From positions 62,001 to 126,000 of the forward strand of contig NZ_LXNG01000011.1 in NCBI RefSeq assembly GCF_001642575.1: 64,000 bases of DNA. The letters are read 5' to 3'. This DNA is from Xanthomonas floridensis. Lineage in GTDB: Bacteria; Pseudomonadota; Gammaproteobacteria; Xanthomonadales; Xanthomonadaceae. Every line of letters starts with the position of its first letter. Within the stretch, counting starts at the first letter, position 1. Below the pieces are notes generated by a model. That model did not search any database. It saw only the letters and a program-made list of their open reading frames with translations, and was not told the origin of the DNA. The translations under genes were made by a program, and so were the position numbers. This document shows positions 1 through 64,000 of the stretch, piece after piece.

Positions 1-635
1 AGCGCGCGTGGATCGCCGAAGCGGTGGCATTCGGCATCCAGCTCCGGGTCGGGGATTTCCTTGTTGATGCCGTCGCTGCACAACACGAACTGCGTGCCGG
101 GCAGGCTGGGGGTGAGCACCCAATCGACGAACAACGGTTCCTGCGCGCCTACCGCACGGGTGAGCACACCGGCCGCGGCAGCGGCGGCCTGCGCGCTGCC
201 AAACTGGGTCACGTCTTCGCGCACGCCGTGCACGTGGTCGCGGGTGAGCTGGCGCAGCGGGCCGGCATGGCGGGCGTAGATGCGGCTGTCGCCGACCCAG
301 CCGCACAGCATGAAATCCGGGTCGTGCACCAGCACCACCACGGTGGTGGCGATCATGTCCACGCGGCGCTGCCGCGCGGCGTGCAGCAACTCGGCGTTGA
401 TCTGCGCCAGGGTGTCGTCGATGGCATCGATGAAGTCACACAGGTCCGGCGGGCGCACCAACGCGCCCAGCCGCTGCACCAGCAACTGGCTGGCGTAATC
501 GCCGGCGCTGTGGCCACCCAGGCCATCGGCCACCACCCACAGCCCGGCCTCCTCGCGCACCAGCAGCGCGTCTTCGTTGAGGCGGCGCACCTTGCCGGTT
601 TCGGTATGTCCGGCCGAGCGGTAGGGCGCGCTCAT
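1..635 (-). CDS. pppA: PP2C-type Ser/Thr phosphatase of the T6SS (PppA/Stp1-like), partial
   Basis: The reading frame starts at ATG 635 and runs off the left edge, so the C-terminus is missing (about 211 residues visible). PP2C signatures are clear: a VADGLGGHSAGDYAS metal-binding motif near residue 33, GDSRIYA near 115 and CSDGIN near 186, with the conserved metal-binding aspartates. In T6SS loci PppA reverses the threonine phosphorylation (by PpkA) that controls FHA-dependent assembly; it is cytoplasmic. The start overlaps the tagF stop by 4 bp (ATGA), which indicates translational coupling at the 3' end of the tssK-tssL-tssM-tagF-pppA operon. No PpkA gene is next to it here; PknS at 16950-19457 is the only kinase in view. 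The family call is firm; the assignment as PppA rests on context. Confidence 0.88.
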   Translation of the reverse strand, partial: MSAPYRSAGHTETGKVRRLNEDALLVREEAGLWVVADGLGGHSAGDYASQLLVQRLGALVRPPDLCDFIDAIDDTLAQINAELLHAARQRRVDMIATTVVVLVHDPDFMLCGWVGDSRIYARHAGPLRQLTRDHVHGVREDVTQFGSAQAAAAAAGVLTRAVGAQEPLFVDWVLTPSLPGTQFVLCSDGINKEIPDPELDAECHRFGDPRA

Positions 636-1201
636 CGGGTCACCTCGGTGATGTCCGCATCGGCCAGCAGCCAGTCCAGATAGCGCTCGGCGGCGGGCAG
701 CCCGTGCAGCGACTGCGCCGCCTCCCCTGGCCGCCACCACAGCGCGTGACCCTGCGCCGGCGCCGGCGCGGTGGATGGCGTGGCCGGCACCGCCAGCGCA
801 CCCACGGCGGTCTCGAAACCGGCCGTGTCGGTACGTGCGCGCAAGGCGCGGCCCAGGCAGGCGGCCAACGCGCCGAACCACGCCGGCACCGGCAGGCACG
901 CCGGCGCCCACGGCATCGCCAGGGTCAGCGGGAAGCACCGCCCCACCCGGTCTTCGCCCGGGCCGAGCACGCCGGCCCAGGCCTGCGGCCCGCACACGCC
1001 CGGCCCCAGCGCGAACGCACGCACGCCACTGCTGCGGTAGGCGGCGGGCCAACGCGCGCCCAGCGGCTGGCGAACCGCCTCCAGGCAGGCGGCAAAATGC
1101 GCATCCCAGGGCTGCACGAATGCGGGCGGCAGGCGCCGCTGCACGAAGTCGCCCACGCCGGGCAACTTGCCGTAGAAGCCGATCTGTTCGGTGGCCGACA
1201 T
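632..1201 (-). CDS. tagF: T6SS-associated protein TagF
   Basis: The 189-residue protein begins MSATEQIGFYGKLPGVGDF, the typical TagF opening (GKLP..GDF). TagF is a cytoplasmic post-translational modulator of T6SS activity that usually sits with PppA, as it does here. I chose ATG 1201 because it lies 2 bp after the tssM stop; an in-frame ATG at 1216 would overlap tssM by 13 bp and adds only MRRLS. The C-terminal half contains the usual short W-rich stretch (GHALWWRPGEAA). TagF overlaps pppA by 4 bp, so the two are probably translated together. There are no signs of truncation. Confidence 0.9.
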   Translation of the reverse strand: MSATEQIGFYGKLPGVGDFVQRRLPPAFVQPWDAHFAACLEAVRQPLGARWPAAYRSSGVRAFALGPGVCGPQAWAGVLGPGEDRVGRCFPLTLAMPWAPACLPVPAWFGALAACLGRALRARTDTAGFETAVGALAVPATPSTAPAPAQGHALWWRPGEAAQSLHGLPAAERYLDWLLADADITEVTR

Positions 1202-1203
1202 GC

Positions 1204-4200
1204 TCAACCGCCGCACGCAAAGTGCTGGACGTCGCTGTCCAGAAACGGGTGCCGCAGGTTGCCTGCGCGCAGCGGCACCTGCACGTCGTGGCCACCGAGC
1301 GCGAAGCTGGCGACGAAGCGCAGGTCGGAGGGATTCTCCAGGTGCCCGTCCTGCAGCGCGCGAAACAGCGCCCAGTCGCCCTGGTAATCGAGCTTGCCCA
1401 GCGCCACGCCGTCGACGCCGAAGGCAGCGATCGAGACATGCCCCGGCACCGGGCCGGGCCAGGTCATCGGCATGCTCTGCGCGGCGCCGGGCTGGTAGTC
1501 GTAGCGCTGGCCGTCGATCTCCAGCGTGAGCCGGGTGACGCCTTCGCCCAGCGTGGGCGCCAGCACGGTGAAGCCCACCTGCGGGGCCGGCCCGCCGCGG
1601 AAATATTTCTGCCGGATGCGCTGGGCCAGCTGCAGTTGTGCCGGCAGGCCGGGGGCGCCGACCACCGCATCAGGGCCGTCCTTCCAGCGCCAATGCGGCG
1701 CCTGGGTGTCCAGCAGGGCTTGCACGGTGCCGGTATACAGCGCATCCAGGCGCCCGCCGCTGCCGAACAGTTCGCCGAAATTCTGCAGGGGAATCTCCAC
1801 CTGCGCGGCCGGGTCGAACGGGTAGCGGCCGCGCACGAAATCGCTGCACACCTCGCCTACCGACTGGCGCACCTGTGCATCCAGCGCCGCACGTGCTCCC
1901 TGGGTCATCAAGGTGGCGCTGCTGCCGGCCAGGCTCTGCAGCCAGCCGGTCACCGGCGGTGGCAGCTGCGCCATTTCCTGCCGCGCCAGCGCCAGTTGCG
2001 CATTGGCCGCCGCAGCATCGCCACCGCCTTGCGACACCACCAGCAACTGCTTGCCGAGTTGATCGAGCACGCGCAGCAGCTGATCCAGCGGCGTGCTGCC
2101 GGGCGCACCGGCCGCCAGTGCGTTGAGGGCCAGAAAGTGCTCGCTGATGGCCGCCCCCGGCGCGGGTGCGGTAGCGGCCGCAGGATCGGGCGGGGTTGCC
2201 AGCGCGGCGCGCATCGCTGCCCCGCCCGGCAGCTTGGCCGCTGCGCTGCCGGCGGTGGCGGCGGCCTTGCCGGCCACCGCGGCGGCGGCGCGCTGGGCCG
2301 CATCCGGCGGTGGTGCGCGGTCCATCGCCTGGGTGTGGGCGCCGACCACGCCCAGCAGCAGCCGCAGCGGCGAACTGGGGCCGGCCAGTTTGGCGGCGGT
2401 AGCGCTGGCGGCGGCCAGATCGGCGGCCGGGCGCAATTGCAGATCGGCCAGCAACGCATCCCAGTAACGGATGTAGTCGGCCTCGTAGCGCTGGCCGACC
2501 TGGCGCGCCAGCGTGGCGCGGGCGGCCGCATCCAGCGGTGCGCCGCCGAACACCCAATCGTCGCGCCCGAAGCGCTCCACCGCCTGGCCGATGCCGTCGC
2601 GCTGCAGGGCCGCGAACACCGGTTGGGTGTACAGCGCCGGCACCGGCGCAGACAACGGCGTGCCGCTGCGGCGCACGAAGGTGTCGGCGAGCAGGCCCAG
2701 TGATTTGTCCAGCCGCAGCGGCGTACCCGCCGGTGGCGTGAGCAGCAGGTTGCCGTAGATCAACGTGGACAGATCGGCCGCCTGCAGGCTGGCTTGCGCC
2801 TGCGCGATGCGCTGCCCATCCAGCGACAGCGCGCGCACGCGCGTGGGTGTGTCCAGCAAGGCCTGCAGCTGCGCGCCCAGCGCCTGCTGCTGCGCCGGAT
2901 CGCGCGGGAACAGCTTGCCGGCCTCGATCGCCGCCAGCGCGCTGAGCTGGGCCGGATCCAGGTGCTGCGGCTGGCCCAGCATCAGATAGCCCTTGAGCGT
3001 GTAGTACAGCGCCTGCGGCGCCTGCGCGTTATCGACCAGGCCATCGCGAAAGCGCACCGCCAGTGCCGGCAGCAGCGTGGCATTGAGCTGGCGCAGATAG
3101 CCGGCCTGCAGTGCATCGCCAAGCGCGCCGCCCTGGAACAGGCCCATGCGCAGCGCCCACGGCGCACCCTCCCGGTACTGCTGCGCCACCTGCACCACCG
3201 CGTGCGTGGCGGCCGCCTGCTGCAGCGTGCGCGTCACATACTCGGGCATGCTGGTGGCGGCATTGGGATCGGGCACCGCCGGGCGTGCATCCAGCGCCTG
3301 CTGCACCTGCGCCAGGTAGGCGCGGTTGCCGAGGTAACTGGCGCTCAGCCCGGCCACCAGCACCGCCGTCAGCACGCCCACGCCGGCATAGGCAGCGGCC
3401 TGCAGCCAGGCCATGCGGCGTTGCCGCGATGGCGGCGTGTTGGCCAGCCCGGATTCGCGCAATACCACCTCGCGCAACAGCCGTTCAACGAAGAAGGTGC
3501 GGCGCTGCGCGCCTGGCGCATGCACGCGCGCATCGTCCACGCCGAAGGTGCGTGCCACCGCGCCCATCATGCGATCGATCGGCGTGCCTTCCTGGGTGCC
3601 GGAGGTGAAGTACACCCCGCGCAACAGCGGCGCCGGCCCGTAGGCATTACCGGCGAAACTGCCTTCGACAAACTGCCGCGCGCGCTCGCCCAATGCGGCC
3701 AGCTGCTGCGGAAACGCCAGGATCGCCGCGCGCCGCAGCCGGTCGCGTTCCAGGTTCAGGCGCTCGAACAGGCGTGCGCTCAGCTGCTGTTGCAGCAGGT
3801 TGAATTCGTCGGCGAAACGGCGCGCCGCCTGGCCTTCCAGGGTCTGCGCCAGCGCGAACGTCATGCCCCATACCTGGCTGCGCTGGGCAGGGCTCAGATC
3901 GTCGAAGAACTCGCCAAAGCCGCCGATCAGATCGCACTTGGTGAAGATCAGATACACCGGCACGCTGGCCTGCAGGTGTTCGGCCAGTTCGTCCAGGCGG
4001 CGGCGGATCGCCTGCATGTGGGTGTCGCGCTCGCCATCGTCGAGCAGCAGCAGGTCGGACATGCTCATGGTCACCAGCACGCCATTGAGCGGCCGGCGCG
4101 GGCGATGCCGGCGCAGCAGGCGCAGGAAGTCGCGCCAGGCACCGGCATCCACCACCTGATCGGAATCCTGCGTGGTGTAGCGCCCGGCGGTATCCAGGAA

Positions 4201-4731
4201 CACCGCTTCGTCGGTGAACCACCATTCGCAATCGCGGGTGCCGCCCACCCCGCGCAGCGCGGCATCGCCCAGGCGCGCGGCCAACGGAAACTGCAACCCG
4301 GAATGCTGTAGCAAGGTGCTCTTGCCCGAGCCGGGCGGGCCGATCAGCGCGTACCACGGCAGGCCATACAAATCGCCGCCGCGGCGCTTGCGCAGCAGCG
4401 CAATGGCCTGCTGAAAGCGCGCCTGCAGGTGTGCGCGTTCCTGGCCGCTGCGCAGTTCACGGTCATCGTCGCAACCGGGCGCAGCCAGGGCGCTGGACAG
4501 CCGGGCGCTGCGCCGCTGCGCCTGCCAGCGGCGCAGCGCCAGCACGCCGACCCACAGCGCGATCACCAGCACGATGGCCACCACGCGCGCGGCCACGCCA
4601 GCCAACGGGCTCCAGCCCCCGATCGCCACATACGGCCCGCCCACCCACAACAGCACCGCGAGCAGGCTCAGTGCCAGCACGCTCACCACCACGGTGGCGC
4701 TCAGCGTGGACAACAGCGTCTTCATCGTCAT
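1204..4731 (-). CDS. tssM: T6SS membrane complex protein TssM (IcmF)
   Basis: This 1175-residue protein is the inner-membrane anchor of the T6SS envelope complex. The N-terminus has two membrane segments (about residues 8-30 and 45-66), followed by a cytoplasmic NTPase-like domain with Walker A GPPGSGKST (131-139) and a Walker B-like VFLDTAGRY. A third membrane segment lies in the stretch AAAYAGVGVLTAVLVAGL, and after it comes a long periplasmic region containing the IcmF-related and C-terminal beta domains. The start ATG 4731 overlaps the tssL stop in an ATGA. The protein is alanine- and proline-rich near residues 820-850 but the frame is intact. TssM normally works with TssL and the lipoprotein TssJ; no tssJ was found in this window. 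Confidence 0.95.
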   Translation of the reverse strand: MTMKTLLSTLSATVVVSVLALSLLAVLLWVGGPYVAIGGWSPLAGVAARVVAIVLVIALWVGVLALRRWQAQRRSARLSSALAAPGCDDDRELRSGQERAHLQARFQQAIALLRKRRGGDLYGLPWYALIGPPGSGKSTLLQHSGLQFPLAARLGDAALRGVGGTRDCEWWFTDEAVFLDTAGRYTTQDSDQVVDAGAWRDFLRLLRRHRPRRPLNGVLVTMSMSDLLLLDDGERDTHMQAIRRRLDELAEHLQASVPVYLIFTKCDLIGGFGEFFDDLSPAQRSQVWGMTFALAQTLEGQAARRFADEFNLLQQQLSARLFERLNLERDRLRRAAILAFPQQLAALGERARQFVEGSFAGNAYGPAPLLRGVYFTSGTQEGTPIDRMMGAVARTFGVDDARVHAPGAQRRTFFVERLLREVVLRESGLANTPPSRQRRMAWLQAAAYAGVGVLTAVLVAGLSASYLGNRAYLAQVQQALDARPAVPDPNAATSMPEYVTRTLQQAAATHAVVQVAQQYREGAPWALRMGLFQGGALGDALQAGYLRQLNATLLPALAVRFRDGLVDNAQAPQALYYTLKGYLMLGQPQHLDPAQLSALAAIEAGKLFPRDPAQQQALGAQLQALLDTPTRVRALSLDGQRIAQAQASLQAADLSTLIYGNLLLTPPAGTPLRLDKSLGLLADTFVRRSGTPLSAPVPALYTQPVFAALQRDGIGQAVERFGRDDWVFGGAPLDAAARATLARQVGQRYEADYIRYWDALLADLQLRPAADLAAASATAAKLAGPSSPLRLLLGVVGAHTQAMDRAPPPDAAQRAAAAVAGKAAATAGSAAAKLPGGAAMRAALATPPDPAAATAPAPGAAISEHFLALNALAAGAPGSTPLDQLLRVLDQLGKQLLVVSQGGGDAAAANAQLALARQEMAQLPPPVTGWLQSLAGSSATLMTQGARAALDAQVRQSVGEVCSDFVRGRYPFDPAAQVEIPLQNFGELFGSGGRLDALYTGTVQALLDTQAPHWRWKDGPDAVVGAPGLPAQLQLAQRIRQKYFRGGPAPQVGFTVLAPTLGEGVTRLTLEIDGQRYDYQPGAAQSMPMTWPGPVPGHVSIAAFGVDGVALGKLDYQGDWALFRALQDGHLENPSDLRFVASFALGGHDVQVPLRAGNLRHPFLDSDVQHFACGG

Positions 4732-5978
4732 TCCCCCGGCTGAAACAGAATGTCCACGCGGCGGTTGCGCACGCGATTGGCCGGCAATTGCGGCGGCCGT
4801 GCCAGCGGCTGCGAATCGCCCGCCCCCAGCGCTTCCACCCGCCCCGGCGTGGCAAGCTGCGCGCGCAGCAATTGCGCCACCGCCTGCGCACGCGCCGCCG
4901 ACAAGGCGTAGTTGTCGGCAAACCGCAGCGAGCGCACCGGCACGTCGTCGGTGTGCCCGACCACGATCACCCGCCCCGGCAATTGATCGATCGCCGCGGC
5001 GATCTGCGCGATCAGGCCGCGCTGATCCGGCTCCACGTCCACGCCGCCGGATGCAAACATCGCCGCGCTGCTCAGGCGCACTCGGGTCTGGCCATCGGGC
5101 TGCTCGTCCACCTGCAACACCCCATCGCGTTCGGGCGCGGCCAGCAGCTGCTTGAGCCGCAGCGGCGGCGGCGGCAACGGCGTGGCGTCCGGTGGCGTGG
5201 CCGGCGCGAGCCCCCACTGCGCCGCCTGCGCACTGATCGGCGCAGCCAGGGTGCTCAGGCGGGTCTGGAACCACACGAAGGCCACCACCAGCACGCTCAG
5301 CCCCACTAGCGCGGCGGCCCACAGCGGCAGGAAACGACCCAGCCGCCGGCGATCTTCCACGCCGCGCCAGCGCGGCGCCAGGCTGTCCGGGGCGGCGCCG
5401 CGCTCGGCGCGGATGCGCCGATACAGATCGTCCTGGATCTCGCCCAGGCGGGCCAGGCCACCGGCCTCGATCTGGTAACGGCCCACAAAGCCCAGCGCCA
5501 GGCACAGGTACATCAGCTCGATCAGATCCAGATGCCGCCGCACATCGGCGCACAGCCGCTCCAGGATCTGGAAGAACTTGGCCCCGCCATACGACTCGCT
5601 GTGGAAGATCACCAGCAGCGTTTTCTGCGACCAGCCGCTGCGCTCGCCCCACGGCGCATTGAGCACCGCCTCATCGAGCAGGGCGCACAGCACGTAGCGT
5701 GCGGCGGTGACCGCTTCCACCGGCGCGCCGCCCTGGTGGGCGCGCTGTTCGAAGCGGCGGATCTGCGCCATCACCTGCTCGCGCAGGCGCGCTACCTCAG
5801 GCAACTGCGCGCTGTGGCGCAACTGCACCGCAAGCAGCAGCAATGGCGTGGCCGCCTGCACCAGCGGGTTGACGCTGCGCCCCAGCAGTTCGCTGATGTC
5901 GGTGCCTTCGGCGGCGATGGCTTCTGCCGGCAACGGCGCGACAGCGATCGGATCCAGTTGGCTCAGTGGACGGCTCAT
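4728..5978 (-). CDS. tssL: T6SS TssL (DotU/IcmH) with C-terminal OmpA-like domain
   Basis: The protein has 416 residues. The first 230 form the DotU cytoplasmic domain (VRRHLDLIELMYLCLALGF and GRYQIEAGG are typical), followed by one membrane segment (LWAAALVGLSVLVVAFVWF). The periplasmic C-terminus is an OmpA-like peptidoglycan-binding domain (VIVVGHTDDVPVRS, then NRVRNRRVDILF). This is the extended form of TssL, in which the OmpA domain anchors the membrane complex to peptidoglycan. The stop overlaps the tssM start by 4 bp and the start lies 4 bp after the tssK stop, so it is tightly coupled to both. The assignment is secure. Confidence 0.95.
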   Translation of the reverse strand: MSRPLSQLDPIAVAPLPAEAIAAEGTDISELLGRSVNPLVQAATPLLLLAVQLRHSAQLPEVARLREQVMAQIRRFEQRAHQGGAPVEAVTAARYVLCALLDEAVLNAPWGERSGWSQKTLLVIFHSESYGGAKFFQILERLCADVRRHLDLIELMYLCLALGFVGRYQIEAGGLARLGEIQDDLYRRIRAERGAAPDSLAPRWRGVEDRRRLGRFLPLWAAALVGLSVLVVAFVWFQTRLSTLAAPISAQAAQWGLAPATPPDATPLPPPPLRLKQLLAAPERDGVLQVDEQPDGQTRVRLSSAAMFASGGVDVEPDQRGLIAQIAAAIDQLPGRVIVVGHTDDVPVRSLRFADNYALSAARAQAVAQLLRAQLATPGRVEALGAGDSQPLARPPQLPANRVRNRRVDILFQPGE

Positions 5979-5982
5979 GCGC

Positions 5983-7317
5983 TCAGCTCCGGATCGCCCA
6001 CAGTTGCAACTCCAGCCCGGCGAATTCGCTGCCGAAGTGGAACGCGATACCGCCGGAGGTCTTCAAGCTGCGCCATAGCGCCGCGCTCTTGTCGAACTCG
6101 AAGTACAGGTATCCGGCGTGGTACGGAATCTGCCGCGGCGCCACCGGCATCGGGTTGGCCACGATGCCCGGCAACTGCAGGTTGACCAGATCGCGGATCT
6201 GCTCCACCGGGCCGATCTTGGCGTGCGCCGGCAGCAGGCGGCGTAACTCTTCGCTGGGCATTTCGGCCTTGGCAGCCAGCACGAAGGCGGCGCTGTCCAG
6301 CAGTGTGGGATCCGGCACCATCGCCACCCACACGCCGAACTTGCGTGCCTGCATCGGCAATGGCGTGGCGGTCTGCTCGAGCACTGCGCTCAGGCTGCTG
6401 CGCAACGCGCCGATCAGCGGCTCGAAGCTCTCCTGCTGTGCCTCATGCCGGTAGACCGGCGATGCCGGCGGGCGCTTGCCCGGCGCGGTAAAGGTGCTCA
6501 ACTCGCCAGCCAATGCAAGCAAGCCGCGGAACAATTCTTCCGGATGCGCCAGCGGTGCGGCGGCCCAGTGCGCGATCTGCGGTTGCCAACGGTTGACCAG
6601 CTGCAGCAGCAGGAAATCGGCAATATCGGCCGCACCACCGCGATCGGTGAGCGTCACCCGCGCGGCCAAGGCTTCGCCACGCTGGTGCAGCAGCCCGAGC
6701 AGCTCGGTCAGGAACGTGGTCAGCCGCGGCGCGGCCTGGCACACCATCGCGCTGGGAATGAAGTGCGGGTCCAGCACCACCTGGCGATCGGCGCGGGTTT
6801 CGATGATGCGCGCCACTGCGATGCGGTCCAGCCCTTCCAGTGGCTGGGATTGTGGCAGCAGCCGCGTGCTCAGGCCGCCGACTTCCATCAGCACGGCCTC
6901 GGAGGTGCTGCCGGACGCATCGCCACTTTCGGTTTCGCGCACGCGGTAGCGGAATAACTGGTCGACCGGTGATTCCGGGCGCCCCAGCTCCGGCTGCGCC
7001 GGCACCTTCAGCGGCAGGGTGAGATAGACGATCTGGTCGCGACAGTTGGGCTCCACCTCCATGGCCACCGGCAACGGATCGTCGCCCGGCATCGCGAACG
7101 GTGTGCCATCGGCAAATACCCCGCGTGCCCGGCGCAGCCCCAGCTTGCCCACTGCCAGCAGATCGGTTTCCCATTCCAGTTCGCTCACGCCCCAGGCATG
7201 CGGCCGCAGCCGCGCCGCACGCAGATCGACATAGCGCTCCAGGTAGCGTTCCTGCTGCTGCAGATGCTGCGGGCGCAGAAACAACCCCTCGCTCCACACG
7301 ACCTTGTTGTTGTGCAT
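5983..7317 (-). CDS. tssK: T6SS baseplate protein TssK
   Basis: TssK (444 residues, the usual family length) connects the baseplate to the TssL/TssM membrane complex. The start at ATG 7317 gives MHNNKVVWSEGLFLRPQHLQ, a standard TssK beginning with the conserved EG.FLRPQH block. The frame stays open another 165 bp upstream, but that extension does not resemble the family. It is the first gene of tssK-tssL-tssM-tagF-pppA. An 18-bp TGAGAC motif shared with three other T6SS units lies 164-181 bp upstream (7481-7498), suggesting the operon promoter is there and the leader is fairly long. Confidence 0.95.
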   Translation of the reverse strand: MHNNKVVWSEGLFLRPQHLQQQERYLERYVDLRAARLRPHAWGVSELEWETDLLAVGKLGLRRARGVFADGTPFAMPGDDPLPVAMEVEPNCRDQIVYLTLPLKVPAQPELGRPESPVDQLFRYRVRETESGDASGSTSEAVLMEVGGLSTRLLPQSQPLEGLDRIAVARIIETRADRQVVLDPHFIPSAMVCQAAPRLTTFLTELLGLLHQRGEALAARVTLTDRGGAADIADFLLLQLVNRWQPQIAHWAAAPLAHPEELFRGLLALAGELSTFTAPGKRPPASPVYRHEAQQESFEPLIGALRSSLSAVLEQTATPLPMQARKFGVWVAMVPDPTLLDSAAFVLAAKAEMPSEELRRLLPAHAKIGPVEQIRDLVNLQLPGIVANPMPVAPRQIPYHAGYLYFEFDKSAALWRSLKTSGGIAFHFGSEFAGLELQLWAIRS

Positions 7318-7480
7318 GATCCACTCGCTAGGGAAACGCCGCGCGCCACCGCACGGCGTGCCATGCGCGATCGTCATGTTGTTGGTCGGCTGCATGCCGC
7401 TGGCGATCGCGATGGCTGCATTCGCCTGGTCCCGATGGATCGCGTCGATGGAGCGATTCTGCGGCGCGCCCGTCAGCCGC

Positions 7481-7498
7481 ACCCGTCAAAATGTCTCA
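7481..7498 (-). promoter_or_regulatory. Shared T6SS upstream motif, tssK copy
   Basis: The minus strand reads TGAGACATTTTGACGGGT. It matches the copies before vgrG, PAAR and tssB at 14 or so of 18 positions and has the same orientation relative to the downstream T6SS gene, here tssK (start 164 bp further on). It is the most divergent copy (CA and GA changes in the middle). It could be an EcfK-dependent promoter element or an activator site. The rest of 7318-7601 shows nothing else recognisable. Confidence 0.6.
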
Positions 7499-7601
7499 GG
7501 CGGTCAACCGCGGCCTCAGCCATCGGTAGCATCTGGCAGGCCTGGGCAGAGGAAATTTTAGAATCCTCGCTGGTCTGCGGATTGGTCGCGGGGAGAGCGC
7601 C

Positions 7602-8416
7602 TTGATCCTGATCTACGCTGTCGAAAAACGGCCGGTCACCGAAGGCTGCGGCTTTGTCACCGACTTTTGCCTGATCTGCCGCGCCGCTCAGGCCTTCGAG
7701 GTGCAACGCGTGGGTCTGGCATGGTCGATGTCTGGCGTGCGCCTTGGCAAGACGACGTAGACGCATGACCATCAGCTGTGTCAGAGCTGCCAACAAGCAC
7801 TTCTGCATATACGCCATCGTGGTTTACGCATCGGTCGTCATCGCCTGACGCCATTGACCGGTTGATCGACATTACCCCGCCTGGTTTCGCCGCGCGCCAT
7901 GCGCATCGACTGAAGATCGAGGAGCAGAGTCGCGACGCGCCCGCGTCGCTGGATCCGTCGCAGCGAGCCGACTTCGTGCAGGCGCCCTTCGTCCTGTTGC
8001 ACCCCCATCTGGAGCAACGATTTGCAAGCACTCAGCTCGATTGGCGGCAGCTGATGGTGCTTGCGTGTGGCCTGCCGTGCATGCTGTTCCTGCTGCTCAC
8101 CGGGTTGCTGCTTGAGTACGTCGGCGTGCCCATTGCACAGACGGACCCATGGACCGCGTTTGCTGCCTTCATGGGCGATGTCGGGCTGGTGATGCTGGTA
8201 TTGGCACGTGTGCGCCAGCAGTTTTTCGAGCGCAGGGTTCTTCCAGAATTGGTCTTCACCCTGGCCCAGAACCGCACGGGCCCGCTGCGTCAGTGGCGTC
8301 GCCTCAACCCTGCGTGGCTGGACACGATTGCCCGATTGCCCGCACCAGCCAGGGGGCCTGTAGAAAGTCAGACAACGTCGGCCAACGATGATGTGCGCTG
8401 GCGACGTCCGGCCTGA
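7602..8416 (+). pseudogene. Decayed zinc-ribbon membrane protein gene
   Basis: Two frames together look like one protein. Starting at TTG 7602, the frame reads LILIYAVEKRPVTEGCGFV and continues through a CLIC cysteine pair until a TAG inside cgacgtag (about 7758). The same frame past the stop still carries CQSC, a second CxxC. The remainder lies in another frame, open from GTG 7778 to 8416, with a charged segment (LKIEEQSRDAP) and two membrane segments (QLMVLACGLPCMLFLLLTGL and AFMGDVGLVMLVL). A two-CxxC ribbon followed by two membrane helices is a common architecture of small bacterial membrane proteins. I therefore infer a frameshift plus a stop. Alternatively only the 212-residue frame 7778-8416 is expressed. 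The function is unknown. Confidence 0.5.
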
Positions 8417-8674
8417 TGGCTGCGGTCATCTGACCTGGGTGTGTGCCAGGTACGGTGAGGCGAGCGTGCCACTGTCGCATTGGCGATTGCGGCGATGTCC
8501 GTAGTCCGGGATTGAAAGGCGCTGCTGCTGGCAACCGCCACTGTGCTCCACGACACTCCCAATCCCTGCCGCCCGGCCCTGAAGCGTGTCTGCCGGGAGC
8601 GCCACCTTGGCGCGCCCGGCCTTTCCGCTTTTGCCGCCAAAGCTGCTGTTAGAGACACTGCACCCGGTTCGTGG

Positions 8675-9562
8675 TCAACGCGCAGTGCCGGTGGTGGCAA
8701 CAATGGCATCCAGCGTTGCAAGCTGGTCTGCGGACAGCTCCAGGTTGCAGGCGGCGAAATTCTCGGCCAGATGCGCCGGCGAGGATGTGCCGGCGATCAC
8801 CAGCAGATTGGGCGAGCGCTGCAGCAACCACGCCAGCGCCACCTGCCGGGGTGTGGCGCCCACCGCGCTGGCGACGCCGGAAAGTACGTCCGACTGTAGC
8901 GGCGAAAAACCGCCGAGCGGGAAGAACGGCACATAGGCGACGCCTTGCTGCGCGAGCGCGTCGATAAAGGCGTCGTCGTCGCGCTTGACCAGGTTGTAGT
9001 GGTTTTGCACGCACACGATCCTGGCCAGCGACTGCGCCTGCTCCAGCTGGCGCGCAGTGACATTGCTCAAGCCGATATGGCGTACCAGGCCTTCGCGCTG
9101 CAACTCGGCCAGGCAGGCCACCGGCTCGGCGATCGCGCTGTCGTCGGTGTCGGCCAGTGCGCCCAGCCGCAGGTTGACCACATCCAGCGCCTCGAGACCC
9201 AGGCTCGTCAGGTTGGCGTGCACCTGCTGCCGGAGGCTGTCCGGCGCCAGATCGCTATGCCAGGAACTGTCGCTGCCGCGGCGGATGCCGATCTTGGTGA
9301 CGATCACCACATCATCGCGGTAGGGATGCAGTGCTTGGCGAATGAGCGCATTGGAGACATGCGGGCCATAGAACTCGGCAGTGTCGAGATGGTTGGCGCC
9401 CAGTGCGACCGCCTGGCGCAGGACCGCCAGCGCAGAAGCCTTGTCGCGCGGCGGTCCCCACACATGGGAGCCGGGCAATTGCATGGTGCCGTAGCCCATG
9501 CGCTTGAGCTGCAGGGTGGTGCCGGGCAGGGTGAAGGTGCCACCGAGGTGAGTGTCGGTCAT
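8675..9562 (-). CDS. Aldo/keto reductase family oxidoreductase
   Basis: The product (295 residues) is a soluble NAD(P)H-dependent aldo/keto reductase with a TIM-barrel fold. The visible landmarks are MGYGTMQLPG at the N-terminus, the catalytic LDTAEFYGPH (Asp and Tyr), IVTKIG with the catalytic Lys, RHIGLSNVTA, and the C-terminal IAGTSSPAHLAEN NADP-binding segment. The start ATG 9562 gives the family length; an upstream in-frame extension to 9736 has no similarity to the family. It diverges from a LysR-type regulator at 9776 across 213 bp, an arrangement in which the regulator usually controls the reductase. The substrate cannot be told from the sequence. The pair separates two T6SS blocks and may be an unrelated insertion in the locus. 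Confidence 0.9.
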   Translation of the reverse strand: MTDTHLGGTFTLPGTTLQLKRMGYGTMQLPGSHVWGPPRDKASALAVLRQAVALGANHLDTAEFYGPHVSNALIRQALHPYRDDVVIVTKIGIRRGSDSSWHSDLAPDSLRQQVHANLTSLGLEALDVVNLRLGALADTDDSAIAEPVACLAELQREGLVRHIGLSNVTARQLEQAQSLARIVCVQNHYNLVKRDDDAFIDALAQQGVAYVPFFPLGGFSPLQSDVLSGVASAVGATPRQVALAWLLQRSPNLLVIAGTSSPAHLAENFAACNLELSADQLATLDAIVATTGTAR

Positions 9563-9775
9563 GAGATGTCCTTGGATGGGTGGGCGGAGCGGCGTCTGCG
9601 ATTGGGTGGGAGCGGCCGCTGCGGGCACGGCGCACACTCGTCGAAAACGCGCTGTGTGGTGTCGCGCCTGCGGCAAAAAAAACGCTTTACTTCGGTAGTG
9701 CCGCTGCAATTTACGGCCGCGACCTCTGTGCGACAATCAGGTATAAATTGAACGGGCCGTACGGATTTCCGAACA

Positions 9776-10678
9776 ATGAGCAATCGCCTGGGTGACATGG
9801 AGGCGTTCGTGCGGGTGGCGCGCGCCGGTGGATTTCGGGAAGCGGCCAAGAGCGCGGGCCAGAGCGCGTCCAACTTCAGCGATGCGATCAAGCGCATGGA
9901 GGCCTGGCTGGGCGTGCGGCTGTTCAATCGCACCACGCGCAGCGTGGTGCTGACCGATGCGGGGAAGGCGCTGTTGGCCCGCATCGAGCCGGCATTGATC
10001 GAGCTGGAGGGCGCCAAGGAGGTGGTCAGCGCGTTTCGCGACACGCCGGCCGGTACGCTGCGCCTCAATGTGCCGGTCAGTGCGGCGCGGCTGGTGTTGC
10101 CGCGCATCCTGCCGCCGTTCCTGGCGGCCTACCCGGACATCACCGTGGAGGTGCTGACCGAAGAGAGCTTCGTCGACGTGATCGCCGCCGGGTGCGATGC
10201 GGGAATCCGCTACGGCGAGCGGCTGCAGCAGGACATGGTGGCGATCCCGATCGGCCCGCGTGTGCAACGCAGCGCAACCGCTGCATCTCCCGGCTACCTG
10301 GATCGGCGCGGCCGCCCCACCCACCCGCGCGAGCTGATCGACCACGACTGCATCCGTGGTCGTTTTCCCAGCGGCGTGATTGCCGAGTGGGAGTTCGAGC
10401 GCAAGGGAGAGATCGTCACCATCCTTCCGCGTGGGCAGCTGCTGGTGGAGATCGGCGGAGGTCTCGATCTTGCGATTCAATCGGCAATCGCCGGAAACGG
10501 AGTCATTCACCTGTTTGAGCAATGGCTTGCGCCGCACCTGGCATCCGGTGCGCTCGAACCGGTGCTGCGCCCCTGGTGGCAACCGTTTCCCGGCCCCTAT
10601 CTGTATTACCCCAACCGCAACCTCACCCCGCCTGCGCTGCGCGCGTTCATTGAATTCGTCAAACAGTTGCCCGACTGA
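9776..10678 (+). CDS. LysR-type transcriptional regulator
   Basis: This is a standard-length LysR-type regulator (300 residues). The N-terminal winged helix covers about residues 5-65 (GGFREAAKSAGQSASNFSDAI, then LGVRLFNRTTRSVVLTDAG). An effector-binding domain of two alpha/beta lobes starts near residue 90 (TLRLNVPVSAARLVLPRILP). The sub-type resembles the CrgA-like group, often paired with oxidoreductases. It is transcribed away from the aldo/keto reductase gene 8675-9562 and very likely regulates it from the 213-bp shared region. There is no sign of a link to T6SS other than location. Confidence 0.92.
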   Translation: MSNRLGDMEAFVRVARAGGFREAAKSAGQSASNFSDAIKRMEAWLGVRLFNRTTRSVVLTDAGKALLARIEPALIELEGAKEVVSAFRDTPAGTLRLNVPVSAARLVLPRILPPFLAAYPDITVEVLTEESFVDVIAAGCDAGIRYGERLQQDMVAIPIGPRVQRSATAASPGYLDRRGRPTHPRELIDHDCIRGRFPSGVIAEWEFERKGEIVTILPRGQLLVEIGGGLDLAIQSAIAGNGVIHLFEQWLAPHLASGALEPVLRPWWQPFPGPYLYYPNRNLTPPALRAFIEFVKQLPD

Positions 10679-10708
10679 GAGCAGCTGACACAACGCCTGC
10701 GCGCCCCC

Positions 10709-10741
10709 CTGACGAACGCCCGCTACGGTTTGGTAGAAGCT
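10709..10741 (+). repeat. Dispersed 33-bp element, copy A
   Basis: The sequence CTGACGAACGCCCGCTACGG, followed by TTTGGTAGAAGCT, matches copy B (20177-20209) at 27 of 33 positions and copy C (57689-57721) at about 23 of 33. It lies in the 100-bp convergent gap between the LysR gene and the FHA gene. No coding role is visible. Confidence 0.55.
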
Positions 10742-10778
10742 CTCAGCCTTGCGCCCCTGCGGTCGCAACGCGGCCGGA

Positions 10779-12110
10779 TCACCCTTGCGATCCGCGCGCG
10801 GCAGGCTGGCGCCGTGCCGACTTCAGGCGTGCCAGCTGCGCCTCGTAGGCGCGGGCGAACTCGTCGCCGAACAGGCGGCGGAAGCAGTCGTCCGGATCGC
10901 CGCGCAGTTGTTCGAAGTTGTCGCGATAGCGCTCCCAGTATCGCCCTTTGCCGCCGAAGCTCAAGCGCTTGCCACCGGCGTCGGCCTCCTGTTCCAGCCG
11001 GTCCGGGCTGAAGTGGAACAGCATCGCGTCGAAGGCCGCGCGCATACCGGCCAGCATCGCCATCTGGTGGCAACGGATATCGTCGAAGGCATCCTCGAAT
11101 GCCGGCACGCCGGACAGGAACGCGGGGCTGGGCGGGGCCAGCAGTTTCTGCAGGGCATCGTCGGCGGTGGCAGCGAACTTGAGCGGGTTGTTCTCCGACC
11201 GCTGGATCACCGTGACCGGCAGGCGGAAGGTGTTCTTGATCTCCGCACGTGCGCGCAGTACGTCCATCACGCCATCCACCACGATGGCGAAGATGCGATC
11301 CAGCTCCGGTGGCAGCTGCAGCGTTGGTGCAGGCGCGTTGCCAGGCGGTGCCTGGGCCGCGAAGGCCGGAGCGGGAGCGGCCTGCACTGCGCGCGCTGCA
11401 GTGGTGGCGGGCTGCGCAAAATCGCCCAGGGTCATGTCCCAGTTTTTCGGCAGCGTGGCGCGTGCATCGCCACCGGCCGGCGGGCGGAAGTGGTCGTGAC
11501 TGGCGCTGCTGTGATTCCACGCGCCGGGCACCACGCTGGGCGCCGGGGCGGGTACCGGGTCGAGCAGGCGTAGGGGATCCAGCTCACGCGGCGAGCTGCC
11601 CGCCAGCAGGCCTTCCAGCGGATCGTCGATTGCCGGGCGCGTGGCCACCGGCGCCCCGAAGTCCAGCAGATCCAGGCGGCTGTCGGGCGATGCAGTGCGC
11701 GCCGGCGACGGTGGCGGCGCGACCTGGGTGCGGTCGTCCATCGCATCGGATAGCGCATCGAACGCCGGCGGTGCGTCGGGCGTGGCCGCCAGCGCGTGCA
11801 CCTGCACCTGGATCTCGAAGCTGTCCAGCTGCAGGCGGTCGCCATCGCTCAGGGCGCACGGGTCGGCGCGGGTCAAGGCCGCACCATTGAGCGACATGCC
11901 GTTGGTGCTGCGATCCTCGATGAAGTACATGCCGTTGAGAAAACGCACCACCGCATGCGTGCGCGACACCCCCGGCGCTGCCAATACCCAATCGCTCTCG
12001 TCCGAGCGCCCGATGCTGCCGCCGCTGCCGGCGAACCGCTTCTGCGCATTGGGCCCGAACTGCGCGGCATGCGCGCCGCCAACGGTGAGGATCAACTGCG
12101 AACTGGACAC
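10779..12110 (-). CDS. tagH: T6SS FHA-domain protein (TagH/Fha-like)
   Basis: The first 100 residues of this 443-residue protein form an FHA phosphopeptide-binding domain, with the conserved GR (SIGRSDESDW), SRTHAVVRF and STNGMSLNG elements. A proline/alanine-rich linker (about 110-260) follows. The C-terminal domain (LDRIFAIVVDGVMDVLRARAEIKNTF...) is the one found in type VI FHA proteins and ends in a basic tail. Fha proteins recruit T6SS assembly when a threonine kinase phosphorylates a partner; the phosphatase PppA at 1-635 would oppose this. The start is GTG 12110, chosen because an AGGAG ribosome site lies about 8 nt upstream. A 274-bp gap separates it from the DUF6931-like gene; no terminator is evident there, so it may share the vgrG transcript. 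Confidence 0.88.
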   Translation of the reverse strand: MSSSQLILTVGGAHAAQFGPNAQKRFAGSGGSIGRSDESDWVLAAPGVSRTHAVVRFLNGMYFIEDRSTNGMSLNGAALTRADPCALSDGDRLQLDSFEIQVQVHALAATPDAPPAFDALSDAMDDRTQVAPPPSPARTASPDSRLDLLDFGAPVATRPAIDDPLEGLLAGSSPRELDPLRLLDPVPAPAPSVVPGAWNHSSASHDHFRPPAGGDARATLPKNWDMTLGDFAQPATTAARAVQAAPAPAFAAQAPPGNAPAPTLQLPPELDRIFAIVVDGVMDVLRARAEIKNTFRLPVTVIQRSENNPLKFAATADDALQKLLAPPSPAFLSGVPAFEDAFDDIRCHQMAMLAGMRAAFDAMLFHFSPDRLEQEADAGGKRLSFGGKGRYWERYRDNFEQLRGDPDDCFRRLFGDEFARAYEAQLARLKSARRQPAARGSQG

Positions 12111-12384
12111 GACACAGGCTCCTGCAGACAAGAAACGACGCCGGAAAAAGGCGCCATGCAACCGACGCGCAGGCGCCGGCGATAACCAACAGACATGACC
12201 ACCACGCGGGCGACCTCGCCCTCGCACAGACGCGCAGCGCTGCATGCGGCGCTGCTGGCAACCCGGAGGCGCACGCCTCGTGCCGCGCGTGACGGATGCA
12301 CGCGCCCCATCCCTGCAGCGCCCCGCCAGCGCACCAGTGGCGCACCGATCCCGGTGCGAGCTCCAACGCGGTCGCGCAGCACGC

Positions 12385-12933
12385 TCATGGGGGCTGCACG
12401 TTGGCCAGCAGCTCCAGCGCGTGCGCGGCATAACCGCTGCGACGCGCGGCCAGTGCGGCAGGCTGGCGCGCAGCGAGCAAGGTGATGGCCGCCGCGACCG
12501 CACGTGCGGTCAGGTGCTCGGCCGGCGGGACCGCAGTGCTCTGCTGGGGCGGCGCCAGGCTGCCACCGGACCAGGCCACCGCCGCTGCCAGCCATGCGCC
12601 CAGGGAAATGTAACCACCGGCATGCGCAAACGCCTGCGCCGCGCGGCGATGCGTTTCGCTGGGGTCGCGCACCCACTTTTCCGCCAGCGCAGCACCGGCG
12701 CGGTCTTCCTCGTCCAGCGCTTCGCCGCGCACGCACTGGCACAGCCAGGCCACCGCGTAGCGCTTGGGCAGCAGGCGCGCGAGCAGCTTGATCGCATCCT
12801 CGTCGTGGCCATGCGCCAGCAAGGCGCGTACCGCCGCCTGCGGCGCGATCGGCGTGGCCAGCTGCGCACGCGCCGGCGCGGAGACCTGCATGTCCGCACA
12901 CGCCTGCGCCAGCGAGAGCATGGGCGCGCTCAT
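12385..12933 (-). CDS. DUF6931-like protein linked to VgrG
   Basis: The product is 182 residues, cytoplasmic-looking, and rich in alanine and helix-forming residues. It begins MSAPMLSLAQACADMQVSA, and its body (AVRALLAHGHDEDAIKLLARLLPKRYAVAWL) resembles the DUF6931 family found beside T6SS genes. The resemblance is from memory and not tested. The start overlaps the vgrG stop by 4 bp (ATGA), a strong sign of co-translation, so a role in handling VgrG or the spike is plausible. A hydrophobic stretch (SLGAWLAAAVAWSGG) is too weak to call a membrane helix. The function is unknown. Confidence 0.75.
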   Translation of the reverse strand: MSAPMLSLAQACADMQVSAPARAQLATPIAPQAAVRALLAHGHDEDAIKLLARLLPKRYAVAWLCQCVRGEALDEEDRAGAALAEKWVRDPSETHRRAAQAFAHAGGYISLGAWLAAAVAWSGGSLAPPQQSTAVPPAEHLTARAVAAAITLLAARQPAALAARRSGYAAHALELLANVQPP

Positions 12934-14894
12934 CCGATCATGATCAGGCCGCCACCGACCTGCACCAGGGCATCGGCCTTGATGCTGACCAGCGGGCCCT
13001 TGAGCGTGGCCGAGGCGCCGGCTTCGGCGCTGAGCATGCCGCCGGAGGACAACTTCAGCGTGCCATCGCCGGCGACCTCCGTGGCCGGCGATTTGGCCTG
13101 CAACTGCGCATTGGCGATCAGCTTGATGGCGGTGGAGGTGGTCTTGGCCTCGGAGCTTGCATCGATCAGGATCTTGACCCCGCTGAGCACGATGTCGCCG
13201 TTTTGCTTCATCACCAGCCGCGCACTGCCAGTCACCAGCTCGATCTCTTCGCCGGCCTGCAGCAGCAGTTTCTTGCCGACATCCACGCTGTCGTTGTTGT
13301 CGATGCGCGCCTTGCGGTCGTGCTTGACCGTGAGCACCTGATCGTTGTCCACGGTGGCGGTGTGATCGTGCTGCACCGCTTCGCACAGGTCGCGCTGTGC
13401 GCGCAGATAGACCTCTTCCGCGCCGGCCTTGTCGTCGAAGCGCAGCTCGTTGAAATCCGCGCTGCCGCCCAACAGGCTGCGGCTACGCACGCCACTTTGG
13501 GTCTTGTTGTCCGGCAGCGCGAACGGCAGCGCGTGATCGGCGTTGTAGACGCTGCCCACGATCAGCGGGCGGTCCGGATTGCCTTCCAGGAAGCTCACCA
13601 CCACCTCCTGCCCCACCCGCGGCAGGCTCATCGCGCCCCAGCCCTTGCCCGCCCACATCGAGGCCACCCGCACCCAGCACGACGGTGCGCCATGCGCGCG
13701 TGCGGCGCCGGCCCAGTGAAAGGTGACCTGCACACGGCCGTGCGCGTCCACCACGATGTCTTCGTCGGTATCGCCGGTCACCACCGCGGTCTGCAGGCCG
13801 GCAATGCTGGGCATGGGCGTGCGCGCCACGCTGCGAAACGGCAACCGGCTTTCCATCACCTGCACGGTGCTGGAAAACGGCGGCTCGTCGGCATGCTCGG
13901 GCGCTGCCAGCGTGGTCTGCGCCGAAAGCACCAGATACTCCTGATTGAGCTCGCTGCGCGGGTGGCTGCGCAGGGTGAACAACGCCCCCACCATCAGCCC
14001 GCAGGCATTGGTGGTGGCCTGGTGGCTGGCGCGCTGCACGTTGTGCGCCTCGGTGCGGACTTGCACATAGCGGCCGCCATCGGCCTGCAGCACATGCGGG
14101 CCGGGGTAGTCGAACGCGGCCAGGCCATCCACCGGATGCAGGCCGGCACCGCTGGCGTCGCACTCGGCCGCCAGAGAGGCGCGTGGCTGCTGCGGGTCGT
14201 AATCGGTGACGGCATGCTGGGTGGAATGCAGCGCGCGGGCGGCACGCCACTGGCTCACCACCGAGCGCAGGATGCGCCGGTTTTCCAGTTCCGGCGGCAC
14301 GTACGGCAGGCTGTCCACGCCGTTGCGCTGCGCATGCGCCCCTAGCGCGTCGCACAGCACCATGGTGTGCGCACTGCGGCCATGGGTGAAGTAGTAATAG
14401 ATGCCTTCCTGCTCCAGCAGCCGGCTGATGAAGCTGAAATCGTCTTCGCGGTATTGCACGCAGTACGTGCGCTTGGAGTACTGCGTGCTCAATTGCTGCT
14501 GCACATCGCTGTAGCCGATCTCGCCCAGCACGCTGACGACGATCTCCGGCACGCTCAGGTCCTGATAGATGCGGCAATCGCGCCGTTGGGTGAGCAGCCA
14601 GGGCCGCGGCACCAGGTGCAGTTCCAGCACCGTGTAGGCGATCGCATCGACAACGCTGACGCCAGCCTGCGCGCAGCTAGCCACGATGCCGTGGTACCAC
14701 CGTTGCTCGCCGTTGTCGTCGGCCAGTTGGACAGCCACCGGCGTGGCGAGCAACGCGCCCAGGTTGGGTTGTGCATCCGTGCACAGGGCATCGATGCGGT
14801 AGTCGAACAGCTGCCCCAAGGCCTCGTGCGCCTGCATGCGCTGCAGCCGCAGGCGGTCGCCAAGGTCGGAGTGCAGCGTGATGGTGCGCGGCAT
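12930..14894 (-). CDS. vgrG: T6SS spike protein VgrG (TssI)
   Basis: VgrG forms the trimeric needle tip on the Hcp tube. The first 380 residues (of 654) are the gp27-like hub (REDDFSFISRLLEQEGIYYY is diagnostic), followed by the gp5-like OB fold (VDAHGRVQVTFHW, WVRVASMWAGKGWGAMSLP, GQEVVVSFLEGNPDRP) and a C-terminal beta-helix with repeated DN/KHDR units. It ends in VQVGGGLIMIG with no added effector domain, so cargo must bind through PAAR or adaptors. ATG 14894 (MPRTITLHSDLGDRL) was chosen; an in-frame ATG at 14984 would add 30 residues not typical of VgrG. The shared TGAGAC motif lies upstream at 15030-15047. Confidence 0.95.
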   Translation of the reverse strand: MPRTITLHSDLGDRLRLQRMQAHEALGQLFDYRIDALCTDAQPNLGALLATPVAVQLADDNGEQRWYHGIVASCAQAGVSVVDAIAYTVLELHLVPRPWLLTQRRDCRIYQDLSVPEIVVSVLGEIGYSDVQQQLSTQYSKRTYCVQYREDDFSFISRLLEQEGIYYYFTHGRSAHTMVLCDALGAHAQRNGVDSLPYVPPELENRRILRSVVSQWRAARALHSTQHAVTDYDPQQPRASLAAECDASGAGLHPVDGLAAFDYPGPHVLQADGGRYVQVRTEAHNVQRASHQATTNACGLMVGALFTLRSHPRSELNQEYLVLSAQTTLAAPEHADEPPFSSTVQVMESRLPFRSVARTPMPSIAGLQTAVVTGDTDEDIVVDAHGRVQVTFHWAGAARAHGAPSCWVRVASMWAGKGWGAMSLPRVGQEVVVSFLEGNPDRPLIVGSVYNADHALPFALPDNKTQSGVRSRSLLGGSADFNELRFDDKAGAEEVYLRAQRDLCEAVQHDHTATVDNDQVLTVKHDRKARIDNNDSVDVGKKLLLQAGEEIELVTGSARLVMKQNGDIVLSGVKILIDASSEAKTTSTAIKLIANAQLQAKSPATEVAGDGTLKLSSGGMLSAEAGASATLKGPLVSIKADALVQVGGGLIMIG

Positions 14895-15029
14895 CGAAGC
14901 ATCCACAGGTGGGTAGGCAACGCAGGGTGCGCCGGCCGGCAGTGCGGAATCGCCGGCCTGCGCGTACCGTCGCATGCCGGTCACGGGCCATCACTGCCAG
15001 GGCGATGCTCACATGCAGGCAGTGGGCAA

Positions 15030-15047
15030 AGCCGACATTTCGTCTCA
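15030..15047 (-). promoter_or_regulatory. Shared T6SS upstream motif, vgrG copy
   Basis: The minus strand reads TGAGACGAAATGTCGGCT, preceded by CGCAGTGC. The PAAR copy is preceded by the nearly identical CGCAGCGC. The site overlaps the stop codon of the upstream TPR-methyltransferase gene and lies 136 bp before the chosen vgrG start (46 bp before the alternative start 14984). Its position at the gene junction suggests a new transcript begins for vgrG. Confidence 0.65.
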
Positions 15048-16376
15048 GCACTGCGCAGGCGTGCGCGCCGTCACGACCCATCCATGCACAGGCTGGCCAC
15101 GCTCGCTGCGCAGCACATCCAGCGTGATTGCCATTGGCTGCAGACCTGCGCTGTGCAAGGCGGCCGCCACATGCGCATGGCTGTGCCGATAGCGGCCGCT
15201 GGCATCGAGATCGACCCGATCGCCGTCTGTATCCAGCGCTTCGACGGTGAAGCCAAGCACGCCGCCAGGCCGCAATGCACCGGCCGCCGCCGCCAGCACC
15301 GGTTGCAGCGCACCGAAGTACACCAGCGTGTCTGCGCAGGCCACCACATCCCAGCGCGCCGGCGTTCCCTGCAGGTAGGCGGTGAGTTCGGCCACCTCCA
15401 GCGCATCGTAGCCGCCGCGCTGATGCGCCTTGGCCACCATGCCCGGCGACAGGTCCACACCCACCAGCTGCTGCGCATAGGGCCGCAGCAGGGGGGCGCA
15501 CAGCCCGGTGCCGCAGCCGGCATCCAGGATGGCCAACGTGGCGCTCGGCGCGGGCAGGCATGCCGCCAGTGCTTCGGTCAGGCACTGCGGCGCGCGGTAA
15601 TCCAGGTTATGCAGCAGTTGTTCGTCGAAGCTGTCGGCAAAACCATCGAACAGCTCGCGCACATAGCTGTCCCCGGCACGCGGCGGCGCAGCGGCGCCAC
15701 CGCAGGCCGCGAGCATGTGCGCGGCCACTGCATTGCCCGGGTCGCGCGCCAGCCACGCACGGTAGACTGTCTGCGCCTGCAGGTGCTCGCCGAGCAGATA
15801 GAGCCCGGTGCCCAGCGCCTCGCGCGCCGGCAGATGCTCCGGCGCCAGGGTGCAGGCCTGCTGCAGGCACTCCACCGACTGCTGCAGATGCTCGGCGGCC
15901 TGCGCGTTGTTGCGCAGGAACAGCCCCAGCACGTAGTGCGCCTGGGCCGAGTCCGGATGGGTATGCAACAGCGCCGCGTAGGTGACGAAGGCCTCCTGCG
16001 GGCGCCGCTGCGCTTCCAGCACCGCAGCCAGATTGGTCAGCGCATCGGCATGGGCGGGTGCCAGCGTCAGGGCGCGGCGGTAGCACTGTTCGGCATCGCC
16101 CAGCCGCCCGCATTCGCGGTGGATATTGCCCAGGTTGTTGCAGGCATCCGGCTGGGCGGGATCCAGCGCAAGCGCCTGGGTGATCGAGGCCACGGCCGCG
16201 TCGCTCTGCCCGCGCTGATGCAGCAGGACGCCGTGGAAGTGCTGTGCGTCCACATGCGCGGGCTGTGCATCCAGCACCTGCCTGTACAACTGTGCGGCGC
16301 GGTCGAACTGGCCGCTGCGGTGCGCGTCGATGGCGTGTTGCAAGGTGTCCGGCGGCAGGCGGGTGGCGGTGTGCAT
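15045..16376 (-). CDS. TPR-repeat SAM-dependent methyltransferase
   Basis: This 443-residue protein has two parts. Residues 1-220 are tetratricopeptide repeats (for example AAQLYRQVLDAQPAHVDAQH and EQCYRRALTLAPAHADALTN). Residues 235-440 are a class I methyltransferase with the SAM-binding motif LDAGCGTG (284-291), an acidic LVGVDLSPGM and a later ADTLVYFGAL. It resembles the TPR/methyltransferase fusions annotated near contractile or flagellar systems. It lies between PAAR and vgrG on the same strand, which points to a role with the T6SS spike or its cargo, such as modification or chaperoning; that is inference. Both T6SS motif copies around it suggest it is transcribed with PAAR. The substrate is unknown. 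Confidence 0.85.
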   Translation of the reverse strand: MHTATRLPPDTLQHAIDAHRSGQFDRAAQLYRQVLDAQPAHVDAQHFHGVLLHQRGQSDAAVASITQALALDPAQPDACNNLGNIHRECGRLGDAEQCYRRALTLAPAHADALTNLAAVLEAQRRPQEAFVTYAALLHTHPDSAQAHYVLGLFLRNNAQAAEHLQQSVECLQQACTLAPEHLPAREALGTGLYLLGEHLQAQTVYRAWLARDPGNAVAAHMLAACGGAAAPPRAGDSYVRELFDGFADSFDEQLLHNLDYRAPQCLTEALAACLPAPSATLAILDAGCGTGLCAPLLRPYAQQLVGVDLSPGMVAKAHQRGGYDALEVAELTAYLQGTPARWDVVACADTLVYFGALQPVLAAAAGALRPGGVLGFTVEALDTDGDRVDLDASGRYRHSHAHVAAALHSAGLQPMAITLDVLRSERGQPVHGWVVTARTPAQC

Positions 16377-16591
16377 CGGGGCTCTCCTAGGGGCGGCAAG
16401 ATGACGACGGAGCGACTGCAGTGCGGGTGCGGGCTCGACGATGCGCGTGGTGACCGGTCAGTGCGTACTGCGCGCCAGCGTTGCGCCTGTTGCAGGCGCA
16501 GTGCCCCCGCGGCATCGCAACCATGGCCATGGCTGTGGCCTGGACGTACGCCGGGAACGTGCAGCAACCGTCCCACGCGCGGCGGCGGCGC

Positions 16592-16879
16592 TCAGCCGAT
16601 CAGTACGGTGAAGCACCCCAGGGTGATCACTCCGCCATGTGCGGTGCTGTCGCCCAGGCGTGCGGCCGGCTGGCCGGCGATCAACACGGTGGGCGCACCG
16701 GCCACGATGCTGTCCGGCGGGCCCACACACACCGCCGCATCGCCGATGCGTGCGGCAGGCAGGCCACCGATCAGCACCGTGGGCGCACCGGGGCCGAGGA
16801 TGGGACCGCCCACGTGCGGCACCACTCCGGTCACCATCGGGCAGACGTGCAGGTCGGTCAGGCGTGCGGCGGGTTGCAT
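16592..16879 (-). CDS. PAAR-domain T6SS spike-tip protein
   Basis: This 95-residue protein is almost entirely a PAAR domain: MQPAARLTDLHVCP, then two related blocks each ending in GAPTVLIxGxPAARxGD (residues 31-48 and 61-78), and HGGVITLGCFTVLIG at the end. PAAR proteins cap the VgrG trimer with a zinc-bound cone and carry effectors. There is no N- or C-terminal extension, so it is a plain tip rather than a specialised effector. The 56 bp between its ATG and the shared TGAGAC motif (16935-16952) are consistent with its own promoter. A 215-bp gap with no evident feature separates it from the TPR-methyltransferase. Confidence 0.93.
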   Translation of the reverse strand: MQPAARLTDLHVCPMVTGVVPHVGGPILGPGAPTVLIGGLPAARIGDAAVCVGPPDSIVAGAPTVLIAGQPAARLGDSTAHGGVITLGCFTVLIG

Positions 16880-16934
16880 GGCAACGCTTCGATGCAATCG
16901 GTGGCGGGCACTGTGCCGCGCCTGTTCACCGCTG

Positions 16935-16952
16935 ACCCGGCAATTCGTCTCA
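16935..16952 (-). promoter_or_regulatory. Shared T6SS upstream motif, PAAR copy
   Basis: The minus strand reads TGAGACGAATTGCCGGGT, preceded by CGCAGCGC. It overlaps the pknS stop codon (16950-16952) and lies 56 bp upstream of the PAAR start. The block GACGAATTGCC is close to an inverted repeat (GAC..N5..GTC in the vgrG and tssB copies), so an activator dimer site is as possible as a sigma-factor element. Confidence 0.65.
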
Positions 16953-19457
16953 GCGCTGCGCCACCACCGAGGTGCTCGCTGCGTCGGCATCGGCGGGCGT
17001 CGGCGTTGCCGGTTGCACCTGCGCCAGGGTCTGCCGTGCGGCGCGCAACGGTTCCTCGGCGTTGCCGAAGATGCCGGTGAGGATCTGTACCGCCTGCTGC
17101 GCATGCGCGCGTGCGTCGGCTGTCTGGCCCAGGGTGCGCTCGGCTTCGGACATGCCGCGCAGGATCTCGGCGGTCTGCGGGTGCGCACGGCCCAGCACCC
17201 GCAGCGAGGCCGTCAGCGCGGCGCGCTGTTCGGCCAGCGACTGCGCTGCCTGCCCGGCATCCAGCAACCAGAACGCGTGGTTGCTGCGGAAGGTGATCGT
17301 CTCAGGCGCGTCTTCGCCAAACGTGCGGCGTGCCCGCTCCAACGCCGCCCGGTAATGCGGGCCGGCCTCGGCCACCTTGCCCTGTTGTCGCAATGCGCCG
17401 GCCAGGTTGCCTTCCACCATCAGCGTGTCGGCGGCGTTGTCGCCATAGAGCTTGCGGTGGATCTGCAGCAGCGGCGTCAGCTCGGCCTCTGCGCCGGCGA
17501 AATCGCGCTGCATCAGCAGATACACCGACAGGCTGTTGCGCATCGACAGAACGAACGGATGCTCGGGCCCGTCCAGGGCGATGCGGTCGCGCAGCAGGGC
17601 GCGCTGCAGGGTGATCGCCGGCGCCAGTTGCCCGACCTCGGCCAGCATGGCGGCGTAGACGTTGCCGGCGTTGATGCGCTGGCCCGCACGCGTGGCGGGG
17701 TTGGCCAGCGCCGCCACGTAGGCATGCCGGCTCTCGGTCATGGCCTCGGCGATGCGGCCCTGGTCGCGCAGCGTCCAGGCCAGCCACCCGCGCATGTCGT
17801 TGGCCATGGCCTGCTGCTGCGCGTCGCCGCGCTGCGCTTGCGCGATGCCCTGGCGCAGCAGCTGCGCCGCTTCCCCGCGCTTGCCGGCACCACGCAGCGC
17901 CTGGCCCAGCATGGAGGTGGCCTTCAGCGCCGGCAGGCTGCCCTCGCCCGCGCTCTCCCGCGCCAGCCGCTGCGCGGTGCGCAGGTGCTCCACCGCCTGC
18001 GGATACTTGGCCAGCGCAATCAAGGTACGGCCCAGTGTCAGTTCGACATCGGTGCGTGCGTCGGGCTGGCCGGCCAGCTCGCGCGCCGCACGCTGCGAGG
18101 CCTGCTCCAGCACGCGCAGCATCAGCGTCTTGTCCAGATCCTGCGCCACGCCCGGGTCCACGCTGGACAGTACCGAACTCATGAAGTCGCCGGTGACCCG
18201 TGCGCGTTGTGCATCGCGCGCAGCCTGCTGCAGCGACCACAGCGTGGCGCCCACGCCGCCGATCGAGGCCACGGTCACCAGCCCGCCGGCCAGCACACCG
18301 CTGCGATGGCGCTGGGTGAACTTGCGCAGCCGCAACCAGCGGCCGGCCTGCAGGGCGCGCGGCGGGTAGCCGTCGAGCCAGCGGTGCAGATCGTCCAGCA
18401 GCGCCGACACCGACGCATAGCGTGCACCCGGTTCGGGTGCCAGGGCGCGCAGCACGATCGCATCCAGGCCATCGCGCAGCTGCTGCAGCAACTGCACAGG
18501 GGCGGTGGCGCGCGCGGCGCAGATGCGTGCGCGCGCATCGGCCGGCACCGCAGCCACCCGTTGCGAAGGTGGCTGCGGCACGCCATCGCTGCCGGCCACC
18601 GGCGCCAGCCCGCAACTCAACTCGTAGAACATCGCGCCCAGCGCATAGATGTCGCTGCGTGCGTCCACCTCCTGCGCGCCGCGTGCCTGCTCCGGGCTCA
18701 TGTAGCCGGGCGTGCCGCGGCCGTGCGCCGAGGTCAGCCCCGGGTTGGCCGCATCGATGGCGATGCCGAAATCGATCACCCCCGGCATCGGCCGCCCGTC
18801 GATGTCGCTGACCAGCACATTGCTGGGCTTGAGATCGCGATGGATCACGCCCTTCTGGTGTGCATGCTGCACCGCCTCGCTCACCCGCAGCATCAGCAGC
18901 ACGCGTGCGTGCAACGACAGCCGGTGCTCGTCGCACCACCAGGTGATGGGCTCGCCGCGCAGGTACTCCATCACCAGGTACGGCCGGCCCTGGGCGTCGG
19001 TGCCCACATCGTGGATCTGCGCGATGGCCGGGTGCACCATCTGCGCGAGCAGCCGGCATTCGAATTCGAACAAGGCGCGGCCCTGCGCATCCAGCGCGTC
19101 GGCGGCCACCAGCTTGATCGCTACCTCGCGCTCGTAGGCACCATCGGCGCGGTGCCCCAGGTACACCTGGCCCATGCCGCCGGCACCGAGCAGGCGGTCG
19201 ATCGCCCACGCGCCGAAGCGCGTACCCGCCGGCAGCTCAGGCAGTGGCGCGTGCAACGCGGCTACGGCCTGTTTCAACGGCGCGCGTATCCGCAAGGTGG
19301 CCTGCGATTCCACCGCCAGCATCGCCAGCAATTCATCGCGCAACACGGCATCGTCGCCGGCCTGCACGCGCGCGAACGCGTCGCGCTCTGCGGGCGGCAA
19401 CAGGCAGGCCTGGTGAAACAAGGCCTCCAGCCGTTGCCAGGTGGTGGCCACGCTCAC
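16950..19457 (-). CDS. pknS: Transmembrane Ser/Thr protein kinase PknS with TPR-like C-terminus
   Basis: This 835-residue protein has a Hanks-type kinase domain at about 80-370: glycine loop GAGGMGQV (91-98), catalytic Lys115 in VAIKLV, HRDLKPSN (206-213) and DFG (229-231). All catalytic residues are present, so it should be active. One membrane helix lies at about 387-408 (GVLAGGLVTVASIGGVG). The C-terminal 420 residues are helical TPR-type repeats, predicted periplasmic. In Xanthomonas citri the equivalent kinase PknS activates the sigma factor EcfK and thereby the T6SS. The start overlaps the ecfK stop by 4 bp, confirming the pair. An N-terminal helical segment (1-75) precedes the kinase, as is common for ECF-linked kinases. 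Confidence 0.92.
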   Translation of the reverse strand: MSVATTWQRLEALFHQACLLPPAERDAFARVQAGDDAVLRDELLAMLAVESQATLRIRAPLKQAVAALHAPLPELPAGTRFGAWAIDRLLGAGGMGQVYLGHRADGAYEREVAIKLVAADALDAQGRALFEFECRLLAQMVHPAIAQIHDVGTDAQGRPYLVMEYLRGEPITWWCDEHRLSLHARVLLMLRVSEAVQHAHQKGVIHRDLKPSNVLVSDIDGRPMPGVIDFGIAIDAANPGLTSAHGRGTPGYMSPEQARGAQEVDARSDIYALGAMFYELSCGLAPVAGSDGVPQPPSQRVAAVPADARARICAARATAPVQLLQQLRDGLDAIVLRALAPEPGARYASVSALLDDLHRWLDGYPPRALQAGRWLRLRKFTQRHRSGVLAGGLVTVASIGGVGATLWSLQQAARDAQRARVTGDFMSSVLSSVDPGVAQDLDKTLMLRVLEQASQRAARELAGQPDARTDVELTLGRTLIALAKYPQAVEHLRTAQRLARESAGEGSLPALKATSMLGQALRGAGKRGEAAQLLRQGIAQAQRGDAQQQAMANDMRGWLAWTLRDQGRIAEAMTESRHAYVAALANPATRAGQRINAGNVYAAMLAEVGQLAPAITLQRALLRDRIALDGPEHPFVLSMRNSLSVYLLMQRDFAGAEAELTPLLQIHRKLYGDNAADTLMVEGNLAGALRQQGKVAEAGPHYRAALERARRTFGEDAPETITFRSNHAFWLLDAGQAAQSLAEQRAALTASLRVLGRAHPQTAEILRGMSEAERTLGQTADARAHAQQAVQILTGIFGNAEEPLRAARQTLAQVQPATPTPADADAASTSVVAQR

Positions 19458-19993
19458 AGCTGCGCCGCCAGCCAGACCCGTGCAAAGCGCAGGTCGCGCT
19501 CCAGCGTGGGCACCGACACCTCCAGCTGCTCGGCCGCTTCGGCCACGCTGAAACCCACCAGTTCGGTCAGCGCGAAAGCGCGGGCCTTGCGCTCGTCCAC
19601 CTGCGCCAGCTTGTCGAAGGCATCGGCCACCAGCATCAGCGCCTCCGGTCGCGCCGCGCCATCGGACAGGCTGATGGTCAACGTCACCGCCTGCCCCAGC
19701 CGCTTGGCGCTGGCCTGCTGGCGCGCCAGATCCACCAGCAGATGCCGCATCTGCAAGGCGGCCACTGCATAGAAGTGGGTGCGCGACCGGAATGCCTGCT
19801 GGCCGTGTTCCAGCCGCATCCAGGCTTCATGCACCAGCTCGGTGGCCTGCAAGCCGGCACGCGCATCGCGCCGCAGCTCGCGCAAGGCCGTGGCCCGCAG
19901 CACCTCATAGACCTGCCGCGCCAATGCATCGCCTGCCCCAGGCTCGTCGCGCTGCCAGGCCTGCAACAACTCGGTGATCGGCAGCTCGGACAT
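19454..19993 (-). CDS. ecfK: ECF sigma factor of the EcfK type (kinase-activated, ECF43-like)
   Basis: The 179-residue protein has sigma region 2 at about 10-80 and region 4 at about 120-175 (FALTELVGFSVAEAAEQLEV is the HTH). Region 2.2 reads LQATELVHEAW: where other ECF factors have acidic residues for core polymerase binding there is a threonine, which falls at residue 51 from the chosen ATG. In the studied EcfP/EcfK class, phosphorylation of this position by the cognate kinase supplies the missing charge. The start ATG 19993 gives the usual length; the frame continues upstream to 20044. The upstream region lacks the shared TGAGAC motif, so self-activation through that motif is not indicated. 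Confidence 0.93.
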   Translation of the reverse strand: MSELPITELLQAWQRDEPGAGDALARQVYEVLRATALRELRRDARAGLQATELVHEAWMRLEHGQQAFRSRTHFYAVAALQMRHLLVDLARQQASAKRLGQAVTLTISLSDGAARPEALMLVADAFDKLAQVDERKARAFALTELVGFSVAEAAEQLEVSVPTLERDLRFARVWLAAQL

Positions 19994-20327
19994 CGAGGTC
20001 CATCTCGCCTGCGTGGACGCGCAGTATCCCGCATTGGCGAGCAAGCGGAACAGCCGAGACGTAACGGTTTAGGACAGCGACCAAAGCGAGCGCGCTCACC
20101 GCCAGGCGAACGCGGCCGGTGCCCGGTGCGGCATGTGCCCTCGTACACGCCGGTTGCTCAGCGCAGTCGACACCACCTGACAACCGCCCGCTAAGGTTTG
20201 GCAGCCGCTATTGGCTGGCTGGGACGCAGCGGCAGGCGAGCGGCGGCGGTTGCAGCCAGCTAGACCGTCACGGTCAACGCGTTACCAATCCCTTATATAG
20301 CGCACCCACCCCGTCCGGCTCACCCAC
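19994..20327. other. 334-bp gap upstream of ecfK
   Basis: This is the presumed promoter region of ecfK-pknS, between ecfK and the 3' end of the ThuA-like gene (both on the minus strand). Apart from the dispersed repeat copy B (20177-20209) I see no gene, terminator or shared T6SS motif. Confidence 0.5.
20177..20209 (+). repeat. Dispersed 33-bp element, copy B
   Basis: CTGACAACCGCCCGCTAAGG followed by TTTGGCAGCCGCT matches copy A (10709-10741) at 27 of 33 bases. It lies about 185 bp upstream of ecfK. Confidence 0.55.
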
Positions 20328-21050
20328 CTAGCAGCCAGGCTCACGCCCGGCCGCATAGCGCAGGCCCTGCCGCAGCTGGGCCAGGAACTCCGCATTCGCA
20401 TACACCGCCGCATCGTGGCCCAGCCCGGTGTACCAGGCTCGTCCGCCGTCAAAGGCATGGCACCAGGCGATCGGGTGGTCGGCACCCATCGTGCCGCCGA
20501 CATACAGCCGCTCATCCACTGTCGCGATCACCTGTACCTGCCCGCGCGGGTTGTGCCGGTAGTTGTAGATCTCATCGGTGATCGGCCACCCCTTGCCGAC
20601 CGCCTGCCCATCTCGCTCAGGCTGCACACGCGTGGACTGCAGCCCCGGCGGGTGCCCCTTGAACCAGGCCCCGACCAGCTGCCCGTACCAGGGCCACTGG
20701 TAGCCGGTGTCGGCGGCCGAATGTACGCCCAGAAATCCACCGCCCTGCCGAACGAATCCTTCGAACGCCTGCTGCTGCGCCGGCGCCAGAATCTCCCCGG
20801 TGGTGCTGGCGAACGCCACCACCCGGTAGCGCGCCAGGTTGTCGGCAGTGAAGACCTCCGCGTCCTCGCTGTGATCGGCCGCCATGCCCTCCGCTGCCGC
20901 CAGCTGGCGCAATGTCGCCACCGCCGTCGGAATCGACTCGTGACGGAACCCGGCGGTCTTGCTGAAGATCAACATGCGCTCCGGAGCGGACGCGGCAGTG
21001 GCGGTGAGGGAGGCGAGCATGCAGATCAGGGCGAGCAGGAGTCTGTGCAT
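20328..21050 (-). CDS. Exported ThuA-like (trehalose utilisation-type) domain protein
   Basis: A signal peptide (MHRLLLALICMLASLTATAA) is followed by a ThuA-like, class I glutamine-amidotransferase-fold domain. Typical blocks are MLIFSKTAGFRHESIP, VAFASTTGEIL, GGGFLGVHSAADTGYQW and HPIAWCHAFDGGRAWYTGLGH. The length (240 residues) is normal for a stand-alone ThuA domain. Such proteins are linked to sugar metabolism or uptake in the periplasm, but the reaction is not established. It has no obvious operon partner; its downstream neighbour ecfK is 334 bp away. The role relative to the T6SS is unclear. Confidence 0.85.
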   Translation of the reverse strand: MHRLLLALICMLASLTATAASAPERMLIFSKTAGFRHESIPTAVATLRQLAAAEGMAADHSEDAEVFTADNLARYRVVAFASTTGEILAPAQQQAFEGFVRQGGGFLGVHSAADTGYQWPWYGQLVGAWFKGHPPGLQSTRVQPERDGQAVGKGWPITDEIYNYRHNPRGQVQVIATVDERLYVGGTMGADHPIAWCHAFDGGRAWYTGLGHDAAVYANAEFLAQLRQGLRYAAGREPGC

Positions 21051-21480
21051 GCATGCATTGTTGCGCGATCTGCGCCTTGTTCAAATAGCGCTGGCCCACT
21101 ACGTCGCCGTAGCGACAGTGACCCCGACGCGTATGCAGCGAACTGAAGCCGACGCCGTGGCACCGATCCGCACTTGGTGCAGGCGTAGCGGGCGCGCCCT
21201 AGTACACCTGCTGCAACGCCTGTCTTTGTCGACGCCGAATGGTGTGTCCTGGCGTGTCGTGCGATGTCCAGCTCAAGCCGCTGAGAGCCCTGCTTGATTA
21301 CCGCCCATGCACAGAGTGCCGGTCAGTCCATCGATACTTTTCTCAAGCAGCCAAGAGGCATTGATCACTCCACACACAATGGCGTTTGACGTAGACACGC
21401 AATCGCTTAGGTGTCGCGTGGCATGCAGCATGCCGATACGCCAGCGCTTGCCGGCGTACAGCGACGCAGGCCACTCACGC
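21051..21480. other. 430-bp gap without recognised gene
   Basis: This gap lies upstream of the ThuA-like gene and downstream of the secreted protein gene 21481-22215 (both minus). Short open frames exist on both strands but lack family resemblance or good start sites. I see no repeat or terminator that I trust. Confidence 0.4.
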
Positions 21481-22215
21481 TCAGCGCTTGGCCGCCTCGC
21501 ACAGTTTGCGATTGAACCAAGTGGACCTGGCGATAGGCAGGTAGGCATCCCAGTCGCTGGGCGGAAGCATCGTGCTGTTCTTGTCCAGCTCCGCTTGAAA
21601 CGAGGCCTCGTCCTGGCTGCGACCGGCCATGGTCTGATCCAGCGCCGCCAGGCACTCCTGCGGGCGGTTCAGGCGCAGCAGGGTGAGGGCCCTGTCGTTG
21701 GCGAAACGGTCGCGATCGAGCCAGGTGAAAAACTCGCCGCACTCGCCTGCGAATGCCTGCATGCCAGCGAGCGCTTCGGCATAGCGCTTACCGCGATAGT
21801 CCCGCAGGTACGCCTCACGTTGTCGGCTGCTGGCCGCCGAAGTGCAGCCGGCCGGCAACTGCAGATAGTCGCCTTCGAAACCGGCGCGCATGCCGCAGTA
21901 ATCGCGGCAGCTGTCCTGGGTCAGCGCGGCGATGCTGAAGCCACCCGCCACCGGCTTGAACGCTAGCTTGCAGGGCGCATCGACAGCATCGCTCACCTCC
22001 GCCTTGTCACCCTGCAGCGTGCCCGACAGCGAACAGCTGTGGCCGTTGGCGCCCATGGTGAGAATCTCGAACTGGCGCACCCCGCCCTTGTCGTTGACCT
22101 GCAGGCTGCCCCAGCCTTGCTTGGTGCTGTACTCGCCAGGCGTCGGACCGGCCGCCACCGCGCCGAACGCCGCCAGCCACACCAGTATCCCGCTCCATCC
22201 ATATCGCCGTGACAT
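21481..22215 (-). CDS. Secreted Cys-rich protein, lysozyme-inhibitor-like N-domain (putative)
   Basis: This 244-residue protein starts MSRRYGWSGILVWLAAFGAV, a signal peptide. The N-domain (PGEYSTKQGWGSLQV, FEILTMGANGHSCSLSG, CKLAFKPV) is beta-rich with paired cysteines and resembles periplasmic lysozyme-inhibitor-type domains. The second half is helical (REAYLRDYRGKRYAEALAG). ATG 22215 was chosen; the frame extends 10 codons upstream without improving the signal peptide. It is followed on the same strand by nothing close, and preceded by a CPBP protein 60 bp away, so the two may be cotranscribed. Such periplasmic proteins in T6SS loci can act as immunity proteins against cell-wall effectors; this is inference. 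Confidence 0.7.
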   Translation of the reverse strand: MSRRYGWSGILVWLAAFGAVAAGPTPGEYSTKQGWGSLQVNDKGGVRQFEILTMGANGHSCSLSGTLQGDKAEVSDAVDAPCKLAFKPVAGGFSIAALTQDSCRDYCGMRAGFEGDYLQLPAGCTSAASSRQREAYLRDYRGKRYAEALAGMQAFAGECGEFFTWLDRDRFANDRALTLLRLNRPQECLAALDQTMAGRSQDEASFQAELDKNSTMLPPSDWDAYLPIARSTWFNRKLCEAAKR

Positions 22216-22275
22216 TGCTTCGCCCTGTGTTCGACCAAGCGGCAAGTGTGCGGCATCGTGGCGACGCCAGGCCAG

Positions 22276-22935
22276 TCAGGTGTAGACCATCAACCCCAGC
22301 AGATCGAGCGCGCCGTGCGCCAGGATCGCCGGCCACAGCCGCCCGCGTCGGGCCACCCACCAACCCAGGATCAGCCCGATCACCAGGATGCTGATGGCGC
22401 CAATCGGGCCCTGATAGAGGTGATACGACGTGCGGAGCGCCACGCTGACATTCACCGCGAACGCCCGGCCATGGCGCGGCTCCAGGGCGCGGATCACGTA
22501 GCCGCACACGAATACCTCCTCGAAGATCGGGTTGATCAGCGAGATCGCCAGCACAGCCGTGATCGACAGCTGCCCGGCGACCATCGCATCGAATGGATGC
22601 GTGTTGCTCCCCAAGCTCCAGTTCAACAGCGTCAGTGGATAGGTGACCAACAGGCACACCGCCAGCAAGCCGAGCCCCGCCGCCAGGTCGCGCAGCTGCC
22701 ACTGCAGCCCCAGTGACTGCGGCCTCCATCCGCGGAACCACAGCACTGGCAGCAAGATCGCCAGAACGAGCAGTTCGTAGAACACCATGCCCCACAAGCT
22801 CGCGTCGGAGAAGACAGGCTCGACGGCGTCGCGCGCGACTGCCAAAACGCTGGACCAGATCGACAGCCCGAACGCGATCGTCACCACGAGCAACAACTCG
22901 CCCCATCCAGCAGACGCTCCTTCACGCTCCTGCAT
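22276..22935 (-). CDS. CPBP-family intramembrane protease-like protein
   Basis: This 219-residue integral membrane protein has about six hydrophobic helices (for example LLVVTIAFGLSIWSSVLAV and LLVLAILLPVLW). The Abi/CPBP signature is visible: EE in NPIFEEVFVCGYVI, then RTSYHLYQGPIG with the conserved His, and LAHGALDLLGL at the end. In the usual EExxxR motif the arginine position is replaced here (EEVFVCG), so activity is uncertain. CPBP proteins are Type II CAAX prenyl protease relatives, sometimes bacteriocin immunity proteins. It sits 60 bp upstream of the secreted protein 21481-22215 on the same strand. Confidence 0.85.
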   Translation of the reverse strand: MQEREGASAGWGELLLVVTIAFGLSIWSSVLAVARDAVEPVFSDASLWGMVFYELLVLAILLPVLWFRGWRPQSLGLQWQLRDLAAGLGLLAVCLLVTYPLTLLNWSLGSNTHPFDAMVAGQLSITAVLAISLINPIFEEVFVCGYVIRALEPRHGRAFAVNVSVALRTSYHLYQGPIGAISILVIGLILGWWVARRGRLWPAILAHGALDLLGLMVYT

Positions 22936-22987
22936 CGATCTTCCTTGGCATGCCTTGATTGCAGATACTCAACTTGACACGCCCTGT

Positions 22988-23377
22988 CTAGCGGCAGGCC
23001 TGCACGACCGCCCGTTCGACAGCCTGCATGAAATCCGGATCGCGACGCATCGTAGTATCGGCGCGCGCGCTATCGCGCACGTGGGTGGCGCGCGTACACG
23101 CCTCGGGGCTGGGCTTGCGCTCGTAACTGATCAGGCGTGAGCCCAGGTTTGATTCCTGGTTATTGCCGGACGCCGCTTGCGTACCGGCCTGCGCAGCTGT
23201 TGCCGTTGCCGTCGGGGCCGGCGCGGCTTGCTTGGTCCAACGCTTCTGCTCGGCGCCGTCGGCGCACGGCGTGGACTGGTAAACGGTGCCCAGCTTTGCA
23301 TCGCTGCACTTGTAGGCCGACTGCGCCGCTGCCGGCCATGCCAGTATGTACATCACCATCGCAAGACTTCTTTTCAT
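22988..23377 (-). CDS. Secreted DUF4124-type protein
   Basis: This 129-residue protein carries a signal peptide (MKRSLAMVMYILAWPAAAQS) followed by the short DUF4124-like segment YKCSDAKLGTVYQSTPCADG with two cysteines, then an alanine/threonine-rich linker and a charged helical tail with Cys (ACTRATHVRDSARAD) ending VERAVVQACR. It is likely periplasmic; the function of the family is unknown. ATG 23377 follows a GGAGG-like site (reverse of cctcccc just upstream). It is on the same strand as the CPBP gene, 52 bp before it. Confidence 0.8.
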   Translation of the reverse strand: MKRSLAMVMYILAWPAAAQSAYKCSDAKLGTVYQSTPCADGAEQKRWTKQAAPAPTATATAAQAGTQAASGNNQESNLGSRLISYERKPSPEACTRATHVRDSARADTTMRRDPDFMQAVERAVVQACR

Positions 23378-23827
23378 TGATGCCTCCCCCAAACGGCATA
23401 GCTTACCCATAGCCGGGCGCGAGGCGTCGTTCCTCAGAGCAGCATGTGTTTTTCTTCGGTGGCGAGGATGGGCAAAGCGCGCCTAGCGTCTTGCTACTGG
23501 CCGACTTGGACCGCCACAAAACCGGCACATTGCCGATGGCAGCGCCAAGCGAACGCACAGTGCTCGCTGACCAATGTCGCATGCACTTCTTGCTGCCCCA
23601 GGGACAACTCCAGCCGGCGATGGAAGTGCAAAGACCTGCAGGTACCGCCGACGCGCAAGCACAGCGGCCATTGACGCATTTTGCGGGCATTGAGCGGCTC
23701 GCCGGCACCGCAAGTCGCCGTTGTCGACCGATAGGTTAACCTGGCCCCCGTTACCCCGGCTTTGTGATACCGGGTTAATTACTTCGTACTTTCGTTCGTT
23801 CCGGTCCTTTGCTGACAAATGTGGTTT
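23378..23827. other. 450-bp gap at the edge of an AT-richer segment
   Basis: This gap lies between the DUF4124-type gene and the EEP-like gene. Several short overlapping open frames occur on both strands, but none has a recognisable domain. Base composition changes around 23780, where the AT-richer cargo begins. A decayed insertion element is possible but I cannot show it. Confidence 0.4.
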
Positions 23828-24583
23828 TCAGAACGTCACAATGATTGGACAGTGGTCTGATATGTCGTCGAGCGGGTTGATGCTTTTAGAAAAGTTAGCC
23901 ACTGCGGGAGCAATATTAAGCACCTCGACATTGGTCGCAATACTATTCCCGGAGACTGCATAATCGTACGTCCTAGAAACTCCAATCTTAGCGTTATGCG
24001 TATCCCCATTAAAGGCAACATTGAAGGAATTAAGATCGGAACCACTCTCTTGCATGGCGAGGATGAGAGCAGCAGGCTCACAATTAAGATCTCCCATTAA
24101 CACAAAAGAGCCGTTGTGCAGCTGATGGAGTGCTTCGGCTACCCACCCAACTAAAAAGGCCGCCTTCCCGCTAGCATTGGCATGGTAAACATATAAACTT
24201 ATCCCGTTCAAAGCCCCCAGACATGCAACATGACGCTTGCTTTGCTTTGTGAATTCACCGCCGCCTTTTTTCCAGGGCGAAGTCCCGAAAACGTCCCTGA
24301 AGCTTGGAGGATTAAAGCGCATTAATACACTTTCATCCAGCTCATCATCGATAGCTGCGTAGCCGAGCTGAGCCTTGGTCCCCTTTGCGCTCCGCTTAGC
24401 AGTGACTACTTGCTTGTTGATGGCCACACCTCCAAGCTCAAGGTCGCTTGTAACTTCGCATAGGACAGCAAATTCCGCGTTGTGCAGATGGAACGCTTCG
24501 GCGACAACTTGCTCCATTATTTTTTGCTTGCTGCCTGGCGTTCCAGTGCCAAGCCGCTGGACATTCCAGAATAGAATCCTCAT
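23828..24583 (-). CDS. EEP-fold (endonuclease/exonuclease/phosphatase) protein, T6SS-locus cargo
   Basis: This 251-residue protein has the full set of endonuclease/exonuclease/phosphatase landmarks: N7 in MRILFWNVQRL, E43 in VLCEV, H134 in YVYHANA, D165 and N167 in GDLNCEP, D207 in TYDYAV and D243-H244 in SDHCPII. No signal peptide is seen. ATG 24583 was preferred over a GTG at 24628 because the protein then begins at the first EEP strand. The gene is clearly AT-richer than its surroundings. It lies in line behind clpV and the zinc-ribbon gene, at the 3' end of the tssB-clpV operon, a common place for exchangeable cargo. It may be a nuclease effector or a defence nuclease; no immunity gene is recognised. 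The fold is secure, the role is inferred. Confidence 0.85.
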   Translation of the reverse strand: MRILFWNVQRLGTGTPGSKQKIMEQVVAEAFHLHNAEFAVLCEVTSDLELGGVAINKQVVTAKRSAKGTKAQLGYAAIDDELDESVLMRFNPPSFRDVFGTSPWKKGGGEFTKQSKRHVACLGALNGISLYVYHANASGKAAFLVGWVAEALHQLHNGSFVLMGDLNCEPAALILAMQESGSDLNSFNVAFNGDTHNAKIGVSRTYDYAVSGNSIATNVEVLNIAPAVANFSKSINPLDDISDHCPIIVTF

Positions 24584-24772
24584 TCCAGGCACCCTGTCTT
24601 TAAATAAATCGGCTGATAGCAAAGCCACCGCCTTCTGACACTGATGTTAATCATCACAGTCCTCCAATCCGAATAGGCAAATCACTCTGGCCCCTTTGCC
24701 CCCCTTTGTTCCTGCTTCTTTGTTTGTTTACTTTGTTTGGGCGAGGTTCTCACTGCGTTTTTAAGGCCGTCC

Positions 24773-25204
24773 CTAACGCACTACCCGATAGCTTCGTCCA
24801 TTCCAACGCACTATTCGATAGTGCCCATTACCTCTTCCGGTATGCCCACCAATCCCATACACTGAAACCACGCCCCCCACTCGCGTAAACACAATAACTA
24901 CATTTGCCCCAGGGATAGTCTGATGCCTCGCGGCAAATCCGACCCCCCATATATCCTCACCAATACTGTCATGCTGGGGACCATTAACAACACTAATCAA
25001 TGCATTTCTCTCAGCATCACTGTAAGTCAGTCCCCCAAGCACTCCAACCAGGTGTGCACCACTGTGATGAATGACAATAGGCGCAACACCTACGGCTATA
25101 TTTATTTCATTTATCGAGCTGCATCGACTGCACAGCCAGCCATCTTGCGTGTTCTGGCCAGTATTGAATGGTTCTCTTCGAGCACAAAAATAACAATTTG
25201 ACAT
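24773..25204 (-). CDS. Small zinc-ribbon protein with a basic C-terminal domain, T6SS-locus cargo
   Basis: I do not recognise a named family. The 143-residue product opens MSNCYFCARREPF (C4, C7) and has a second pair in WLCSRC near residue 29, together a zinc ribbon. A middle region (PIVIHHSGAHLVGVLGGLTY) follows. The end is compact, Gly/His/Arg-rich and basic (VYGIGGHTGRGNGHYRIVRW, then NGRSYRVVR), the style of small nuclease or RNase toxin domains, which I cannot confirm. ATG 25204 has an AGGTG site 7-8 nt upstream; the frame is open to 25261 with a TTG start adding another Cys-rich stretch (CGCGCRICG). It lies 73 bp after the clpV stop and is AT-rich like the EEP gene 189 bp downstream. 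Confidence 0.72.
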   Translation of the reverse strand: MSNCYFCARREPFNTGQNTQDGWLCSRCSSINEINIAVGVAPIVIHHSGAHLVGVLGGLTYSDAERNALISVVNGPQHDSIGEDIWGVGFAARHQTIPGANVVIVFTRVGGVVSVYGIGGHTGRGNGHYRIVRWNGRSYRVVR

Positions 25205-25277
25205 GACAGCACCTCGGTATTGAAGACCACAAATCCTGCAGCCACAGCCACATATTCTCAAAATTTAATCGCAATTT

Positions 25278-28064
25278 TTAATTAAATCTGTAATAAAACA
25301 TGGATTTGCCCGCACCCATATTTATGCCGTCAATGTCTCGACCTTTTAACATCCTTTCAATAAGCACTCGGCTGATCTCCGGCAGCATCGTGTTGGTCAA
25401 AATCGCATCGATCATCCGCCCGCCCGACTCGCTCTCGGTGCACCGCGAGACCACCAACTCCACCACCGAATCTTCATACTCGAACGGAATCCTGTAACGC
25501 TCCTCAATCCGCTTCTTGATGCGATTCAACTGCAGCCGCACGATCTGCCCCAGCATGGCCTTGCTCAGCGGGTAATACGGAATCGCCACCAACCGCCCGA
25601 GCAATGCCGGCGGAAACACTTTCAATAACGGCTCGCGAATGGCTTTTGCCATGGCCTCCGGATCCGGCATCAGTTCCGGGTCCTTGCACAGGCTGGCGAT
25701 CAGGTCGGTGCCGGCGTTGCTGGTGAGGATGATCAAGGTGTTGCGGAAGTCGATGCGGCGGCCCTCGCCGTCTTCCATCCAGCCCTTGTCGAAGACCTGG
25801 AAGAACAGTTCGTGTACGTCGGGGTGGGCCTTTTCCACTTCGTCCAGCAGCACCACCGAATAGGGTTTGCGGCGTACCGCTTCGGTGAGCACGCCGCCTT
25901 CGCCGTAGCCGACATAGCCCGGCGGTGCGCCCTTGAGCGAGGAGACGGTGTGCGCCTCCTGGTACTCGCTCATGTTGATGGTGATCAGGTTTTGTTCGCC
26001 GCCGTAGAGCGTCTCTGCCAGAGCGAGTGCGGTTTCGGTCTTGCCCACGCCGGAGGTGCCGGCCAGCAGGAACACACCGATCGGTTTGTCCGGGTTGTCC
26101 AGGCCGGCGCGGCTGGTCTGGATGCGCTTGGCGATCATCTCCATGGCGTGGTCCTGGCCGATCACGCGCTTGGCCAACAACTCCGGCAAGCGCAGCACGG
26201 TATCTATTTCGTTGCGCGCCAGGCGCCCGACCGGGATGCCGGTCCAGTCGGCGACCACGGCAGCCACTGCCTGGTAGTCGACGGTCGGCAGGATTAGCGG
26301 CGATTCGCCCTGCAGTGCGCCCAGTTCCGCCTGGACCAGCTGCAGGCGCGCGAGCAGCGTGTCGCGATCCACGCGTATTGGTGCTTCGAGCACGGCGGTG
26401 TCGCCAGACGCTGCCTGCACGGCATTGGCATTGGCATCGGCGTCTGCTTCCGCGTCTGCTTCCGCTTCCGCTTCCGCTTCCAATGCACTACCGGTACCTT
26501 CCACCGGCGCATGGCCGCTACGCAGTTGCGCGCGTAGCGACAGCAGTTCATCCACCAAAGCTTTCTCGGCAACCCAGCGCTGCTCCAGATCACGCAGGCG
26601 GCCGTGCTCGCTTTCCAGCAGGCCAGCACACGCAGCAGCACGCTCCTCCACCACGATACCGATGGCACGCTCGCGCGCGATGATGGCGTGTTCGGTGTCC
26701 AGCGATTCGATGCGGCGGCGGCTGTCGTCCACCTCGGCCGGCGTGGCGTGCAGGCTCACCGCCACGCGCGCGCAGGCGGTATCCAGCAGGCTCACCGATT
26801 TGTCCGGCAGCTGGCGCGCGGGGATGTAGCGGTGGCTGAGTTTGACCGCCGCTTCCAGCGCCTCGTCCAGGATCTGCACGCTGTGGTGCTGCTCCATCAT
26901 CGAGGCGACGCCGCGCATCATGCGCACGGCCTTGGCCTCGTCCGGCTCGTCCACCTGCACGGCCTGGAAGCGCCGCGTCAATGCCGGGTCTTTTTCGATG
27001 TACTTCTTGTACTCGGCAAACGTGGTGGCGCCGACGGTGCGCAAGGTGCCGCGCGCCAACGCGGGCTTGAGCAGGTTGGCCGCATCGCCGGTGCCGGCTG
27101 CGCCACCGGCGCCAACCAGGGTGTGGGTTTCGTCGACAAACAGGATTATGGGCTTCGGGCTGGCCTGCACTTCGTCGATCACCGCGCGCAGGCGCTGTTC
27201 GAACTCGCCCTTCATGCTGGCGCCGGCCTGCAGCAGACCCACATCGAGCGTGCGTAGTTGTACGTCTTTCAATGCCGGCGGCACGTCGCCGCGTGCGATG
27301 CGTTGCGCAAAACCTTCCACTATCGCGGTCTTGCCCACGCCGGCTTCACCGACCAGGATCGGGTTGTTCTGGCGGCGGCGCATCAGGATGTCGACCACTT
27401 GACGGATTTCGTCGTCGCGGCCGATGATCGGGTCCAGCTTGCCCTCGCGCGCCTGTGCGGTGAGATCGGTTGTGAATTTCTTCAGCGCTTCCTGCTTGCC
27501 GAATGCGGCCGGTGCGATGGCGCCACTGGCTTCGCCCGGTGCGGCGGTCTGGCCGAGCGAAAAGCCGTCGCTGGGCAGCAAACCATCTTCCGGCGAGCCG
27601 GCCACGATCTGCGCAAAGTGTTCATTGAGCGCGGCAGGTTTTAGTTTGTCGAATTCCTTTGAGATCGCCAGCAGGGCATTGCGCAGGCCACGCACGCTCA
27701 GAATGCCGACCACCAGATAGCCGGTGCGTACCTGCGCTTCACCAAAACTCAGTGAGGCATACACCCAACCGCGCTCCACCGCTTCTTCCACATTGGCCGA
27801 CAGGTCGGTCACCGCAGTGGAGCCACGCGGCAAGCTGTCGAGTGCAGCGGTGAAATCGCGCGCCAGCGTTGAGGGATTGAGCTGGAATTGCTTGATGATG
27901 CGGTGCAGGTCCGAATCCTGCAGCTGCAGCAACTGATGCAGCCAGTGCACCAGTTCCACATACGGGTTGCCGCGCAGCTTGCAGAACACGGTGGCGCTTT
28001 CGATGCCGCGATAGGCGAGTGGATTGAGCTTGCCGAACAGGGCACTGCGGGAGATCTCGGCCAT
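25278..28064 (-). CDS. clpV: T6SS AAA+ ATPase ClpV (TssH)
   Basis: ClpV (928 residues) disassembles contracted TssB/TssC sheaths. The N-domain begins MAEISRSALFGKLNPLAYRG. The first AAA+ module has Walker A GEAGVGKTAIVEG and Walker B ILFVDETHTLVGAGG; the second has GTSGVGKTETALAL and VVLLDEVEKAHPDV. In the middle region between them lies a low-complexity Glu/Ala/Asp/Asn stretch (EAEAEAEADAEADADANANA), encoded by a hexamer-like DNA repeat at about 26421-26484, which makes the protein longer than usual (about 870-890). ATG 28064 gives the correct N-domain; the frame is open to 28193 inside tssG. The stop lies 73 bp before the zinc-ribbon cargo gene. Confidence 0.96.
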   Translation of the reverse strand: MAEISRSALFGKLNPLAYRGIESATVFCKLRGNPYVELVHWLHQLLQLQDSDLHRIIKQFQLNPSTLARDFTAALDSLPRGSTAVTDLSANVEEAVERGWVYASLSFGEAQVRTGYLVVGILSVRGLRNALLAISKEFDKLKPAALNEHFAQIVAGSPEDGLLPSDGFSLGQTAAPGEASGAIAPAAFGKQEALKKFTTDLTAQAREGKLDPIIGRDDEIRQVVDILMRRRQNNPILVGEAGVGKTAIVEGFAQRIARGDVPPALKDVQLRTLDVGLLQAGASMKGEFEQRLRAVIDEVQASPKPIILFVDETHTLVGAGGAAGTGDAANLLKPALARGTLRTVGATTFAEYKKYIEKDPALTRRFQAVQVDEPDEAKAVRMMRGVASMMEQHHSVQILDEALEAAVKLSHRYIPARQLPDKSVSLLDTACARVAVSLHATPAEVDDSRRRIESLDTEHAIIARERAIGIVVEERAAACAGLLESEHGRLRDLEQRWVAEKALVDELLSLRAQLRSGHAPVEGTGSALEAEAEAEADAEADADANANAVQAASGDTAVLEAPIRVDRDTLLARLQLVQAELGALQGESPLILPTVDYQAVAAVVADWTGIPVGRLARNEIDTVLRLPELLAKRVIGQDHAMEMIAKRIQTSRAGLDNPDKPIGVFLLAGTSGVGKTETALALAETLYGGEQNLITINMSEYQEAHTVSSLKGAPPGYVGYGEGGVLTEAVRRKPYSVVLLDEVEKAHPDVHELFFQVFDKGWMEDGEGRRIDFRNTLIILTSNAGTDLIASLCKDPELMPDPEAMAKAIREPLLKVFPPALLGRLVAIPYYPLSKAMLGQIVRLQLNRIKKRIEERYRIPFEYEDSVVELVVSRCTESESGGRMIDAILTNTMLPEISRVLIERMLKGRDIDGINMGAGKSMFYYRFN

Positions 28065-28131
28065 GATGCGTCCTTCGAAGTCGGTACGTTGCGTGTGAGC
28101 GTGTGTGTGAGCGGCAATGGCAGCGGTGCGG

Positions 28132-29172
28132 TCAGCCGGAAGGGCGCAGCACCACCTCGTCGGCGTCGGCAATGCTCCAGGCGCGGCGGCCAAGCCAGGT
28201 GTCCAGGCCTAGGCGGCTATTGCGTGCCAGCTGCGGTGTGGGTACCTCGTCGGCCTTGAGCAGCAGCTGCAGCTCCCAGCCGAATTCGTCGCCCAGATAG
28301 CTACGCACCGCTGCGGTGAGTTGGCGTAGCGCCTGGCCGCCGGGCAAGAAACGTTGAAAGGCAATGCGTGGCAATGGCCCCAGGCGGATGCGGACGCGCT
28401 GTTGCGCGCCGCGCACGTGTGCGCCCACCACGCTATCCACGCCCAGGCGTACGTTGCGCGGGCCGATGCCTAGTTGCAGGTGCGCGTCGGCCGGCAAGCG
28501 CATCCATTCGGCGATGAATTCCTGCACCTGCACCGGCCAGTCGAACAGTGTGTGCAGCACGGCACGCAAGCCTTCCGGTGTGCGCGTGACCGCGCCAAAC
28601 CGGCCGGCGTGATAGCGGCGCGCTTCATCGGGCAGTGCGTCGCGCTCGCGCAGGTGCGGGCTGGCGATACCGACCAGTGCATCCAGCCAGGCACGGAACT
28701 GATCGCTGGCTGCGCGCTCGGCCTGCACGGTGGGCTGCGCCTGTGCCCAGGCACGATAGAACAGGCTGAGCATGCGGTGATGGAACACATCGGCAAACGC
28801 GGCGAAGGTGCCATCCTTGGCTTGCTGCGCACGCTCGATGGCGTATTCGGTCAGATGCAGCGGCAGCGGCGCATTGGGACCGAACAGGCCCAGAAACACC
28901 CCATACAACGCAGCCGGTCGATCGTCGGTTGCCGGCACGTAGCGCTCAAGCGCGTGCGGTGCGAATGCCAGCGATGGCGTATGCCGCAAACGCAGCACAT
29001 CGTCACTGGCGCGCGCCGATTCGCCCAGGCGCGGCTGCTGCGGATGGCAGCGCTCGATCGCGCGCAAGGCCGCGAACGGGCTGAAATCCTGTGGCCGGGT
29101 CTGCAGCGCCTGGGCCAGCGCCGCAGCCGCCGCGCTCACAGGCGGGGGCGCGTGCCGGGCTGGGCTGGCCAT
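28132..29172 (-). CDS. tssG: T6SS baseplate protein TssG
   Basis: TssG (346 residues) is a baseplate wedge protein that works with TssF, TssE and TssK. Its landmarks are FAALRAIERCHPQQPRLGES, ALYGVFLGLFGPNAPLPLHL (a strong TssG block), FHHRMLSLFYRAWAQAQP, and the C-terminal RNSRLGLDTWLGRRAW. The start ATG 29172 overlaps the tssF 3' end by 37 bp, so it is probably translationally coupled. The clpV start is 67 bp downstream. Length and domain content are normal. Confidence 0.95.
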   Translation of the reverse strand: MASPARHAPPPVSAAAAALAQALQTRPQDFSPFAALRAIERCHPQQPRLGESARASDDVLRLRHTPSLAFAPHALERYVPATDDRPAALYGVFLGLFGPNAPLPLHLTEYAIERAQQAKDGTFAAFADVFHHRMLSLFYRAWAQAQPTVQAERAASDQFRAWLDALVGIASPHLRERDALPDEARRYHAGRFGAVTRTPEGLRAVLHTLFDWPVQVQEFIAEWMRLPADAHLQLGIGPRNVRLGVDSVVGAHVRGAQQRVRIRLGPLPRIAFQRFLPGGQALRQLTAAVRSYLGDEFGWELQLLLKADEVPTPQLARNSRLGLDTWLGRRAWSIADADEVVLRPSG

Positions 29173-31019
29173 CGGGCCACCTCGTTGCGTTCGGTGGTGC
29201 GCAGGACCGTTTCGGTAAAGGAATTCACCGAGACATAGCGCGCAAAGAAGTGCCGCAGCACCGAAGCGAGCAGGAATGCGCCGGTACCTTCGAAGGCCGC
29301 GTCCTCGCAGGTGAGGGTGATCTCCAGGCCGCGACCGAAGGTGATCGGGCCAGGCACCGGAATGCGCCGCACGATCGGCGTGCCGGTCACGTGCTTGACC
29401 CCTTCAATCTGCCGCTGCGCCGAGGCATCGAACGGGTCGCAATACAAGGTGAGGATTTCGCGTAGCGCCGCCGCACCGTTGGGTCCATCTTCGAATAGCG
29501 ACAGGTAATTGAGCTGCAACTGGCTGAGCAGGCGCCAGGCGGTCTGCCCATCGGACAGCGCCGGGCGCGGCTTGGTCGGCCCGGCCACGCAGCGTACGCT
29601 GCGCACCGGCACGCCGCTGTCCATCGTGAAGTCGCTTGCCCCCTTGCCCACCGGCATGTGCAGCGGCAGATCGCGGTTGCTGCACCACAGCTGCAAGCCG
29701 AGTTGGCGCAGGCTGCTGGCCTGCGCCTGGTCATTGGCATCGACCAGGCTGACGAAGACCTCGCTGCCCACATAACTGGAACGCGCCCCGTCGCGACGTT
29801 GCCGCGCAGACAACACCCGCGGCTCGCGGCGCATGCTGTAGAACGCGCCATGCCGCGCATGCCAGGTACGCGCATCGCCGCCGTAGAACGCGGTGAAGCG
29901 TTGTTCCGGTTCTTGGCGGTCGCCGAAGCCCTCCACGTCGCCCAGATGATGGATCTCGAAATCCATCGGCCGGGTGCGATCGGCCAGCACGTGATACTCG
30001 TGCTGGCCCGCCTGCAGATGGATGCGGTCGGCGCGGCGTTCGAACAGGTTGATGGCCGGCGTGCAGAACAGCGTGAAGTGTTCGGCGCTCACTGCGGCGG
30101 CCAGGCTGGGCACGCTACGCGACAGCAGAATCACCACCTCGAAACTGTTGCCGTGCAGGCGACGCAATGCAGCGCGCAAGCCGGTGAGTTCGGCGAACAG
30201 GAAGCGCTCCGGGCACGCGAAGTATTCCTGCAGTAGGCGGTAGCCACTGAACGAGCGCCCGTCGTATGGGATCAGGCTGTCTTCGTCGGCATAGCCGCGC
30301 ATCTGCAACGCATCGGCGCCTTGCAGCGTTTGCAGCGGCGCGCCCTGCGCATCGCTGCCGCGTACTAGCACGGCGCTGGTGTCGGCATGCAGTTGTTCGT
30401 ACAGCCGCTTGGGCAGTCCATCGGCACCGGCCAGGAACAGCGGCAGCCGGTCCAGCGCCAGGCCTTGGGTCTGGGCACCGCCCACCAGCTCGAAGCGCAA
30501 GCGGATGCCGGCGCGCACGCTGCGCCCGGCGGGTAGCGCGATGCCTGCCGCCGCCATCGCAGCCGGCGACTCCAGGTACTTGGCATCGGCCACCTGCAGC
30601 GGCCACAGCGTCACTGCATGCGCGGTGCGGAATTCGCAGGCGGTGCGTTCGCCAGCGCCGATCAGGCTGCGCAAGGCGCTCTGGCGCGGCACCGTCACCC
30701 CGGCCGCTAGGCCACTGTCTTTCAGGTCCGGCTGCAGCTGCACCACCGCCATCGACGGCAGCGGCGCCAGGTAATGCGGGTAGACCATTTCCAGCAGGTG
30801 CTGGGTGAATACCGGGTACTGCGCGTCCAGCTTGAGCTGCACGCGCGCGGCCAGGAATGCGAAGCCTTCAAGCAGACGCTCCACGTACGGGTCGGCGCAT
30901 TCGAACGCATCCAGCCCCAGCCGCCCAGCGATCTTGGGATACTCGCGCGCAAACTCGGCGCCCATGTCGCGCACATGCTGCAATTCGCGGCTGTAGTACG
31001 GGAGCAGGCGCGGGTCCAT
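29136..31019 (-). CDS. tssF: T6SS baseplate protein TssF
   Basis: TssF (627 residues) forms the main baseplate wedge with TssG. The start MDPRLLPYYSRELQHVRDMG is the standard family N-terminus, and GFAFLAARVQLKLDAQYPVF and MVYPHYLAPLPSMAVVQ are typical. ATG 31019 lies 1 bp after the tssE stop; another in-frame ATG at 31028 would overlap tssE by 8 bp and adds only MAE. The 3' end overlaps tssG by 37 bp. There are no anomalies. Confidence 0.95.
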   Translation of the reverse strand: MDPRLLPYYSRELQHVRDMGAEFAREYPKIAGRLGLDAFECADPYVERLLEGFAFLAARVQLKLDAQYPVFTQHLLEMVYPHYLAPLPSMAVVQLQPDLKDSGLAAGVTVPRQSALRSLIGAGERTACEFRTAHAVTLWPLQVADAKYLESPAAMAAAGIALPAGRSVRAGIRLRFELVGGAQTQGLALDRLPLFLAGADGLPKRLYEQLHADTSAVLVRGSDAQGAPLQTLQGADALQMRGYADEDSLIPYDGRSFSGYRLLQEYFACPERFLFAELTGLRAALRRLHGNSFEVVILLSRSVPSLAAAVSAEHFTLFCTPAINLFERRADRIHLQAGQHEYHVLADRTRPMDFEIHHLGDVEGFGDRQEPEQRFTAFYGGDARTWHARHGAFYSMRREPRVLSARQRRDGARSSYVGSEVFVSLVDANDQAQASSLRQLGLQLWCSNRDLPLHMPVGKGASDFTMDSGVPVRSVRCVAGPTKPRPALSDGQTAWRLLSQLQLNYLSLFEDGPNGAAALREILTLYCDPFDASAQRQIEGVKHVTGTPIVRRIPVPGPITFGRGLEITLTCEDAAFEGTGAFLLASVLRHFFARYVSVNSFTETVLRTTERNEVARWPAQPGTRPRL

Positions 31020-31020
31020 C

Positions 31021-31524
31021 TCAGCCATGCCCTTCGACGACATCGAGCCGGCCGGTTTCCAGATCCAGCGCGGTTTTCAGATACAGGTTCAACGGCAACG
31101 GCTGCGCCCACATCTCCGATTCGATGGTGAATAGCAGTGAGCGCCGGTCCATGCGCGCGGCATCGGCATGCACGCTGACGCGTAGCGTGTCGGGGATCAG
31201 GCGGGGTTCGAACGCCAGGATCGCCTCGCGAATGCGCTGCTGCAGTGCCGCCGCATCGATGCCGGTGACCGCCACGCCGGCCAGATCCGGGATACCGAAG
31301 TTGAGGACCGAGCGCTGCACCTGCGGATACGCGCCCAACGGATGGCTGGTGTCCAGATTGACCGCATTCAACAACCACGACAGATCGCGGATCACGCACT
31401 CGCGCAGACGTGTGGCCGAGATCACGCGTTGCTCGCGGCTCTCTTCGCGCTGACTGGGCACGGTGTCTGTGAGCCGGTCCAGCAGCGAGGGCTGCAGGCG
31501 TTCGGTGGTGGTGAGCTCGGCCAT
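31021..31524 (-). CDS. tssE: T6SS baseplate protein TssE (gp25-like)
   Basis: TssE (167 residues) has the gp25/GPW lysozyme-like fold that starts sheath polymerisation. The typical segments are QPSLLDRLTD near the N-terminus, RECVIRDLSWLLNAVNL, SVLNFGIPDLAG, and the conserved EPRLIPDTLRV. It lies 6 bp downstream of tagJ and 1 bp before tssF in a compact baseplate gene row. Confidence 0.95.
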   Translation of the reverse strand: MAELTTTERLQPSLLDRLTDTVPSQREESREQRVISATRLRECVIRDLSWLLNAVNLDTSHPLGAYPQVQRSVLNFGIPDLAGVAVTGIDAAALQQRIREAILAFEPRLIPDTLRVSVHADAARMDRRSLLFTIESEMWAQPLPLNLYLKTALDLETGRLDVVEGHG

Positions 31525-31530
31525 GGTGGC

Positions 31531-32325
31531 TCAGCCCAGGTCCAACTGCAGGTGGCGCACGTCCAGCAACGCCAGCTCACGCGACTCGGTACTCCACATG
31601 CGCTGGCCCAGGCCGATCTCGCCCTGCGCGCCCTGTGTCCATTCCGTACGGCGCGCCAGCTGCAGCTCGCCGGTATCTAGATGCTCGCTGCCCGGATACC
31701 GCACTGGCATGTACGCAAACGCCTGGCCGCCATTGCGCCACAGCACGCTCACCGGCGCCCACACGGTGTCGCGCAGGTCCGCCGGTGCTTCGAAGCGCAG
31801 CTGATGGATCTGTTGCAACGGTGCCCAGGCATAGCCGCTGTCGAGCATCAGTTCGATACAAGGCCCGAAGCGCGCATCGGCATCGGACAGCCATTCAAAG
31901 CGTTCGCCATCCAGCACGCCCGCGCTTGCCGGTGCCAGTTCGAAGGCGTGGGCACGCAGCGCGTTTGCCTGCGCGCCATGGCCTTGTGCAGACAGGCGCA
32001 GCGCCTGCAGATGCAGTGCCAGCCACTCGGCCGGCTCGCCGATCACGTGCGGCAACTGGGCGCCGGCGAACACCTGCGCCCGTGTCTGCTCGCCCTGCAG
32101 TACCGCGAGATACGTCTGCACCAATGGCTGGGTGGTTCCATCCAGCTCCCCGCAGGCACGCAACTGGTCGGCCGCACGCGACCATTGGCCCAGCACGGCC
32201 AGCAGCTGAAACAGGAACACGCGCTGCGCAGCATCGGCAGGTTGCCGGCGTACCTGCTGCACCAGCTGCTGCAATGCCTGCGCCGGCTCGCCACGGGCAA
32301 GCAGGCTGTGTGCGGTGGCATCCAT
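31531..32325 (-). CDS. tagJ: T6SS accessory protein TagJ (ImpE/SciE family)
   Basis: This 264-residue protein is of the ImpE/SciE type. The helical N-terminal half contains LLARGEPAQALQQLVQQVRR and AQRVFLFQLLAVLGQW, and the C-terminal half has the family's FGPCIELMLDSGYAWAPLQQ and RDTVWAPVSVLW blocks. TagJ binds the TssB N-terminus in some systems and helps ClpV-driven sheath recycling. ATG 32325 was chosen because it gives the family N-terminus; the open frame continues upstream to 32463 with no similarity. A 208-bp gap to hcp has no obvious terminator. Confidence 0.93.
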   Translation of the reverse strand: MDATAHSLLARGEPAQALQQLVQQVRRQPADAAQRVFLFQLLAVLGQWSRAADQLRACGELDGTTQPLVQTYLAVLQGEQTRAQVFAGAQLPHVIGEPAEWLALHLQALRLSAQGHGAQANALRAHAFELAPASAGVLDGERFEWLSDADARFGPCIELMLDSGYAWAPLQQIHQLRFEAPADLRDTVWAPVSVLWRNGGQAFAYMPVRYPGSEHLDTGELQLARRTEWTQGAQGEIGLGQRMWSTESRELALLDVRHLQLDLG

Positions 32326-32533
32326 CGCGCATGTCCTCATCGAAGAAGGGAGCGGTGTCGCTGTCGACACCGCCGGTGATTGCATTAGAGGCATCGGGCG
32401 CAGCAGCACACCCACGCGCGCGCGGCTGCCGCAGGGCCGCAGGCGGTGCGATGCAACCGGCATGGACGCATGGCGCGTGCCGATCTCCCATCCGCCCCGC
32501 CATCCGGCGATCGCACGCGGTTTGCGTGACGCG

Positions 32534-33037
32534 TTATGCCTTGGCGACGCCCTGGATGTCGTAGGTGAATTCCTTCGCCCCGCCCTGCGCCGTGCCCTTG
32601 TCGTCCTGCGGCTGGAAGCCGTACTTGAACTTGCCGAAGTGCAGCGTCACGTTCTCGGTGAGGCGATCTTCGCCGCCGGAGCCGCCGGTGGACAGCGAAG
32701 TGATCAACACGCCTTCGCTCAGCTCGATCGTGAGAAAGTCGCTCTGCTCGCCGGTGGCATTGGTGACGTACAGCCAGGCGTTTTCCACGCGTGCACCGGT
32801 GCACACTGCATCGAGCAAGGCGTTGGAGCAGCCGTCCACGTACTTGGTGATGGAGATGTCCTGGATATGCGCCTTGCCGCCGCTGGCCGAGCCGCCACCG
32901 GTGTGCAGGTCGCCGGAATTGCTCGCGCCCCACGACCACGCCAGGATCGGAATCTCGCCCTTGTGCTTCTTGTGGTTGGACGCGCCTTCGATCTTGACCT
33001 TGCCGCTGCCGAACTTGATGTGCATGTCGAACGCCAT
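32534..33037 (-). CDS. hcp: T6SS tube protein Hcp (TssD)
   Basis: Hcp (167 residues) forms hexameric rings that stack into the secreted inner tube. Typical parts are MAFDMHIKFG at the start, HKGEIPILAWSWGASNSG, ITKYVDGCSNALLDAVC and VTLHFGKFKYGFQPQDD. The length is normal, with no fused effector domain, so this is a structural Hcp. A GGAGC ribosome site (reverse of gctcc) lies just upstream of ATG 33037. It stands between tssC and tagJ with 81 bp before it, so independent regulation is possible though no promoter motif is evident. Confidence 0.97.
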   Translation of the reverse strand: MAFDMHIKFGSGKVKIEGASNHKKHKGEIPILAWSWGASNSGDLHTGGGSASGGKAHIQDISITKYVDGCSNALLDAVCTGARVENAWLYVTNATGEQSDFLTIELSEGVLITSLSTGGSGGEDRLTENVTLHFGKFKYGFQPQDDKGTAQGGAKEFTYDIQGVAKA

Positions 33038-33118
33038 GGAACTGCTCCTTCAATGAAAGTGACAACAGGGGTGGCGCAACGCGCAGTGGCGTCGTGCCCG
33101 TGACGCGAATGCGTCGGA

Positions 33119-34612
33119 TCAGGCCTTGGCGGCCGAGGGCAAGCGCGAGACCAGGCGCAACGACACGGTCAGGCCTTCGAGCTGGTAATGCGGCTTGAGG
33201 AAGAACTTGGAGCTGTAATAGCCCGGCGCGCCTTCCACTTCCTCCACCACCACTTCGGCAGCGGCCAGCGGCTTGCGTGCCTTGGTTTCTTCGCTGGAGT
33301 TGGACGGGTCGCCATCGATGTACTGGGTCACCCAACGCGTCAGCCAGCCCTGCATCTGTTCGCGATCGGAGAACGAACCGATCTTGTCGCGCACGATGCA
33401 CTTGAGGTAATGCGCAAAGCGGCAGCAGGCGAACATGTAGGGCAGACGCGCGCCCAGCGCGGCGTTGGCGGTGGCATCCGGGTCGTCGTATTCGTCGGGC
33501 TTGTTCAAGGACTGCGCGCTGATGAAGGCGGCCATGTCCGAATTCTTGCGATGTACCAGCGGCATCAGGCCCATCTTGTCCAGCTCGGCCGAGCGGCGGT
33601 CGGTGATCGCCACTTCGGTCGGGCACTTCATGTCCACGCCACCGTCGTCGGTAGGGAAGGTGTGCGTGGGCAGGCCTTCCACCGCGCCGCCGGATTCGAT
33701 ACCGCGAATGCGCGAGCACCAGCCATATTGCTTGAACGAACGGTTGATGTTCACCGCCATCGCATAGGCCGCGTTCTGCCAGGTGTATTTGCTGGAATCG
33801 GCGCCGGTGGTCTCTTCTTCGAAATCGAACTCGTCCACCGGGCTGGTGGCTGCGCCGTACGGCAGGCGCGAGAGCGTGCGCGGCATCGCCAGACCGATGT
33901 ACTTGGCGTCTTCCGACTCGCGCAGCGAGCGCCATGCGGCGTAATCGGGCGTGGAGAAGATCTTGGCCAGATCGCGCGGGTTGGACAGCTCGTTCCAGTT
34001 GTCCATGCCCATCAGTTTGGGCGCGGCTGCGGCAATGAAGGGGGCATGCGCAGCGGCGGCCACCTGTGCGATGCCGTTGAGCAATTCCACATCCGGCGGG
34101 CTCTGGTCGAAGTAATAATCGCCGACCAGGCAGCCATACGGCTCGCCACCGAGCTGGCCGTATTCCTGCTCGTAGACCTTCTTGAAGATCGGGCTCTGGT
34201 CCCAGGCGGTGCCCTTGTAGCGCTTGAGCACCTTGCCCAGTTCCTTCTTGCTGATGTTCAGCACGCGGATCTTGAGCTGCTGGTCGGTCTCGGTGTTGTT
34301 GACCAGGTAATGCAGGCCGCGCCAGGCGCCTTCGAGCTGCTGCAGATCGGGGTGATGCAGGATCTGGTTGAGCTGTTCGGTGAGCGTGCGGTCGATCTGC
34401 GCGATATACGCCTTGATGGTCTGCGAGACGTCTTCGCTGACCACGTCGCTGCGCGCAAGCACCTGCTCGGCCAACGTACGGACCGCCGATTCCACTTCTT
34501 CCTTGGCGCGTTCGCTCTTGGGGCGGAACTCGCGATTGAGCAGCGCGGCAAAATCGCCCTGCTCGGCTGTTTCGGTGCTGCTGCTGGCCAGTGCGGCTTC
34601 GGTGGCGGACAT
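33119..34612 (-). CDS. tssC: T6SS sheath protein TssC (VipB)
   Basis: TssC (497 residues) is the large sheath subunit. Diagnostic stretches include LEGAWRGLHYLVNNTETDQQ, PYGCLVGDYYF, HAPFIAAAAPKLMGMDNW, DLAKIFSTPDYAAWRSLRES, YIGLAMPRTLSRLPYG and AHYLKCIVRDKIGSF. ATG 34612 lies 4 bp after the tssB stop, as expected for the coupled pair; the frame stays open upstream inside tssB. It forms heterodimers with TssB that contract to push the Hcp tube. Confidence 0.97.
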   Translation of the reverse strand: MSATEAALASSSTETAEQGDFAALLNREFRPKSERAKEEVESAVRTLAEQVLARSDVVSEDVSQTIKAYIAQIDRTLTEQLNQILHHPDLQQLEGAWRGLHYLVNNTETDQQLKIRVLNISKKELGKVLKRYKGTAWDQSPIFKKVYEQEYGQLGGEPYGCLVGDYYFDQSPPDVELLNGIAQVAAAAHAPFIAAAAPKLMGMDNWNELSNPRDLAKIFSTPDYAAWRSLRESEDAKYIGLAMPRTLSRLPYGAATSPVDEFDFEEETTGADSSKYTWQNAAYAMAVNINRSFKQYGWCSRIRGIESGGAVEGLPTHTFPTDDGGVDMKCPTEVAITDRRSAELDKMGLMPLVHRKNSDMAAFISAQSLNKPDEYDDPDATANAALGARLPYMFACCRFAHYLKCIVRDKIGSFSDREQMQGWLTRWVTQYIDGDPSNSSEETKARKPLAAAEVVVEEVEGAPGYYSSKFFLKPHYQLEGLTVSLRLVSRLPSAAKA

Positions 34613-34616
34613 GGCG

Positions 34617-35126
34617 TCAGGCTCCTTCCGGTTCGGAGGCGGGTTTGGCCGCCGACACCAGCGACTGCAGCAACGCCGGGTCGCGAATGGCATTGGCGAT
34701 CAACTGCTCCGCGCCGGCCTTGCCGTCCATATAGGTGTCCAGGTTGGCCAGCTGGGTGCGTGCTTCCAGCAACTTGGCCAGCGGCGCGACCTTGCGCGCG
34801 ATGGCGGCCGGCGAAAAATCGTCCATGCTTTCAAAGGTGATATCCACCGCCAGCTCGCCTTCGCCGGTGAGCGTGTTGGGCACCTTGAACTGCGCACGCG
34901 GGCGCATCGACTGCAGGCGGCTGTCGAAGTTGTCGACATCGATCTCCAGTGCCTTGCGCTCGTCCAGCGATGGCAGCTCACCCGCGTTGGCGCCGGACAG
35001 GTCCGACATCACGCCCATCACGAACGGAATCTGCACCTTCTTCTGCGCACCGTAGACCTCGACGTCGTATTCGATCTGCACGCGTGGCGCCCTGTTGCGG
35101 GCGATGAACTTCTGACTGCTGGCCAT
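34617..35126 (-). CDS. tssB: T6SS sheath protein TssB (VipA)
   Basis: TssB (169 residues) is the small sheath subunit. The characteristic parts are SSQKFIARNRAPRVQIEYDV, KVQIPFVMGVMSDLSG, RKALEIDVDNFDSRL and LAVDITFESMDDFSPAAIA. It is the first gene of the sheath/baseplate operon running to clpV and probably into the cargo genes. A shared TGAGAC motif lies 224-241 bp upstream (35350-35367) in the region divergent from an AraC-type regulator. Confidence 0.97.
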   Translation of the reverse strand: MASSQKFIARNRAPRVQIEYDVEVYGAQKKVQIPFVMGVMSDLSGANAGELPSLDERKALEIDVDNFDSRLQSMRPRAQFKVPNTLTGEGELAVDITFESMDDFSPAAIARKVAPLAKLLEARTQLANLDTYMDGKAGAEQLIANAIRDPALLQSLVSAAKPASEPEGA

Positions 35127-35307
35127 GCCTGATCTCCGATTGAGCTTGCCCGTTGCGCCACCGTGCTCGGCACGGGCGCTGCCTTGTGGCTTGGATGTCG
35201 CCGGCCCGGCGGATGGCCTGCAGCCTGCGTGCGACGCCGGTGTTGCGGGCCATCCCGCAACTGCCGCGCACCACGCGGACCGAAGCGGCAGACCGTGCGA
35301 TGACGCT

Positions 35308-35321
35308 TTCTCAGCGCTGCG
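35308..35321 (-). promoter_or_regulatory. Half-copy of the shared T6SS motif before tssB
   Basis: The minus strand reads CGCAGCGCTGAGAA, equal to the first 13 bases of the extended PAAR copy (CGCAGCGCTGAGA), but without the CGAATTG part. It lies about 29 bp downstream of the full motif at 35350-35367. It could be a second weak site or a coincidence. Confidence 0.35.
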
Positions 35322-35349
35322 GCGAGTCTAGGAATGGCGCCAAATGCCC

Positions 35350-35367
35350 ACCCGACAAATCGTCTCA
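35350..35367 (-). promoter_or_regulatory. Shared T6SS upstream motif, tssB copy
   Basis: The minus strand reads TGAGACGATTTGTCGGGT. This copy equals the consensus at every fixed position. It sits in the 357-bp divergent region between tssB and the AraC-type regulator, 224 bp before the tssB start. Apart from this motif and its half-copy I see no other signal in the region. Confidence 0.65.
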
Positions 35368-35483
35368 ATCACACCGATGCGTGATGCACCGCCGACTTTG
35401 TGAAAGGTGCGTGATGGGTTGCCGCTGCTTTTTTCGGTTGATCCAGGGACAGGCCCCGGGGAGTGGGCCGCAGGCAGCACCGC

Positions 35484-36077
35484 ATGAGCATCAGTTACTA
35501 CAGCGCCATCGTTCCGCAGGCGTGCGCGACCACGGACGCGCAGACGCCGTTGATGATCGACCTGCTGGCTTACATCGAGCAGCACATCGGCGAGGCCGAG
35601 CTTGGCACCGACTCATTGCAACAGGCATTCGCACTCTCGCGCGCCTCGTTGTACCGGCTGTTCCAGTCGCGTGGCGGTGTGGCCAGCTACATCCGCGAGC
35701 AGCGGCTGTGCACGGCGCACCGCTATCTGCAGGCCTACCCGGACTGCAGCCTGACCTGGCTGCTGTACGAAATGGGGTTTGCCTCCGAGCGGCAGTTCCA
35801 GCGCGCCTTCCAGCAACGTTTCGGCATGCCGCCGATGCAGTGGCGCCGCCAGTGCCGCGCCAAGCCGCACGCACCGGCCCCGCGCCGTGGCCATTACATG
35901 CCGATGTGGCGTTTCATGCGCGAGCTGAGCCAGGACATGCCGCAACCAGTGCCCAGCGCGTTACGCAATGGCGTACCGGGCACCTACGGCGCGCCGCTGG
36001 TACATACCGAAGCGCTACGCCGCCTGGCACGGCCGGCGCAGAGCACGGCGGCGCGGCTGGAGCCAATGGACGCCTGA
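35484..36077 (+). CDS. AraC-type regulator, HTH domain at the N-terminus
   Basis: The 197-residue protein lacks the usual N-terminal ligand-binding domain: the AraC double-HTH covers about residues 25-125 (LSRASLYRLFQSRGGVASYI is the first HTH; MGFASERQFQRAFQQRFGMP the second). A basic, proline-rich tail of 70 residues without a known domain follows. ATG 35484 was chosen; a GTG at 35463 would add seven residues. It is transcribed away from tssB, and the shared T6SS motif lies in the common upstream region, so regulation of the T6SS operons by this protein is a fair hypothesis. The inducing signal, if any, is not apparent. Confidence 0.88.
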   Translation: MSISYYSAIVPQACATTDAQTPLMIDLLAYIEQHIGEAELGTDSLQQAFALSRASLYRLFQSRGGVASYIREQRLCTAHRYLQAYPDCSLTWLLYEMGFASERQFQRAFQQRFGMPPMQWRRQCRAKPHAPAPRRGHYMPMWRFMRELSQDMPQPVPSALRNGVPGTYGAPLVHTEALRRLARPAQSTAARLEPMDA

Positions 36078-36236
36078 GCGCCGGCTGGGGTGTGCTCTGT
36101 TGGAGCACGCCCGCACATGCGATGGGCCACGCGGGCAGAGCCCGTCGCGCTCCGGGTGCGCTCCCGTGAGCGATCCTGGGTGACTGCGTGGGTTGGGTCG
36201 AAGTGACGCGCGCAGTGGCACCGCAGGATCACTGTG

Positions 36237-36683
36237 TCAGCGGATCACCAGCACCGGGATTGAGCTGTGGGTGAGCACTTCCACCGTCTGGCTGCCGAGC
36301 AGCATGCGGCGCATACCGCGGCGACCATGCGAGGTCATGATGATCAGGTCGCTCTTGCATTCCTCTGCAGTCTGCACGATGCCTTCGGCCGCGAAACGGT
36401 CCAGCACATGCCGCGAGGTCGCCTTGATGTTGGCGGCTGCCGCCAGTTCCAGCGCCGGGCGCAGGATTTTCTCAGCGGCCGCTTCGCGCTCGGTGCGGTA
36501 TTCCGGGCTGGCCTCGTAGCCGACGCTCCAGCCCATCGCATCGTACATACCCATCGCCCACGGCTCGGACACGGTGACGATATCGACCTTGGCGCCAGTG
36601 GCCTTGGCCAGCTCGAGGCCCTGAAACAGGCCTCGATGCGACAGCTCGGATGCATCGATGGCGATGAGAATACGTTTGTACAT
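36237..36683 (-). CDS. Universal stress protein, UspA family
   Basis: The 148-residue UspA-fold protein begins MYKRILIAIDASELSHRGL and ends with the ATP-binding loop region SDLIIMTSHGRRGMRRMLLG and SIPVLVIR; G-2x-G-9x-G/S type glycine/serine spacing is present, so it is of the nucleotide-binding class. A strong AGGAGGT ribosome site precedes ATG 36683 by 5 nt, suggesting high expression. It is monocistronic by position. Usp proteins help survival under stress; the specific role is unknown. Confidence 0.93.
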   Translation of the reverse strand: MYKRILIAIDASELSHRGLFQGLELAKATGAKVDIVTVSEPWAMGMYDAMGWSVGYEASPEYRTEREAAAEKILRPALELAAAANIKATSRHVLDRFAAEGIVQTAEECKSDLIIMTSHGRRGMRRMLLGSQTVEVLTHSSIPVLVIR

Positions 36684-37029
36684 GGTGACCTCCTGCAAGG
36701 ATGGCATTGCTGCCGATGGACTTGAACGCACGGTGGCACGTGCGGGTGGAGCGAGCCTTGATGCGGATCAGTGCGGCGATGTTGCTGGCTGTGTTGGGAC
36801 TGCGTTGGTGTGAAGTTGCCGATATTGCTGCTTTGATCGTGGTGGCGTGCTGGTGCTGGTGCTGGTGCTGGCTGGATGCTGGAGAGGTTGCAGTTGCGCT
36901 AGTGTTGTTGCTATTGCTGGCGTTTCTGTTGCTGCCAGCGCTTTTTCCTACTATTCCTGTCTCGATGGTGCATGCCGCGCAGCGCATCTGCGATCGACAA
37001 CGACGACCGCGACTCGGCAAGCGTGGTGT
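36684..37029. other. 346-bp gap
   Basis: This gap lies between the acetyltransferase gene and the universal stress protein gene (both minus). A short GTGCTG-type run occurs at about 36846-36870. No convincing gene or terminator was seen. Confidence 0.4.
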
Positions 37030-37611
37030 TCAATCGGTGGCCACCGCATCCGCGTCCGGGCGCATCTCGCGCAGGCGTGCCGGATTGCCGACCGCGGTCG
37101 CCCCTGTCGGGACATCGCGGGTGACCACCGCACCGGCGCCGATCAACGCATCGTCACCGATGGTCACGCCCGGCAGGATGATCGCCCCGCCGCCGATCCA
37201 CACATTGCGCCCGATGCGGATCGGCCGCCCGAATTCCAGGCCGCTGGCCCGCCCGGCGGCATCGCGCGGGTGATCGGCAGCGTAGATCTGCACGCCGGGG
37301 CCGATCTGCGTGCCGTCGCCAATGCGCACCTCGCAGATATCCAGGATCACGCAGTTGAAGTTGAGGAACACCCCGGCACCCAGGCGGATGTTGTAGCCGT
37401 AATCGCAATGGAACGGCGCACGAATCACCGCACCGTCGCCCACCTCGGCCAGGCGCTCCCGCAACAGTGCATGGCGCTGGGCTGACGTCTGCATAACAGC
37501 GGCGTTGTAGCGCAGCATCCACTCGGCTGCGGCCGCTTGATCGGCCTGCAGCTGCGCGTCGGTAGCGCTGTACAGTTCGCCTGCCAGCATCTTCTGTTTT
37601 TCTGTCTGCAT
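37030..37611 (-). CDS. maa: Sugar (maltose/galactoside-type) O-acetyltransferase
   Basis: This 193-residue left-handed beta-helix acetyltransferase belongs to the Maa/LacA/NodL group. The N-terminal Mac domain is MQTEKQKMLAGELYSATDAQL. The hexapeptide repeats include PFHCDYGYNIRLGAGVFLNF, and the catalytic His is in YAADHPRD. The C-terminus has RNVWIGGGAIILPGVTIGD and VVTRDVPTGATAVGNPARL, the acetyl-CoA binding end. It would transfer acetyl groups from acetyl-CoA to a sugar hydroxyl in the cytoplasm; the natural substrate is unknown. ATG 37611 matches the family start. The gene stands alone. Confidence 0.92.
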   Translation of the reverse strand: MQTEKQKMLAGELYSATDAQLQADQAAAAEWMLRYNAAVMQTSAQRHALLRERLAEVGDGAVIRAPFHCDYGYNIRLGAGVFLNFNCVILDICEVRIGDGTQIGPGVQIYAADHPRDAAGRASGLEFGRPIRIGRNVWIGGGAIILPGVTIGDDALIGAGAVVTRDVPTGATAVGNPARLREMRPDADAVATD

Positions 37612-37928
37612 GTCGTCGCGCACCCGTGTGCAATTCAAGTCGCGCCAGGGTGGCATGGATGCGTCATCTCGCGCATCGAGCGATGCACAAATGGTCCAGG
37701 CGACCTGGCCATCGCGGCTCACAGAACGTCGCGATCGGTCGACGAATGGAGGCAATTGACGTATCAAACACCAGAGTGGAACGACGAATGCAAATTTCGA
37801 ACACCGACTTCATCGGCTTGGGGACCATGTCGCCATTCTTGCTTGCCGTGCATATTGCAATGCCGTTGTGCCAGCATCGATATTCCTGACCATGCCATTC
37901 CGGGATAGCCACGTTCAAGGATGACGCC
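37612..37928. other. 317-bp gap
   Basis: This is the divergent region between the acetyltransferase gene and the small secreted protein gene. Open frames here have no recognisable content. Promoters in both directions are expected but I cannot pick them. Confidence 0.4.
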
Positions 37929-38291
37929 ATGACACGATGTGTATTCACTTGCATTGCATTGCTGCTGTCTGCGTGCCTGAGCTGCTCTGCACACGCAACG
38001 GCGTCACTTTCTTTCGAAGAAAGTGGGTACTCCATAATGTTTGAAGTCGGGCGCAGCACCCCACCAGTGATCGCCAGTCTTCGCTTCAACGCGCCCGGCG
38101 ACAGCGAGGGCGTGTGGTTGCGGAGCGGGTTCCAGGTCAAGACGTTCGATACCAAGCGCAGAATCTTCCGCCTGATTTATGCAGGACATGACACGCGTGT
38201 GCCGCCATTTACGCTGGTCGTGCTCGGAAACAATTCGACACTCACCGTGAAGGGCAAGCAGATCAACTCCGCCTTCAGTTGGGAGATGTGA
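37929..38291 (+). CDS. Small secreted protein of unknown function
   Basis: I do not recognise the family. The 120-residue product starts with a clear signal peptide (MTRCVFTCIALLLSACLSCS then AHA); LSAC is also compatible with a lipoprotein site. The mature part is beta-rich (YSIMFEVG, PFTLVVLGNNSTLTVKGKQI) and carries no cysteines. An AAGGATG-like ribosome site lies just upstream of ATG 37929. It stands alone, downstream of no operon, convergent with uvrD 150 bp away. Confidence 0.75.
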   Translation: MTRCVFTCIALLLSACLSCSAHATASLSFEESGYSIMFEVGRSTPPVIASLRFNAPGDSEGVWLRSGFQVKTFDTKRRIFRLIYAGHDTRVPPFTLVVLGNNSTLTVKGKQINSAFSWEM

Positions 38292-38444
38292 GCGCGCGGG
38301 GCGAGCAACGGGGGCGACGCTTCGTCCAGCAATCGCTTGCCGTATGTGACTTACACCAGCGGTCGGCTCTTCTCTCCACGCACCGTGCAACCGCACGCCG
38401 TCTTGGGCTGAAGAAAACGCAATCGCTGGCGAATGCGAACCCGA

Positions 38445-40631
38445 CTACACCACCGTCAAATTCGCGTAGGCCATCACCAGCCACTTGGCGCCGACCTCGT
38501 CGAACTGCACCTGCACCCGCGCATGCGCGCCGGCGCCTTCATAGTCCACGACCACGCCGCCCCCAAATTTGGGATGCTCGACATTGGCGCCAAGCTTGAT
38601 CGGCGCCGTCTCCACGATGCCGTGCACCGGGCCACCACGTGCCGCGCCCAGCGATGCAGTGCGCGAAACCTGCACCTTCGGGCGTACTTCGTTGAGCAGA
38701 TCGCGCGGGATCTCGCGCAGGAAGCGCGAGGGCACGTTGTAGTTGTCCTGGCCGTGGATGCGCCGCGATTCGGCGTAGCACAGCACCAGTTTCTGCCGCG
38801 CGCGGGTGATGCCCACGTAGGCCAGGCGGCGCTCTTCTTCCAGCCGGCCGGTTTCTTCCAGCGAGCGCGCACTCGGGAACAGGCCATCTTCCAGCCCGAC
38901 CAGGAACACGATGGGGAATTCCAGGCCCTTGGCCGAATGCAGCGTCATCAGCTGCACGCCTTCTTCGCCGGCCTGTGCCTGGCCTTCGCCGGCTTCCAGC
39001 GAGGCATAGGCCAGGAACGCGACCAGCTCGGTCATGCCCTGGCTGTCTTCATCGTCCGGCCGGGTGAAGCGCGAGGCTACCGAGACCAGTTCGTCCAGGT
39101 TCTCGGTGCGCGATTCCGAATCCAGCCCACCGCGGCTCTCTTTGGCCCAATGCTCGCGCAGGCCCGAGCGCATCAGCACGTGGTCGATGCGTTCGGCCAG
39201 TTCCATCTGCCCGGTTTCGGCATGCAACTGGCCGACCAGGCTGAGGAAGCCGGCCAGGGCGTTGCGCGCACGCGCGGCCAGGCTGTTTTCCTGCGTGGCC
39301 AGCATCGCCGCTTCCCACAACGACAGCGCATTGGCGCGCGCCAGCCGGCGCACTTCGTCCAGCGTGCGGTCGCCGATACCGCGCGTGGGCGTGTTGACTG
39401 CGCGTTCGAATGCGGCGTCGTCGCTGCGGTTGGTGAGCAGGCGCAGGTAGGCCAGCGCGTCCTTGATTTCGGCACGCTCGAAAAAGCGCATGCCGCCATA
39501 CACGCGGTACGGCAACTGCTCGGAGATCAGCGCCTCTTCCAGCGCGCGCGACTGCGCATTACTGCGATACAGCACCGCCACTTCGCCATAGCTGCCACCA
39601 TCACGCACCCACTGGCGCGCGCGCTCCACCACATAGCGCGCTTCGTCCACCTCGTTGTAGGCCGCGTACAGATCGATCGGGTCGCCGTCGCCCGAGTCGG
39701 TCCACAGCTGCTTGCCGATGCGGTCCGGGTTGTGCGCGATCACCGCATTGGCCGCGCCCAGGATATTGGCGCTGGAACGGTAGTTCTGCTCCAGCCGCAC
39801 GGTCTGCGCACCGGGGAAATCCTTCAGGAAGCGCTGCACGTTCTCGACCTTGGCGCCGCGCCAGCCATAGATGGCCTGGTCGTCGTCGCCCACCACGAAC
39901 ACATTGCCCGATTCGCCGGCCAGCACGCGCACGAAGGCGTACTGGATGGCGTTGGTGTCCTGGAACTCGTCCACCAGGATTTCGCGGAAGCGCGCGCGGT
40001 AGTGCGCCAGCAGCGCCGGCGTATCGCGCAACAACTCATGCGCGCGCAACAGCAACTCGGCGAAGTCCAGCAGGCCGGAGCGGTCGCAGCGCTCCTGGTA
40101 GGCGGCGTACACCTGCCGGCGCACCTCGGTCCAGTCGTCGTTGGGTTCGGGCTGGATATGTTGCGGACGGCGGCCCTCGTCCTTCTGTTCGTTGATCCAC
40201 CAGCTCAGTTGCTTGGGCGGGTACTTGCCTTCGTCCAGCTCCAGCGACTGCACCACGCGCTTGACCAGCCGCAGCTGGTCGTCGCTGTCCATGACCTGGA
40301 AGCCTTCGGGTAGCCGCGCGTCCTGCCAATGCAGGCGCAGCAGGCGATGCGCCAGCCCGTGGAAAGTGCCGATCCACATCCCGCGGCTGCCGTTGCGCAG
40401 CTGCAGGTCGGTGCGGTGGCGCATTTCGCCGGCGGCCTTGTTGGTGAAGGTCACCGCGAAGATGCCGTGGTTGGGCACGCCCTGGACTTCGTTGAGCCAG
40501 GCGATGCGATGGATCAGCACGCGCGTCTTGCCGGAGCCGGCGCCGGCCAGCACGAGGTAATGCCCCGGCGGCGCGGAAACGGCCTCGCGCTGGGCGGGGT
40601 TTAAATGATCGAGCAAATGAGAGACATCCAC
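38445..40631 (-). CDS. uvrD: DNA helicase II, UvrD
   Basis: UvrD (728 residues) is the SF1A helicase of nucleotide-excision and mismatch repair. Motifs in order: I LAGAGSGKTR near residue 30, Ia FAVTFTNKAAGEM, II VDEFQDTN, III GDDDQAIYGWRGA, IV VRLEQNYRS, V TLHSAKGLEFP and VI YVGITRARQKL. The C-terminal tail (VEHPKFGGGVVVDYEG...LVMAYANLTVV) is the Tudor-like polymerase-binding end of UvrD. The length is typical. It lies in a housekeeping segment outside the T6SS locus. Confidence 0.96.
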   Translation of the reverse strand: MDVSHLLDHLNPAQREAVSAPPGHYLVLAGAGSGKTRVLIHRIAWLNEVQGVPNHGIFAVTFTNKAAGEMRHRTDLQLRNGSRGMWIGTFHGLAHRLLRLHWQDARLPEGFQVMDSDDQLRLVKRVVQSLELDEGKYPPKQLSWWINEQKDEGRRPQHIQPEPNDDWTEVRRQVYAAYQERCDRSGLLDFAELLLRAHELLRDTPALLAHYRARFREILVDEFQDTNAIQYAFVRVLAGESGNVFVVGDDDQAIYGWRGAKVENVQRFLKDFPGAQTVRLEQNYRSSANILGAANAVIAHNPDRIGKQLWTDSGDGDPIDLYAAYNEVDEARYVVERARQWVRDGGSYGEVAVLYRSNAQSRALEEALISEQLPYRVYGGMRFFERAEIKDALAYLRLLTNRSDDAAFERAVNTPTRGIGDRTLDEVRRLARANALSLWEAAMLATQENSLAARARNALAGFLSLVGQLHAETGQMELAERIDHVLMRSGLREHWAKESRGGLDSESRTENLDELVSVASRFTRPDDEDSQGMTELVAFLAYASLEAGEGQAQAGEEGVQLMTLHSAKGLEFPIVFLVGLEDGLFPSARSLEETGRLEEERRLAYVGITRARQKLVLCYAESRRIHGQDNYNVPSRFLREIPRDLLNEVRPKVQVSRTASLGAARGGPVHGIVETAPIKLGANVEHPKFGGGVVVDYEGAGAHARVQVQFDEVGAKWLVMAYANLTVV

Positions 40632-40717
40632 CGGCGCATTTTACCGGTTGTGGCGTCGCTGCGGCTGAGATTGCGATGAAGCGGTTGGGATTGCGGCCCC
40701 CATCCGCCCTTCGGGCA

Positions 40718-40951
40718 CCTTCCCCCGCAGGCGGGGGAAGGCGGGATAGTGGCTGCTCTGCCGCCTGCCAGAGAAGCCAGGACGCTGATTGCTCTGCCAC
40801 CTGCAAGAGAAGGTAGGACGCTGATCGTTTTCCCGCCTGCAAGAGCGCAGGCGGATGCTCGCCGTGGCAGAGCCCCTCTCCCGCCTGCGGGAGAGGGGTT
40901 GGGGTGAGGGCAGAGGGGTTGGGGTGAGGGCAGAGGGGTTGGGGTGAGGGC
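40718..40951. repeat. REP-like hairpins and two short tandem repeats
   Basis: This fills most of the 467-bp gap between uvrD and the FAD-binding protein gene. It holds a perfect hairpin (stem CCTTCCCCCGC, 40718-40741), a tandem pair of a 36-bp unit (40754-40789 and 40790-40825; begins TGCTCTGCC, ends GGACGCTGAT), a CTCTCCCGCCTGCGGGAGAG palindrome near 40876-40895, and three exact copies of the 20-mer AGAGGGGTTGGGGTGAGGGC (40892-40951). The hairpin is the one repeated at 60.1-61.5 kb. Confidence 0.85.
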
Positions 40952-41098
40952 ACGAGGCGCAGCCACGACGCATTGCGGGTCACCCGAGGCTTTGCTCGCA
41001 CCCTCATCGGGCGCTATGCGTCGCCGTTGCCCATCGAAGAGGCCAGCGTCACGGACGGAGACGGCAGCCAGGCTGCATTTCCGGTCCTCATCCGCCTA

Positions 41099-42493
41099 TC
41101 AGCGCTCCAGCTGCAGCAACACATCCCGCGCAATCGCCGCAGCCTGCTCGCGCAGTTCCGGCACCGCCAGGCTCTCCCACAGCGCGCCGATGCGCAGGCT
41201 GCCGATCACCCGCACGCGTGGGTTGGCCTGGCCATCGGCATCGATCAGGCGGCCGTCGGCGGCCGTGTCCACTCCAATGCCATGCGGTCCGGCCACCGCA
41301 ACGCCCTGGCCCAGCATCTGCTGCAACAAGGGGTTGCGCATCGCTTGCACGCGCATCTCCACGCCGGTGGCGTTGACCAGCGTCTGCACATCCAACTGCA
41401 GCGCGTGCCCGGCATTGGCGGCCCCGGCACTGACCCGCACGCAGGCGCCCACCTCGAACGCCACATCCAGCCGCGCCCGGTGCAGCTGCAGTTGCCCGCG
41501 CGCCTGCATCGCCTGCAGCTGCGCATGCACCGGCGCAGCAATGCGATGGCGATGCACATCCCAATAGCGCACCACATGACGCAGGAAGCGGCGCTGATCG
41601 TCCACCGACAGCGTCTGCCACAGCGCTTGGCTCAACGGGCGGATCCGTTCCATCACGCTTTGCCACGGCCGCCCCTGCGCCAGCGCGTCCCGCGCAAGCT
41701 GGCGCAGGCGGCGCAGGCGCGCGCGTAGCGACAGTGCCAGCAGCGGGTGCGGATCGAAGTCGGCGCTGCCGCCATGCGCGTGCGGCAACGGCAACAGACC
41801 GTGCCGCGAGACCACATGCACCGCACCGCGATGCGCCTGCGCAGCCAGCGTCACCACGGTGTCGGCCATGCTCAGGCCGGAACCGACGATGCACACCGCC
41901 GCCTCCGGTGGCAGTGCAGCCACTGCCTCGGTGTCCCAGGCCTCGACACGCTGGGTTGGCGACAGGCCGGTGGCGCCGCGCACCGGCAGCGGCCGCAACG
42001 CATTGCCCACCGCCAGCACCACGGCAGCGGCTTGCAGCGTGTGCCCATCGTCCAGCTGTAACTGCGCGCCCTGCGCCGTGGGATGCAGCCGCTGCACACG
42101 TGCGCTGTGCACGTGCAGGCTGGCCGGGCTGGCGGCAACTGCAGCCTGCAGGCGCTCACGCAGGTACGGCGCGTAATGCCGCCGCCCCACGAAGTGCTGC
42201 GCCAGCTGCGCATCGTCCAGCTCCGGGCAACACGCATGCGCGCGCAGATAGGCCACGAAGTCCTGCGGCGCATCGACCAGCGCACTCATGCGCGCCGCCG
42301 GCACGTTGAGCAGGTGTTCGGCACGCGCGGTGGAATACGCCACGCCCTCGCCCAGCACCGGATGCGGTTCGATCAGCTCGATCCGCACCGGCGTACGCGC
42401 CTGCCGCAGCAGGTGCAGCGCCACCAGTACCCCGGAGGCGCCACCGCCGACGATGGCGATCAGCGCTTCGCCTGGTTCACGCAGTTCAGTCAT
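41099..42493 (-). CDS. FAD/NAD(P)-binding protein (HI0933/NAD_binding_9-like)
   Basis: The 464-residue flavoprotein-like product begins with an FAD-binding Rossmann motif (IAIVGGGASGVLVALHLL) after a short leader, then the VLGEGVAYSTARAEHLLNVP block typical of the family that processes hydroxyacylated or siderophore-related substrates. A second nucleotide motif AVCIVGSGLSMADTVVTLA lies near residue 215. The C-terminal RVRVIGSLRIGALWES completes the fold. The reaction is not known; related proteins are annotated as FAD-dependent oxidoreductases or urocanate-reductase-like. ATG 42493 was chosen. It diverges from the VOC gene at 42625. Confidence 0.82.
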   Translation of the reverse strand: MTELREPGEALIAIVGGGASGVLVALHLLRQARTPVRIELIEPHPVLGEGVAYSTARAEHLLNVPAARMSALVDAPQDFVAYLRAHACCPELDDAQLAQHFVGRRHYAPYLRERLQAAVAASPASLHVHSARVQRLHPTAQGAQLQLDDGHTLQAAAVVLAVGNALRPLPVRGATGLSPTQRVEAWDTEAVAALPPEAAVCIVGSGLSMADTVVTLAAQAHRGAVHVVSRHGLLPLPHAHGGSADFDPHPLLALSLRARLRRLRQLARDALAQGRPWQSVMERIRPLSQALWQTLSVDDQRRFLRHVVRYWDVHRHRIAAPVHAQLQAMQARGQLQLHRARLDVAFEVGACVRVSAGAANAGHALQLDVQTLVNATGVEMRVQAMRNPLLQQMLGQGVAVAGPHGIGVDTAADGRLIDADGQANPRVRVIGSLRIGALWESLAVPELREQAAAIARDVLLQLER

Positions 42494-42624
42494 GCGCGCA
42501 TTGTAGGCGATGGCAGCACCGGCCTCCCAAGCGCCCAGGGCAGGCCTTACCGACCCGCCGCATACCTGCATCGCATCGCGGGCGTACGATCGCCATGTCG
42601 AATGGCCCTTCAAAAGGTTCACAG

Positions 42625-43005
42625 ATGTCCACCGCCCTGGTCCGGCTCATCGTCTATGCCCGCGATGTCGCTGCGCTCAAAGCGTTCTATCAGACCCACT
42701 TTGCACTTCCGGTCATCGAGGAGATCGCCGGCCAATGGGTGGTGCTCGCAGCCGGGCAGATCGAGCTGGCACTGCACAGGGTGGGCGAAGCCTATCGGCA
42801 GCTGCCGGCACCCCCTGCACCGGCAACCGGCTCCACCCTCAAGTTCGTGTTCACCATCGCCTCGGACTTGTCCGCGCATCGCCAACACCTGCGGCGCGCC
42901 GGCGTACAGGTAGGCGAACTCAAACGCTACGCCGGTTTTGCCTACCAGATGTACGACGGCCACGATCCCGAGGGAAACGTCTTCCAGGTCATGCGCCTGG
43001 ATTGA
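42625..43005 (+). CDS. VOC (glyoxalase/bleomycin-resistance) family protein
   Basis: The 126-residue product forms one VOC module: STALVRLIVYARDVAALKAF, HFALPVIEEIAGQWVVLAAG, IELALHRVG, then YQMYDGHDPEGNVFQVMRLD with the family's DPxGN end. Metal ligands are partly visible (a Glu in EGN and His in ALHRV). ATG 42625 has an AAAGG site 8 nt upstream; a more distal ATG at 42595 lacks one. The substrate is unknown; VOC folds include lyases, dioxygenases and resistance proteins. It converges with the cardiolipin synthase gene. Confidence 0.85.
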   Translation: MSTALVRLIVYARDVAALKAFYQTHFALPVIEEIAGQWVVLAAGQIELALHRVGEAYRQLPAPPAPATGSTLKFVFTIASDLSAHRQHLRRAGVQVGELKRYAGFAYQMYDGHDPEGNVFQVMRLD

Positions 43006-43015
43006 AGCGCCATCA

Positions 43016-44434
43016 CTACATCAACGCATCGGCCAGCCGCGCGATGCCCTCGCGGCTACGGCGCCAGGCCGGGCGGCGGCGCCATTGCTCCAACTCCAGC
43101 GGGCGCGCATTGGCCAGGTAGTCCTGTTCGATCTGGCGCAGCCGCTGCACCACCCCACGGTCGTAGCAGAGCATGCCGATCTCGGCATTGAGCGCGAACG
43201 AGCGGATATCCAGGTTGATCGAGCCCACCAGCGCGATGTCCTCGTCCATGCTCAGGTGCTTGGCATGCAAAAAATGCGGGCGGTACAGCGCAATCTTCAC
43301 CCCGCAGCGCAGCAGCTCGTCGAAGTAGGCCTCCTGCGCCCAGGCTGCCAGCCGCTGGTTATTGCTCTCCGACAGGATCAGCTGCACATCCACGCCCGAT
43401 ACCGCGGCAATGCGCAACGCGCTGAGCAAGGCTTCGTCCGGCACGAAGTACGGCGTGACCAGCACCACCTTGCGCCGCGCCAGATGGATTACCGCATTGA
43501 TCGCATCGCGTGCGTTCTCGAACGGATACGCCGGCCCGCTGGGCAGCAACTGGGTGGCGATATTGGCCTCGCACACCGGCGCGTCCGGCCACACATCCAG
43601 GCGCTGCCCGGTTTCGGTGAACCAGTCGCTGGCGAACACCGCTTCCAGGTGATTGACCACCGGCCCGCGCACGCGCGCCACCAGTTCGCGGTTGGGCACC
43701 CCATCGATGAAGCCGGCCTCGGCCAGATTCTGCGAGCCGACAAAACCCACCTGATTATCGATTACCGCAATCTTGCGGTGATTACGCAGATCCATGCGCC
43801 CGCTGCGGCGCCAGCGCAGGCCACCGGGCAATACCGAAAGGACCTCGATGCCGCCGGCCAGCAGGCGCTTGCGATAGCGGCGCAGGCCGCGCTTGGCGCC
43901 CACCGCATCCAGCAGCACGCGACAGCGCACGCCACGCACCTGCGCACGCTCCAGCGCTGCCACCACTGCTTCGCCCACGGCATCGTCGAACATCAGGTAG
44001 TACAGCAGGTGCACGCGTTTTTCGGCCGCATCGATTGCCGTGGTCAAGGCCTGCAACGCGTGTGCGTAGTCGTCGAGCAGTTCCACTGCATTGCCCAGGG
44101 TCGGCATGAAGTCGCCCTGCCGCTCGATCAGCGGCACCACTTCGGCACTGCTGGTATCGGCCGGCGGCTGCCAGCGCAATGCATGCAAGGGCAGTTGTTG
44201 TTCGCGGATCACCTGCGAGGCGGTGGCCTGGCGCTCCACGCGCAGGCGCGACAGCCACGGGTGGCCGAACAACAGGTACAGCGGCAAGCCCACCACCGGC
44301 ACGAACCCGATCAGCAACAGCCAGCTGCGCGCCGCCCCGGGCGTGGTGCGGGTGGGAATCCACAGCAGCGCGGCCAGGCGGATCACCCAGTCCAGCGCCA
44401 GCAGCCAGGTGCCTGTCACCCAATCGGGCAGCAT
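43016..44434 (-). CDS. cls: Cardiolipin synthase (phospholipase D superfamily)
   Basis: The 472-residue inner-membrane protein opens with two hydrophobic helices (WLLALDWVIRLAALLWI and SWLLLIGFVPVVGLPLYLLF). It then has two HKD motifs: NHRKIAVIDNQVGFVGSQN at about residue 215 and LHAKHLSMDEDIALVGSINL at about 400, the two half-sites of the phospholipase D fold. It would condense two phosphatidylglycerol molecules, or PG with PE, to cardiolipin. ATG 44434 gives the usual start; upstream the frame runs 36 codons into the LysR gene end. The final Arg-rich tail is typical. Confidence 0.93.
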   Translation of the reverse strand: MLPDWVTGTWLLALDWVIRLAALLWIPTRTTPGAARSWLLLIGFVPVVGLPLYLLFGHPWLSRLRVERQATASQVIREQQLPLHALRWQPPADTSSAEVVPLIERQGDFMPTLGNAVELLDDYAHALQALTTAIDAAEKRVHLLYYLMFDDAVGEAVVAALERAQVRGVRCRVLLDAVGAKRGLRRYRKRLLAGGIEVLSVLPGGLRWRRSGRMDLRNHRKIAVIDNQVGFVGSQNLAEAGFIDGVPNRELVARVRGPVVNHLEAVFASDWFTETGQRLDVWPDAPVCEANIATQLLPSGPAYPFENARDAINAVIHLARRKVVLVTPYFVPDEALLSALRIAAVSGVDVQLILSESNNQRLAAWAQEAYFDELLRCGVKIALYRPHFLHAKHLSMDEDIALVGSINLDIRSFALNAEIGMLCYDRGVVQRLRQIEQDYLANARPLELEQWRRRPAWRRSREGIARLADALM

Positions 44435-44447
44435 CGGCGCTCCGTTC

Positions 44448-45758
44448 TCATGAGGAAGCCGATTCTGACCCGGCCGGGCGTGAAGGCAAAGATGCTTCTG
44501 CAGCCGGCACGATGCAGTGGCGAAACGGACCGCCGTGCGCATCGGCCGGTTGCACGCGCTCGGCGCAGACCTGCCGCAGCGTCTGCACGAACACGGTCTG
44601 CGCCCGCGTGGGATGCCAGTCGCTGCGCGTGGTCATGCCAATCTGCCGACGCAAGCGCGGCCCGGCGCTGCCGATCTCGCGCAACAGGCCGGCGCGGCGC
44701 TCGAACAGGAACTGGTCGCGCGACATCAGGGTCAGCCAGTCGCCTTCCAGCAACAGCCCGCGCACGGTGAGCTCGGCCCCGCATTCGATGCGCAGCGGCG
44801 GCGGCTCCAGCTGGCGGTCGCGGAACATGCGCTCCCAGCGCTCGCGCACCGGCGTGCCGGCAGCGGCCATCACCCATGGGTAGTCGAGCAACTGCACAGA
44901 GGCGTACGCCTTGCCGGCCAACGGGTGCCCGCTGCGCGCCACGATCACCGGCTCGTCGTCGAATAGCGGTTCCTGCAGCACATCGCGCACCGGCAGGGGC
45001 TCGCGTAGCGCGCCGATCAGCAGGTCCAGCCCGCCCTCGCGCAGATGCGCCAGCAATTCCGCATACGGCCCTTCGACCACGCTGATGCTGGCGGCCGGGT
45101 GCGCGCGCGCAAAGCGTGCCAGCACCTGCGGCAGCAGGATCGCTCGGGCCAGCGGCATCACCCCCACCACCACCCGTCCGGCATGCTGGGAGCGCAGGGC
45201 TGCCACTTCATCGCGCGCGGCGCGAACCTCGGCCAGCGCCAGCCGCACCTGCCGCAGCAGCCGTTCGGCCACCGGCGTGGGCTGCACCGCCTTGCCGCGG
45301 CGCACCGTCAGCGGCACTTCGATCACATCGGCCAGGGACTGCACCGCGCGGTAGACCGCCGGCTGCGACACGCCCAACTGCACACCCGCCAGCGAATAGC
45401 TGCCCGCCGCATCTACCGCCACCAGCGCCTGCAACTGCCCCAGCGACACCCGCCGCTCCAGCCCCGGGCGGGCGGGCAAGCGCAGCGCGCGCCGCGCCAC
45501 CCGGATGCCGCGGCCCAGATGCGCCAACGCGCGCTCGATCCGCGGCACCACCAGGCCTGTGGCCTCGGTGGCCAGCATCCCACCCGGTTGCCGGTCGAAC
45601 AGGCGCACGCCCAGCTGCTGTTCCAGCCGCGCCACCGCCTGGGTGAGGGCTGGCTGCGACAGGTTCACCTGTGGCGCGGCCGCGCTGATGCTGCCCAGCC
45701 GCTGCACCACGGCCAGGGCATGAAGATGGCGAAGATTCGGTTCCGTTAGCGGCGGCAT
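44448..45758 (-). CDS. LysR-type regulator with duplicated HTH (GalR-like)
   Basis: At 436 residues this is over 100 longer than ordinary LysR proteins. The excess is a second winged-helix unit: the first HTH is at 25-65 (SISAAAPQVNLSQPALTQAV, FDRQPGGMLATEATG), and the second at 120-165 (YSLAGVQLGVSQPAVYRAVQ, then RRGKAVQPTPVAERLL). The effector domain starts near 190 (GRVVVGVMPLARAILLPQVL). It is transcribed away from galC-galD-galB, so it is the likely gallate-pathway regulator; an inducer such as gallate or a pathway intermediate would fit. A C-terminal tail rich in Ser/Pro/Ala is unusual. Confidence 0.9.
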   Translation of the reverse strand: MPPLTEPNLRHLHALAVVQRLGSISAAAPQVNLSQPALTQAVARLEQQLGVRLFDRQPGGMLATEATGLVVPRIERALAHLGRGIRVARRALRLPARPGLERRVSLGQLQALVAVDAAGSYSLAGVQLGVSQPAVYRAVQSLADVIEVPLTVRRGKAVQPTPVAERLLRQVRLALAEVRAARDEVAALRSQHAGRVVVGVMPLARAILLPQVLARFARAHPAASISVVEGPYAELLAHLREGGLDLLIGALREPLPVRDVLQEPLFDDEPVIVARSGHPLAGKAYASVQLLDYPWVMAAAGTPVRERWERMFRDRQLEPPPLRIECGAELTVRGLLLEGDWLTLMSRDQFLFERRAGLLREIGSAGPRLRRQIGMTTRSDWHPTRAQTVFVQTLRQVCAERVQPADAHGGPFRHCIVPAAEASLPSRPAGSESASS

Positions 45759-45859
45759 GCTCTAACTATAAGCAAAACCAATACGCATACCTCAAATGAA
45801 TCTTGAGCACGTTGACTCTCGCCGCGCAGACTCGGCGCACCACTAACGAGGATGGATGG

Positions 45860-46531
45860 ATGAGCCAGGTCGTCACCCAGGTCGCGCGCGCACCCATCGC
45901 CATCGTCGACGGGCTGGCACAGGCCGGCGTGGCCACGGTGCACGAAGCGCAGGGCCGCAGCGGTCTGCTGCACCACCGGCTACGCCCGATCTATGCCGGC
46001 TGCCGCGTGGCCGGCACCGCGGTCACGGTGTCGGTGCCGCCAGGCGACAACTGGATGATGCACGTGGCCATCGAACAGCTGCAGCCCGGCGACGTGCTGG
46101 TGGTGGCGCCCACCAGTGACTGCTGCGACGGCTACTTCGGCGATCTGCTGGCAACCTCGGCGCAGGCGCGCGGCTGCCGCGGGCTGATCATCGATGCCGG
46201 CGTGCGCGATGTGCGCGACCTCACCGCCATGCAGTTCCCGGCCTGGAGCCGCGCCGTCTGCGCGCAGGGCACCATCAAGGAGACGCTGGGTTCGGTCAAC
46301 GTGCCACTGGTCTGCGCCGGGCAGCTGGTGCAGCCCGGCGATGTGGTGGTGGCCGACGACGACGGCGTGTGCGTGGTGCCACGCGCCGCCGCTCAAGACG
46401 TGCTGGTTGAAGCGCAGGCGCGCGAGGCGCGCGAGGTGCTCAAGCGCGAGCGGCTGGCACGCGGCGAACTGGGCCTGGACATCTACGCCATGCGCGAGCG
46501 GCTGGCAGCCAAGGGCCTGCGCTATGTCTGA
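45860..46531 (+). CDS. galC: 4-carboxy-4-hydroxy-2-oxoadipate aldolase
   Basis: The 223-residue RraA/HMG-aldolase-fold protein should cleave 4-carboxy-4-hydroxy-2-oxoadipate (CHA) to pyruvate and oxaloacetate, the last step of the gallate and protocatechuate 4,5-cleavage routes. The metal/active-site block is [20 protein letters not shown] and [36 protein letters not shown] closes the fold. ATG 45860 has a GAGGA site 5 nt upstream. The next gene galD starts 8 bp inside its 3' end, so it is in one operon. Confidence 0.92.
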
Positions 46532-47579
46532 GCGCGTCCGCGCGATGTGGATGCGCGGCGGCACCTCCAAGGGTGGCTTTTTTCTGGCCGACGACCTGCC
46601 CGCCGACACGGCCGCACGCGATGCCTTCCTGCTGCGCGCCTACGGCTCGCCGGACCTGTGCCAGATCGATGGCATGGGCGGCGCCGACCCGCTGACCTCC
46701 AAGGTCGCGGTGGTGTCGCGCTCCACACGCCCCGACGCCGATGTGGACTACCTGTTCTTGCAAGTGGCAGTCGAACAGGCGCAGGTCAGCGATGCGCAGA
46801 ATTGCGGCAACATGCTGGCCGGTGTTGGCCCCTTCGCGCTGGAGCGCGGCCTGCTTCCGGCGCGCGATGGCATCACCGACGTGCGCATCTTCATGCGCAA
46901 CACCGGCACCCTGGCCACCGCCAGCGTGCAGACACCTGGCGGCCAGGTGCGCTACAGCGGGGATACCCGCATCGATGGCGTGCCCGGTACCGCCGCCCCG
47001 GTCGCACTGGCCTTTGCCGACATCGCCGGTTCCTCCTGCGGCGCGCTGTTGCCGAGCGGACGCGCCGTGGACACGCTCGATGGTGTAGCGGTGACGCTGA
47101 TCGACAACGGCATGCCCTGCGTGGTGATGCGCGCCAGCGATGTCGGGATCAGCGGATATGAGGACCGCGCCACGCTGGATGCGGATGCGGTTCTCAAGGC
47201 GCGGCTGGAGTCCATTCGGCTGCAGGCTGGTCCCCTGATGCAGCTGGGCGATGTCGGCACCGCGACAGTGCCGAAGATGATGCTGGTGGCCGCACCGCGC
47301 AACGGTGGCGCGATCAGCGTGCGCTCGTTCATTCCGCACCGCTGCCACGCGTCCATCGGCGTGCTGGGTGCGGTCAGCGTCGCCACCGCCTGCCTGCTGC
47401 CGGACGCGCCGGCGCATGCCCTGGCGCAGTTGCCCGGCGGCAGCGCCCAGCAGGTGGAGGTGGAGCACCCCAGCGGCATGAGCAGTTGCCTCATCGAGTG
47501 CGACGCACACGGCGCAGCGCTGCGCGCCGCGGTGATCAGGACCGCACGCAAGCTGTTCGATGGTGAGTTATTTGCATGA
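46524..47579 (+). CDS. galD: 4-oxalomesaconate tautomerase
   Basis: The 351-residue PrpF-superfamily protein starts [20 protein letters not shown], containing the family's MRGGTSKG block. The catalytic-site neighbourhoods [11 protein letters not shown] and [20 protein letters not shown] are present. GalD converts the keto to the enol form of 4-oxalomesaconate in gallate catabolism. ATG 46524 overlaps galC by 8 bp. It is followed by galB/ligJ 76 bp later on the same strand. Confidence 0.92.
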
Positions 47580-47655
47580 GCGTCGCCACCCCGCCCTGTG
47601 CGTCGGCGTTTGACTGCGCAGCATCATCTCTTTCCGCATCGCGACGAGCATTGCC

Positions 47656-48678
47656 ATGATCATCGATTGCCACGGCCACTACACCACCGCGCCTGCCGCG
47701 CACGATGCGTTTCGCAAGGCGCAGATTGCGCACTACAACGACCCAGGCCTGGCAGTGCCGGTATATCCGCAGATCTCCGACGACGAGCTGCGCGAAAGCG
47801 TGGAGCAGCACCAATTGCGCCTGCTGCGCGAGCGCGGCGCCGACATGACCATCTTTTCGCCACGCGCCAGCACCATGGCCCATCACATCGGCAATGACGC
47901 CGTAAGCCAGGTGTGGACGCGCCACTGCAACGATCTGATCGCGCGCGTGGTGCAGCTGTATCCGCACACCTTTATCGGCGTCTGCCAGTTGCCGCAATCG
48001 CCGGGCGTATCGATCGCGCACTCGATCGCCGAGCTTGAACGCTGCATCAGCGAGCTTGGATTTGTCGGCTGCAATCTCAATCCCGATCCGTCCGGCGGCC
48101 ACTGGACCGGGCTGCCATTGACCGATCGCGCCTGGTATCCGTTCTTCGAAAAGATGGTGGAACTGGACGTGCCGGCGATGGTGCATGTCTCAGGCAGCTG
48201 CAATGCCAATTTCCATGCCACCGGCGCGCATTATCTCAACGCCGACACCACCGCCTTCATGCAGTTTCTGCAAGGCGACCTGTTCGCCGATTTTCCGCAG
48301 CTGCGCTTCGTCATCCCGCACGGTGGTGGCGCCGTTCCGTATCACTGGGGCCGCTTCCGCGGCCTGGCCGACATGCTCGGCAAGCCGCCATTGGCCACGC
48401 ACGTGATGCGCAATGTGTTCTTCGATACCTGCGTCTATCACCAGCCCGGCATCGACCTGTTGTTCGAAGTCATCGACATCGACAACATCCTGTTCGGCTC
48501 GGAAATGGTCGGCGCGGTACGCGGCATCGACCCGCAGACGGGGCACTACTTCGACGACACCAAGCGCTATATCGACGCATTGGCGATCTCCGATGCCGAC
48601 AAACGCAAGGTATTCGAAGGCAACGCGCGTCGCGTCTATCCACGCCTGGACGCGCAATTGCGCGCGCGTGGACTGTAG
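47656..48678 (+). CDS. ligJ: 4-oxalomesaconate hydratase (LigJ/GalB-type amidohydrolase-fold)
   Basis: The 340-residue member of the amidohydrolase_2 superfamily has the metal-site HxH in IIDCHGHYT (H6, H8), a GADMTIFSPRAS segment, LGFVGCNLNPDPSGGHW, AMVHVSGSCN and RFVIPHGGGAVPYHWGR (His ligands), and a closing Asp-region VFFDTCVYHQPG. LigJ-type enzymes hydrate 4-oxalomesaconate to CHA, the substrate of GalC. The gene completes a three-gene lower-pathway operon. It is followed by REP-like repeats rather than a ring-cleavage dioxygenase, which must be elsewhere if the pathway is used. Confidence 0.9.
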   Translation: MIIDCHGHYTTAPAAHDAFRKAQIAHYNDPGLAVPVYPQISDDELRESVEQHQLRLLRERGADMTIFSPRASTMAHHIGNDAVSQVWTRHCNDLIARVVQLYPHTFIGVCQLPQSPGVSIAHSIAELERCISELGFVGCNLNPDPSGGHWTGLPLTDRAWYPFFEKMVELDVPAMVHVSGSCNANFHATGAHYLNADTTAFMQFLQGDLFADFPQLRFVIPHGGGAVPYHWGRFRGLADMLGKPPLATHVMRNVFFDTCVYHQPGIDLLFEVIDIDNILFGSEMVGAVRGIDPQTGHYFDDTKRYIDALAISDADKRKVFEGNARRVYPRLDAQLRARGL

Positions 48679-48686
48679 CTGCGTTT

Positions 48687-48988
48687 CCTTCTCCCATCGG
48701 GAGAAGGTGCCCCGTAGGGGCGGATGCGGAGCGCCTCGGAGAGTGGTCACCGGCTGCGATGCCAAACGCGCCGCCACGCGCCTTCTGAAATGAAGTGCCG
48801 GCTACCTTGCCTCGAACTGCAAGCTACTGACAGTGCGTGCACGGAAAAAACGACGTCTCGCTCCATTCTCCCGTCGGGAGAAGGTGCCCCACAGGGGCGG
48901 ATGCAGGGCGCCTCAGTGAGTCGTCACCGGCTGCGATGCCAAACGCGTCACCACGCGCCTTCAGCAGTGAAACGCCGGCTGCCTTGTT
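48687..48988. repeat. Two direct copies of an about 120-bp REP-containing element
   Basis: The first copy begins at 48687 (TTCTCCCATCGGGAGAAGG) and the second at 48866 (TTCTCCCGTCGGGAGAAGG), 179 bp apart. Both continue with a similar GGGGCGGATG...CACCGGCTGCGATGCCAAACGCG block, followed by CCACGCGCCTTC. The leading CTCCCRTCGGGAG is a palindrome. This and the terminator fill the 507-bp gap between ligJ and rpmG. Confidence 0.75.
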
Positions 48989-49128
48989 TTTCTCACCTGT
49001 GGAGAAGTGCATGCCGCCAGCAGAGCTGTGTTGCAAGGTGTAAGAGGGGGAAAAGAATGCTGTGCATTGACGCGTGTCGATCAGGCACCTTGCCCCGATC
49101 AGGAGCGCCGCGATCGGTTCCCCCAAAC

Positions 49129-49158
49129 GCAAACACCCGCCTTGCGGCGGGTGTTTGC
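49129..49158 (-). terminator. Rho-independent terminator after rpmG
   Basis: A perfect 13-bp inverted repeat (GCAAACACCCGCC / GGCGGGTGTTTGC) with a TTGC loop is followed on the minus strand by GTTTGGGGG. It lies 28 bp after the rpmG stop, as expected for the rpmB-rpmG transcript. Confidence 0.8.
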
Positions 49159-49185
49159 CTGGAAGCAGATCGCGTAATCGGTGGA

Positions 49186-49353
49186 TTACTTGATCTTGCC
49201 TTCCTTGTACATCACGTGCTTACGCACGACGGGGTCGTACTTCATCATTTCCATCTTCCCCGGAGTGTTTTTCTTGTTCTTGTCCGTGGTGTAGAAGTGG
49301 CCGGTAGCGGCCGAGGAAATCATACGAATCTTGTCACGCTTGCCTTTTGCCAT
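49186..49353 (-). CDS. rpmG: 50S ribosomal protein L33
   Basis: The 55-residue protein reads [20 protein letters not shown] followed by a [20 protein letters not shown] block, the conserved proteobacterial L33. It lacks the two CxxC pairs found in zinc-binding L33 versions, so it is the zinc-independent form. It lies 13 bp downstream of rpmB on the same strand, the standard rpmB-rpmG pair, and is followed by a terminator hairpin. It is a component of the 50S ribosomal subunit near the E site. Confidence 0.97.
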
Positions 49354-49366
49354 GACTGCTTACTCC

Positions 49367-49603
49367 TCAGACCTTTTCGCCGCGCGCACGCAGCTCTTTC
49401 AGAACGGCATCGATCCCGTTCTTGTCGATGGTGCGCAATGCATGCGCGGAGACACGGAGCTTCACCCAGCGGTTTTCGCTGGCGACCCAGAAACGGCGCT
49501 CGTGCAGGTTGGGCAGGAAGCGACGACGGGTTCTGTTGTTTGCGTGGGAGACGTTGTTACCCGTCTGCACACGCTTGCCGGACACTTGGCATACGCGGGA
49601 CAT
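49367..49603 (-). CDS. rpmB: 50S ribosomal protein L28
   Basis: The 78-residue protein reads [20 protein letters not shown] and then [17 protein letters not shown], the normal L28. ATG 49603 gives the correct start; an upstream in-frame extension has no homology. L28 is a late-assembling 50S protein. The gene is the first of the rpmB-rpmG operon and precedes rpmG by 13 bp. The 255 bp upstream (to 49858) are mostly noncoding and should hold the operon promoter. Confidence 0.97.
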
Positions 49604-49858
49604 TACGCACCTCGATAAATGAATTGCCACCCATAGCCTGGGGAGCGGCGGCCCCGACAGCGTCAAGCTGCCACGCAACGTTGGGAATCAAGAACTTACG
49701 CTGGAACCGGCCGGCAACCCCATCGCGCTGGGTGCCGCCATCCGGAGCGATCCGGGCACAGCGAGCCGCGCATTATGCATGGCTTTCCCAAGCGCCGCAA
49801 GCACTTACAGCACTTCCACTAGCGCTGCTGCTGCGCCGCGCCCGACGATGGCAGCGGA

Positions 49859-54051
<4,193 letters not shown>

Positions 54052-54126
54052 TTTCTGCCGGACTTGCGCACCCGCAGCGCCGCAGGCGCGGAGGGCGCGA
54101 GGACGGGGTGTGCTTTCTTTTTGGTT

Positions 54127-54156
54127 ACTTTTTCTTTGCACAAGCAAAGAAAAAGT
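54127..54156. repeat. Perfect 13-bp inverted repeat
   Basis: ACTTTTTCTTTGC, the loop ACAA and GCAAAGAAAAAGT form an exact hairpin. I recall very similar palindromes as dispersed elements in Xanthomonas and other proteobacteria; this was not checked. Confidence 0.85.
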
Positions 54157-54180
54157 GACTCGCGCCCGCCAGGGCGTGAC

Positions 54181-54240
54181 AGCCTTTGCCCTAGCCCAAC
54201 AGGGCGCAAAAGCCCTTGCCCTAGTCTGAAAAGGCGCGAA
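54181..54240. repeat. Tandem pair of a 30-bp unit
   Basis: Unit one starts AGCCTTTGCCCTAGCCCAAC and unit two AGCCCTTGCCCTAGTCTGAA; both end in GGGCGCAAA/AGGCGCGAA. A partial third unit (AGCCTTGACG) follows at 54241. Confidence 0.75.
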
Positions 54241-54318
54241 AGCCTTGACGCTGGCATGCCCCCGCGTATCCGACAAACGCCCCCACTCGACAACGCAATG
54301 CCGCCCACCACAACGCGC

Positions 54319-55590
54319 TCAATGATCATGCGATGCCCCCGACTTTTCGATGTCGGCCTTCACCAGATAGCTCTGCTCCACCACCACCGTATCGCCCGGC
54401 GCCACACCCGACACCACTTCCAACTGCTGCGCATCGCGCGCGCCCAACGTCACCGGCCGAGCCTCGTACACCTCGCCCACCTGCACGAACACCACGTCCC
54501 AATCGCGAAAGCGCTGCATCGCCCCCACCGGCACCACCATCGCTGCCGGCTGCTGGGCCACCGTCACCCGCGCCTTCACCGCCGACCCTGGCCGCCACGA
54601 TCCGTCGGTATTGCGCAACACCGCGCGTGCCACCGTGCTCTGGCTGGCCGTGGCCGTGCCCGGCAACACGCGTTCCAGCGTGGTCTGCGCCACCACGCCA
54701 TCGCTGATGCGCGTCACCGTCACCGGCGCGCCGGCGGCGATATGCCCGGCATCGGCGCCAAAGATGTGCAGATCCACCCACAGGCTCGACAGATCGGCGA
54801 TCTCGAACAAGGCCTGGCCTTCGCTGGCATTGCTGCCCAGGCTGGCATTACGCGCCAGCACCGTGCCGCCGATTGGCGCGGTGACCGCGTAGGTGGTCAG
54901 ACTCAGATTGCTCTCCACCGTGGCCAGCACCTGGCCGGCCCGCACCTGATCGCCGACGTTGGCGCGCAGGCTGCGCACCGGCCCGGGGAAGCGCGCGGTC
55001 GCCTGCGCCTGCGCCCCCTCTGCCGGCGTCAGCAGACCTTGCACTTCATGCTGATCGGCGATGCTGCCGGCGCCCACCGGCGCCACGCGGATGCCGGCGT
55101 CCTGCGCGATCCTGGCGGCAATCGTGGTGCGGCCTTCGTAGCTGGAATAGCTCCAGCGATGCGTCTTGCCCTGCACGCTGGCGCGCACTTCCACATCGAA
55201 CGAATGCGGCTCCCCCACCTCACTGGTGGCGAGCAGGCTTCCGTCGGCCTGCGCACGCAGTGGATAGGTGTCGACCTTGCCACCCAGCCGCGTGGCCCTG
55301 ACCTGCACGCTGCCAGCGCTGGCCGGTAACGGTTTGCCGTCGCGATACAACCAGGCCTGGAACGTCGGCGGGCGGCCGTCTTCGGCGATCGCAAGCTCCA
55401 CGCTGTCGCCGTCCTGGCTGAGCAGGCGGCCGCCGTGCGCGCCCTGGGCCGCTTCGTCGGCATGATCGCTGCCGCCCTCTTCGCTGTGTCCTGCCTCACC
55501 GCCCGCATGGGCATGGCCGTCTTCTTCGGTGCGGGCGCAACCGCCGAGCAGCAGCGCCAGCAGCAGCGGCGCAAAAATGGAGTGCGTCAT
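54319..55590 (-). CDS. czcB: Czc membrane-fusion (periplasmic adaptor) protein CzcB
   Basis: The 423-residue lipoprotein-like adaptor begins MTHSIFAPLLLALLLGGCAR, with a lipobox LGGC. A His/Glu-rich, probably metal-binding segment (GHAHAGGEAGHSEEGGSDHA) follows. The adaptor core then shows the two lipoyl/barrel-sandwich half-motifs (FPGPVRSLRANVGDQVRAGQ and APIGGTVLARNASLG) and beta-barrel/MP domains ending in SYLVKADIEKSGASHDH. It connects CzcA with the outer-membrane CzcC. ATG 55590 has an AAGGAG site 8 nt upstream. Genes before and after are czcC and czcA. Confidence 0.92.
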   Translation of the reverse strand: MTHSIFAPLLLALLLGGCARTEEDGHAHAGGEAGHSEEGGSDHADEAAQGAHGGRLLSQDGDSVELAIAEDGRPPTFQAWLYRDGKPLPASAGSVQVRATRLGGKVDTYPLRAQADGSLLATSEVGEPHSFDVEVRASVQGKTHRWSYSSYEGRTTIAARIAQDAGIRVAPVGAGSIADQHEVQGLLTPAEGAQAQATARFPGPVRSLRANVGDQVRAGQVLATVESNLSLTTYAVTAPIGGTVLARNASLGSNASEGQALFEIADLSSLWVDLHIFGADAGHIAAGAPVTVTRISDGVVAQTTLERVLPGTATASQSTVARAVLRNTDGSWRPGSAVKARVTVAQQPAAMVVPVGAMQRFRDWDVVFVQVGEVYEARPVTLGARDAQQLEVVSGVAPGDTVVVEQSYLVKADIEKSGASHDH

Positions 55591-55793
55591 CGATGGAACT
55601 CCTTTGGAAGGCCGGCGCAGCGCGCCGGCCAGTGCAGCGAATGGAGAAGGCGCGCAGCGCGCGTTGGCGGCCGTGCACCCATGGCGGTCACCCCGCGTGT
55701 GCAATGCGATTGCCGCGTGCTTGGCGACCACCCCGGTAGGCAGCAGGGAATCACTCAGCGCATATCCATGCGTGGACATCACCGTGCGCGCGC

Positions 55794-57059
55794 TCATGGG
55801 GTTGCCTGCGCGGTGACGACAAACGGTTGGCCGGTGAGGCGCTGGATCTCGATCAAGGCGGTCTGCGCTTCCACTGCGGCAGCGAGTTGCTGCTGCCGCG
55901 CATCGCTGCGCTGCGCCTGCAGCTGCGCCCAGTCCAGATAACTGGTGGCACCGGCGCGGTAGGCACGTTCGGCTGCCGCATCGGCACGCGCCAGCGCCGG
56001 CAACACCTCGTCGCGCATGCGCGCCACTTCCAGCTGGCCGGCACGGTAACGCCCGTGCGCATCGGCCAAGGTGGCGTAGAGCTGCAAGGCCTGCGACTGG
56101 CGTTCGATGTCCAGCAGCGACAGCTCGGCCTGCGCAGCGCGGATATCCGGCTGCGCCCGACCGGCGCTGCCCAGTGCGAGCGACACACTGCCGACCAGCG
56201 CGGTGGCGTTGTTGCCTTCGAGCCGGCGCACACCCACTTGCCAGTCCAGATCCGGGCTGGCCTGGCTGCGGGCCAGCTGCAGCCGTGCATCGCGCAGGCG
56301 CTGCTCGTTGTTCAGGCGCGCCAGCTCCGGCGTGCTGTCGAGTAATTGCGCCAGCACTTCGAACTCGGGGATGGCCGGCAGTTGCAGGGCATCGCCACCG
56401 GTCTGGTCGGCCTCGATGCTGCGCGCGCCCCATAGCAGCGCCAGTTGCCGGCGTGCCGCGGCCAGTTCCAGCTGCGCACGGTCGCGGTCCAGTTCCGCAC
56501 GCGCCTGCAGGGCCTGTGCGGTGAGCAGGACCGATTCGGGCGAGGCGCCGGCCTGCAGCCGCTGGCGGGCGGCGGACACAGTGCGTTGGCGCTGCGCCAG
56601 GGTGTCCAGCGCGATGGTGTGGCGCTGGCGGGCTGCGGTGATGGCCAGATAGCGCCGCGCCACCTCGGCCAGCACATCCAGCCGCGCGATGGCGCGTTGC
56701 GGGGCCAGCGCATCGATGCGCGCCTGCGCCAGCGTGCGGCGTGCATCCAGCTTGCCGCCGCGTTCCAGCACGCTGGCCAGGGTGACGGTGAGTTCGGCCT
56801 GATCCAGCGCGCGGGTTGGCCCGCTGCCGAACACGTTTTCGATCTCGGCGCCAACGCGCAGCGGCGGGCGCAACGCATCGCGCTGCGCCTCGGCGGCAAG
56901 CACGGCCTGCTGGCCGTCGGCCAGACGCAGATCGGGGTGCTTGGCGGCAACGCGCGCAATGGCGTCGTCCAGGGTCAGCACGGTTTGGGGCGGTACGTCC
57001 TGCGCCATGGCGCACGGCACGACCGCGAAGGCGGCAACAGCCGCCAGTCGCAACCACAT
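55794..57059 (-). CDS. czcC: Outer-membrane efflux channel CzcC (TolC family)
   Basis: The 421-residue protein carries a signal peptide (MWLRLAAVAAFAVVPCAMAQ) and two TolC-type repeats of coiled-coil helices (TLDDAIARVAAKHPDLRLAD is the first OEP block; RRYLAITAARQRHTIALDTL and ALQARAELDRDRAQLELAAA are coiled coils). The C-terminal repeat includes RAYRAGATSYLDWAQLQAQR. ATG 57059 gives the signal peptide; the frame is open upstream to 57260 without support. It is the outer-membrane component of CzcCBA and lies 203 bp upstream of czcB on the same strand. Confidence 0.92.
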   Translation of the reverse strand: MWLRLAAVAAFAVVPCAMAQDVPPQTVLTLDDAIARVAAKHPDLRLADGQQAVLAAEAQRDALRPPLRVGAEIENVFGSGPTRALDQAELTVTLASVLERGGKLDARRTLAQARIDALAPQRAIARLDVLAEVARRYLAITAARQRHTIALDTLAQRQRTVSAARQRLQAGASPESVLLTAQALQARAELDRDRAQLELAAARRQLALLWGARSIEADQTGGDALQLPAIPEFEVLAQLLDSTPELARLNNEQRLRDARLQLARSQASPDLDWQVGVRRLEGNNATALVGSVSLALGSAGRAQPDIRAAQAELSLLDIERQSQALQLYATLADAHGRYRAGQLEVARMRDEVLPALARADAAAERAYRAGATSYLDWAQLQAQRSDARQQQLAAAVEAQTALIEIQRLTGQPFVVTAQATP

Positions 57060-57115
57060 GAGGGTGTCTCCGCGAATCGGGATTGATGGACAGGCCGGCA
57101 GCCGCCGGCAAGGCA

Positions 57116-57499
57116 TCAGGCCGCGATCGGGGGCCGCAACAAGGTCTCGATCAGGTGCGATCGGTAGTCGGTGGTCAACGCCGCCGGATGCGCGTGTGTG
57201 CCCATCGGCAAGGGCCCCCAGGCCATTGCAGGCAGCATGGCCGGGCTGTGCCCGTGGCAATACCCGCTGTGCATCAGCGCATGCAGCAGGCCGGCACCAT
57301 CGCGCTCGCCGGCACCGTCTTCGTCGGCACCGTCATGGCCGTGCGGCGCGCTGTCGTCCAGGTGCGCCTGGTCGTGCGCCAGTGCATGCACATCGCCCAG
57401 CGCACAGGCCACCGGTGCCACCAGCACGCCCAACACCAGCACTGCCAACGCCATCAGGCGCAGCAACGGGTGCAACAGGCGGGCGCGGCGAAGCAACAT
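57116..57499 (-). CDS. czcI: Secreted His-rich CzcI-like protein
   Basis: The 127-residue protein carries a signal peptide or membrane helix (LLRLMALAVLVLGVLVAPVA), a His/Asp-rich middle (DVHALAHDQAHLDDSAPHGH, then DGADEDGAGERDGAG) and a His-rich tail (HALMHSGYCHGHSP). It resembles CzcI and similar small metal-binding periplasmic proteins that head czc operons and modulate induction. It is the first gene, 56 bp before czcC on the same strand. The function is inferred from context; the symbol is tentative. Confidence 0.75.
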   Translation of the reverse strand: MLLRRARLLHPLLRLMALAVLVLGVLVAPVACALGDVHALAHDQAHLDDSAPHGHDGADEDGAGERDGAGLLHALMHSGYCHGHSPAMLPAMAWGPLPMGTHAHPAALTTDYRSHLIETLLRPPIAA

Positions 57500-57594
57500 G
57501 GGCGCAGCGTATCCGGGCCGGTGTGGTTACACAATCGCATGCGCCGCCAAGAGCGGTTAACAGAACGACTGCGCGGCCGCCAGGCGGGTGCGGT

Positions 57595-57650
57595 CGGTGT
57601 TCGGTGCTCGGTGCTCGGTGCTCGGTGTTCGGTGCTCGGTGCTCGGTGCG
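57595..57650. repeat. CGGTGYT heptamer repeat
   Basis: Seven copies of CGGTGCT/CGGTGTT (with an eighth ending in GCG) run head-to-tail, about 100 bp upstream of czcI. The 7-bp unit would shift any reading frame. Confidence 0.85.
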
Positions 57651-57688
57651 GCACGGTCCACTCCTACACTCCGGGTCTGAGCACCCAT

Positions 57689-57721
57689 CCAACGACCGCT
57701 CGCTACATTTTGTTAGCCACT
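57689..57721 (+). repeat. Dispersed 33-bp element, copy C
   Basis: CCAACGACCGCTCGCTACAT then TTTGTTAGCCACT is the most divergent of the three copies (about 23 of 33 matches to copy A). Confidence 0.45.
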
Positions 57722-57760
57722 CTTGGTCGGAAGCTCAGGGCAGAGCCTTGGTGGGTCGGG

Positions 57761-57867
57761 GGTGCGGTGCCCGCGCCACTGGCGGGGCACGCCGTGAACC
57801 CGTCCCTGGGACTCGATGGCTGCATCCATGCCGCCACACGGTCCCGCAAGCGGCGAGGCACCGCACC
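57761..57867 (-). repeat. Palindromic dispersed element, minus-oriented copy
   Basis: The ends GGTGCGGTGCCC and GGCACCGCACC are inverted. Read on the minus strand the core is CGGCATGGATGCAGCC, then GTCCCAGGGACGGGTTCACG, then GCGTGCC. The same core occurs at 57999-58100 on the plus strand. Confidence 0.8.
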
Positions 57868-57998
57868 AAACGTTGGTCGGTGGTCGCGTGAGAGCTGCTT
57901 GTAGCGCGTTGCGCATCAAACGTTGCACCGGCGCGTCATGATCCAACAACGCGCATCAAGCCCCGCTCCTACCGTGCATACCGACCATCTCGACTGGT

Positions 57999-58100
57999 CC
58001 TTGCCCGCCCACCGTCGCGGGACCTTACGCGGCATGGATGCCGCGTAAGAGCCTCCAGGGACGGATTCACGGCGTGTCCCGTGATGGTGGGCGGGCAAGG
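57999..58100 (+). repeat. Palindromic dispersed element, plus-oriented copy
   Basis: The ends CCTTGCCCGCCCACC and GGTGGGCGGGCAAGG are exact inverted repeats of 15 bp, continuing imperfectly to about 25 bp. The core is CGGCATGGATGCCGC, then CCTCCAGGGACGGATTCACG, then GCGTGTCCC. Confidence 0.85.
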
Positions 58101-58171
58101 GCCCTGCAGCCCAACCACAGATCAGACGCTCTTCAGGTGGTCTTGTCCGCCGCTCCCAGTGCTCCTACCCA

Positions 58172-59986
58172 TCACGGCGCCGCGGTGCGGACCCGCTTGG
58201 TGTCGGCCGGGCGCGCCTTGCTCTCGGCGATGAAGGCGCGCACCTGCTGCTCCAGCACCGGCAGGGTGACCGAGCCCTGGCGCAACACCACGTCGTGGAA
58301 GGCCTTGATGTCGAAGCGATCACCCAGTTCCTTCTCGGCTTCCGCGCGCAGCTTGACGATGCTGATCTCGCCCAGCTTGTAGCTCAGCGCCTGGCCGGGC
58401 CAGGAGATGTAGCGGTCCACTTCCGTGGTGACTTCGTGTTCGCTGAGCGCGGTGCGGTCGCGCAGATAGGCCAGTGCCTGGTCGCGGGTCCAGCCGTCGT
58501 GGTGCACGCCGGTATCGATCACCAGCCGGCAGGCGCGCCACATTTCGTAGGTGAGCCGGCCGAACTCTTCGTACGGGGTCTCGTAGATGCCCATCTCCTG
58601 GCCGAGCTTTTCGGTATACAGCGCCCAGCCTTCGCCATAGGCAGAGATGTAGTTCTCGCGCCGGAACGCCGGCTGCTCGCCCTGCTCCAGTGCCAGCGAG
58701 CCCTGCAGCGAATGACCGGGCGAGGACTCGTGCAAGGTCAGCGCCGGCAGGTTGTACAACGGCCGCGACGGCAGGTTGTAGGTGTTGACCCAATAGGTCG
58801 TGGCGCCGCCGCGCCCGGCGGTCCAGAACGGGGCGATGTCGTCGGGCACCGGCTTGATGGTGAAGCGCCCGCGCGGCAGCGTGCCGATGAATTTGCCCAC
58901 CTGCCCGTCCACGCGCTTGGAAATCCACGCGGCGCGATCGAGCAACTCCTGCGGGGTCTTGGCGTAGAACTGCGGATCGGTGCGCAGGAAGGTCAAAAAT
59001 TGCGCGAAGCTGCCCTTGAAACCGACCTGCTGGATGATCGCGTTCATCTGGGTCTGGATACGCGCCACCTCATCCAGGCCGATCTGGTGGATCTGCTCGG
59101 GCGTCAATTCCAGCGTGGTGTATTCGCGGATCTGCTGGCGGTAGAACGTCTTGCCGTCGGGCAATGCTTCTGCCGCCAGGGTGGTGCGCGCCTTGGGCAT
59201 GTAGTCGTTGCGAAAGAAGGTCAGCAGCTTGCTGTAGGCCGGAAGGACGGCAGTGCGCAGCGCGGCCTTGGCCTGTTCGCGCAGCTGCGCCTGCTCGGCA
59301 GCGGGGATCTGCGCAGGCAGTTGCTTGAATGGTGCGTAGAAGGTCGATTCGGTGGGATCTTTGACATCGGCCACGGTGGCGATGGACACATCGCGCCCAT
59401 CGAGCACTGCACGCGGCACGCTGAAGCCGCGCGCCAGGCCGCTGCGCATGTTGGCGATCTGCTGGTCGAAGTAACGCGGCACATCATTCAGGCGCGCGAT
59501 GTAGGCGCGGTACTCGGCTGCGCTCTTCATCGGCCGCTGCGCCATGAAGCCCAGGTTGGACCAGAACGAACTATCCGAATTGAACGGCATCTCGTAGGCG
59601 CGCAGGCGCACTTCGGCGGCCAGGTTCTCTACCTGCGGGCGGTAGATGGCGAAGTTGATCTGGTTGGCCGGCGAGAGCTGCTTGGGGTCGATGCCGTCGA
59701 GCTGCTTGAGCACGCCGTCCCAGACCGCCAGGCGCGCCTGCTGCGCGGCCGGGCCGACGTCGGGCAGATGGGTGTTGTCGCCGGTGGTGTCGGTGTCTTC
59801 ATCGGCCTGGCCGGTCTCGGCCTGCCGCCACGCCCACTCTTTCTCGTAGATCGCGCGGAAGCGTGCATCGGCCGGTGCTTCGGCGGTCAGCGTGGCCGGA
59901 GCCGGCGGTGTGGCAGCCTGGGTGGTGGCGGCGAGCGAGGTGCCCAACAGGGCAAGCGCGAGGGCGGTGGCGAGCGAAGAGGTCAC
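58172..59986 (-). CDS. Exported DUF885 protein (putative metallopeptidase)
   Basis: This 604-residue protein has a signal peptide (MTSSLATALALALLGTSLAA). The DUF885 landmarks are RFRAIYEKEWAWRQAE, QINFAIYRPQVENLAAEVRL, the zinc-binding-like TLHESSPGHSLQGSLALEQG (HExxxGH, a carboxypeptidase Taq-like HExxH variant), and AYGEGWALYTEKLGQEMG (a Glu ligand). The C-terminus has SWPGQALSYKLGEISIVKLR. It is probably periplasmic; members are thought to be metallopeptidases, but few have known substrates. It stands alone, with repeats on both sides. Confidence 0.88.
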   Translation of the reverse strand: MTSSLATALALALLGTSLAATTQAATPPAPATLTAEAPADARFRAIYEKEWAWRQAETGQADEDTDTTGDNTHLPDVGPAAQQARLAVWDGVLKQLDGIDPKQLSPANQINFAIYRPQVENLAAEVRLRAYEMPFNSDSSFWSNLGFMAQRPMKSAAEYRAYIARLNDVPRYFDQQIANMRSGLARGFSVPRAVLDGRDVSIATVADVKDPTESTFYAPFKQLPAQIPAAEQAQLREQAKAALRTAVLPAYSKLLTFFRNDYMPKARTTLAAEALPDGKTFYRQQIREYTTLELTPEQIHQIGLDEVARIQTQMNAIIQQVGFKGSFAQFLTFLRTDPQFYAKTPQELLDRAAWISKRVDGQVGKFIGTLPRGRFTIKPVPDDIAPFWTAGRGGATTYWVNTYNLPSRPLYNLPALTLHESSPGHSLQGSLALEQGEQPAFRRENYISAYGEGWALYTEKLGQEMGIYETPYEEFGRLTYEMWRACRLVIDTGVHHDGWTRDQALAYLRDRTALSEHEVTTEVDRYISWPGQALSYKLGEISIVKLRAEAEKELGDRFDIKAFHDVVLRQGSVTLPVLEQQVRAFIAESKARPADTKRVRTAAP

Positions 59987-60140
59987 GTGCGGAAAGCCTG
60001 ATCTGGAGCGAACGCCCGATCATGGCAGCCCGCGCGTGAGCTGCCATGGGCCGGAAGTCCCAACGCGGGCTGGCGCACGGGTATGGCTGGAGTGTCGGTG
60101 CTGGACTGATATGGCGGGGCGAGTCAGGCACTGCCCCCAT

Positions 60141-61473
60141 CCGCCCTGCGGGCACCTTCCCCCGCAGGCGGGGGAAGGGAGCTGGTGTGCTCGTCGATGG
60201 CGGGGAAGGGGGCCGATTTGCTTATCCAGCGAAGGCAGGCGCCGAGCTTGCCGGGGCGGTGTTTACTCTCTCTCACGCCTGTGGGAGCGCGCGCGTCGGT
60301 GCCCTGGCATGGCCGGGGCTGCAGCCGGCTACCCCCTCCGCCCTGCGGGCACCTTCCTCCGCAGGCGGGGGAAGGAAGCTGGCCTGCTTGGTCGGGGAAC
60401 AGGTGCGGTGAGCCTGTCGGGGGCGGTGTTCACTCCCTCTCCCACCTGTGGGACAGCGCGCCTCGGTGACATGGTGTGGCCGGGGCTGCAGCCGGCTGCC
60501 CCCATCCGCCCTGCGGGCACCTTCCCCCGCAGGCGGGGGAAGGAAGCTGGCTTGCTTGGCCGGGGAAGAGATGCGGTGAGCCTGTAGGGGGCGGTGTTCA
60601 CTCGCTCTCACGCCTGTGGGAGCGCGCGCGTCGGTGCCCTGGCATGGCCGGGGCTGCAGCCGGCTACCCCATCCGCCCTGCGGGCACCTTCCCCCGCAGG
60701 CGGGGGAAGGAAGCTGGCCTGCTTGGCCGGGGAAGAGATGCGGTGAGCCTGTCGGGGGCGGTGTTCACTCCCTCTCCCGCCTGCGGGAGCGCGCGCGTCG
60801 GTGCCCTGGCGTGGCCGGGACTGCAGCCGGCTACCCCCTCCGCCCTGCGGGCACCTTCCCCCGCAGGCGGGGGAAGGAAGCTGGCCTGCTTGGTCGGGGA
60901 ACAGGTGCGGTGAGCCTGTCGGGGGCGGTGTTCACTCCCTCTCCCACCTGTGGGACAGCGCGCCTCGGTGACATGGTGTGGCCGGGGCTGCAGCCGGCTG
61001 CCCCCATCCGCCCTGCGGGCACCTTCCCCCGCATGCGGGGGAAGGAGGCTGGCTTGCTTTGCCGGGGAAGAGATGCGGTGAGCCTGTAGGGGGCGGTGTT
61101 CACTCGCTCTCACGCCTGTGGGAGCGCGCGCGTCGGTGCCCTGGCATGGCCGGGGCTGCAGCCGGCTACCCCATCCGCCCTGCGGGCACCTTCCCCCGCA
61201 GGCGGGGGAAGGAAGCTGGCTTGCTTGGCCGGGGAAGAGATGCGGTGAGCCTGTCGGGGGCGGTGTTCACTCCCTCTCCCGCCTGCGGGAGCGCGCGCGT
61301 CGGTGCCCTGGCGTGGCCGGGACTGCAGCCGGCTACCCCCTCCGCCCTGCGGGCACCTTCCCCCGCAGGCGGGGGAAGGAAGCTGGCCTGCCTGGCCGGG
61401 GAAGAGATGCGGTGAGCCTGTCGGGGGCGGTATTCACTCCCTCTCCCGCCTGCGGGAGAGGGTTGGGGTGAGG
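60141..61473. repeat. Tandem array of 167/168-bp units with a 502-bp higher-order repeat
   Basis: The landmark CCGCCCTGCGGGCACC starts at 60141, 60338, 60506, 60673, 60840, 61008, 61175 and 61342. After the first, degenerate unit the spacings are 168, 167, 167, 168, 167, 167. Units fall into three sub-types in the order 1-2-3-1-2-3, so 60338-60839 and 60840-61341 are two copies of one 502-bp block differing at roughly five positions. Each unit contains the perfect hairpin CCTTCCCCCGC/GCGGGGGAAGG and a weaker second one (CTCCCGCCTGCGGGAG). It fills most of the 1.5-kb gap between the DUF885 gene and rsmG and codes for nothing I can support. Confidence 0.95.
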
Positions 61474-61493
61474 GCGCTTTGAGACCGATTGGC

Positions 61494-62132
61494 TCAGCCC
61501 TTGCGCACCACCACCAGGTGCCGCTCGCCATCCAGGCCGGGCACCTGCAGCGGGTGCACTTCGCTCATCGTCCAGCCGGCGGGCAATGCCGCGATTTCCT
61601 CGTGCGGGTAGACGCCCTTCATCGCCAACAGACTGCCGCCCGGGCGCAGCAGATGGCCGCCGACGTCGATGATGCCGGCCAGCGTATCCAGTGCACGCGC
61701 GGTGAGGTGGTCGTAGGCGGCCGGCTCATCGAGGGCTTCGGCGCGCGATTCGGCCACGCGGGCGTTGCGCAGTTCCAGATGGCGCAGCGCCTCGCGCATG
61801 AAGCGCGCCTTCTTGCCGTTGCTTTCCACCAAGGTCACCTGCAGCTGCGGGCGGGTGATGGCGAGCGGGATGCCGGGCAGGCCGGGGCCGGTGCCCAGGT
61901 CGGCCAGGGTGCCGCTGGCGATGTAGGGCTGCATCGCCAGCGAATCGAGCAGATGGCGGGTGACCATCTCGCGTGGGTCGCGCACGGCGGTGAGGTTGTA
62001 GGTCTTGTTCCAGCGCACCAGCAAGGCCAGGTAACGCAGCAGCGGGGCGGCAAACGCCGCATCCAGGGATTGGGCCTGCAGGCCGCGTTCGAGCGCGGCG
62101 GAGACATCGGGGGCGAGTGCGGCATCGTTCAT
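61494..62132 (-). CDS. rsmG: 16S rRNA (guanine-527-N7)-methyltransferase RsmG (GidB)
   Basis: The 212-residue enzyme methylates G527 of 16S rRNA, the position linked to streptomycin sensitivity. The family blocks are [20 protein letters not shown], the SAM-binding [37 protein letters not shown] and [19 protein letters not shown] 62132 gives the normal start; the frame is open to 62276 without similarity. It is usually next to parA/parB or gidA; here the downstream side is the 502-bp repeat array. It is intact. Confidence 0.95.
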
Positions 62133-62467
62133 GCCGCGATTATCGCAGCTGGATGACGCGCAGGTGCGGGCGTGCCGGGCGCGTTGGCAATGCCTGGCGC
62201 TTGGACAGGAAGCTGGCGTGCGTGAACTTGCCAGCACGACCGTCAGGCCTGGCGATGGCACAGGACCTGCAGCCACGACGCCCCTGGCTACACCGGCTCA
62301 TGCGCATCGCTTTGGCAGGATCATCCGCCACCGTGGCACTTCCCGTATCCGCCGTCCGCTATCGATGGTGCGGGCAAGCCTGCACCGGCAGCGCTAGCCG
62401 TGTGGCTGCCATTGAACGGACATCGGCCCGTCGCACTATGGTCGCGTTCGCCAGATCGCCTGTGTGC
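62133..62467. other. 335-bp divergent gap between rsmG and phoD
   Basis: No gene, terminator or repeat was recognised. The promoters of both genes should be here. Confidence 0.4.
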
Positions 62468-64000
62468 CCATGTCCTTGATCGACCCGTCTTCCGCAGTGC
62501 CTTTGCCCGCCCCCGACAACGCTCCTGCCACCGTGGATCGCAGCCGCCGGCGCCTGCTCATCGCCGGCGCCAGCCTGGCGGGCGCGGGGCTGCTCAGCCC
62601 GTTCGCCCGTGCCAGCGGCAGTGCCGACCCTTTCACCCTGGGCGTGGCCGCCGGCGACCCGCTGGCCGACGGCTTCGTGATTTGGACCCGGCTGGCCCCG
62701 CGTCCCCTGGACCCGGACGGACGCGGCGGCCTGAGCGCCACGGTGCCGGTGCGCTGGCAGGTGGCCAGCGACCCGGGCATGCGCACCATCGTCCGCCAGG
62801 GCGAGACCATCGCCCGCCCCGCCTGGGGCCACGCCGTGCATGTGGAGCTGGCCGGCCTGGCCGCCGATCGGCCTTACTGGTACTGCTTCCAGGCGTTGGG
62901 CGCGCGTAGCCCGATCGGTAGCGCGCGCACCTTGCCGGCAGCGCATCAGATGCCGGAGACGGCGCGCTTTGGATTCGTGTCCTGCTCGCACTGGGAACTG
63001 GGGTACTTCAGCGCCTATCGCCACCTGGCCGCGGAACACCCGGACCTGGTGTTCTTCCTCGGTGATTACATCTACGAATACAGCAACCACGGCGAGGCGG
63101 CGAACAAGATCGTGCGCCCGCACGGCAGTGGCCAGTGCATGGACCTGGCCGGCTACCGCAACCGCTATGCGCTCTACCGCACCGACTTGGACCTGCAGGC
63201 GCTGCATGCCGGCAGCGCCTGCGTGGCGACCTGGGACGACCACGAGGTGCAGAACGACTACGCCAACCGCTGGTCGCAGGACCCGTCGATTCCGGTCGAC
63301 ACCTTCCTGGCACGGCGCGCTGCCGCTTACCGCGCCTTTTACGAACACTTCCCGCTGCGCGCGCGGCATCGCCCGCATGGCGCGGACATGCGCATCTACC
63401 GCTCGCTGGATTACGGCCAGCTGGCACGTTTCTACGTGCTGGATGGTCGCCAGTACCGCAGCGAACAACCCTGCCCACAGGCCAATGGCTGGCGCGGTGG
63501 CCACGTGGTGGACGACAGCTGCCGCGAACGCACCGACCCGCGCCGCACGATGCTCGGCCAGGAACAGGAACGCTGGCTGCATGCCGGCTTCGCGCAGTCG
63601 CCTGCGCGCTGGAACGTGATCGCGCAGGATCTGCTCGTGGCACCGATGCGGCAGTCCGGCCACGATGGCGTGCTTGGGCACTGGACCGATGGCTGGGACG
63701 GTTATCCCGCCACGCGCACCCGCATGCTCGATGCGATGGCGAAAACGCGCTTGCGCAACCCGGTGTTCTGGGGCGGCGACATCCACTCGTACTGGGTCAC
63801 CGACCTGAAAGCCGACCCGGCCGACGACGCCTCACCGACACTGGCCACCGAATTCGTCGGCACCTCGGTCACCTCCGACGGCCAGAGCAATGTCGAACTG
63901 CAGCAGACCATGGCCCTCAACCCGCACGTGCATTACGTGGACGGCGAAACGCGTGGCTATGTGTCGGTGACAGTGACGCCGGGCCAGATGGAAACACGCT
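62468..64000 (+). CDS. phoD: Tat-exported PhoD-type alkaline phosphatase/phosphodiesterase, partial
   Basis: The frame starts at ATG 62468 and is still open at the right edge (511 codons seen). The N-terminus has a twin-arginine signal (SRRRLLIAGASLAGAGLL, about residues 25-45). PhoD landmarks follow: FTLGVAAGDPLADGFVIWTR, FGFVSCSHWELGYF, FFLGDYIYEYSNHG (metal site), ACVATWDDHEVQNDYANRW, YVLDGRQYRSEQPC, and WGGDIHSYWV (the conserved His pair). It is a Ca/Fe-dependent periplasmic phosphodiesterase/phosphatase of the phosphate-starvation type. A long reverse-strand frame over the same bases lacks any family match and was rejected. The C-terminus lies outside the window. Confidence 0.94.

What the first reader, a model, noticed from the sequence alone, without database searches (positions are those of the whole stretch)
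7481..35367. An 18-bp motif precedes four T6SS transcription units in the same orientation
Minus-strand copies: 7481-7498 TGAGACATTTTGACGGGT (tssK), 15030-15047 TGAGACGAAATGTCGGCT (vgrG), 16935-16952 TGAGACGAATTGCCGGGT (PAAR) and 35350-35367 TGAGACGATTTGTCGGGT (tssB). They share TGAGAC and most of the GAWTTGTCGGGT tail. All lie 56-224 bp upstream of a T6SS operon and none was seen before ecfK, the ThuA-like gene or the czc, gal and housekeeping genes. The copies at the pknS/PAAR and methyltransferase/vgrG junctions overlap stop codons, as if promoters had been inserted in a gene row. This defines a candidate T6SS regulon signal, for EcfK or for the adjacent AraC-type regulator.
Basis: partly seen in the sequence, partly recalled or inferred. 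Interest (0 to 1): 0.9.

Follow-up and report, generated by a model that had tools for sequence, protein, structure and literature searches.

The report
Activator box of a secretion-system regulon
Four promoters of a bacterial type VI secretion system share an 18-base site that, judged by which genes it travels with across species, most likely belongs to an AraC-type activator encoded next door rather than to the neighbouring sigma factor, and in related species the same site also precedes genes outside the secretion system.

Summary
In detail: the four 18-mers are where stated (0.03 expected), and the 5.25-Mb genome has only six matches at up to three mismatches, four of them these.

Comparative data favour the AraC-type gene (35484-36077, divergent from tssB; presumably TagK). 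Five genomes with a 60-75% identical AraC homologue and no EcfK orthologue found carry boxes at the same T6SS junctions; four with EcfK and PknS but no AraC match have none at two mismatches or better. More distant T6SS clusters with this AraC also carry boxes.

A second element, A-N3-T, follows at fixed spacing in 25 of 29 site classes (mean 8% at other offsets). The box would lie at about -49 to -32 before a sigma70-like -10, as for SoxS/MarA class II activators.

In relatives the box precedes non-T6SS genes, including a small predicted-secreted protein (20 of 21 genomes), also in species without this T6SS. TagK's role in the X. citri T6SS is published (title seen only), so the motif may be in print. 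Nothing here is experimental.

The parts
35350..35367 (-). Box 1 (tssB promoter): TGAGACGATTTGTCGGGT
35325..35330 (-). -10-like hexamer TAGACT of the tssB promoter (predicted)
   Evidence: fixed-spacing analysis
16935..16952 (-). Box 2 (PAAR promoter): TGAGACGAATTGCCGGGT; its TGA is the stop codon of pknS
16910..16915 (-). -10-like hexamer CACAGT of the PAAR promoter (predicted)
15030..15047 (-). Box 3 (vgrG promoter): TGAGACGAAATGTCGGCT; its TGA is the stop codon of the TPR-methyltransferase gene
15005..15010 (-). -10-like hexamer GAGCAT of the vgrG promoter (predicted)
7481..7498 (-). Box 4 (tssK promoter): TGAGACATTTTGACGGGT
7456..7461 (-). -10-like hexamer CAGAAT of the tssK promoter (predicted)
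35484..36077 (+). AraC-type regulator (197 aa, HTH_18; presumably TagK), proposed reader of the box
   Evidence: Pfam; co-occurrence; profile match to SoxS, RamA, MarA and Rob
35411..35440 (+). Conserved GTGATGG-N17-CGGTTG element upstream of tagK (candidate tagK promoter)
35452..35469 (+). Conserved GGCCC/GGGCC inverted repeat just before the tagK start
   Evidence: no Rfam family at its gathering score
34617..35126 (-). tssB (first gene of target unit 1)
16592..16879 (-). PAAR gene (target unit 2)
12930..14894 (-). vgrG (target unit 3)
5983..7317 (-). tssK (target unit 4)
   Evidence: Pfam Sigma70_ECF
16950..19457 (-). pknS, Ser/Thr kinase
   Evidence: Pfam Pkinase

Best explanation
The 18-mer is the operator of the AraC-type activator encoded divergently from tssB (presumably TagK). 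One monomer's two helix-turn-helix units would read the two blocks (TGAGAC and TGTCGGGT, one helical turn apart) of an asymmetric site that overlaps the -35 region of promoters with a sigma70-like -10 (A-N3-T), as SoxS and MarA do at class II promoters. This would switch on four T6SS transcription units together and, in relatives, unlinked genes. PknS and EcfK most likely act one step upstream, for example by raising tagK expression, as an exchangeable input. Shown here by computation: the sites, their rarity, the fixed-spacing second element, conservation of the AraC DNA-binding domain, and co-occurrence with the AraC gene rather than EcfK. Inferred: binding, activation, use of the housekeeping sigma factor, and the EcfK-to-tagK step.
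For: Rarity: 6 genome matches, 4 of them here, control 0; 134 matches against 3 for the reversed pattern TGAGACNNNNNGNCGGGT over 35 genus genomes (summed by hand). Association in the genus: a site with at most one mismatch in 28 of 28 EcfK+ genomes (all with an AraC match) and 1 of 7 EcfK- genomes. Separation of factors: AraC homologue (60-75%) without EcfK orthologue found, boxes present in 5 of 5 (G164, G213, G272, G300, G062: 5, 3, 4, 4 and 3 sites at two mismatches or better); EcfK+PknS without AraC match, no such site in 4 of 4 (G256, G245, G120, G145). Boxes with AraC homologues of 50-63% identity at T6SS promoters of Stenotrophomonas, Luteimonas and another family of the order. Four fetched stretches (8-20 kb) of a second Xanthomonas T6SS type (TssB 73-74%) have no box (L183-L186). 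Of the three window regulators used as queries (AraC, LysR, EcfK) only AraC was found in the T6SS stretches of these five genomes. A-N3-T at 38-40 in 25 of 29 site classes (tssB class in 16 of 17 members) against 8% mean and 24% maximum at other offsets, and in 16 of 18 out-of-genus sites against 8% at random positions. S52-R53-A54-x-L56-Y57-R58 and S101-E102-R103-Q104-F105-Q106-R107 invariant in 16 aligned homologues (one search shows P for A54 in Luteimonas and S. mori); profile matches to SoxS, RamA, MarA and Rob among 13 distinct sequences of solved structures.
Against: No binding, footprint or transcription-start data. Within the genus EcfK and the AraC gene co-occur, so the separation rests on 9 genomes plus the distant clusters. 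In the family searches only the 10 best first-look candidates per genome were scored, the lists of genomes without a match were cut, and G120 and G145 are 85% complete, so an absence there is not certain. The five EcfK-less genomes still hold a remote ECF-kinase pair (39-44% identity), which may contribute. Two order-level genomes with AraC homologues (G504 57%, beside an EcfK-like gene of 52%; G419 45%) show no box at two mismatches or better in the 37-40 kb fetched, where no T6SS genes were found either; G543 and G546 have none before PAAR; an X. cucurbitae paralogue (55%) has none at three mismatches in 5.2 kb. Homologues of 38-44% (G087, G261) come without boxes. G005 keeps one site with neither gene. 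The structure prediction did not finish, so the two-HTH reading rests on sequence.
Confidence: 0.85

Rival explanations
1. EcfK-RNA polymerase recognises the box directly, with TGAGAC or TGTCGGGT as the -35 element of an ECF43 promoter.
For: ecfK lies in the same cluster; EcfK and PknS are required for T6SS activation in X. citri (passages of PMC6653060; Discussion of PMC13147305); in the genus every EcfK+ genome has boxes; TGAGAC resembles -35 elements of some ECF promoters (recalled).
Against: EcfK+PknS without AraC match: no site at two mismatches or better in 4 of 4 genomes; boxes without an EcfK orthologue found in 5 of 5. The 18 conserved bases in two blocks, ending 19 bases before the hexamer, exceed a single sigma region-4 site (inference). 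In G029 ecfK and pknS are broken while the AraC gene and its box remain.
Confidence: 0.07
2. Composite promoters: the AraC-type protein binds TGAGAC and EcfK (or another ECF in EcfK-less species) contacts TGTCGGGT and the -10.
For: Both genes co-occur in 28 of 35 genus genomes; the EcfK-less box-bearing genomes still have a distant ECF/kinase pair (L178-L182).
Against: The hexamer A-N3-T matches the sigma70 hallmark positions -11 and -7 (recalled knowledge) and is the same in EcfK-less species.
Confidence: 0.07
3. Operator of some other regulator (for example the LysR-type gene at 9776-10678) that merely travels with the cluster.
For: A LysR-type gene lies in the cluster. A weak LysR match (33%) lies near the G506 cluster. 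Not every gene of the relatives' clusters was named.
Against: LysR not found in the T6SS stretches of G164, G213, G272, G300 and G062; of the three regulator queries only AraC is there.
Confidence: 0.01

Closest known systems
SoxS/MarA/Rob class II activation (AraC family)
   Same: Asymmetric site of about 18-20 bp in fixed orientation overlapping -35 with a sigma70-type -10 (site rules recalled); DNA-binding domain with profile matches to SoxS, RamA, MarA and Rob.
   Different: Different box sequence; the protein has extra residues on both sides of the domain; its proposed targets are secretion and predicted secreted genes; its input in Xanthomonas appears to be a kinase/ECF pair.
TagK, AraC-type activator of the X. 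citri anti-eukaryotic T6SS (Lima et al. 2022, Mol Microbiol 118:552; title seen only, in the reference list of PMC11385963)
   Same: AraC-type factor said in the title to act in the signalling cascade that induces the T6SS.
   Different: The paper is not held, so identity with this gene is inferred and I cannot say whether its site was reported.
EcfK/PknS (ECF43) control of the T6SS
   Same: Both genes are in the window and expected to act on the same T6SS.
   Different: The box does not follow EcfK across species.

Membership tests
AraC/XylS class II activator operator | AraC-family DNA-binding domain encoded with the sites | tested here: met
   HTH_18 in Pfam; profile match to SoxS, RamA, MarA, Rob
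AraC/XylS class II activator operator | Asymmetric two-block site in fixed orientation at fixed distance from a -10, overlapping -35 | tested here: met
   the -35 overlap is inferred from spacing, no start site is mapped
AraC/XylS class II activator operator | Co-occurrence of regulator and site | tested here: met
   exceptions: G504 and G419 (AraC homologue, no box and no T6SS in the stretch fetched), X. cucurbitae paralogue, G005 (one site, neither gene)
AraC/XylS class II activator operator | Direct binding and activation | not testable with these tools
   needs gel shift, footprint, reporter
ECF43 (EcfK) promoter | Site present where the ECF orthologue is present | tested here: not met
   G256, G245, G120, G145: no site at two mismatches or better
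ECF43 (EcfK) promoter | Two short elements about 16-17 bp apart (recalled ECF rule) | tested here: not met
   conserved blocks at 1-6, 11-18 and 38-43; 19 bases between box end and hexamer
TagK regulon (published) | The AraC gene is TagK and the box is its published site | not testable with these tools
   paper not held; title seen only

The most novel reading that the evidence does not exclude
The AraC-type protein and its box are an old regulatory unit of Xanthomonadales T6SS, and EcfK/PknS is a later, exchangeable sensor input. The box also runs a T6SS-independent regulon (a small predicted-secreted protein, a patatin-like phospholipase, an Stv-adhesin-like protein and repeat proteins) that is kept in species lacking this T6SS, possibly as a second line of defence against protist predators.
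Probability: 0.5. Interest if true: 0.65.

Novelty: new member of a known kind. Interest (0 to 1): 0.5.

Why it matters
It turns a one-window motif into a defined operator with a likely reader, a -10 partner and predicted start sites, and separates two regulators that are inherited together in Xanthomonas. The box can then be used to list candidate response genes outside the T6SS, for example the predicted-secreted protein of about 190 residues found downstream of it in 20 of the 21 genus genomes that carry the gene.

Tried and rejected
EcfK as direct reader: rejected on co-occurrence. The 18-mer as a complete ECF -35/-10 pair: rejected, the blocks are only 4 bp apart. Dimeric palindrome (GAC-N5-GTC): the flanks TGA and GGGT are asymmetric and position 13 varies. 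LysR gene: not found in the T6SS stretches of the five EcfK-less genomes. Rfam on the tagK region: 5 matches up to E 10, all below the gathering score.

Sites not used. I did not fetch all 134 matches. The recurring TGAGACGCSATGACGGGT sites (present also in EcfK- genomes) were set aside as probable coding coincidence without being fetched. L049 and L052 were fetched for TGAGACAAATCGACGGGT, which fell below the two-mismatch cut. TGAGACGAAATGACGGGT in L048, L053 and L055 lies beside terminator-like sequence and was treated as chance. Dropped before the class counts: L004, L006, L048, L053, L055, the L076 site at 6155, and the L086 remnant. Site classes failing the A-N3-T test: L042, L056, L084 and L167:16861. 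The dropped L004 site does have A and T at 39 and 43 by my reading. The 18 sites were picked by hand; three of them (G062) are also among the 29 classes; its two misses are the vgrG sites of G543 and G546.

Alignment A1 used 16 of the 34 distinct AraC reads, chosen among those on the plus strand of their locus. The structure job was polled through and never finished; no fold search was run. On rechecking, the candidate cap of the family searches and the incomplete genomes were added as caveats and confidence was lowered from 0.87 to 0.85.
Full report
Observation. The four minus-strand 18-mers are exactly as described. Against 100 shuffles of the window 0.03 matches are expected. In the window's whole genome six places match at up to three mismatches and four are these; the reversed pattern gives none. 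The remaining two are at the stop codon of an NTP-transferase-like gene and inside a homoserine-dehydrogenase-like frame (named by eye). Pfam confirms the genes: TssK, VgrG, PAAR, TssB, a Ser/Thr kinase (PknS), an ECF sigma factor (EcfK), a TPR-methyltransferase, a ThuA-like protein, a LysR-type and an AraC-type regulator. The names EcfK and PknS follow the literature on X. citri.

Promoter anatomy. I fetched 80 stretches from genomes of the same genus and grouped sites with at most two mismatches to TGAGACGWWNTGTCGGGT by gene context. Counting each context once (19 classes; dropped rows are listed under Tried and rejected), conservation covers positions 1-18 and reappears at position 39 (A, 86%) and 43 (T, 70%). 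With sites of G164, G213, G272, G300 and G062 added (29 classes), A-N3-T starting at 38-40 occurs in 25 classes (in the tssB class in 16 of 17 members), against a mean of 8% and a maximum of 24% in other three-offset windows. Among 18 hand-picked out-of-genus sites, three of them also in the 29 classes, it occurs in 16, against 8% at random positions. In the window the hexamers are TAGACT, CACAGT, GAGCAT and CAGAAT. If these are -10 elements, the box spans about -49 to -32, the place of a class II activator rather than of an ECF -35 element; this step is inference.

Which factor, within the genus. In 35 genomes EcfK is found in 28 and the AraC-type gene in 29, among them all 28. The extra one, G033, is frame-shifted, and the G009 copy is split. 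A site with at most one mismatch is present in 28 of 28 EcfK+ genomes and in 1 of 7 EcfK- genomes (G005) (the listing was cut, so G030-G032 and G034 were read and G033). Fisher p is 4e-6 without correction for relatedness. This cannot separate the two regulators. In G029 ecfK and pknS are broken while the AraC gene and its box remain.

Which factor, in the family. One search searched EcfK and the AraC-type protein in 297 genomes each, scoring at most 10 candidates per genome. Their T6SS clusters carry boxes before tssB, PAAR, vgrG and tssK, except that G213 has none at two mismatches or better before vgrG. They keep a PknS (57%) without an EcfK hit beside it (the neighbouring frames were read in two of the four). 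All five genomes also have a remote ECF/kinase pair elsewhere. Conversely G256, G245, G120 and G145 have EcfK (49-59%) and PknS (45-49%), are not among the 23 AraC matches, and have no site with two mismatches or fewer (one, one, none and one at three mismatches). G120 and G145 are 85% complete. G040 and G261, of the same group as G164, lack the close AraC homologue and have sites only at three mismatches; G087 (44% homologue) has none.

Wider still. Luteimonas sp. BDR2-5 (AraC 53%) has a perfect box before tssB; X. bonasiae (71%), and a contig labelled Bacillus subtilis SK7B5 (63%) that is probably a contaminant, have near-perfect ones. One search covered 398 genomes of the order and found the AraC protein in 35; I fetched 13 of these loci with flanks (G415, G543, G546, G504, G419, G506, G545 and six of 41-47% identity). 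In another family, G415 has boxes at all four junctions, G543 at tssB, tssK and vgrG but not before PAAR, and G546 at tssK and vgrG but not before PAAR (its tssB was not fetched) (up to two mismatches to the relaxed consensus). G506 has one before tssB. No EcfK hit lies in the T6SS stretches of G415, G543, G546 and G506 that were fetched. Results against: G504 (57%, with an EcfK-like gene of 52% nearby) and G419 (45%) show no box at two mismatches or better in the stretches fetched, where no T6SS genes were found; the 55% paralogue of X. cucurbitae shows none in 5.2 kb. The six loci of 41-47% homologues and five Pseudovibrio loci (36-38%) have none at two mismatches or better. The four fetched stretches of the second Xanthomonas T6SS type (L183-L186, TssB 73-74%) have none.

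The protein. The AraC-type gene encodes 197 residues. Across 16 of 34 distinct homologue reads most positions of both predicted recognition segments are invariant; Luteimonas and S. mori, not in that alignment, differ at position 54 and elsewhere. A profile search of solved structures finds 13 distinct sequences; the best two are other AraC-type proteins, then SoxS, RamA, MarA and later Rob. A structure prediction was started and did not finish.

Regulon beyond the T6SS. A protein of about 190 residues with a signal-peptide-like start (by eye) and no Pfam family is encoded in 21 of 35 genus genomes, 22 copies. Matching positions by hand, a box lies 210-292 bases upstream of the matched stretch in 20 of 21 genomes (21 of 22 copies; the G014 box has two mismatches); the exception, G027, is truncated. 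The window's own genome lacks the gene. G020-G023, G004 and G029, without a TssB match, have a box between the AraC gene and a divergent patatin-like gene (Pfam run on one of the six). Other downstream genes encode repeat proteins with weak DnaJ-like, fascin or lectin matches and one Stv-adhesin-like protein. These are predictions from position only.

Upstream input. The region before tagK contains a conserved GTGATGG-N17-CGGTTG element and an inverted repeat, kept with changes in EcfK-less relatives; the exact element occurs once in the window's genome. It is a candidate for the EcfK step but is not shown to be one.

Literature. Of PMC13147305 I read passages and the Discussion; it holds neither the letters TGAGAC nor the words TagK or AraC. 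Of PMC6653060, PMC8999054, PMC8103513, PMC9048695, PMC7788950 and PMC11385963 I saw passages only; PMC7788950 notes an AraC-type factor in one T6SS type. Lima et al. 2022 on TagK is known to me by its title alone; it is not held. Of the other papers listed by searches I saw only the listings. I found no report of the motif in what I saw; that does not show it is unpublished.

Verdict. The feature is real, and it is most likely the operator of the AraC-type activator in class II position. The kind of system is known; the operator anatomy, its separation from EcfK and the extra targets may be new. Interest is moderate because TagK itself is published.

Noticed in passing
window 35411-35469: Very conserved element GTGATGG-N17-CGGTTG followed by a GGCCC/GGGCC inverted repeat just before tagK, kept with changes across genera; no Rfam match at gathering score.
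   Followed up: partly
L060:2118-2687 and relatives: Predicted-secreted protein of about 190 aa, no Pfam family, with a box upstream in 20 of 21 genus genomes that carry it (with 25, 27, 33).
   Followed up: partly
L068:4631-5668: Patatin-like phospholipase gene with a box, divergent from the AraC gene, in genomes without a TssB match.
   Followed up: partly
L004:1501-1518 (G000:C1:29230-29247): Fifth genomic site, overlapping the stop codon of an NTP-transferase-like gene, with A and T at positions 39 and 43; the same 18 letters occur in G011 and G013, context there not checked.
   Followed up: partly
L167, L169, L171, L174: Group with a PknS homologue (57%) in the T6SS cluster but no EcfK hit beside it.
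   Followed up: partly
L213 / L259: In Stenotrophomonas mori the AraC homologue lies divergent from ecfK-pknS, with a two-mismatch box about 0.5 kb upstream of ecfK.
   Followed up: no
L214: Contig labelled Bacillus subtilis SK7B5 carries a Xanthomonadales-like T6SS with the AraC homologue; probably a contaminant.
   Followed up: no
upstream of boxes in L008, L047, L068: ATCAC at the same distance (about 14-18 bases) upstream of the box in the tssB, secreted-protein and patatin classes; a possible second contact.
   Followed up: no
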